From IMG/VR virus record IMGVR_UViG_3300044797_000065, positions 1 to 22,634 of that record: a stretch of 22,634 nucleotides of DNA. One strand, written 5' to 3'. Below the pieces are notes generated by a model, which searched no databases, was not told the DNA's origin, and saw only the letters and a program-made list of their open reading frames with translations. Within the stretch, counting starts at the first letter, position 1. Each line of letters starts with the position of its first letter. The stretch is from a virus. The position numbers and the translations under genes are program-made. Of the stretch, positions 1 through 22,634 are shown piece by piece.

Positions 1-1074
1 AGTCATGCTGAAGGGAATGTGTTGATCCATGCTAATCTTGCTTTGCAGCAAGTTCATCCTTTACTAGAGCAAGTAGAGAATCCCGAAGATAAAGTTGCTC
101 TTTACATTGGTACTATGTGTCATGATTTCGGTAAGAAAGCAGTCTTTGCCATCAGTCCTAAACATGGTCGTATAACTGCTTATGGGCATGAGAGTGCTGG
201 GGTTCCTATTGCTAATGATTTCCTTAAAAAGTACTTTCCTGAGTTTCAATATCCAATGCGTGAGAAGATTCTCCGATTGATTGAGTACCACATGAAACCA
301 CGAATGATGATGAAAGACGGTACATCAGATAAGAAGCTTAAGCTAATGTCTCTTGCTGTTAATACAAAGCTTCTCTATCTTCTTTCAACAGCAGATACTC
401 TTGGCCGAATTGCTGAAGATATGTCGGGATGTGAATTATTGGCAAAATTTAAAGCTGAGTGTGAACGGTTGGATATCTGGGGTAAGCCTTATGTTATTCC
501 AGGATCTGGATTCATGAGTAATCATGGGTATTCAAATGCTCGTTGGAATATTCTAATGCATGATGATCCTGAGACAAATGAGACAATGCAGGATTCAGAA
601 GAACTTATTATGAATGCAGTTCCACGATTCCAGTTGCTGCTTCTTGTTGGGGCTCCAGGTTCTGGAAAGTCTACAATACGTGAACAGCTTGTTAAGCAGT
701 CTCCTGATGTAGTTGTCATCTCAATGGATGATAGACGTAAAGAGCTTACTGGTGATGCAAATGATCAGACATTAAATTCTGAAGTGTTTGCTTGGCAGCA
801 ACGTGAACTTTATAAAGCAATGAAAGCTAAGAAGAATGTTATTGTTGATGCTACCAATACTACAAGAAAGTTGCGTAAGATTTTGTGGGATATTGGGCGT
901 AGATATGGTGCAGCAGTTGGTGCTTTCTATTGGGACTTACCTTTAGAAACTCTTTTAGCGCGTAATGCTTCACGAGAAAAACGAGTTCCTGATTCAGTTG
1001 TAAGACGTTTTTATAATACATTGGAATCTGTGATGCCTTGGGAAGCAGACAAAATCAAGATTTTCGATGCCTAA
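1..1074 (+). CDS. HD-domain / P-loop polynucleotide kinase-like protein (5' end outside window)
   Basis: The reading frame is open from base 1, so the gene starts upstream; 357 residues are visible. The first residues (SHAEGNVLIHANLAL) and the later CHDFGKK match the histidine and HD metal-binding motifs of the HD domain found in CCA-adding enzymes and phosphohydrolases. A linker follows, then a P-loop kinase domain with Walker A GAPGSGKST near visible residue 218, an MDDRRKEL segment and DATNTT, as in T4 Pnk-type AAA_33 kinases. The likely job is RNA or nucleotide end repair: kinase 5'-phosphorylation plus HD phosphohydrolase activity. With the HAD protein at 9334 and the RNA ligase at 20503 it fits a tRNA/RNA repair set. 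The domains are clear; the substrate is inferred. The missing N-terminus could hold a nucleotidyltransferase domain. Confidence 0.85.
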   Translation, partial: SHAEGNVLIHANLALQQVHPLLEQVENPEDKVALYIGTMCHDFGKKAVFAISPKHGRITAYGHESAGVPIANDFLKKYFPEFQYPMREKILRLIEYHMKPRMMMKDGTSDKKLKLMSLAVNTKLLYLLSTADTLGRIAEDMSGCELLAKFKAECERLDIWGKPYVIPGSGFMSNHGYSNARWNILMHDDPETNETMQDSEELIMNAVPRFQLLLLVGAPGSGKSTIREQLVKQSPDVVVISMDDRRKELTGDANDQTLNSEVFAWQQRELYKAMKAKKNVIVDATNTTRKLRKILWDIGRRYGAAVGAFYWDLPLETLLARNASREKRVPDSVVRRFYNTLESVMPWEADKIKIFDA

Positions 1075-1378
1075 ACCTCTGCAATTCTACATTGGTCAAA
1101 TCATACAATTTAATCCGTCTAACGATACTTATGCTGCAATACCTGGAGCTACTGCCAAAGTAACAGGACTAGATGCGTTACCTACTTATATAAGAATTAC
1201 ATGGGTAAATAATGCTTTGCGAAATGGGCAAGCCAATGGTGAGTATTATCCTTCTGATTTCAATACCAAATTTAAACCTTTAAAACCTCTTCTAAAGAAA
1301 GCCCTCAAACGTGGTCGAATAACCAATCTAGAATATTTAGAACTTCTTTCCCAAAAAACTCTTAAAAAAAAGCCTTGA
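1067..1378 (+). CDS. Tagged hypothetical protein without zinc finger
   Basis: 103 residues. The ATG overlaps the end of the kinase gene by 8 nt, so translation is probably coupled. The body (FYIGQIIQFNPSND, TAKVTGLDALPTYIRITWV) looks like a small beta-barrel or SH3-like fold and has no Cys pairs. The C-terminus carries the window-wide motif as TNLEYLELL followed by a lysine-rich tail. It is one of the clearest cases of the motif on a body unrelated to the zinc-finger family. The TGA stop lies inside the TTGACA -35 box of the next promoter. Function unknown. Confidence 0.8.
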   Translation: MPKPLQFYIGQIIQFNPSNDTYAAIPGATAKVTGLDALPTYIRITWVNNALRNGQANGEYYPSDFNTKFKPLKPLLKKALKRGRITNLEYLELLSQKTLKKKP

Positions 1379-1403
1379 CAAGATAACATTCTTCTGTTAT
1401 ATT
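1375..1403 (+). promoter_or_regulatory. Sigma70-type promoter with extended -10
   Basis: TTGACA at 1375-1380, 17-nt spacer, TATATT at 1398-1403, preceded by TG-T (extended -10). Transcription should start near 1410, exactly at the 5' arm of the inverted repeat in the following leader. The -35 overlaps the stop codon of the upstream gene. Confidence 0.8.
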
Positions 1404-1408
1404 TGAAG

Positions 1409-1479
1409 TGTAGATCAGAGGTCGCCTGAATAGGTCATCAATGTCTCAGGGTGATTGTGGAGCCAAGGACCAATCTACA
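1409..1479 (+). ncRNA. Candidate structured 5' leader (possible cis-regulatory RNA)
   Basis: Perfect 7-nt inverted repeat TGTAGAT (1409-1415) / ATCTACA (1473-1479) closes a 57-nt interior. Inside are GGTC (1420-1423) complementary to GACC (1468-1471), and CCTGA (1425-1429) complementary to TCAGG (1446-1450). A second GGTC at 1433-1436 offers an alternative pairing. The element begins at the predicted transcription start and ends 6 nt before a strong AAGGGAGG ribosome site (1486-1493). That layout resembles a riboswitch or autoregulatory leader, but I do not recognise a known class. Confidence 0.45.
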
Positions 1480-1498
1480 AATTTTAAGGGAGGATCAA

Positions 1499-1873
1499 AT
1501 GCCTAAAACAAAAAAGAAAGAAGTGTATTACTTTTATTGTCCTCACTGTGATGAACCAGTGAAGTTTGTGAACTATGATGAGATGACTGCACATATTAAT
1601 TTAGTTCATGCAACAGTTTATGAGAAAGCTTGCCGTGACGAGTATAGTTCAAAACTTCCTTATAATGGTAACAGAGAAGCGTATCAGGAAGATCAACGTC
1701 GCTTGAACACTCAGTTTCAGCGTGATCTCGAAGTCGAGCATGGCGTGGAAAATAACCCTAAGAGAGAAAAGCTATTTGATATCGCTTGGTCCCAGGGACA
1801 TTCGGCTGGTTATTCTGAAGTAGCTATACACTATGATGAAATGGTTGTACTAATTCAAGAACAGGGGGAATAA
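1499..1873 (+). CDS. Small protein with C2H2-type zinc finger
   Basis: 124 residues. The ATG at 1499 is chosen over an upstream GTG (1451) because AAGGGAGG sits 5 nt before it and the GTG lies inside the structured leader. After a lysine-rich start there is a zinc-finger-like CPHCDEP...H-x4-H (HINLVH). The middle is charged and helical, and the C-terminus contains AWSQGHSAGYSEV. It is the first gene of the operon driven by the 1375 promoter. A nucleic-acid-binding or adaptor role is inferred from the finger; no specific family recognised. Confidence 0.85.
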   Translation: MPKTKKKEVYYFYCPHCDEPVKFVNYDEMTAHINLVHATVYEKACRDEYSSKLPYNGNREAYQEDQRRLNTQFQRDLEVEHGVENNPKREKLFDIAWSQGHSAGYSEVAIHYDEMVVLIQEQGE

Positions 1874-1874
1874 T

Positions 1875-2258
1875 ATGTCTTACAATGATAGAGAATGGTT
1901 GGCTTTGCTTAAAGTCGGAGATAGAGTAATTTTTGGTGGATCAGCCTTAAATTCTGATCGTATTGGAACTATTGTGAGATTTACTAAGAATTTTATCATT
2001 GCTTCTCTTGATTCTGGAAATTCTGCCTATGAATACAAATTTCGTAAAGAATCTGGACATGAAACAGGTGGTGGGTATCATCGTTCTTTTTTACGAGAAG
2101 CAACTAAAGAGCGAGTTGATGCTATTAAGTTGGATTATCTTCGCTATCGTGTTAAAAGTCTTTTCCATGATAAGATCGACTGGGATACTGTTCCTCTTGA
2201 AACTCTTGAGCAGCTTAAAGAGATTGGTAAAGCTTTTTTGAAAAAGGAAAAAGTTTAA
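1875..2258 (+). CDS. Hypothetical protein with SH3/KOW-like N-terminus
   Basis: 127 residues, starting one base after the upstream stop, with a GGGGGAATAAT ribosome site. The N-terminal half (LKVGDRVIFGG, DRIGTIVRFTKNFIIASL) has the pattern of a small SH3- or KOW-like barrel. The C-terminal half is helical and charged and ends with FLKKEKV. No catalytic motif. Function unknown. Confidence 0.8.
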   Translation: MSYNDREWLALLKVGDRVIFGGSALNSDRIGTIVRFTKNFIIASLDSGNSAYEYKFRKESGHETGGGYHRSFLREATKERVDAIKLDYLRYRVKSLFHDKIDWDTVPLETLEQLKEIGKAFLKKEKV

Positions 2259-2259
2259 A

Positions 2260-2361
2260 ATGAATAGACTGCTTTGTTTTCTTCTTGGTCATAAACCCAA
2301 CGTAGCTGAGAAACTAACTCAGTATAGCTGGCATTATGTCTGTGGAAGGTGCAAGAGGTAA
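2260..2361 (+). CDS. DUF1660-like mini protein
   Basis: 33 residues. It starts with MNRLLCFLLGHKPN and ends with YVCGRCKR: a short hydrophobic start, a GHK motif and a terminal CxxC. This resembles the very short prophage proteins of the DUF1660 type, which probably bind one zinc ion. It lies between two tightly spaced genes and its AAGAGG end doubles as the ribosome site for the next gene. Short, but family resemblance and spacing support it. Confidence 0.7.
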   Translation: MNRLLCFLLGHKPNVAEKLTQYSWHYVCGRCKR

Positions 2362-2362
2362 T

Positions 2363-3112
2363 ATGACTCCTAAAGAAGCAAAAGCTTTGAAGCCTCTTTC
2401 GGTGGCTGCTTTGCAATGCCCTGTTTGCAAGCGTTTATATCTTGCTCCAGATAAAGCGGCTACTTGTACCAAGAAGTGTGGATGGAAGGCTTATCTTTCT
2501 GATTTGGCTAATCGCAAAGAGACAACTCGTAAAGCAAATATGGATTGGGTTAGGCTTAATGCTACTTCACCTAGCCATGCTATTAAGCTTCTAATTCAAT
2601 ACACTAAAACATTAGGTATCACCCTTTCATTCACTGCATATCCTAGTTATTTTTATGACATTTCCAATAGTCATAATGCTCCTATTGGATTTGTGACAAA
2701 TTGGTGGGGCAAAGATAAAGAGAAAGGAAAAGATTTACCTTCTTCTTATCCAGGTTTTTCAGGTAATTGGGTTGGAACGATTCGTGGACAATGTCCTTAT
2801 AGAGGTTGTTGGAAGAAAAATGAACCTGATTTAAATTGTTTGTTTGAGCATATTGTAAATGGTTTTAGTTCTGGGACTGGATGTCCTGCTCAAAATTTCC
2901 ATATTGGGGGGCAGTTCTATTTATATGATTTCCCAAAGATGATGACAAAGGGTGGTCTTATCTCTACTTTACTTGAACTTCGTCCAGGTATTCCGAATTT
3001 AAAAGCAATAGAGATTGCATGTGAGCTTTCCCCTAAGCTAATTATTTCCGCAGCAAAAGTAAAAAATCCAGATAGGTTTGAAATTAGTCATTATTTACCA
3101 GATGGGTATTAA
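2363..3112 (+). CDS. Hypothetical Cys-rich protein
   Basis: 249 residues from the ATG at 2363; an upstream in-frame ATG (2336) overlaps the previous gene and has no better ribosome site. An N-terminal zinc ribbon is visible as CPVC near residue 23 and CTKKC about 20 residues later. The middle is aromatic and rich in glycine and tryptophan, with more Cys (CPYRGC, GTGCPAQNF). The C-terminus is ordinary globular sequence. No recognised enzyme motif. It is the largest unassigned gene in this part of the window. Confidence 0.85.
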   Translation: MTPKEAKALKPLSVAALQCPVCKRLYLAPDKAATCTKKCGWKAYLSDLANRKETTRKANMDWVRLNATSPSHAIKLLIQYTKTLGITLSFTAYPSYFYDISNSHNAPIGFVTNWWGKDKEKGKDLPSSYPGFSGNWVGTIRGQCPYRGCWKKNEPDLNCLFEHIVNGFSSGTGCPAQNFHIGGQFYLYDFPKMMTKGGLISTLLELRPGIPNLKAIEIACELSPKLIISAAKVKNPDRFEISHYLPDGY

Positions 3113-3113
3113 T

Positions 3114-3299
3114 ATGGATGAACGACAAATAGAAGATCAGCTTCATACACTTCAATCAGACTTATATGATTTACATAATGAGTTAGAAAGTAATCTTTCA
3201 GAGCAAGAAGAACTTCGCAGTATGGAACGTTCGCTTAGACAAGATATTGAAGCTTTAGAAGATGAGATTGATGAATTGGAAGAAGGTAACGATGACTAA
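3114..3299 (+). CDS. Small acidic coiled-coil protein
   Basis: 61 residues, starting 2 nt after the upstream stop. Almost the whole chain is a heptad-like helix (DQLHTLQSDLYDLHNELE, then IEALEDEIDELEEG), strongly acidic, so a coiled-coil dimer is expected. No catalytic residues. The end overlaps the next gene by 8 nt. Possibly a scaffold or inhibitor; no function assigned. Confidence 0.8.
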   Translation: MDERQIEDQLHTLQSDLYDLHNELESNLSEQEELRSMERSLRQDIEALEDEIDELEEGNDD

Positions 3300-3471
3300 A
3301 TGGGAGTGCATCGAGATCGGTTGGTACACCAGTAAACTTGGTGGTATATGCAAAGAGCAAACAGGTAAATGGCATTGTTATCCTATGGATACAAAGGTTG
3401 GTATCCCTTCTTCTATTTCGTTTAAGTCATTAGCTTCTGCTAAAGCTTGGTTTGAAAAGAAAGGTAAATAA
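3292..3471 (+). CDS. Small hypothetical protein
   Basis: 59 residues from the ATG at 3292, overlapping the coiled-coil gene by 8 nt. The sequence (WECIEIGWYTSKLGGICKE, KWHCYPMDTK) suggests a small beta-sheet domain with one helix (FKSLASAKAWFEKKGK). It looks like the short AP2/integrase-arm-like or 'WECIE' phage proteins, but I cannot place it. Function unknown. Confidence 0.75.
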   Translation: MTKWECIEIGWYTSKLGGICKEQTGKWHCYPMDTKVGIPSSISFKSLASAKAWFEKKGK

Positions 3472-3472
3472 A

Positions 3473-3565
3473 ATGAAAGTGCTTGATCCTGTATCAGTTG
3501 CACAAGCTCTAGCTAAGGCATTTGTACGCCAATGTCAGAAAGCTATTGATGACGTAGAAAGATAA
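3473..3565 (+). CDS. Very small hypothetical protein
   Basis: 30 residues, with ATG 2 nt after the upstream stop and a GGTAAATAAA leader. The sequence is one amphipathic helix (VSVAQALAKAFVRQCQKAID). Coding status rests on tight spacing on both sides (2 nt to the next ATG) and protein-like composition. Confidence 0.55.
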   Translation: MKVLDPVSVAQALAKAFVRQCQKAIDDVER

Positions 3566-3567
3566 CA

Positions 3568-3795
3568 ATGGTTCGAAGTTGGGAAGTTTATTCAGGTAGA
3601 AAGAAAAGTATTATGCTCAAGATGCATTATAGTATCATTGATGAATCTTATTTATGGACATGGAATAAGAAATGGTTGAAAGGTTTTTTGGATAGCAAAC
3701 TAATAACTAACCTTGAGTATTTGGAAGGTATAAAGCTATTAAAGGAGGTCCAAAGGGAAGGTAAGAATCCAAGTCACAAGAAGTTGCCATTGTAG
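3568..3795 (+). CDS. Tagged hypothetical protein without zinc finger
   Basis: 75 residues, with no Cys. The N-terminal part (RSWEVYSGRKKS, IIDESYLWTWNKKW) is basic and aromatic. The tag motif occurs as LITNLEYLEGI about 24 residues before the end, followed by a basic tail, so the motif need not be strictly terminal. The segment before it (KGFLDSKLITNLEYLE) is like the one at 16530 (HKNKLISNLKYLEL). Function unknown. Confidence 0.75.
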   Translation: MVRSWEVYSGRKKSIMLKMHYSIIDESYLWTWNKKWLKGFLDSKLITNLEYLEGIKLLKEVQREGKNPSHKKLPL

Positions 3796-3912
3796 GTTAC
3801 AATACCCAGGAATAGGGTTAGGATGAGATTTTAGGTAGGTAAAGATAGAAAGGTGTTGTCAAGTAAGAAAGAATAATAGATGCGTTATAATCGTTATTTA
3901 GAGGGGTGTACA

Positions 3913-4074
3913 ATGAACTATCTTAAACGTTTCGTGGTCGGCTTAATAAGTTTACCTGTTTTTGCTTTATTAGCGGTATTTGTCGCTGCTTGTTTTATAC
4001 TCGCTATACCAGTTGCTCTAATTGGTATGCCCATTGTTTTTGTGCACGATTTAGGGAAAGATTTAATAGGCTAA
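3913..4074 (+). CDS. Small membrane protein
   Basis: 53 residues. The ATG at 3913 is preferred over 3880 because GAGGGG lies 6 nt upstream. After a short basic start (NYLKRF) a long hydrophobic stretch (residues 9-46) forms one or two transmembrane segments, ending with VHDLGKDLIG. The 117-nt gap before it holds no gene I can support, only a TATAAT at 3886 without a proper -35. Membrane location is likely; the role is unknown. Confidence 0.7.
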   Translation: MNYLKRFVVGLISLPVFALLAVFVAACFILAIPVALIGMPIVFVHDLGKDLIG

Positions 4075-4075
4075 T

Positions 4076-4252
4076 GTGGAACACAATCATAAAAGTGTCT
4101 TCTTTAATTTAGTAGCGAATAGCAAGGATCTGCATTATGAGGATAAGCTTAAGGTTTTAGAATTTGCAGCCAATGAATTCTTACGTCAAGATGATAACCT
4201 TTGTTATTTAGAAACGAGATACCTTATGAAAGAATTATATGATGAAAGATAA
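4076..4252 (+). CDS. Tagged small protein, GTG start
   Basis: 58 residues starting with GTG at 4076, directly after the upstream stop. The ATG at 4074 runs into a stop after 12 codons, so GTG is the only useful start. The body (HNHKSVFFNLVANSKD, YEDKLKVLEFAANEFL) is helical and lacks Cys. The C-terminus is the tag, DDNLCYLETRYLMKEL. The final YDE codons contain the ATG of the next gene (4239). It was found by following the tag rather than by ORF length. Confidence 0.7.
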   Translation: MEHNHKSVFFNLVANSKDLHYEDKLKVLEFAANEFLRQDDNLCYLETRYLMKELYDER

Positions 4253-4445
4253 CTTTCCTTGTAAATGTGGGCACTACTTTGTAGAACATGAGCGTGGTAA
4301 ATGGCCTGAATTTAGAGAAGATAAAGATATGCAAAACGGGTGTTTTGTCACTGTAGATTTATTGGGAGCATATTGTCCCTGTATGGAATATAAACCCGAT
4401 AATTTAAAATATTTGGAAAAGATATATGAATCTAAACATAGATAA
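4239..4445 (+). CDS. Tagged zinc-finger protein
   Basis: 68 residues; the start may be 4239 or 4242 (ATGATG). Head FPCKCGHYFVEH is the type form C-x-C-G-H-x4-H. A second Cys set follows (NGCFV, YCPCMEY), consistent with a bound zinc. The tag is PDNLKYLEKIYESKHR. The next gene's ATG lies in the IYE codons (ATA TAT GAA). This is the best template for the family. No enzymatic residues; adaptor or nucleic-acid binding is inferred only. Confidence 0.85.
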   Translation: MMKDNFPCKCGHYFVEHERGKWPEFREDKDMQNGCFVTVDLLGAYCPCMEYKPDNLKYLEKIYESKHR

Positions 4446-4656
4446 GAATTTTCCTTGCAAGCTTTGCAATCATCCAGCAAGAGCCCATTTCACAAGTATT
4501 GTAGAAAGGGGACTGGAAGATATTTGTGGGTATTGTATGGCTAATGCAATTGAATCTTTTTATGATGCTCTGGAACGAAATAAGTTTATCAGTTTAGCCG
4601 TTCATAATTTTGATGGGGATAATTTGAAGTATTTAGAAGATAAGCATGACTACTAA
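4426..4656 (+). CDS. Tagged zinc-finger protein
   Basis: 76 residues, overlapping the previous gene by 20 nt; the start codon is embedded in its tag. Head FPCKLCNHPARAH, a second pair ICGYC near residue 34, then a helical middle and the tag GDNLKYLEDKHDY. Its own HD codons (CAT GAC) contain the ATG of the next gene at 4646. Function unknown. Confidence 0.85.
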   Translation: MNLNIDKNFPCKLCNHPARAHFTSIVERGLEDICGYCMANAIESFYDALERNKFISLAVHNFDGDNLKYLEDKHDY

Positions 4657-4813
4657 AGAAGAATGCCAGCATACACATGGTCAAGAGAAAAGTTTTGAAA
4701 CAGAGCATTTTATCATTGTAGTGTGTCGTTGTTTTCGCTGCCAAAAATTCATTAGTGCCAGATCTACCGTCAAAGTAGTAAAGACTGGACAGGAGCTTAA
4801 AAATAACCCTTGA
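4646..4813 (+). CDS. Small zinc-ribbon protein
   Basis: 55 residues. The ATG sits in the last codons of the previous tag (11-nt overlap). Cys and His residues (ECQHTHG, VCRCFRCQKF) suggest a zinc ribbon. There is no tag. The stop codon TGA lies inside the TTGACT -35 box of the next promoter, so gene end and promoter are fused. Confidence 0.65.
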   Translation: MTTKEECQHTHGQEKSFETEHFIIVVCRCFRCQKFISARSTVKVVKTGQELKNNP

Positions 4814-4838
4814 CTTTAGTAGATAAGTATGTTATACT
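4810..4838 (+). promoter_or_regulatory. Extended -10 promoter, predicted leaderless transcript
   Basis: TTGACT 4810-4815, 17-nt spacer, TATACT 4833-4838 preceded by TGT. The spacer TTTAGTAGATAAGTATG is repeated exactly at 5384-5400. The next ATG (4844) is only 5 nt past the -10 box, so RNA should begin at about the start codon. Confidence 0.8.
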
Positions 4839-4843
4839 GTAGT

Positions 4844-5080
4844 ATGAATAAAATCGAAATCAATCACGAAGAATATCAGAAGACCCTGCAGAGCAAAAAC
4901 ATTGCAGAGCTGCGCTTCATTATCAAGGATGCTCATGAGGCTGAACGGGCTATGCCTAATGGCCCTAAAGCTGGGTATTACCTAGATGAGATAAGCTATG
5001 CTTCAATGGAGTTGGCTAAACGGGCAAGAATTGCTGAGGAGAATTGGAAGTTACAAGAGATGGAAGAGGAGGCAATCTAA
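4844..5080 (+). CDS. Conserved phage-type hypothetical protein
   Basis: 78 residues. The ATG at 4844 is preferred over 4829, which lies upstream of the expected RNA 5' end. The segment AELRFIIKDAHEAERAM, then NGPKAGYYLDEISYASMELA, resembles a small hypothetical protein common in tailed phages; I know no function for it. The chain is mostly helical and ends in EEEAI. No Shine-Dalgarno lies upstream, consistent with leaderless initiation. Confidence 0.85.
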   Translation: MNKIEINHEEYQKTLQSKNIAELRFIIKDAHEAERAMPNGPKAGYYLDEISYASMELAKRARIAEENWKLQEMEEEAI

Positions 5081-5364
5081 TGGCTAATTTACAGGCTGTA
5101 AAGCGTGGAAACGATTACTACTGTAAACCTTGTAATGAGATGTTATCGGTTGGTGGTTGGGGCCGTCGTCGTATTCCTTTGGGATTTGGATTCGCTGGCA
5201 GAGGATTCCAGGTTGATTTTGTAGAGATCAAAACGGTGATGGGGTATTGCTCTAAATGCAAAGGTGATGGACATTTTGATTTGCCTAGCCGTAAGCCTAA
5301 GATTGTTACCAGATTCCCTCGTAAAATCAATAACAAATTGAATAAAGTCTTAGTTGGAAAATAG
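5080..5364 (+). CDS. Small zinc-ribbon protein
   Basis: 94 residues, with the ATG at 5080 following GAGGAGG and overlapping the upstream stop by 1 nt. Two Cys pairs, YYCKPCNEM and YCSKCKGDG, about 40 residues apart frame a glycine-rich, basic loop (GGWGRRRIPLGFGFAGRG). This forms a probable zinc ribbon. The C-terminus is strongly basic (RFPRKINNKLNKVLVGK), suggesting nucleic-acid binding. No tag. Confidence 0.8.
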   Translation: MANLQAVKRGNDYYCKPCNEMLSVGGWGRRRIPLGFGFAGRGFQVDFVEIKTVMGYCSKCKGDGHFDLPSRKPKIVTRFPRKINNKLNKVLVGK

Positions 5365-5378
5365 GGCCTATAGACCCA

Positions 5379-5407
5379 TTGCATTTAGTAGATAAGTATG
5401 ATAGACT
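5379..5407 (+). promoter_or_regulatory. Extended -10 promoter with repeated spacer sequence
   Basis: TTGCAT 5379-5384, 17-nt spacer, TAGACT 5402-5407 preceded by TGA. TAGATAAGTATGATAGACT here is identical to 6357-6375. An ATG at 5413, 5 nt beyond the -10, could be read leaderless. Confidence 0.65.
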
Positions 5408-5436
5408 TAATTATGAAAGAGATCAAGGGAGGCAAT

Positions 5437-5793
5437 ATGAAAGAGGCATTGGAAACTTATCTCGAAGCGATCAAGAAAGATTATCTGCGTGATGTTCATC
5501 CCCCTGTTACCGATGGCGATGTGATTAAAGAACAAGTTCGTGGTGAAATGATTGTCAAATTTTTTAGTGGTCTTACTTTTGAAATGGGCAGCAAATATAT
5601 CAAAGTGATTACTTCTCATGGTGAAGCATCTCGCTCAGTTCACTCTTTCATTGTTCGGGAAGATGGACCCAAATTCAAGAAAGGTGACATTCTTAAAGCG
5701 GCTACCTTTAAAGCTCCTGCACTTAATCAGGCTCGTGGAAACATCTTTGGAACGTACCACACCAGCTGGACTGGTGCGGATTATCTACGCTAA
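5437..5793 (+). CDS. Hypothetical protein
   Basis: 118 residues from the ATG at 5437, which has AAGGGAGG 4 nt upstream. In-frame ATGs at 5413 and 5398 would add 8 or 13 residues; 5413 would be a leaderless start from the promoter just upstream, so two start sites are possible. The N-terminus is helical (EALETYLEAIKKDYL). The remainder has beta-rich stretches (KYIKVITSHG, VHSFIVRE, KKGDILKAATFKAPA) and ends TSWTGADYLR. Function unknown; it resembles small phage proteins that follow early promoters. Confidence 0.8.
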   Translation: MKEALETYLEAIKKDYLRDVHPPVTDGDVIKEQVRGEMIVKFFSGLTFEMGSKYIKVITSHGEASRSVHSFIVREDGPKFKKGDILKAATFKAPALNQARGNIFGTYHTSWTGADYLR

Positions 5794-5802
5794 GGGGAAT
5801 TT

Positions 5803-5907
5803 ATGCTAACTAAACAACAAGAATTAGAATGGCAGTGGGAATTGATGATACTCGATTTGATGGAGGCTTCAAAGAAAGCTTTGCAAACTGTGGGGAGGAA
5901 GATCTAA
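5803..5907 (+). CDS. Very small hypothetical protein
   Basis: 34 residues, with AAGGGGAA 6 nt upstream of the ATG. A single helix with Trp and Met residues (ELEWQWELMILDLMEA) and a basic end (GRKI). The GGGGAGG coding its end also serves as ribosome site for the next gene, whose ATG overlaps the stop by 1 nt. Confidence 0.6.
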   Translation: MLTKQQELEWQWELMILDLMEASKKALQTVGRKI

Positions 5908-6338
5908 TGTCAACCAAACAACAAATTAAAGAAAGGGTTTTGAATGTCTTCAATGTGTCCTTTCATAATGGGCTTATGGCTGAAGAGGTGTTCCCTCTTT
6001 ATGAAGAGCTTTATGGTGCTACTTCTCGCAGTAATTCGATTCACACCACGTTGAGCCAATTAACCAAAGAAGGGCACCTTATTGTAGTGGGTAAAAAGAC
6101 CTCTCCAATTACTCACAAAACTGTCAATGTTTGGAATCTGAATGATCGTTCAGCTGCTCCTGTGGTTAAGCAGCTTGAACTCAAGCTTACTGGTAAGCAG
6201 CTCCAGGATGAGCTGAATATGCTGCGCTTGAAGAACAAGACCTTAGAGGTTACGAATTTGCATTTGCTTGGTGTGATTGAGCATGTTCGCGCTGAGCTTC
6301 AAACTGAAGTGGAACGCCAAGTTGGAGCTGGATTATAA
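5907..6338 (+). CDS. Winged-helix-like protein with C-terminal coiled coil
   Basis: 143 residues from the ATG at 5907 behind GGGGAGG; a start at 5829 would run through the 5803 gene. Residues 1-60 (IKERVLNVFNVS, GLMAEEVFPLYEELYG, HTTLSQLTKEGHLIVVGKK) have the helix-helix-helix-wing pattern of a winged helix, with the recognition helix near SIHTTLSQL. Residues 90-140 form a long helix (LQDELNMLRLKNKTLEVTN). A DNA-binding regulator is plausible; specificity is unknown. Confidence 0.8.
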   Translation: MSTKQQIKERVLNVFNVSFHNGLMAEEVFPLYEELYGATSRSNSIHTTLSQLTKEGHLIVVGKKTSPITHKTVNVWNLNDRSAAPVVKQLELKLTGKQLQDELNMLRLKNKTLEVTNLHLLGVIEHVRAELQTEVERQVGAGL

Positions 6339-6346
6339 AAAAGCCC

Positions 6347-6375
6347 TTGACAAGACTAGATAAGTATGATAGACT
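6347..6375 (+). promoter_or_regulatory. Extended -10 promoter, predicted leaderless transcript
   Basis: TTGACA 6347-6352, 17-nt spacer, TAGACT 6370-6375 preceded by TGA. It shares a 19-nt identical block with 5389-5407. The next ATG (6382) is 6 nt past the -10 box. Confidence 0.75.
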
Positions 6376-6381
6376 AAATAT

Positions 6382-6549
6382 ATGAAAACATTAAACTTCA
6401 GAGTTGGGGATTCAGTCTGGGTGTCTCGTGGAACCAACAACTATTATAAGGTTGGCTGGATTGTTGAAATCGATTTAGCTTCTTTTAAAGTGGAACACTC
6501 GGATGGCAGCACTCATTGGTATGATGGTAAACGATTAGAGAGGTGCTAA
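6382..6549 (+). CDS. Small SH3-like protein
   Basis: 55 residues. No Shine-Dalgarno fits, but the predicted RNA 5' end coincides with the ATG. The sequence (FRVGDSVWVSRGTNNYYKVG, WIVEIDLASFKVEHSDG, THWYDGKRLE) has the strand pattern of a small SH3/Tudor-like barrel. No tag and no Cys pair. Function unknown. Confidence 0.7.
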   Translation: MKTLNFRVGDSVWVSRGTNNYYKVGWIVEIDLASFKVEHSDGSTHWYDGKRLERC

Positions 6550-6550
6550 A

Positions 6551-6769
6551 ATGAAAATTTCCTTTGATCTTAGCTGGTTAGTGCTTCTCTTTGTTATTTT
6601 AAAGGTGACAGGGCTTATCCATTGTTCTTGGTGGTGGATTGGATTACCCTTTGGAATCATTGCTTTCTTTGGGCTAGTTGGAATACTGTTCGGCTTGCTT
6701 GGAATGGGCATTGCTTTGGTTGCATTGGCCTTCTTCCCAGACAAAGTGAAGTGGACTATAAAGAAATAG
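6551..6769 (+). CDS. Small integral membrane protein
   Basis: 72 residues, 1 nt after the upstream stop, with GAGAGGTGCTAAA before the ATG. Two long hydrophobic segments (residues ~8-25 and ~28-63, the latter glycine-rich: GLVGILFGLLGMGIALV) end in a basic tail KVKWTIKK. At least two membrane spans are expected. Role unknown. Confidence 0.75.
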   Translation: MKISFDLSWLVLLFVILKVTGLIHCSWWWIGLPFGIIAFFGLVGILFGLLGMGIALVALAFFPDKVKWTIKK

Positions 6770-6772
6770 GTC

Positions 6773-6801
6773 TTGACAAGTAGATAAATATTTGGGTAAA
6801 A
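6773..6801 (+). promoter_or_regulatory. Possible promoter, degenerate -10
   Basis: TTGACA at 6773-6778 followed by AGTAGATAAATAT, like the other spacers here, but no good -10 stands 17 nt away (GTAAAA). The following 70 nt to the next ATG hold no supported gene. Kept only because the -35 and spacer match the local promoter class. Confidence 0.35.
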
Positions 6802-6871
6802 GAAATTCCAGTAAAGAAGGGTGTATCTGAGTGGTGGGGTTCTGTTAGTTGGTTTCAAAAGGTGAAATGAT

Positions 6872-6976
6872 ATGAACTGGTACGAAGCAGCAGACAATGA
6901 CGAGATTAAAGAAGCTTGCCCAGTCTGTGATAAGGCTGAACATGATTCTGATTGTCCCATGCAGAGGTTCGGATGA
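6872..6976 (+). CDS. Very small Cys-containing protein
   Basis: 34 residues, with AAAAGGTGAAATGAT before the ATG. It contains CPVC and H-x4-C (EHDSDC), enough for one zinc site. The stop overlaps the next ATG (ATGA). Function unknown. Confidence 0.6.
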   Translation: MNWYEAADNDEIKEACPVCDKAEHDSDCPMQRFG

Positions 6977-7179
6977 AAGAACCAATACGAACTAAACGTT
7001 GCAAAGGTAAAGCCTGTAATGGATCTTATCTTGCCCAGAATACTAAGTTCTGTGATTGGTGCTTGCTTAAGAAATTCAATTTAGAAGGTCAATATGATTC
7101 AGAAGATGTGTGGTCTATTTCTACTTTATACAACGAAGAGGATGTTGTAGCAGCTCTTCGAAAGGCAACAGGATTATGA
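6973..7179 (+). CDS. Small zinc-binding protein
   Basis: 68 residues, starting at the ATGA overlap with the upstream gene. Basic N-terminus (IRTKRCKGKACNGSYLA) and FCDWCLLKK give four Cys in a zinc-ribbon spacing. The C-terminus is acidic and helical (YNEEDVVAALRKATGL). The stop again overlaps the next ATG. Nucleic-acid binding is possible; function unknown. Confidence 0.75.
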   Translation: MKEPIRTKRCKGKACNGSYLAQNTKFCDWCLLKKFNLEGQYDSEDVWSISTLYNEEDVVAALRKATGL

Positions 7180-7364
7180 AAAAGAAAAAGCTTGACATAG
7201 AAGTGGGCCAATGCTATAGTTACCATGATAGGGTATTTATGGTTGTAGAGAAAGTTCTAGATGGACTTCAATGGGGTGTTCAAGATACTTTGACAAAGGA
7301 AATAGTTTATATACCTAATTGTGAACTGTTAACTTGGTCTAGACCATTTCCAAATTGGGGATAA
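7176..7364 (+). CDS. Small hypothetical protein
   Basis: 62 residues. The ATG at 7176 overlaps the upstream stop; an upstream in-frame ATG at 7110 would overlap 70 nt and is unlikely. The sequence starts with a lysine run and continues as beta-rich (VFMVVEKVLDGLQWGV), ending in LTWSRPFPNWG. A promoter-like sequence lies inside its 5' end. Function unknown. Confidence 0.7.
   Translation: MKKKKLDIEVGQCYSYHDRVFMVVEKVLDGLQWGVQDTLTKEIVYIPNCELLTWSRPFPNWG
7192..7220 (+). promoter_or_regulatory. Promoter-like sequence inside a gene start
   Basis: TTGACA 7192-7197, 17-nt spacer, TATAGT 7215-7220 preceded by TGC. It fits the local promoter class but lies within codons 6-15 of the 7176 gene. An internal ATG at 7225 is in frame and 4 nt past the -10. 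It may give a shorter leaderless product, or be chance. Confidence 0.4.
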
Positions 7365-7365
7365 T

Positions 7366-7548
7366 ATGATTCTAATCTACTTAGCATTGTTGGTTCCATC
7401 TTATAAAGTAGGTGTGGCTGCGTGGTGCACAGTAAATAAGACTGATGGCATTATCCAATGTAATTACGATACAAGAGGCGAATGCGAAGCCTATAGACAA
7501 TCTGATGAAGTCTGCCAGAAGAATACTGATATAAAGAAGAAATATTAA
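7366..7548 (+). CDS. Small possibly exported Cys-containing protein
   Basis: 60 residues, with GGGGATAAT before the ATG. Residues 1-20 (ILIYLALLVPSYKVGVAAW) are hydrophobic and could be a signal peptide or membrane anchor. The rest has four Cys (WCTV, IQCNY, GECEAY, EVCQK), fitting two disulphides outside the cytoplasm rather than a zinc ribbon. It ends in KKKY. Function unknown. Confidence 0.65.
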   Translation: MILIYLALLVPSYKVGVAAWCTVNKTDGIIQCNYDTRGECEAYRQSDEVCQKNTDIKKKY

Positions 7549-7679
7549 TGGTATTCTTAATCTTCTTCATTCCGACATTTGTAACATACTTACTTGGTGC
7601 CCCAAAGGTGCAGCAAATATCTAAAGCTAATACTGATTTTGAAGTGCATAAGAGCGATACACTTGACAAAAGTCAATAA
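7548..7679 (+). CDS. Very small membrane protein
   Basis: 43 residues; the ATG overlaps the upstream stop by 1 nt. One hydrophobic segment (VFLIFFIPTFVTYLLG, residues 2-17) is followed by a polar tail. The last codons (CTT GAC AAA) form the -35 of the next promoter. Function unknown. Confidence 0.55.
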   Translation: MVFLIFFIPTFVTYLLGAPKVQQISKANTDFEVHKSDTLDKSQ

Positions 7680-7691
7680 ATATGTTATAAT
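7663..7691 (+). promoter_or_regulatory. Consensus extended -10 promoter
   Basis: TTGACA 7663-7668, 17-nt spacer, TATAAT 7686-7691 preceded by TGT: both hexamers match the sigma70 consensus. The next ATG (7708) has an AAAAAGGA ribosome site, so this transcript has a short leader. Confidence 0.85.
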
Positions 7692-7707
7692 TAAAAAGGA
7701 TATTAGA

Positions 7708-7890
7708 ATGAAACGATCAGAACTTAGTTTGAAACGAGAGCTTACTAAAGTTGAAAAGCTTTTAAGAAACAAGAATAATTCAGCTTGGACCGATGCCCAG
7801 ATAACAGGTGCTCAACAAGCTTTAGCGTGGGCTCTTGCTATGAATGCTATGAGTCCAAGTAAATGTTTTAGTTTTAGGAGTGACAAGTGA
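7708..7890 (+). CDS. Small helical protein
   Basis: 60 residues from the ATG at 7708, downstream of the 7663 promoter; the longer frame from 7594 would start upstream of the RNA. A helical sequence (LSLKRELTKVEKLLRNKNN) is followed by DAQITGAQQALAWALAMNAM. It resembles the short phage proteins with a conserved QQALAWAL segment; function unknown. Confidence 0.75.
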   Translation: MKRSELSLKRELTKVEKLLRNKNNSAWTDAQITGAQQALAWALAMNAMSPSKCFSFRSDK

Positions 7891-8171
7891 GTAGCAGCAA
7901 TAGTAGATATTCTATACCAGAAATAGATCAAGCGAAATATGCTGGTCTAACAAAACTATTTAATTCCTTTGTTAATGATTCACTAAATAATGATCGTCGT
8001 GTATTGCAAGGTTGGCTAATGAGTTTATTGGTATCCTATTGTCAACCTGAACTTACCATGAAACGTCTTGGTAAGATACTTCATGAACTTGGTGTTTCTA
8101 ATTTAGATATGCTAAAGTGTATGGATGAGCTTAAAAAATTGAAGAAAGAATTTCATAAAAAGGAGAATTAA
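7887..8171 (+). CDS. Small helical hypothetical protein, GTG start
   Basis: 94 residues. GTG at 7887 overlaps the upstream stop (GTGA), with TAGGAG 6 nt before it. All-helical composition (YAGLTKLFNSFVNDSL, VLQGWLMSLLVSYC, MKRLGKILHELG) ends in a basic helix. The phrase VSNLDMLKCMDEL near the end recalls the tag but lacks its Y-L-E core, so it is not counted. Function unknown. Confidence 0.75.
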   Translation: MSSSNSRYSIPEIDQAKYAGLTKLFNSFVNDSLNNDRRVLQGWLMSLLVSYCQPELTMKRLGKILHELGVSNLDMLKCMDELKKLKKEFHKKEN

Positions 8172-8172
8172 A

Positions 8173-8346
8173 ATGAGCACATTGCCTTTTAAATATACGC
8201 TTACAGCTACTCAAGATCATGACGATGTATGGATGAAACTTGAAATAGATTGTAATGCTTGCAATATGGGGAGTCATTCTCAATCAGATTTTGTTCATGC
8301 TCCTACCTTTTTGGAAAATCTATTGGGGGGTAACATGGCAGGATAA
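8173..8346 (+). CDS. Small hypothetical protein
   Basis: 57 residues, with AAAAAGGAGAATTAAA before the ATG (strong ribosome site). N-terminal beta-strand-like sequence (LPFKYTLTATQD, VWMKLEIDCNACNMGSHS) with one CxxC, ending FLENLLGGNMAG. Function unknown. Confidence 0.65.
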   Translation: MSTLPFKYTLTATQDHDDVWMKLEIDCNACNMGSHSQSDFVHAPTFLENLLGGNMAG

Positions 8347-8464
8347 GCTCAAAGCAAAAGAAAAGATCTTGGCATATGAATTGAGAGAAAGGCTTAAACA
8401 TTATGAGAATGACACTATAAAACAAGAGCTTGCGAAGTATTTTAAGAATAAAAAGGGGAAATAA
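8297..8464 (+). CDS. Small basic helical protein, start uncertain
   Basis: At most 55 residues from the ATG at 8297. The protein-like part begins about TWQDKLKAKEKI (from 8333), just after a GGGGGG stretch at 8325-8330 that looks like a ribosome site. No ATG, GTG or TTG exists there (the codon is GTA at 8330), so either the 8297 ATG is used with a 50-nt overlap or a rare start is used. The remainder is a charged helix (ILAYELRERLKHYEND). Confidence 0.55.
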   Translation: MLLPFWKIYWGVTWQDKLKAKEKILAYELRERLKHYENDTIKQELAKYFKNKKGK

Positions 8465-8465
8465 G

Positions 8466-8654
8466 ATGAGCCTCGATTGCGGTTGTGATGAGTACGTTCC
8501 TCAAGAATGGAACTGTATATTCTGTGGCAATGATGAAATGTGGTTTGATCGTACCATTGCATATTTACCTGATGGAACAGAGATTGGTATGAAAGATCGT
8601 TGTACTCAATGTGGTAAAGCAACAGATGAACTGCCAGAGGATGTTGGCTGCTAA
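8466..8654 (+). CDS. Small zinc-ribbon protein
   Basis: 62 residues from the ATG at 8466 (AAAAGGGGAAATAAG upstream), 1 nt after the previous stop. Two CxxC knuckles (WNCIFCGNDE and RCTQCGKAT), about 35 residues apart with beta-like sequence between, form a rubredoxin-like zinc ribbon. N-terminal LDCGCDEYV adds two more Cys. Function unknown. Confidence 0.8.
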   Translation: MSLDCGCDEYVPQEWNCIFCGNDEMWFDRTIAYLPDGTEIGMKDRCTQCGKATDELPEDVGC

Positions 8655-8663
8655 AGGAGAATT

Positions 8664-8927
8664 ATGAAGAATACAATCGGATTCATTGGTTTGATATTAG
8701 TACTCTTGGCCTCAAATCTTCTTGTCTATACACGAGGACTGAATGATGGGAAGTATAATTATCAGCATAGTAAGAACTTTCAACTTACCTTAAACTCCGC
8801 ATACGCCATTGGGTTGCATGATGGGCTTGACATTGGGTTTAATAAGGGGTATACTAAGGGAGCAGTAGATTGCAAGGCTGCATTCTTAAAGCTATCAAAG
8901 AAGCAAAAGAGAAAATGGTGTAAATAA
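8664..8927 (+). CDS. Membrane-anchored small protein
   Basis: 87 residues, with AAAGGAGAATT before the ATG. An N-terminal hydrophobic segment (residues 5-22, IGFIGLILVLLASNLLVY) anchors it. The rest contains the repeated-looking GLHDGLDIGFNKGYTKG and a basic C-terminus. It probably has one span with the soluble part outside or inside the membrane; the topology cannot be decided. Function unknown. Confidence 0.75.
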   Translation: MKNTIGFIGLILVLLASNLLVYTRGLNDGKYNYQHSKNFQLTLNSAYAIGLHDGLDIGFNKGYTKGAVDCKAAFLKLSKKQKRKWCK

Positions 8928-9139
8928 TGAATTACGATCTTTATTGGCCATGCATATGTGGTCATAAACAAATTGAACATGGTATTGTTATGGATAGACT
9001 TAAGTTCCCCTTTTCACCAGATGGATGTGTAGTGCAAGGTGGAACTCATTTAGGAAAGTATAAAGATGATTGCGCTCATTTTAGACCTATGAGTAATTTG
9101 GAATATCTGGAGAGTAGACAAAATGGGTTATCTCGCTAA
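8927..9139 (+). CDS. Tagged zinc-finger protein
   Basis: 70 residues. The ATG overlaps the upstream stop by 1 nt. Head WPCICGHKQIEH (C-x-C-G-H-x4-H), a Cys in DGCVV, DDCAHFRPM before the tag, then MSNLEYLESRQNG. The tag's QNG codons contain the start of the next gene. First member of a pair in tandem with 9123. Confidence 0.85.
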   Translation: MNYDLYWPCICGHKQIEHGIVMDRLKFPFSPDGCVVQGGTHLGKYKDDCAHFRPMSNLEYLESRQNGLSR

Positions 9140-9353
9140 TTGGCCTTGTACTAATTGTCGTCACTTAGCAGAAGAACATGACTTTGATCAGGTAGCCCAA
9201 AAGTATACAGCTTGTTTAGTAAAGTCTGACCTGACAACAGATGTGGGTGACTATGTTAAGCATGAAGTTAATTATGTTGATTATTGTGATGGATTTGAAC
9301 CAATAAGTAATTTAGAATACTTGGAGATGAAAAATGCAAGTGTTATTTCTTGA
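9123..9353 (+). CDS. Tagged zinc-finger protein
   Basis: 76 residues, overlapping the upstream gene by 17 nt. Head WPCTNCRHLAEEH, later TACLV and YCDGFEPI, then the tag SNLEYLEMKNASVIS. The segment before the tag matches the 8927 neighbour (F-x-P-[MI]-SNLEYLE), so the two are probably a tandem duplication. The end overlaps the HAD gene by 20 nt. Confidence 0.85.
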   Translation: MGYLANWPCTNCRHLAEEHDFDQVAQKYTACLVKSDLTTDVGDYVKHEVNYVDYCDGFEPISNLEYLEMKNASVIS

Positions 9354-9867
9354 TTTTGATGGAGTGCTTAACTCTAGGCAGCATTTCTTGGCTACGGCTG
9401 GTTTTAAAGTGCCAGGAGCTGATACCTTGAGTGATGCTAATTTGTTCAAGATGAAGAATGATATTAATCGAAATAACATTTGGGTGCTTGGTTATATTTT
9501 AGATCAGGTGCCAGATCTTAAGATTGTTATCTCCTCAGCTTGGAGAATGTTCTACGACATGGAAGATTTTAATGAATTGTTTAAGATCTTTAAGTTAGAT
9601 CCTACAAGGATTATTGGTAAGACCCCTAAAAAGTTTAGTAGTGAACGCCACACTGAGATTAAGATGTGGCTTGATGATTGGACAGAAATCAATCACAAAC
9701 AAGTGGACTTCCTTGCTGTAGATGATCATGTGATCTGGGATCTTATGCAAGAGTTTAAAGATCGAGAGATATTAACAGATCCTTGGGTTGGGCTTTCGAT
9801 GCATGATGCTTTCAAGATCATTAAGCATTTTTACCCAGAGTACAAAGAACCTGAGATAATGCTATGA
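9334..9867 (+). CDS. HAD-superfamily phosphatase, RNA-repair type (HAD_SAK-like)
   Basis: 177 residues. HAD motif I is LFLDFDGVLNS (D7 nucleophile, D9), motif II is VISSAWR (S67/S68), a conserved basic region surrounds RHTEIKMWL, and motif IV is VDD (D130, D131). The compact layout with SSAWR matches the HAD domains of 'Swiss Army Knife' RNA repair proteins. Expected reaction: metal-dependent phosphate removal, possibly a 2'- or 3'-phosphate on RNA ends. It starts inside the upstream tag gene and overlaps the next gene by 4 nt. Fold is near certain, substrate is inferred. Confidence 0.85.
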   Translation: MQVLFLDFDGVLNSRQHFLATAGFKVPGADTLSDANLFKMKNDINRNNIWVLGYILDQVPDLKIVISSAWRMFYDMEDFNELFKIFKLDPTRIIGKTPKKFSSERHTEIKMWLDDWTEINHKQVDFLAVDDHVIWDLMQEFKDREILTDPWVGLSMHDAFKIIKHFYPEYKEPEIML

Positions 9868-10103
9868 AAGACTATCTGCAGTTCAATGATGAGGATTTAA
9901 CAGCTTTCATTAAGCAGCACAAAGGAACTATTCATACCAGAGAGTTCCCTTCTCGCTGTGGGACCTGTAGATTCATTTCACGATTTGAAGCAGCTGAGAA
10001 GATCGTTAAAGAAACACAAAGACAAATGAAAAGCTGTGGACATGAAAATTGCTGTGAGCTTTGCGAATTAGAAACAGCATGGCGTATGATAGCGGGAAAA
10101 TGA
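9864..10103 (+). CDS. Small Cys-rich protein
   Basis: 79 residues, overlapping the HAD gene by 4 nt (ATGA). It has RCGTCRF and a dense C-terminal cluster (SCGHENCCELCELE), so it probably binds zinc. Helical linker EAAEKIVKETQRQMK. It lies directly before the homing endonuclease, which overlaps its stop. No tag. Function unknown. Confidence 0.75.
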   Translation: MKDYLQFNDEDLTAFIKQHKGTIHTREFPSRCGTCRFISRFEAAEKIVKETQRQMKSCGHENCCELCELETAWRMIAGK

Positions 10104-10894
10104 GTAATTTAAAAGTTTTATTAGAAGATACTCCCGAAGTCTATTATTGGGTTGGTTTTTTATTAGCTGATGGATCTTTGAGAAAAAATGGAAGATTTCA
10201 ACTTTCTGTAGCTATAAAAGATAAACAACATTTAGAGAAATTTGCTAAATTTATTGATTGTCCAGTTCATACTTACTTTGTTAAATTAAATAATAAAGAA
10301 TATCCCCAATGCGAGATACGTATTATGGATAAAAAATGGGCTAAAGCTTTTTCTAATAAATTTGATTTTAGTCATATTAAAACTATAACTCCCCCAAAGA
10401 ACTTAAAGTTTGAGACTTCTGATCTATTCTTAAGTTTATTTATAGGCTTTATTGATGGGGACGGTTGTATTAATAAACAATCAGGAAGACAAGATTGTAT
10501 TCTTCGTGTTAAAGTACATTCATCTTGGCAATCCACTTTACAGAATTGGATAAATATACTATATTCATTTATTACTATTGAAACTAAACATTGGGTAATT
10601 CCTCAAGTAACTATAAATAATCAAGGTTATGCTCAATTTGCTATAGCAAATTCAGATGTCCTTAAATTTTTAAAATACTCTTCTAATAGGTTACAACTTC
10701 CACGTTTAGAGAGAAAATGGAATAAAATTGATTTAAAATATTCTTCTAGGTATATTAAATCTGATTTACGAAAACTTCAAATTATAAAATTTGCAGAAGA
10801 TGGTATACTTTCTCAGAAAGATATTGCCAAAGCAGTAGGAGTTGTAGACTCTTATGTTTCTAGAATTCTAAAAAGAGGTATTAATCATGACTAG
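10100..10894 (+). CDS. Free-standing LAGLIDADG homing endonuclease
   Basis: 264 residues from the ATG at 10100 (ATGA overlap). Two LAGLIDADG helices are visible: WVGFLLADGSL (residues 17-27, Asp24) and FIGFIDGDGCI (about 113-123, Asp121), as in a monomeric two-motif enzyme. A C-terminal helix-turn-helix (SQKDIAKAVGVVDSYVSRIL) probably adds DNA contacts. Such enzymes cut DNA lacking the insertion and spread by repair. Codons are more A/T-rich (many TTA, ATA, AAA) than in the flanking HAD and phosphoesterase genes, a sign of transfer. It sits between two genes rather than in an intron, with both junctions overlapping. Confidence 0.92.
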   Translation: MSNLKVLLEDTPEVYYWVGFLLADGSLRKNGRFQLSVAIKDKQHLEKFAKFIDCPVHTYFVKLNNKEYPQCEIRIMDKKWAKAFSNKFDFSHIKTITPPKNLKFETSDLFLSLFIGFIDGDGCINKQSGRQDCILRVKVHSSWQSTLQNWINILYSFITIETKHWVIPQVTINNQGYAQFAIANSDVLKFLKYSSNRLQLPRLERKWNKIDLKYSSRYIKSDLRKLQIIKFAEDGILSQKDIAKAVGVVDSYVSRILKRGINHD

Positions 10895-11444
10895 GTGGTT
10901 CACGTCAGATAGTCATTACGGTCACACAAATATCATCAAATACTGCAATCGCCCTTTCAAAGATGCGGGTGAAATGGATCGGGCTATTGTAACTAACTGG
11001 AATGAGTTGGTTAAACCCGAAGATACTATCTATCATTTGGGTGATGTAGCCTTTGCTTCACCAGATAGGGTTAAACATATCCTCAGTATTTTAAATGGCT
11101 ATAAGATCCTAATCCTTGGCAATCATGATAGGTCAGGTATGAAGATGAAAGAATGGGGCTTTAATGAGGTTCACCAGTCTCTCCAGCTTGAGCTGGAAGG
11201 GGGCATACAAGCCAATCTAAGCCATTATCCATATAAAGGTACACCAGACAACAACCATAAGACAAAGTTCGATCATAAGAACTTAAAGGACGATGGTAAG
11301 CTACTTATTAATGGACATGTTCATACAGCTTGGAAAGATAGACCAGGACAGTTTAAGAACCATATGATTAATGTAGGCGTGGACCAGTGGGATTTTAAAC
11401 CTGTCTCAGAAACTCAACTATTGGCTTATTTGCAAACACTTTAA
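10887..11444 (+). CDS. Metallophosphoesterase (calcineurin-like)
   Basis: 185 residues. All metal-binding blocks are present: D-x-H in SDSHYGH (D8, H10), GD in HLGDV (D53), GNHD (78-81), a His in LSHYP (H113) and GHVH (143-146). The length and the TNIIKYCNRPF segment are typical of phage and bacterial small phosphoesterases of this type. It hydrolyses phosphomono- or diesters with two metal ions; the substrate is unknown, possibly RNA ends given the other repair enzymes. It overlaps the homing endonuclease end by 8 nt. Confidence 0.92.
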   Translation: MTRWFTSDSHYGHTNIIKYCNRPFKDAGEMDRAIVTNWNELVKPEDTIYHLGDVAFASPDRVKHILSILNGYKILILGNHDRSGMKMKEWGFNEVHQSLQLELEGGIQANLSHYPYKGTPDNNHKTKFDHKNLKDDGKLLINGHVHTAWKDRPGQFKNHMINVGVDQWDFKPVSETQLLAYLQTL

Positions 11445-11445
11445 T

Positions 11446-11628
11446 ATGGATAACTATTTATGTAAATGTAGTCACTTAGAAGAAAGTCATGGACCAGGAG
11501 TTGCATCTAAACAACCATTGTGCTATGATTGTATGGATACAAGTTTGAATTCTAATGTCTATTACCATGAGTTCAGATTAGATGGTCTTAAGTATTTGGA
11601 ACAAAGATATGAAGAGAAAGTTAAGTGA
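11446..11628 (+). CDS. Tagged zinc-finger protein (paralog of 22027 gene)
   Basis: 60 residues, 1 nt after the phosphoesterase stop. Head YLCKCSHLEESH, second pair LCYDC, then YYHEFRLDGLKYLEQRYEE. The last half matches the 22027 product almost residue for residue (PLC-x2-C, Y-HEF-LD-L-YLEQRYEE), so the two are recent paralogs 10.6 kb apart. Function unknown. Confidence 0.85.
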   Translation: MDNYLCKCSHLEESHGPGVASKQPLCYDCMDTSLNSNVYYHEFRLDGLKYLEQRYEEKVK

Positions 11629-11711
11629 AGAACGATTGTTATTGTATATGCGGCCATCTATGGACCCAACACTATAAAGATAGTTCTTGTAGCGTGAAGG
11701 GAGAGATATAA
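11625..11711 (+). CDS. Mini zinc-finger head without tag, GTG start
   Basis: 28 residues from GTG at 11625 (GTGA overlap with the upstream stop). The sequence CYCICGHLWTQHYKD is the family head C-x-C-G-H-x4-H, followed by one more Cys and a stop before any tag. It could be a degraded family member or a real mini protein. Overlaps on both ends favour translation. Confidence 0.5.
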   Translation: MKNDCYCICGHLWTQHYKDSSCSVKGEI

Positions 11712-11869
11712 TGATACCTTGCGTAATGTGTAAGAAAGAATTTAAGAGAGAAGAGTTGGACTTCTTAGAACGCTGCGATGTGTGCTTTAGATTGTTTATG
11801 GATACTCCAGAAGATGATAGACCTAAGCTTAGCGTTCCATTCGTGCCGATTTATAATGGGGATAAATAA
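11711..11869 (+). CDS. Small zinc-finger-like protein
   Basis: 52 residues. The ATG overlaps the upstream stop by 1 nt and has GGGAGAGATAT before it. Two CxxC pairs (IPCVMCKKEF and RCDVCFRLF) are about 18 residues apart, giving a compact zinc-binding module, followed by an acidic and proline-containing tail. LDFLERCD slightly resembles the tag core but lacks N-L-x-Y. Function unknown. Confidence 0.65.
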   Translation: MIPCVMCKKEFKREELDFLERCDVCFRLFMDTPEDDRPKLSVPFVPIYNGDK

Positions 11870-11870
11870 C

Positions 11871-11978
11871 ATGAATAGACACGAGATCGATAAAGTTCTT
11901 GGTACTGAATTGTGCGCTTGTGGTAAATGCACAACATGCGTTTGGCGATTAGAACATAAGGGACCTTATTGGATTTGA
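11871..11978 (+). CDS. Very small Cys-rich protein
   Basis: 35 residues from the ATG at 11871, 1 nt after the upstream stop; a longer frame from 11778 would lie wholly across the previous gene. It contains CACGKCTTCVW, four Cys in a tight cluster that would hold one zinc ion. GGGGATAAATAAC precedes the ATG. Function unknown. Confidence 0.6.
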   Translation: MNRHEIDKVLGTELCACGKCTTCVWRLEHKGPYWI

Positions 11979-11999
11979 TGATAATAAATAGAGCAAGTG

Positions 12000-12008
12000 T
12001 GATATAAT
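12000..12008 (+). promoter_or_regulatory. Extended -10 promoter element
   Basis: TGATATAAT (TGn + TATAAT; with the preceding TG, TGTGATATAAT). The best -35-like sequence, TTGATG at 11975, is 22 nt away, too far for standard contact, so this would act as an extended -10 promoter. The start of RNA is expected near 12015, just at the AGAGG before the next gene. Confidence 0.55.
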
Positions 12009-12027
12009 AATATAGAGGTATATTTCA

Positions 12028-12441
12028 ATTCAAACATTTTTACCATGCGCTGATTTTCAAAAGTCTGCTAAGTGCTTAGATAATAAGCGGCTTGGTAAGC
12101 AGCGAGTTGAAACTCTTCAGATCTTGAATACCCTTACAGGTAAATCAAAAGGATGGATAAACCATCCTGCTGTGCAGCAATGGAAAGGATATGAAGGGGC
12201 TCTTTCTTATTATGGATGGATTATGTGTGTAGAATGGATAAATAGAGGATTTAAGAGTACAATCCATGAGAAGTTTTGTCCATTTCTATATAGGGAATTA
12301 CCTCCTTGGCTAGGGAATGAAAAGTATCATTCAGCTATGAGAGCAAACCTTCTTAGGAAAGATCCTGTATGGTATGGAAAATTTGGATGGACTGAAGATC
12401 CCTCGACACCCTATTTTTGGCCAACTAAAGAAGGATGGTGA
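12028..12441 (+). CDS. Pyr_excise/MSMEG_6728-like protein, apparent ATT start
   Basis: 137 residues. The frame is open from 12016. Its sequence QTFLPCADFQKSAKCLDNKR, GKQRVETLQIL, then WINHPAVQQWKGYEGALSYY is the family signature of MSMEG_6728-type proteins related to pyrimidine-dimer glycosylase. The family N-terminus falls upstream of the first usual start (TTG at 12124), which would remove about 32 conserved residues. The only codon that fits is ATT at 12028 (or 12022), with AGAGG 9 nt before. A DNA repair role is suggested by the family; activity is not proven. Confidence 0.8.
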   Translation: MQTFLPCADFQKSAKCLDNKRLGKQRVETLQILNTLTGKSKGWINHPAVQQWKGYEGALSYYGWIMCVEWINRGFKSTIHEKFCPFLYRELPPWLGNEKYHSAMRANLLRKDPVWYGKFGWTEDPSTPYFWPTKEGW

Positions 12442-12447
12442 ATAAAT

Positions 12448-12666
12448 ATGAAATGCATTAAAGGTCACAAGAATCACAGATGGGTTGTAAATCCACAAGA
12501 GCCTTACTCTTGTTATAAGATTTGTGCTCATTGTAATAATAAAAAATTGTTTGAGAAAGACATAGATGAGTGGGATGTTAATTACAGAAATACCCGTAAG
12601 CCCAAGGGTCATTTCGATAAGATCCTCCCTACTATTCTATCAGATTACTTAGCTATTGACAAATAA
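12448..12666 (+). CDS. DUF1660-like small protein
   Basis: 72 residues, 6 nt after the upstream stop. It starts MKCIKGHKNHRWV and has ICAHCNNKK: the C...GHK...CxxC arrangement of DUF1660-like prophage proteins and of the 2260 mini protein. The C-terminal part is charged. Its last codons overlap the -35 box of the next promoter. Function unknown. Confidence 0.7.
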   Translation: MKCIKGHKNHRWVVNPQEPYSCYKICAHCNNKKLFEKDIDEWDVNYRNTRKPKGHFDKILPTILSDYLAIDK

Positions 12667-12684
12667 GTAATTCTCTGTTATAAT
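12656..12684 (+). promoter_or_regulatory. Consensus extended -10 promoter, predicted leaderless transcript
   Basis: TTGACA 12656-12661, 17-nt spacer, TATAAT 12679-12684 preceded by TGT. The next ATG (12691) is 6 nt past the -10, so transcription should start at the start codon. It drives the long chain of zinc-finger genes that follows. Confidence 0.85.
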
Positions 12685-12690
12685 TAGTAT

Positions 12691-12921
12691 ATGGCTTGGC
12701 ACAATGTAGTTCATGATATCAGAAGTGTTGGATCTTTTAAAAGCTTTTGCCGTAAATGCAGTTGTCATCATCCATTTGATAGTGAGATACACGGATTCTT
12801 GAAAGGCTGCATTTGTAACCCTGCTGGAAGACGTGGCGTATGTGGTAGATACGTTCCAACAGATAATCTGGAATTTCTAGAATATATGTATCAAGAAAAT
12901 TTGAAGGAGAAAAGGCTGTGA
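12691..12921 (+). CDS. Tagged zinc-finger protein (CxxCxC subtype)
   Basis: 76 residues. Head FCRKCSCHHPF, then GCICNPAG and GVCGRYVP, then the tag TDNLEFLEYMYQENLK. It shares the CRxCxC head with the 15666 and 18573 products, forming a subtype distinct from CxCGH. No ribosome site is visible; leaderless start is expected. First gene of its operon. Confidence 0.85.
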   Translation: MAWHNVVHDIRSVGSFKSFCRKCSCHHPFDSEIHGFLKGCICNPAGRRGVCGRYVPTDNLEFLEYMYQENLKEKRL

Positions 12922-13160
12922 AACTTGGGACAGGTGAAAGATGTGAGAAGTGCGAAGGCTTTCTAATTGAGCGTACCAATAGCCAAACTAAAAATACTTT
13001 TTTGGGCTGTTCAGAATGGCCTGATTGTAAGTACACAAAGAATGGTGGTAGCAATCCATCCCCTGAACGAAGTTATATTAGTACATGGGAAGATGATTGT
13101 TATGAAGATGGTGATTATCCTGGTATTGGTTTATTTGATTGGGATAAAGGGGATTTCTAA
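12918..13160 (+). CDS. Topoisomerase-type C4 zinc-finger protein, GTG start
   Basis: 80 residues, with GTG at 12918 after GAAGGAGAAAAGGCT. GERCEKCEGFLIERT, then FLGCSEWPDCKYTKNG, is the C4 zinc finger found at the C-terminus of type I topoisomerases, which binds single-stranded DNA. Here it stands alone with an acidic tail (DDCYEDGDYPG, DWDKGDF). A small DNA-binding protein is likely; there is no catalytic part. It overlaps its neighbours by 4 and 1 nt. Confidence 0.85.
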   Translation: MKLGTGERCEKCEGFLIERTNSQTKNTFLGCSEWPDCKYTKNGGSNPSPERSYISTWEDDCYEDGDYPGIGLFDWDKGDF

Positions 13161-13426
13161 TGACTGATGACATTACACCAACGAGGCTATACCGAATCTT
13201 TCTTTTGAATACTGATGTCCAGAAAAGACAAGATGATTTCTTAGTGGCAGAGAACATAAGAATCGGTCCTTCAGGTGTGTTAGAATGTGACCGTGTATGG
13301 TCTGATACCAACATTAAAACAAAGATATTTTACAATGGTGAGTTCCATATAACTGAAATGGATGCAGAAGAGATTGCAGATTTTAAAGATACCGATTGCC
13401 TTCATGGAGAAGATGACGATGAGTAA
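13160..13426 (+). CDS. Hypothetical protein
   Basis: 88 residues, overlapping the upstream stop by 1 nt, with AAAGGGGATTTCTA before the ATG. Beta-rich N-terminal half (RLYRIFLLNTDV, FLVAENIRIGPSGVL, RVWSDTNIKTKIFYNGEF) and very acidic end (DCLHGEDDDE). No recognised motif. Confidence 0.7.
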   Translation: MTDDITPTRLYRIFLLNTDVQKRQDDFLVAENIRIGPSGVLECDRVWSDTNIKTKIFYNGEFHITEMDAEEIADFKDTDCLHGEDDDE

Positions 13427-13550
13427 TTCTAAATCAATAGGTTTATGTGAGTTGTGTGGGCAGCATTACTGTATAGAATGTTCAGATTCTCGTTTTCCTC
13501 AATGGTATTGTTCATATAAATGTGGTCGTGAAAATGGAGCTGATGAGTAA
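13419..13550 (+). CDS. Small double zinc-finger protein
   Basis: 43 residues from the ATG at 13419 (13413 is a second choice). GLCELCGQHYCIECSDSR and YCSYKCGREN supply at least six Cys and one His, similar to a FYVE/MYND-like cross-brace in miniature. It overlaps both neighbours by 8 nt. No tag. Function unknown. Confidence 0.65.
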   Translation: MSNSKSIGLCELCGQHYCIECSDSRFPQWYCSYKCGRENGADE

Positions 13551-13746
13551 TAACGTTCTTTGTTTATGTGGTCACGATCACAGGGATTGGTTTGCCGATA
13601 AAAATATAAAGATGATTCATGCAGTTTGTTATTATAGTCAACTTGATGAAGGGGGATTGAACTATTATTGCCCTTGCAACATGTACAGACAAAATAATCT
13701 TAGTTATTTAGAGAATATTTACAATGACAAAGTTCAGAAAAGGTAA
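13543..13746 (+). CDS. Tagged zinc-finger protein
   Basis: 67 residues from the ATG at 13543, which overlaps the upstream stop region; upstream in-frame ATGs at 13522 and 13531 overlap more. Head VLCLCGHDHRDW, then AVCYY and YYCPCNMYRQ, then the tag NNLSYLENIYNDKVQKR. The YND codons contain the ATG of the next gene. Confidence 0.8.
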   Translation: MSNNVLCLCGHDHRDWFADKNIKMIHAVCYYSQLDEGGLNYYCPCNMYRQNNLSYLENIYNDKVQKR

Positions 13747-13956
13747 TAATCTTTGTCTTTGTGGTTGCCCTGAAAGTTATCATTATTGGATGGATAGTAA
13801 TAGTCCTGATATTTTTTTATTCCTAACAAAGATTCAAGGCAGCGTTGTAAGGGCACAACAATAGGAGATTATTACAGAAATCATTGCACAAGGTTCAAAT
13901 TAGATAATCTTAAATATTTAGAACAAAAGTATACTGAACGGGAGAATGCCTTATGA
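13724..13956 (+). CDS. Tagged zinc-finger protein split by a frameshift (slippery T TTT TTA)
   Basis: In frame 0 it reads from the ATG at 13724 with head LCLCGCPESYH and stops at 13864 after 46 codons. The -1 frame supplies the missing half: RCKGTTIGDYYRNHCTRF and the tag LDNLKYLEQKYTE, ending at 13956. The frames join at 13813-13819, T TTT TTA, a heptamer placed exactly as in programmed -1 frameshifting. The joined product would be about 77 residues, the usual family length. Alternatives are a real one-base deletion or a homopolymer sequencing error. Confidence 0.65.
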
Positions 13957-14063
13957 ACATCACAGCATTTGTATTTACTATATTGCTTGTTATTCTTGCA
14001 TTGAGTGGTCATCCATTCTTTGCGTTGTTTATTTTCTTTGTAGGACGAGATGAGATTTATTAG
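13953..14063 (+). CDS. Very small membrane protein
   Basis: 36 residues; the ATG overlaps the stop of the tagged gene (ATGA) and has CGGGAGAATGCC upstream. Nearly all hydrophobic (ITAFVFTILLVILALSG, then FFALFIFFV), ending GRDEIY: one or two membrane spans. It overlaps the next gene by 14 nt. Confidence 0.6.
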   Translation: MNITAFVFTILLVILALSGHPFFALFIFFVGRDEIY

Positions 14064-14331
14064 TTTTTTAAAGAATCTTTTTACTGAGCCCCATCACCAT
14101 AAAGATATTTGTAATTGCGGTCATTATAGAAAAATTCATGGGGAATTATACTTAATTAGTCTTGTAACTAGTCCAGAAGAAATGCGTGATGGGGCTAAGC
14201 TTGGATGTTACAAACAACCCATGGGTAAGTATTCATTTTGTCAGTGTTTGAAATTTCAGATGGATAACTTAGGTACTTTAGAAAATAGATATGATAGGAG
14301 CTTAACATGGAAAAGATTCTTAAATTTCTAA
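14050..14331 (+). CDS. Tagged zinc-finger protein
   Basis: 93 residues. N-terminal MRFISFLKNLFTEPHHHKD, then head ICNCGHYRKIH, a Cys in LGCYKQ and FCQCLKFQ before the tag MDNLGTLENRYDR. The Y of the YLE core is T here. The tail LTWKRFLNF overlaps the next gene by 25 nt. Function unknown. Confidence 0.8.
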   Translation: MRFISFLKNLFTEPHHHKDICNCGHYRKIHGELYLISLVTSPEEMRDGAKLGCYKQPMGKYSFCQCLKFQMDNLGTLENRYDRSLTWKRFLNF

Positions 14332-14546
14332 ATAAATACTGGCTTGTTTTAACAGCCTGTGGTACAATATTGAGTACTGGGACAGTTGAGATCCTAAAAT
14401 TGGCTGGCAAGATAGATAAAGATATAGCTACGATTACAGCCCTTAATCAATGGGTTTCAGACCACGATGACAGTATTAGTGAATTACAGACCAAGGTGAC
14501 TCGTTTAGAGGCTCTGGAAGAGGCTAGAGACAGGGTATGCAAGTAG
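14307..14546 (+). CDS. Small membrane-anchored coiled-coil protein
   Basis: 79 residues. The ATG lies in the tail of the upstream gene with ATAGGAGCTTAAC before it, a good ribosome site. A hydrophobic segment (YWLVLTACGTILSTGTVEIL) is followed by a helix with heptads (ATITALNQWVSDHDDSIS, then LQTKVTRLEALEEA). The pattern resembles small phage holin-like or Rz-type membrane proteins, but the evidence is too thin to name it. Confidence 0.7.
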   Translation: MEKILKFLNKYWLVLTACGTILSTGTVEILKLAGKIDKDIATITALNQWVSDHDDSISELQTKVTRLEALEEARDRVCK

Positions 14547-14764
14547 ATTTTATCTGTGTTTGTGGTCATGAACCTAAAGCGCACAATGATATGTTGCCAG
14601 GTCCTCCATTTAAAATTATGTATTTAGTATGGAAAGATGTTTGGTGTGTCGAGTGTAATAAATATGCTATACCTGATCAGATAGGTAAGCATAATCCAGA
14701 ACATAAATTTAAACCAGATACTTTGAAGTATCTACAAAATAAATATGAACAAAGATTTAAGTAG
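14537..14764 (+). CDS. Tagged zinc-finger protein
   Basis: 75 residues. Head FICVCGHEPKAH, second pair VWCVECNKY, then HKFKPDTLKYLQNKYEQRFK. The tag has D-T-L and Q in place of E. The KYE codons (AAA TAT GAA) hold the ATG of the 14745 gene; overlap 20 nt. Confidence 0.85.
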   Translation: MQVDFICVCGHEPKAHNDMLPGPPFKIMYLVWKDVWCVECNKYAIPDQIGKHNPEHKFKPDTLKYLQNKYEQRFK

Positions 14765-14960
14765 TTTTCCTTGTATTTGCAGCCATAGATATGATGAGCA
14801 TGGAAGTGAAGGTAAACCTATTGATTTTGGTGGTGGTCCACAATATAGTTACTGTATGCATATTTTAGATGAAGCTGAAGCTCACTATTGTTTTTGTAAT
14901 ATCTATGTACCAGATAAACTTAGTTATCTCCAGCAAAAATATGAAACAAGATCCAAGTAA
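14745..14960 (+). CDS. Tagged zinc-finger protein
   Basis: 71 residues. Head FPCICSHRYDEH, later YCMHIL and YCFCNIYVP, then the tag DKLSYLQQKYETRSK. Start codon inside the previous tag; its own KYE codons carry the next ATG. The N-terminus (NKDLSSFPC) parallels those of 14941 (KQDPSNFPC) and 4426 (NIDKNFPC). Confidence 0.85.
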   Translation: MNKDLSSFPCICSHRYDEHGSEGKPIDFGGGPQYSYCMHILDEAEAHYCFCNIYVPDKLSYLQQKYETRSK

Positions 14961-15180
14961 TTTTCCTTGTGTATGTGGACATGCAAGAGATCTTCATCCT
15001 AGGGAAACTCGCCATCATACTTATATAGTATGTGAAGGCTGCTTTAAAACACATCATAAAATGTATTGGGATGAAATTTATAAGATAGCATGTAGAGTGT
15101 ATAAGAGAGATAATCTTAGATATTTGGAGAGTATACATGAAGAGAAAGCGTCTTTGCACTCATTGCCTAAAGCCATTTAA
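14941..15180 (+). CDS. Tagged zinc-finger protein
   Basis: 79 residues from the ATG at 14941, embedded in the upstream tag; an earlier in-frame ATG (14869) would overlap 92 nt and break the family pattern. Head FPCVCGHARDLH, second Cys set VCEGCFK, then DNLRYLESIHEE followed by an extra tail KASLHSLPKAI. The next gene starts within the IHE codons (44-nt overlap). Confidence 0.85.
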   Translation: MKQDPSNFPCVCGHARDLHPRETRHHTYIVCEGCFKTHHKMYWDEIYKIACRVYKRDNLRYLESIHEEKASLHSLPKAI

Positions 15181-15325
15181 TAAGCATTATAATCGCAGAA
15201 TGCATATGCTCAATGGACAATTTCTGTGGTGTACTCCATTGAAGGATAACTATAATGTGAGTTCTTATTCCCCTATGACTAACCTCGAATATCTAAACTA
15301 TAAGTATGAATCCAAAACTAAATAA
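15137..15325 (+). CDS. Tagged zinc-finger protein
   Basis: 62 residues. Head LCTHCLKPFNKH, one further Cys (WCTPLK), then MTNLEYLNYKYESKTK. The E of YLE is N here. The ATG lies inside the previous tag and the next ATG in its KYE codons. The basic N-terminus (KRKRLC) is unusual for the group. Confidence 0.8.
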   Translation: MKRKRLCTHCLKPFNKHYNRRMHMLNGQFLWCTPLKDNYNVSSYSPMTNLEYLNYKYESKTK

Positions 15326-15590
15326 CTTTATTTGTAAGTGTACTCATGCTGCTGAATATCACAAAAAGATAGATGATGAATTGACGGCTACGTCACAATC
15401 CCCAGGGGGTTTAGGGGAATGGCTGGATGATTGGCCAGTATTTATAATTGGAACTGAGGGAGAAGGAATTTGTTGGTATGGTTGGGAATATACTACATAC
15501 AAAGAAGTTCAGACAAAAGGATGTCAGTGTGAAAAATTTATACCAGACAATCTTAGCTACTTACAAAAGAAATATGAGGAGAAACAATAA
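15306..15590 (+). CDS. Tagged zinc-finger protein
   Basis: 94 residues. Head FICKCTHAAEYH, a long insert with aromatic residues (WLDDWPVFIIGTEGEGICWY), then GCQCEKFIP and the tag DNLSYLQKKYEEKQ. It closes a run of five genes (14537-15590) in which each ATG sits within the previous tag. Confidence 0.85.
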   Translation: MNPKLNNFICKCTHAAEYHKKIDDELTATSQSPGGLGEWLDDWPVFIIGTEGEGICWYGWEYTTYKEVQTKGCQCEKFIPDNLSYLQKKYEEKQ

Positions 15591-15661
15591 TGAGAGAAAT
15601 GAATGTCCTTGACAAAGTGTTGTTCTGGGTGTATGGTATTATAATGGATCTAACAAAGTAA
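15590..15661 (+). CDS. Possible 23-residue peptide
   Basis: The ATG overlaps the upstream stop (TAATG) after GAGGAGAAACA, a strong ribosome site. The peptide is hydrophobic in the middle (VLFWVYGIIMDL), like a single-span micropeptide. It ends 4 nt before the next gene. A TTGACA at 15609 falls within it, so the stretch might instead carry a promoter. Confidence 0.4.
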   Translation: MREMNVLDKVLFWVYGIIMDLTK

Positions 15662-15665
15662 CTTT

Positions 15666-15869
15666 ATGACTGATGAATTAAACCTAGATGGGCAAGGTTC
15701 ACATTCTAGATGTAGAAATTGTTCATGCCTTCATTGGTATATAAAGGGCAGTGAATGGCCAAAAGAATGTTACTGTCGCGCAATGTTTATGGTTAATGAA
15801 GAATGTGTAAATTATGAGCCTACAGATAATTTAGAATTTCTAGAGTATAAGTATGAGAAAAGTTTATGA
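15666..15869 (+). CDS. Tagged zinc-finger protein (CxxCxC subtype)
   Basis: 67 residues. Head RCRNCSCLHWY, then ECYCRAMF and ECVNYEP, then the tag TDNLEFLEYKYEKSL. It closely resembles 12691 (TDNLEFLEY-x-Y) and 18573 (CRNC-x-C). Its stop overlaps the next ATG by 4 nt. Confidence 0.85.
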   Translation: MTDELNLDGQGSHSRCRNCSCLHWYIKGSEWPKECYCRAMFMVNEECVNYEPTDNLEFLEYKYEKSL

Positions 15870-16087
15870 GTGATAAAAAAGTTAAGGTACAAAGAAGCAT
15901 CCCTGTTAATGGGTATAGCTTTGATGAGAGATGTCGAGAATGTAAGCATACGAATGCTTGGCATGTGGGGCCATATGGTAGGAAGGTTGTGTTATGTGAA
16001 GCGAATTATTATTTTCTCGATAATTTGACTTATAGACCTTGTAAATGTCCAGAATTTATTCCAACAGATAATTTAAAATATCTATAG
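15866..16087 (+). CDS. Tagged zinc-finger protein cut by a stop inside the tag
   Basis: 73 residues. Head RCRECKHTNAWH, then PCKCPEFIP and TDNLKYL, followed by TAG (16085-16087). Reading on in frame gives WKYEKSL and then TAA at 16109-16111; the upstream paralog ends LEYKYEKSL. The TAG therefore stands where the Glu codon of YLE belongs, a single-base GAG or AAG-like change. Either the tag is truncated or read-through yields a minor tagged form. The next ATG lies in the leftover KYE codons. Confidence 0.8.
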   Translation: MSDKKVKVQRSIPVNGYSFDERCRECKHTNAWHVGPYGRKVVLCEANYYFLDNLTYRPCKCPEFIPTDNLKYL

Positions 16088-16094
16088 TGGAAAT

Positions 16095-16526
16095 ATGAAA
16101 AAAGTTTATAATAATTGGAAAGAATTTAAAGATTTTATTAATGCTAATGGTGAAGAAGGAGCTACCTTTGGCAGATCTCTTTTGCATAAGGCTTTACCTC
16201 ATATCTCTAAGAATACGATAGATGGCTATCGCAGCATCCTACAGAAGGGTGGTTTCTTTGAATCATTAGGTAGAGGACAATATAGACTACTTCACATGAT
16301 ACCTGAGAACATTACGTGGAAAGAATGTGAGATGCTTGCAAGACATGAGAATCTAGATTATCTTGAGTCACGTCATAATAGGATGATCAGGAAAGAAAAT
16401 AAAGAAAAGAATAAATTTAAAATAGTACTTACAGAGAAAGATATTTCGGACATTGAATACGCTTTTGTTGATAATGATAAGAAGCATTGTAGTAATCAAG
16501 CATGTTGCTGGGGAAGGAGAGTTTAA
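16095..16526 (+). CDS. Winged-helix-like protein with internal tag and C-terminal extension
   Basis: 143 residues, starting within the remnant of the previous tag. Residues 1-75 (WKEFKDFINANGEEGA, LLHKALPHISKNTIDGYRSI, GRGQYRLL) have a winged-helix or HTH pattern. The tag follows internally as HENLDYLESRHNRM (about residues 85-98), then a lysine-rich linker and a 35-residue end with CSNQACCW. The Met right after the tag could be the former start of a second gene joined in frame. A DNA-binding role is likely. Confidence 0.8.
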   Translation: MKKVYNNWKEFKDFINANGEEGATFGRSLLHKALPHISKNTIDGYRSILQKGGFFESLGRGQYRLLHMIPENITWKECEMLARHENLDYLESRHNRMIRKENKEKNKFKIVLTEKDISDIEYAFVDNDKKHCSNQACCWGRRV

Positions 16527-16529
16527 GAG

Positions 16530-16826
16530 ATGAGTGCTTATGAATTCGGGCATCCTATGGTTAAACGCGCAGTCAAAGATAAACCAAAGCTAAAGCCAAT
16601 TAAAATTTATTTTAATGCTACAGTAGTTTGTCCAGATTGTTGTGATACAGGTGATGTAGTTTTAAATAAAGATGCAGAATACTATCATGAATGCAATGAA
16701 GGAAATGTAAGGGCAGAGCTTCCTAAAATAGAAATGCCTATGGGTATTGTAAAGCATCTACATAAAAATAAACTTATAAGTAATCTTAAATACTTAGAAT
16801 TGATAAATGAGCAAAATAATAAATGA
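16530..16826 (+). CDS. Tagged protein with one Cys cluster
   Basis: 98 residues; GGAAGGAGAGTTTAAGAG before the ATG is a strong ribosome site. Basic N-terminus (KRAVKDKPKLKPIKIY), a Cys cluster VVCPDCCDTG plus HECNEG, then HLHKNKLISNLKYLELINEQ. The head differs from the CxCGH type, and the segment before the tag resembles the 3568 product. It overlaps the next gene by 4 nt. Confidence 0.8.
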   Translation: MSAYEFGHPMVKRAVKDKPKLKPIKIYFNATVVCPDCCDTGDVVLNKDAEYYHECNEGNVRAELPKIEMPMGIVKHLHKNKLISNLKYLELINEQNNK

Positions 16827-17059
16827 AGATTTGCAAGCATTGTAAAAGCCCAAAAACTTATCATTATGCGTATGGGGATCATAAATTTGAACTAGATAAT
16901 CTTGATTACTTAGAACGAAAGTTTAATCGCAAAGAAGAAAGAGAAGCGAGGAGAAAAAGAAATTATTGTTTAATATGTCGGTTAGTTAAGAAGTCTCCTT
17001 TTGGTCTTTGTAAAGAATGCTGCGAGATGTTCATTAAGATACACGCGAGTAAACTTTAG
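16823..17059 (+). CDS. Zinc-finger protein with internal tag
   Basis: 78 residues. Head ICKHCKSPKTYH, then the tag LDNLDYLERKFNRKEER after only about 20 residues. After it come a basic stretch and a second zinc-binding module (YCLICRLVK, LCKECCEMF). It looks like a short tag protein fused to a separate Cys4 module. Last gene before the 125-nt gap and the 17136 promoter. Confidence 0.8.
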   Translation: MKICKHCKSPKTYHYAYGDHKFELDNLDYLERKFNRKEEREARRKRNYCLICRLVKKSPFGLCKECCEMFIKIHASKL

Positions 17060-17074
17060 ATAACAATAATCGAA

Positions 17075-17150
17075 ACTAACCGCATACAATCTAGTATATT
17101 TATAGATATAAAGAGTAATAAGATATAAGTATAAGTTGACAACGGTTAGT
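17075..17150 (+). repeat. 8-bp inverted repeat flanking a promoter
   Basis: ACTAACCG (17075-17082) and CGGTTAGT (17143-17150) are perfect inverted copies 60 bp apart. The second lies directly after the -35 box of the 17136 promoter. They could be operator half-sites or arms of a large stem. The AT-rich DNA between them holds no gene. Confidence 0.45.
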
Positions 17151-17164
17151 CTTCATGTTATACT
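17136..17164 (+). promoter_or_regulatory. Consensus extended -10 promoter
   Basis: TTGACA 17136-17141, 17-nt spacer, TATACT 17159-17164 preceded by TGT. It stands in the longest non-coding stretch of this region (17060-17183) and serves the putative replication pair. Confidence 0.85.
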
Positions 17165-17183
17165 ATAGATGCTATAAGGATTT

Positions 17184-17711
17184 ATGTTTAATAAAAAACA
17201 TTCAGTAGAAAGCAAAGAAAAAATAAGTCAATCAATGACAGGAAAAAAGAAGTCAAAAGAAACTATGGTTAAGATTTCCGAAACGCTTTCCAAGAAGTTT
17301 AATAAAGAACAGAATCGCTATAGATCTTTCTTAGGTCACATACTTTCTATTTATGAATCGATAAATAAGTATGCTAAGCAATGGAAGTTACCAATTGCTG
17401 GAGTACAAGAATTTAAGAAGTGGGCAATTGATGATGCCGAGTATGAAAAGCTATTCAATGCTTGGAAAGATGGTGGCTTTCATAAACATGATATTCCAGT
17501 TGTTATGCGTAGTGCAAAGAAGCTTGGCTTTGAAGTTAGTAACCTTACCTGGAAACGAAAAGGTGAATACTCTTGGTGGGGAGAAGACTATGATATTTTA
17601 AAACTCCTTCAAGATGAAGTAAGTGCTAAACAAATTATTGAGAATGAAGGTACTGAAGGACAAAAAGATATTATTAGAAAGCAAACTAAAAAAAGGAAAT
17701 TTCTAAAATGA
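17184..17711 (+). CDS. NUMOD3-headed DNA-binding protein, possible replication initiator
   Basis: 175 residues, with ATAAGGATTT before the ATG. Residues 4-36 contain two NUMOD3-like repeats (KHSVESKEKISQSMTGKKKS, then KETMVKISETLSKK), a DNA-binding module usually found on GIY-YIG homing nucleases. No GIY-YIG or HNH domain is present. The rest is a helical body (SFLGHILSIYESINKYAKQW, DIPVVMRSAKKLGFEVSNL) and a basic tail. It overlaps the DnaC-like gene by 4 nt, as phage initiator and loader genes often do, so initiator is inferred. It could also be a relic of a homing element. Confidence 0.75.
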   Translation: MFNKKHSVESKEKISQSMTGKKKSKETMVKISETLSKKFNKEQNRYRSFLGHILSIYESINKYAKQWKLPIAGVQEFKKWAIDDAEYEKLFNAWKDGGFHKHDIPVVMRSAKKLGFEVSNLTWKRKGEYSWWGEDYDILKLLQDEVSAKQIIENEGTEGQKDIIRKQTKKRKFLK

Positions 17712-18373
17712 AATTACATTGTGATGTTAAAACTGTTATTCCAGATGAGTATAAGAACTTTCAACTTGATGAGATGATTGGAGATCCTGTTGTTATTGAT
17801 CCAATTAAGTTAACCATCACAGATTATTTAAAGAATCTTTCAGTCAATGAGAAGAATGGAGCAGGATTATTGCTCTACGGTGTATCTAATGGCACAGGAA
17901 AGACCTGGATTGCTTATTACATTCTTAGACAAGTGGAAGGATCTAGAGTTAAATGGTCCAGGCAAGAGCAAAAAGAAGAGCGTGGTTATACACAGATTAC
18001 CTCTATCCGATGCTTCGATTACATTAACTTAGCCACTAACTTTCAAGAATCCCATGTGAATGCTGTTCAATTCATAAAGACTTGTCCCTTCCTATTGTTC
18101 GATGAGTTGTCTCCGAGTGCTTTTAAAAATAACTCAGGGGCAGCGCAAGAATATTTGGCTAGTCTGATTGACTATCGTGTAAGTTTTAACCTACCCACTA
18201 TCTATACGTCAAACTGTGAGAACCTAGATGTCCTAAAGAAATTGGTTGGACCTACTTTGTATTCAAGAATTACCTATAAGGCCACACCAGTTAATTTTAC
18301 AGGTCCAGATGTTCGCCCATTGATTACTGAGCAGATGAAGGAAGAATTATTAGTTAAGCCTTTTGAAAAATAA
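17708..18373 (+). CDS. DnaC-like AAA+ helicase loader
   Basis: 221 residues. Walker A GVSNGTGKT (residues 58-66, Lys65), Walker B LLFDEL (129-134, Asp132/Glu133), a sensor TSN at 167-169 and an arginine-finger-like SRI near residue 194 match DnaC/IstB-type ATPases. The family loads the replicative helicase onto DNA with the help of an initiator. There is no N-terminal zinc site. ATGA-type overlap with the upstream gene suggests coupled expression from the 17136 promoter. Confidence 0.88.
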   Translation: MKLHCDVKTVIPDEYKNFQLDEMIGDPVVIDPIKLTITDYLKNLSVNEKNGAGLLLYGVSNGTGKTWIAYYILRQVEGSRVKWSRQEQKEERGYTQITSIRCFDYINLATNFQESHVNAVQFIKTCPFLLFDELSPSAFKNNSGAAQEYLASLIDYRVSFNLPTIYTSNCENLDVLKKLVGPTLYSRITYKATPVNFTGPDVRPLITEQMKEELLVKPFEK

Positions 18374-18376
18374 AGT

Positions 18377-18589
18377 ATGGCTCAGTCAGATTATCATTGT
18401 ACCTGTGGGCATTTAGATTCTCAACACTTTTGTTTTGAGAAAGCTCATAAAAAACCTGGGCATAACTGTGCAGTAGCCAATACTTTTTGTGATGGGGAAG
18501 TAGTGGATAGTCCTTTTAGTTGTGATTGCCAACACTTTAAATTGGATAATCTTAGTTACCTACAACATTGTTATGAGAATAAACATTAA
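18377..18589 (+). CDS. Tagged zinc-finger protein
   Basis: 70 residues, 3 nt after the loader gene. Head YHCTCGHLDSQH, then NCAVAN, FCDGEV and SCDCQHFK before the tag LDNLSYLQHCYENKH. Richest in Cys/His of the group, possibly two zinc sites. The next ATG lies in the CYE codons (TAT GAG). Confidence 0.85.
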   Translation: MAQSDYHCTCGHLDSQHFCFEKAHKKPGHNCAVANTFCDGEVVDSPFSCDCQHFKLDNLSYLQHCYENKH

Positions 18590-18815
18590 AGAAGACGGAT
18601 TTAGATGCCGCAATTGTAATTGTTGGCATCAATTGATTGAGCAGGTTAGTTATTATTATCAGAACTTTGAACCTGAGAAGACTTGTGTATGGTGTCCAGC
18701 AGCATTCAGACTCTGTGATCCTGCTGGATTGTATCCCGATATTACTTGTGAGAAATATGAACCAAGAAGTAATTTGATATATCTTCAGATGAAGTATGAG
18801 GAATTGGGCAAATGA
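18573..18815 (+). CDS. Tagged zinc-finger protein (CxxCxC subtype)
   Basis: 80 residues from the ATG at 18573 inside the upstream tag; a start at 18522 would not match the family. Head FRCRNCNCWHQL, then TCVWCPAAF and TCEKYEP, then SNLIYLQMKYEELGK. It is similar to 15666 in the head and in the Cys pair before the tag. It overlaps the next gene by 4 nt. Confidence 0.85.
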   Translation: MRINIKEDGFRCRNCNCWHQLIEQVSYYYQNFEPEKTCVWCPAAFRLCDPAGLYPDITCEKYEPRSNLIYLQMKYEELGK

Positions 18816-19264
18816 AGAATTACGGTGAAGTACTAGCAGACGCTTTGGGGGGATTTTTAATCTCCTATAAAGAGTACGGGTCTTACCAAGGTGATTATGT
18901 AGCTATCATTGAAAAAGCCCAAGAGTGGTATATTTATAAAGGTCACTACGGATCTTGCTCTGGATGTGATTGGTTTAGTGGTGTGGGGGAATATGATGAT
19001 GAAAATTATGGTAGAAAGAATATAGCCCAAAAAGATATTGATGAGTATCTAAAAGAGAATATTCCTTTCTTAGTTATCCCCAAGGATCAGATACCAGAAT
19101 CTATAAGTGATTTGGAAGCACTTCTTCCAGCAAATAGCAGAACAGTTCAGACTGAAAGTTATGATGAAGTAGAATTTAGTCCTTTCTTGTGGAAACAAAT
19201 GCATAATCCTGAATTTGATAAACTGGATTATTTAGAACATAAGCATGAGGAAAATTCAAAATGA
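18812..19264 (+). CDS. Tagged larger protein without zinc-finger head
   Basis: 150 residues, the longest tagged product apart from 21579. The body (VLADALGGFLISYKEYG, YVAIIEKAQEWYIYKGHYG, SCSGCDWFSGVGEYDD) resembles a small globular domain with one CxxC, and FLVIPKDQIP near the middle recalls RLVIPKDAME in the next gene. It ends NPEFDKLDYLEHKHEENSK. The ribosome site is GAGGAATTGGGCAA. Function unknown. Confidence 0.85.
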   Translation: MKNYGEVLADALGGFLISYKEYGSYQGDYVAIIEKAQEWYIYKGHYGSCSGCDWFSGVGEYDDENYGRKNIAQKDIDEYLKENIPFLVIPKDQIPESISDLEALLPANSRTVQTESYDEVEFSPFLWKQMHNPEFDKLDYLEHKHEENSK

Positions 19265-19524
19265 GTACCAAGCATACCATAGCTTATGGACATCCTCCGT
19301 ATTCTGATTTTCATTTGTATTTTGATTATGCAGATTCCGAATACCACTTAGACTTCTATGGAGAAAATTCTTCCCGATTGGTTATTCCTAAAGATGCTAT
19401 GGAGGCTATAGTAGAAGCTTTTAAAATAAGAGGTTTTACGCTACCAAACAATTTGGATTATCTAGAAGCTAGATATGAAGAAGTTAAGGCAGAGATTAAT
19501 GATAAATCAGAGGAATGGGGATGA
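19261..19524 (+). CDS. Tagged protein without zinc-finger head
   Basis: 87 residues, overlapping the upstream gene by 4 nt. Beta-rich body (FHLYFDYADSEYHLDFYG), then RLVIPKDAMEAIVEAF and the tag NNLDYLEARYEEVKAEIN with an acidic tail. There is no Cys at all, so the tag is independent of zinc binding. The VIPKD segment is shared with 18812, suggesting a partial relation between the two. Confidence 0.85.
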   Translation: MSTKHTIAYGHPPYSDFHLYFDYADSEYHLDFYGENSSRLVIPKDAMEAIVEAFKIRGFTLPNNLDYLEARYEEVKAEINDKSEEWG

Positions 19525-19736
19525 TGTACATCGATCCTTATTTCCCATGTAAAACATGTGGTCATAAAGCGTGGGAGCATTACATAAGTATTGGTAGAGG
19601 AAAGGCTATTTGCCTTAATTGTTTTCTTGAAGCAGCTAATAAAGGTCCAACATCTAATTTTAAAGCAGATCATGAATTTGTTGGAGACAATCTTAAGTAC
19701 TTAGCAAGTAAAGAAGCCCTTGACATTAAGAAATAA
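19521..19736 (+). CDS. Tagged zinc-finger protein with degenerate tag
   Basis: 71 residues; the start is 19521 (ATGATG; 19515 is also in frame), with AGAGGAATGGGG before it. Head FPCKTCGHKAWEH, second pair ICLNC, then GDNLKYLASKEALDIKK: the E of YLE is A and the YE pair is missing. The degenerate end also encodes the -35 of the next promoter (CTT GAC ATT), which may explain the drift. Confidence 0.8.
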   Translation: MMYIDPYFPCKTCGHKAWEHYISIGRGKAICLNCFLEAANKGPTSNFKADHEFVGDNLKYLASKEALDIKK

Positions 19737-19748
19737 ATCTGTTATACT
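19720..19748 (+). promoter_or_regulatory. Consensus extended -10 promoter, near-leaderless
   Basis: TTGACA 19720-19725, 17-nt spacer, TATACT 19743-19748 preceded by TGT. The next ATG (19757) is 8 nt past the -10, so the RNA should start within 1-2 nt of it. The -35 lies within the coding end of the upstream gene. Confidence 0.85.
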
Positions 19749-19756
19749 TGGGATAT

Positions 19757-20140
19757 ATGAGTAAAAGAATTGCTCAATTATCACATTCTAAACGCAGAGC
19801 TTTAGAACGTTTTGGTGTCAGTTTGAACATGTTAGATCTCCAAGATATTGTAAAGAAGATTCAAAATCAAGTTGGGTTGCATATTAAAAGATGTTCAAGA
19901 AGTAGATCGACTTGGGCAGTAGAGCATGATGGATTGAAATTTTATGTGGCATATGATAAGAATACTAAAGCAATTGCTACAATCATGCCATTGACTTATG
20001 CCGTATGCGATGTGCTTAAAGAAGCATTGTATAAGTTAAAATTAACTGATGTTCGAAATAGGTATTTTTCGGATGATGTACGTGATGTGGAAGACTCCTT
20101 GAACTTAGCATACGATTTATTTAAAGAGGTAACAAGGTAA
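19757..20140 (+). CDS. RelE/DUF4258-like small protein
   Basis: 127 residues from the ATG at 19757; a TTG at 19748 would lie inside the -10 box. The sequence LSHSKRRALERFGVS, then SRSTWAVEHDGLKFYVAYD and AIATIMPL, follows the pattern of RelE-fold or DUF4258-like proteins (helix with R-x-x-E-R, central strands ending in a V-x-P segment). RNA-binding or nuclease function is possible but the catalytic set cannot be confirmed. The following unknown gene overlaps by 1 nt; a toxin-antitoxin role is only speculative. Confidence 0.75.
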   Translation: MSKRIAQLSHSKRRALERFGVSLNMLDLQDIVKKIQNQVGLHIKRCSRSRSTWAVEHDGLKFYVAYDKNTKAIATIMPLTYAVCDVLKEALYKLKLTDVRNRYFSDDVRDVEDSLNLAYDLFKEVTR

Positions 20141-20493
20141 TGAGAAAGAAACTTACATTAAATGAAGCATTATCAATTGTCCAAGAAACTGCTGAGCCTG
20201 TTAAGAAATTAGCAGCAGAGAATAAGATTGTAGAATTTCTCCATGATCATGCTTTTCATATTACGTTTAATGCTAATGACTTGTTTGGGTGGGCTTGTGC
20301 TGATTCCGTAGATGTGGCGATTGAAGACTTGCCTAAGATGCTCGAAGTGTATAAATTATTTGGATCAGCTGGATTGGATGCACTTCTAGCTTTGATTGAC
20401 CAAAGCGAAGTACAAGAGCCTCTTAATACGGATAAGTACAAAGAGGCAAAAGAATATTTAAAAGATTATCGTCCTGCGAGTTGGGTTCATTAA
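20140..20493 (+). CDS. Hypothetical protein
   Basis: 117 residues, overlapping the upstream stop by 1 nt, with AAAGAGGTAACAAGGTA before the ATG. Helical body (TLNEALSIVQETAEPVKKLA), ITFNANDLFGWACADSVDVA in the middle, and an end with KEAKEYLKDYRPASWVH. The NDLFGWACADSV segment is typical of small phage hypothetical proteins. Function unknown. Confidence 0.75.
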   Translation: MRKKLTLNEALSIVQETAEPVKKLAAENKIVEFLHDHAFHITFNANDLFGWACADSVDVAIEDLPKMLEVYKLFGSAGLDALLALIDQSEVQEPLNTDKYKEAKEYLKDYRPASWVH

Positions 20494-20502
20494 GGAGGAA
20501 TT

Positions 20503-21567
20503 ATGGAAAGAAAATTGGCATCAATTCAAACAATTTTAGAAGTGTTGCCTCACACTAATGCTGATACCCTTGAGATTGCTAAGGTCTTAGGTTGGACTTG
20601 TGTTGTTCTTAAAGGACAATTTAAGAAAGGCGATCACATTGTTTATATTGAACCAGATTCTATTCTTCCTCCTGGTAAATCAGAATGGGAATTCATGAAG
20701 GACCGTGGATACCGAATTAAGACAATTAAGCTTCGTGGTGTTGTTAGCCAGGGCTTAGTTTTTAATGCCCATACTCTCTTAGCTGAGAAGTATTTGCCTT
20801 TATGTGAAGCATTGAATGTTTCCCCCCTTCCTGATGGTACAGATGTGACAGAAGCTCTTGGAATAACTAAGTATGAGCCTTATACCCCTGAGCAGCGGGC
20901 ACAGCTCTTTGGTACGGTGAAAGGTAACTTTCCTGAATTCTTATCTAAGACCGATGAGACCCGTATTCAAGCCATACCAGAGGTTTTATATAAACACCAA
21001 AATAAAAAGTTTTATGTTACAGAGAAGGTTGATGGCTCAAGTATGACTGTTTATTTCAGGCGTAGTGAGCATTTTGTTGACGGTGAGTTTGGTGTTTGTT
21101 CCCGTAATCTAGACCTTAAAGAGACTGAGAGTAATGCCTTTTGGAAGACAGCACGAGAGCTTGATCTTGAGAATAAGCTGCGTAGCCTTAATCGTAATGT
21201 TGCTTTGCAAGGTGAATTGCTTGGTCCTGGAGTTCAAGGTAATAAGTACAAACTAGATAAGCTTGGTTATTACATTTTCAATGCCTACGATATTGATACG
21301 GGGTTTCACTTTAACTATACTGATCTAGCACAGGTTGTAGAATATCTTGGGCTTACTCATGTCCCTTTTGTTAGTGATTCTTATATACTGCCAAATACGG
21401 TTGATGAATTAGTTGAGTATTCTAAAGGCAAGAGTCTTTTAAATAAAGATGTACATCGTGAGGGTATTGTATTGCGCCCCCTGATTAATGAATATTCTGA
21501 GGAACTTAGGGGTCGTCTTTCATTTAAAACCATCAATCCCGACTTCTTGTTGAAGTACAATGAATAG
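20503..21567 (+). CDS. ATP-dependent RNA ligase (Rnl5 / DRB0094-like)
   Basis: 354 residues, with TAAGGAGGAATT before the ATG. The N-terminal ~100 residues form an OB-like domain (GQFKKGDHIVYIEPDSILP), as in Deinococcus Rnl5 and related ligases. The nucleotidyltransferase part has motif I EKVDGSS (Lys175 adenylated), motif III-like YYIFNAYD, motif IV EGIVLRP (about 320) and motif V SFKTIN (Lys342). It seals RNA nicks or broken tRNAs using ATP. With the HD-kinase and HAD proteins this gives the core of an RNA repair pathway, probably against host anticodon nucleases (inference). Confidence 0.93.
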   Translation: MERKLASIQTILEVLPHTNADTLEIAKVLGWTCVVLKGQFKKGDHIVYIEPDSILPPGKSEWEFMKDRGYRIKTIKLRGVVSQGLVFNAHTLLAEKYLPLCEALNVSPLPDGTDVTEALGITKYEPYTPEQRAQLFGTVKGNFPEFLSKTDETRIQAIPEVLYKHQNKKFYVTEKVDGSSMTVYFRRSEHFVDGEFGVCSRNLDLKETESNAFWKTARELDLENKLRSLNRNVALQGELLGPGVQGNKYKLDKLGYYIFNAYDIDTGFHFNYTDLAQVVEYLGLTHVPFVSDSYILPNTVDELVEYSKGKSLLNKDVHREGIVLRPLINEYSEELRGRLSFKTINPDFLLKYNE

Positions 21568-21578
21568 AAATCATTAAT

Positions 21579-22034
21579 ATGGATGACATAAAAGTAGGTA
21601 TTTTTAAAGATCCACAAAGTTTAGCCGATGTTTACTCAATTAATGTTCCTATGTTTGTTGAAAATAGGCTAAGGTCGGATATAATTTATAATGTTGTTAA
21701 TTCTTTGACTCATTCTATCTCTAATAATATTTTAAAAGAGCATGGTGAGGAGATGGTTCAAACTATTTTAAATAAAGAAGCAGAGATTAAAGATAGAATT
21801 ATAAATACAATTTGTAAAAATATTGAATGGTTTGCTCATGAACTTATGATGTTGCAAAGAAATTTTGACAATAAAGAACTTTGTCAATGTGGACAAGTAC
21901 ATGGAAATATCACTAGGTATGGAGAAATTCCTTTCGAAATGCAGCATTTTTTTGTTCCTATGTCAAATTTACAATACCTAGAACATAGATATGATAGAGT
22001 ACAGAAATGGATAAAGGGTTTGAATTATGAATAG
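21579..22034 (+). CDS. Tagged protein with large N-terminal domain
   Basis: 151 residues. Residues 1-90 are helical with no Cys (LADVYSINVPMFVENRLR, ILKEHGEEMVQTILNKEAE, INTICKNIEWFAHEL). A CQCGQVHGN half-finger follows near residue 107, then the tag PMSNLQYLEHRYDRVQKW. The N-terminal domain resembles small phage proteins with 'VENRLRSDI' helices, but no function is known. It appears to be a tag-protein tail joined to a separate helical domain. Confidence 0.85.
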   Translation: MDDIKVGIFKDPQSLADVYSINVPMFVENRLRSDIIYNVVNSLTHSISNNILKEHGEEMVQTILNKEAEIKDRIINTICKNIEWFAHELMMLQRNFDNKELCQCGQVHGNITRYGEIPFEMQHFFVPMSNLQYLEHRYDRVQKWIKGLNYE

Positions 22035-22224
22035 TATTCCTTGTAAGTGTGGTCATAATAATGATGAACATAGAATAGGAGCATTAACTGGAAATCCACT
22101 TTGTAATTTGTGTGTAAATAAAACTTCTAGAGGAATGGCTTCTTCATATGTTTACCACGAATTTCAACTAGATAACCTTAGGTATCTAGAACAACGATAT
22201 GAAGAAAGTTTAGAAATGGGTTAA
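22027..22224 (+). CDS. Tagged zinc-finger protein (paralog of 11446 gene)
   Basis: 65 residues, overlapping the upstream gene by 8 nt. Head IPCKCGHNNDEH, second pair LCNLC, then YVYHEFQLDNLRYLEQRYEE and a short tail. It matches the 11446 product over its second half. No enzyme motif. Confidence 0.85.
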   Translation: MNSIPCKCGHNNDEHRIGALTGNPLCNLCVNKTSRGMASSYVYHEFQLDNLRYLEQRYEESLEMG

Positions 22225-22235
22225 GAGTTTGAAGT

Positions 22236-22499
22236 ATGACTGAAAAAAAGGCACAAGAATTATTAGCTAGAGCAATCCCAGGAATTATCTACGATATTCC
22301 TATTGGTGCATTTACTAGGAAGGCTCAAGGAATAAAACCTTCACAGGGTTCTACTCGCATTACCCTTAGACAAGGACATGCTGCTTGGATGAGCGATTTA
22401 CAATTACAAGAAGGTTATTCAAAGATGTTAGGGTGTAATCCACATCAAGTAAATATCTATGTTGATGAGCATGGTTTTGTTACTCTTTGGTATATATGA
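22236..22499 (+). CDS. Hypothetical protein
   Basis: 87 residues, 11 nt after the upstream stop, with TTAAGAGTTTGAAGT before the ATG. The sequence KAQELLARAIPGIIYDIPIG, then GSTRITLRQGHAAWMSDLQL and VNIYVDEHGFVTLWYI, looks like a compact alpha/beta domain. No tag and no Cys pair. Function unknown. Confidence 0.7.
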   Translation: MTEKKAQELLARAIPGIIYDIPIGAFTRKAQGIKPSQGSTRITLRQGHAAWMSDLQLQEGYSKMLGCNPHQVNIYVDEHGFVTLWYI

Positions 22500-22634
22500 C
22501 AGGTTTACCTTGTTTCTGTGGTCATTCAGAGTTAAATCATGAAGTTAGAGAAAGGATCACATCTCCTTGGAATACTATTTGTTGGGAATGTGCAACTTTT
22601 CCCAATGAACCAAGTACAGAGATTACCTATCATA
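22496..22634 (+). CDS. Zinc-finger family protein, 3' end outside window
   Basis: 46 residues visible from the ATG at 22496 (ATGA overlap). Head LPCFCGHSELNH and second pair ICWEC match the CxCGH family, and a tag would be expected beyond the edge. The sequence ends within the chain, so the tag cannot be verified. Confidence 0.75.
   Translation, partial: MTGLPCFCGHSELNHEVRERITSPWNTICWECATFPNEPSTEITYH

Follow-up and report, generated by a model that had tools for sequence, protein, structure and literature searches.

The SHOCT domain (PF09851) is a short C-terminal module found on unrelated proteins, and the poxvirus ankyrin/PRANC proteins combine variable target-binding bodies with a common C-terminal docking module whose partner is a ubiquitin ligase. 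A zinc pattern, CxCGHxxxxH, occurs in small actinophage proteins. In phage T4, the capsid-targeting sequence (CTS) is a 10–20 residue peptide carried by highly diverse, host-directed small internal proteins (PMC3012670; PMC5694885), and the cargo-loading peptide of encapsulins, around 10 residues in length and usually C-terminal, docks unrelated cargo to an HK97-fold shell (PMC7355545).

The DNA considered here is a stretch of 22,634 nucleotides from the viral record IMGVR_UViG_3300044797_000065 (the window), which carries a short peptide motif, or tag, at the ends of many small proteins. The tag matches no known family or published system, and is considered, at a probability of roughly 0.6, to be a short C-terminal docking (address) tag.

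The motif and its carriers

The sample for motif counts comprises the window and six related IMG/VR contigs, found by DNA patterns, alignment-based and protein-based viral scans having given none. Here, the tag has a core of seven residues, [DNST]-N-L-x-Y-L-E, with an information content of 22.3 bits. This seven-column core is matched 201 times on coding strands, compared to once on the other strands, and C-terminal PSSM matches of at least 12 bits number 167, compared to 0 in reversed DNA. Counted from its start, the core lies 10 to 59 residues from the C-terminus, with a mode of 15. The carriers belong to a single clade of large myophages, of which no close isolate was present in the collections searched, and number dozens of different small proteins in each genome. 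Within the window the motif is found on the + strand only, and is present at all 29 gene positions listed by an earlier, sequence-only reading:

1067–1378, +: non-zinc body; tag TNLEYLE 1322–1342; no Pfam match
3568–3795, +: non-zinc body; tag TNLEYLE 3706–3726
4076–4252, +: non-zinc body; tag DNLCYLE 4193–4213
4239–4445, +: zinc body; tag DNLKYLE 4398–4418
4426–4656, +: zinc body; tag DNLKYLE 4618–4638
8927–9139, +: zinc body; tag SNLEYLE 9092–9112
9123–9353, +: zinc body; tag SNLEYLE 9306–9326
11446–11628, +: zinc body; tag DGLKYLE 11581–11601
12691–12921, +: zinc body; tag DNLEFLE 12862–12882; strong sigma70-type promoter 12656–12684 directly upstream
13546–13746, +: zinc body; tag NNLSYLE 13693–13713
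13724–13953, +: broken copy; body frame stops at 13864; tag DNLKYLE 13903–13923 in other frame
14050–14331, +: zinc body; tag DNLGTLE 14263–14283
14537–14764, +: zinc body; tag DTLKYLQ 14717–14737
14745–14960, +: zinc body; tag DKLSYLQ 14913–14933
14941–15180, +: zinc body; tag DNLRYLE 15109–15129
15137–15325, +: zinc-like body; tag TNLEYLN 15278–15298
15306–15590, +: zinc body; tag DNLSYLQ 15546–15566
15666–15869, +: zinc body; tag DNLEFLE 15825–15845
15866–16087, +: broken copy; zinc body; in-frame TAG at the tag's Glu codon (16085–16087)
16095–16526, +: body with untagged homologue (genome G005); internal motif ENLDYLE 16347–16367
16530–16826, +: CxxC-containing body, outside zinc group; terminal tag SNLKYLE 16779–16799
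16823–17059, +: short zinc-like body; motif DNLDYLE 16895–16915, then Cys-rich extension
18377–18589, +: zinc body; tag DNLSYLQ 18545–18565
18573–18815, +: zinc body; tag SNLIYLQ 18768–18788
18812–19264, +: phrog_28969-type body; tag DKLDYLE 19217–19237; Seuratvirus homologues without tag
19261–19524, +: non-zinc body; tag NNLDYLE 19447–19467
19521–19736, +: zinc body; tag DNLKYLA 19686–19706
21579–22034, +: longer N-terminal domain and short Cys/His stretch; tag SNLQYLE 21963–21983
22027–22224, +: zinc body; tag DNLRYLE 22171–22191; predicted terminal helix 50–64

The list is borne out in that 27 of the 29 copies are intact and in frame. The exceptions are gene 13724, which is frame-broken, its tag being reached only past a frameshift, perhaps sited at the T7 run 13812–13818, and gene 15866, in which the stop codon falls inside the tag, so that the product ends in DNLKYL. 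The motif had also been described as near the end or internal at 16095, 16530 and 16823; only the first and last of these are distant from the C-terminus, by 59 and 54 residues, respectively, and the tag of 16530 is a normal terminal one, placed 14 residues before its stop.

Tag and body come apart

As about 19 of the window bodies form one loose zinc-binding group, with the pattern CxCGHxxxxH...C, their description as "otherwise different" is strictly true for only about eight. Among small zinc-like ORFs 126 of 150 are tagged, leaving 24 untagged in the same genomes, and zinc domains account for roughly five in six tagged bodies; tags on non-zinc bodies amount to approximately 32 copies in approximately 25 unrelated families. 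The tag is absent from the Seuratvirus homologues of 18812, from the G005 homologue of gene 16095, and from a homologue of L162:17806-18279 in the huge phage LR756500. Copies of this last family in G005 and G006 end in a look-alike helix, LEIVExAY, so helices already present may drift into tags, which is counted against a docking role. The tag is an independent module that dissociates from bodies in both directions, and a strict one-to-one pairing of zinc body and tag was found in neither.

The rival explanation that survives best, albeit as an unlikely one, is that the tag is the structural C-terminal helix of a single large zinc-domain family, packed on the zinc core, with the carriers mostly clade-expanded paralogues and the few non-zinc carriers decayed or fused copies. 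The high proportion of tagged zinc-like ORFs and the loose alignment among bodies favour this. The zinc bodies may form a single diverged superfamily whose helix could be structural, a point that also counts against a docking role. However, the invariant residues are unchanged whatever the body, a terminal helix is predicted for the tag on a beta domain too, and bodies known from other phages lack it. Membership of all bodies in one family had been named beforehand as fatal to an independent tag; the comparison instead returned the 32 non-zinc carriers and the 24 untagged zinc ORFs.

Predicted structure

In both of the unrelated bodies modelled with AlphaFold, the tag is predicted to form a terminal helix capped by D/S/T, on a zinc body (22027, residues 50–64) and on a beta domain. 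The sequence-only reading had proposed an amphipathic helix with a polar N-cap; the capped terminal helix is retained in these models, but the conservation moment is no higher than in permutations (p ~0.3) and the conserved residues do not share a single face, so a one-faced amphipathic helix is not supported. This scatter is also counted against a docking tag. Foldseek with the zinc model gave no significant match, and for the beta body (L172:4371-4793) Foldseek/VIA gave tail-tube/Hcp/baseplate and PilZ folds as candidate matches, with Z up to 7.0.

Proposed docking and possible destinations

As a docking tag, the helix would have a single receptor, which all the tagged proteins of a given phage would share, and small variable effectors, mostly zinc-binding, would thereby be delivered to one place or machine. 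We infer such a common partner, which is probably phage-encoded and would co-evolve with its tags. This fits the observation that positions 7–9, after the core, follow a phage-specific dialect, which was reproduced in 0 of 500 permutations and holds among non-homologous bodies; the same permutation test found no phage dialect at positions 11–12. Another possible source of the dialect is common ancestry among the tags of one phage, at a level too faint to detect.

Tagged orthologues adjoin the portal gene in many contigs, and in those beside it the core is the most conserved part, at 0.93 and 1.00, compared to 0.66 and 0.55 for their bodies. Given the constant place of tagged orthologues in the head gene block, the leading guess, a doubtful one, is that the destination may be the assembling head, where the cargo would be packaged to leave the virion along with the DNA, in the manner of the T4 internal proteins. 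ClpP-like proteases are encoded by G001, G005, G006 and G008, and PHROGs places these proteins with head-maturation proteases, which is counted in favour of a docking tag. Counted against head cargo are the strong host-type promoters that precede some tagged genes, the position of the ClpP-like genes outside the head block, and the lack of matches to the prohead proteases S77 and S78, the S77 search being uninformative as its control was equally silent. The capsid proteins of the clade have no sequence match to anything. A cytoplasmic takeover hub is just as doubtful a destination as the head, and a protease or adaptor system is somewhat less likely than either. More broadly, we tentatively envisage a clade-wide address system of one receptor, tens of exchangeable zinc effectors and co-evolving dialects, whose effector library might be gathered in the virion, to be ejected from it, or on one takeover or proteolysis machine.

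It has also to be considered whether the tag is itself a degradation or stability signal for a Clp-type host or phage protease, or marks adaptors that carry target-binding bodies there. The ClpP-like proteases of four genomes, standing amid tagged genes in G001, G005 and G006, are in keeping with this, but the core is unanchored relative to the C-terminus, unlike ssrA-type degrons, no Clp ATPase was matched above the cut-off, and the ClpP-like proteins, besides their grouping with head-maturation proteases, appear by eye to have Asn at the catalytic Asp position. Taken together, such a signal is improbable.

Selection on the peptide

For two tags at the same invariant residue, the chance of sharing a codon is 0.45, 0.51 and 0.40 in three genomes, with codon usage predicting 0.47, 0.53 and 0.42, respectively, and all six Leu codons are in use among the tag Leu residues. 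As the core codons are as random as genome-wide usage, selection acts on the peptide, confirming what had been proposed from synonymous variation; the independent-tag idea also stands after synonymous-site conservation was compared with amino-acid conservation. Core copies from one genome are on average no more than 0.64 to 0.71 identical in nucleotide sequence, and core conservation is equal with or without an overlapping start of the next gene.

The trailing [Y/H]-[E/D], previously included in the motif, falls outside the core: where a downstream start overlaps the tag, Tyr is present in 64% of cases, compared to 33% where none does. This feature is in part a side effect of the ATG (TATGA) that opens the next gene, and in part particular to each phage. 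For 97 of the 192 tags, the tail contains the ATG start of a downstream ORF 40 or more codons long. A translated element at the DNA or RNA level, whether a promoter, an overlap, a ribosome-binding site or a recombination site, could draw on these starts and on the ATG provided by the Tyr-Glu codons, but is highly improbable, being ruled out for the core by codon randomness and overlap-independence, and disfavoured by the low nucleotide identity; it survives as an account of no more than some of the Y-E conservation.

Wider searches and significance

The huge phages LR756500, 508, 511 and 501, and Bacillus phage G, are not enriched in the tag, with 1–4 matches, compared to 2–8 for reversed-pattern controls. 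The 84 tag matches in bacterial genomes were judged background, as were ribonucleotide-reductase matches to DNLEYFEDAYE, and a search of the tag profile against PDB sequences gave no E better than 0.2, the matches being attributed to chance. Defence families yielded no match, and literature searches returned no paper that contains the string DNLEYLE or reports a comparable tag.

The tag unites, by one testable feature, dozens of small unannotated genes per genome that would usually be passed over as unrelated ORFans, and provides a simple sequence handle for recognising members of this phage clade. Its receptor, if found, would give a common destination for all tagged proteins at once, and would explain the way in which small effectors are gathered and exchanged by large phages. 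It could then also make the tag a short, genetically portable signal for targeting proteins in phage-infected cells or capsids.

Comparison with known systems

Like SHOCT, the tag is a short C-terminal module on unrelated proteins; the core motif differs, and SHOCT identity was rejected as 1067, 3568, 16530 and seven other window proteins had no SHOCT match in Pfam at E up to 1. Most tagged bodies share the zinc pattern of the small actinophage proteins, and one gave a weak match to Streptomyces phage Mildred21, confined to residues 7–37, with the tag outside. N-L-x-Y-L is only loosely similar to the sliding-clamp-binding peptide QLxLF, and no sliding clamp was matched in G001, G004, G005 or the window, contigs that may be incomplete, in phages that could use a host clamp. 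Unlike an ssrA-like C-degron, which lies at the extreme C-terminus, the tag has a core that starts at a variable distance of 10 to 59 codons from the stop. By description it resembles the docking module of PRANC proteins, which belong to eukaryotic viruses. Compared to the encapsulin peptide, its sequence is different and its carriers far more numerous. As with the T4 CTS, a short peptide is common to diverse small phage proteins with differing bodies; the CTS stands at the N-terminus and is removed by the prohead protease, which cuts after Glu, whereas the tag described here is C-terminal and carried by dozens of proteins per genome.

Tag copies in the window

Translation of this 22.6-kb fragment of the virus record placed the C-terminal tag, with its seven-residue core [DNST]-N-L-x-Y-L-E, at every gene for which the sequence-only reading had listed it, on the + strand in each case. 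Of these copies 27 are intact; gene 13724 (genes are named by their approximate starts) reaches its tag only via a frameshift, and in gene 15866 the Glu codon of the tag is replaced by an in-frame TAG. A T7 run (13812–13818) lies near the frameshift, and both this break and the TAG (16085–16087) may reflect sequencing error or decay. About 19 bodies, the tagged proteins minus the tag, share a loose zinc pattern (CxCGHxxxxH...C...C), an assignment made from sequence patterns, with 1067, 3568, 4076, 16095, 16530, 18812, 19261 and 21579 falling outside it. An ORF at 10061–10894 resembles, by eye, a LAGLIDADG-type homing endonuclease.

Tagged relatives

Scanning IMG/VR with a back-translated tag pattern yielded a small set of incomplete contigs, each with many copies. 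The 180-kb G001 (IMGVR_UViG_3300036766_000678) matched a relaxed pattern 38 times, always on the same strand, whereas controls gave no match. An 11-column profile identified 192 tagged ORFs in the window and six relatives.

Tagged ORFs per sequence (11-column profile)
Window: 27
G001: 46
G002: 7
G003: 5
G004: 21
G005: 61
G006: 25

Including shorter tags (e.g. DNLKYLESKI*) brings the core count to ~200, against a single copy on the opposite strands, and two further scans added ~15 contigs with at least two tags, a few near-identical to one another. G001 encodes a tail sheath, and these are therefore myophages; the nearest terminase is that of Bacillus phage G (30% identity), the putative capsid proteins had no match in INPHARED, and no close isolate was found in the collections searched.

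Separability of tag and body

The tag had been proposed to be detachable, and this was borne out by homologues that end without it: Escherichia phages Seurat and Dru_SM1 each have an untagged counterpart of the 18812 body, LR756500 has one of the relatives' locus L162:17806-18279, and G005 has one of gene 16095. Furthermore, 24 of 150 small zinc-like ORFs in the same genomes are untagged, and 32 tagged bodies, in ~25 families, lack the zinc pattern. The L162:17806 family counsels caution, as its members in G005 and G006 terminate in a helix that resembles the tag but differs from it, so that tags could possibly arise by drift.

An orthologous untagged zinc pair (G001, G005) shares another tail, GxDGDEIxVxYDSxSxxWN. 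In G006 the counterpart of the FSQIKEKFGG body (L172:6363-7955) is apparently interrupted by an intein and ends in a look-alike tail, ENLEIVEDAYEKK. Two tagged proteins (L163:4836-5540, L169:12506-13357) carry long low-complexity repeats (NNLWNNLE, SSLYSSLD) and match DUF6745 weakly, below cut-off.

Selection, structure and dialects

The core carries 22.3 bits over seven positions; N1, L2, L5 and E6 are invariant at 94–99%, with all six Leu codons in use. At a given invariant residue, two tags have identical codons with a probability (0.45, 0.51 and 0.40 in the window, G001 and G005) equal to that expected from genome codon usage (0.47, 0.53 and 0.42). Synonymous sites are therefore saturated, a result that rules out a recent spread of the tag by DNA copying and upholds the earlier view that selection acts on the peptide. 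In 97 of 192 cases the tag tail contains the start of another ORF (ATG-initiated, at least 40 codons), often at the TATGA of Tyr-Glu codons. Core conservation is equal in the 39 tags without such a start, and Tyr at position 9 drops from 64% to 33%; the trailing Tyr-Glu once counted in the motif is therefore partly a by-product of gene overlap.

With modest confidence, AlphaFold2 predicts a C-terminal helix that contains the tag and starts directly after D, both in a window zinc protein (residues 50–64; mean pLDDT 66, helix 70–74) and on an unrelated beta-rich body (residues 124–138; body ~90, tag 62–73). The suggested amphipathic helix is thus supported as a predicted terminal helix, but a one-sided face is not evident, the conserved residues being distributed round it. 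Residues 7–9 are more similar within than between phages, even for dissimilar bodies (0/500 permutations), as with Tyr at position 9 (42/47 in G001 versus 8/57 in G005), whereas residues 11–12 show no such likeness. We infer that this dialect reflects co-evolution with a putative phage-encoded receptor.

Genomic context

The terminase–portal block of G001, G003, G004, G005 and several smaller contigs includes two to three tagged zinc proteins as fixed members; in two of these contigs, G001 and G003, the first base of one tagged gene is the final base of the portal stop codon. In these orthologues the core is best conserved (0.93 and 1.00, versus 0.66 and 0.55 for the body). Elsewhere, tagged genes form dense arrays, some preceded by strong sigma70-type promoters, and ClpP-like proteases lie amid them.

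ClpP-like proteases amid tagged genes (two in G005)
L162:13999-14661
L176:13189-13815
L177:3649-4302
L172:12863-13516

Trypsin-like protease beside the portal, head block, four phages
L166:3963-4613
L161:3931-4596 (likely)
L165:2458-3126 (likely)
L175:4665-5369 (likely)

Tagged proteins are thus not limited to one expression class. The ClpP-like proteases have, by eye, Asn where the catalytic Asp is expected; the trypsin-like protease, for which Pfam was run on the G004 copy alone, has an apparent lipoprotein signal. Strong TTGACA-N17-TATAAT-like promoters, often with an extended TG, number 41 in the window, G001, G004 and G005 (including window 12656–12691); in 18 of them just 4–8 nt separate the -10 box from the first ATG downstream, a spacing suggestive of leaderless mRNAs.

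Proposed role and comparison with T4

A shared recognition peptide on unrelated bodies, bound by a candidate receptor, would account for the invariance across those bodies, the peptide-level selection, the free C-terminal distance and the dialects. Head cargo is slightly favoured as its role, because of the portal-linked orthologues and the T4 precedent, in which a diverse set of internal proteins has the capsid-targeting sequence (CTS) as its sole common feature (PMC3012670). An N-terminal position is one of the defining features of the CTS, whereas the present tag is C-terminal; we therefore claim no identity with the CTS, and propose only that the tag may work like one.
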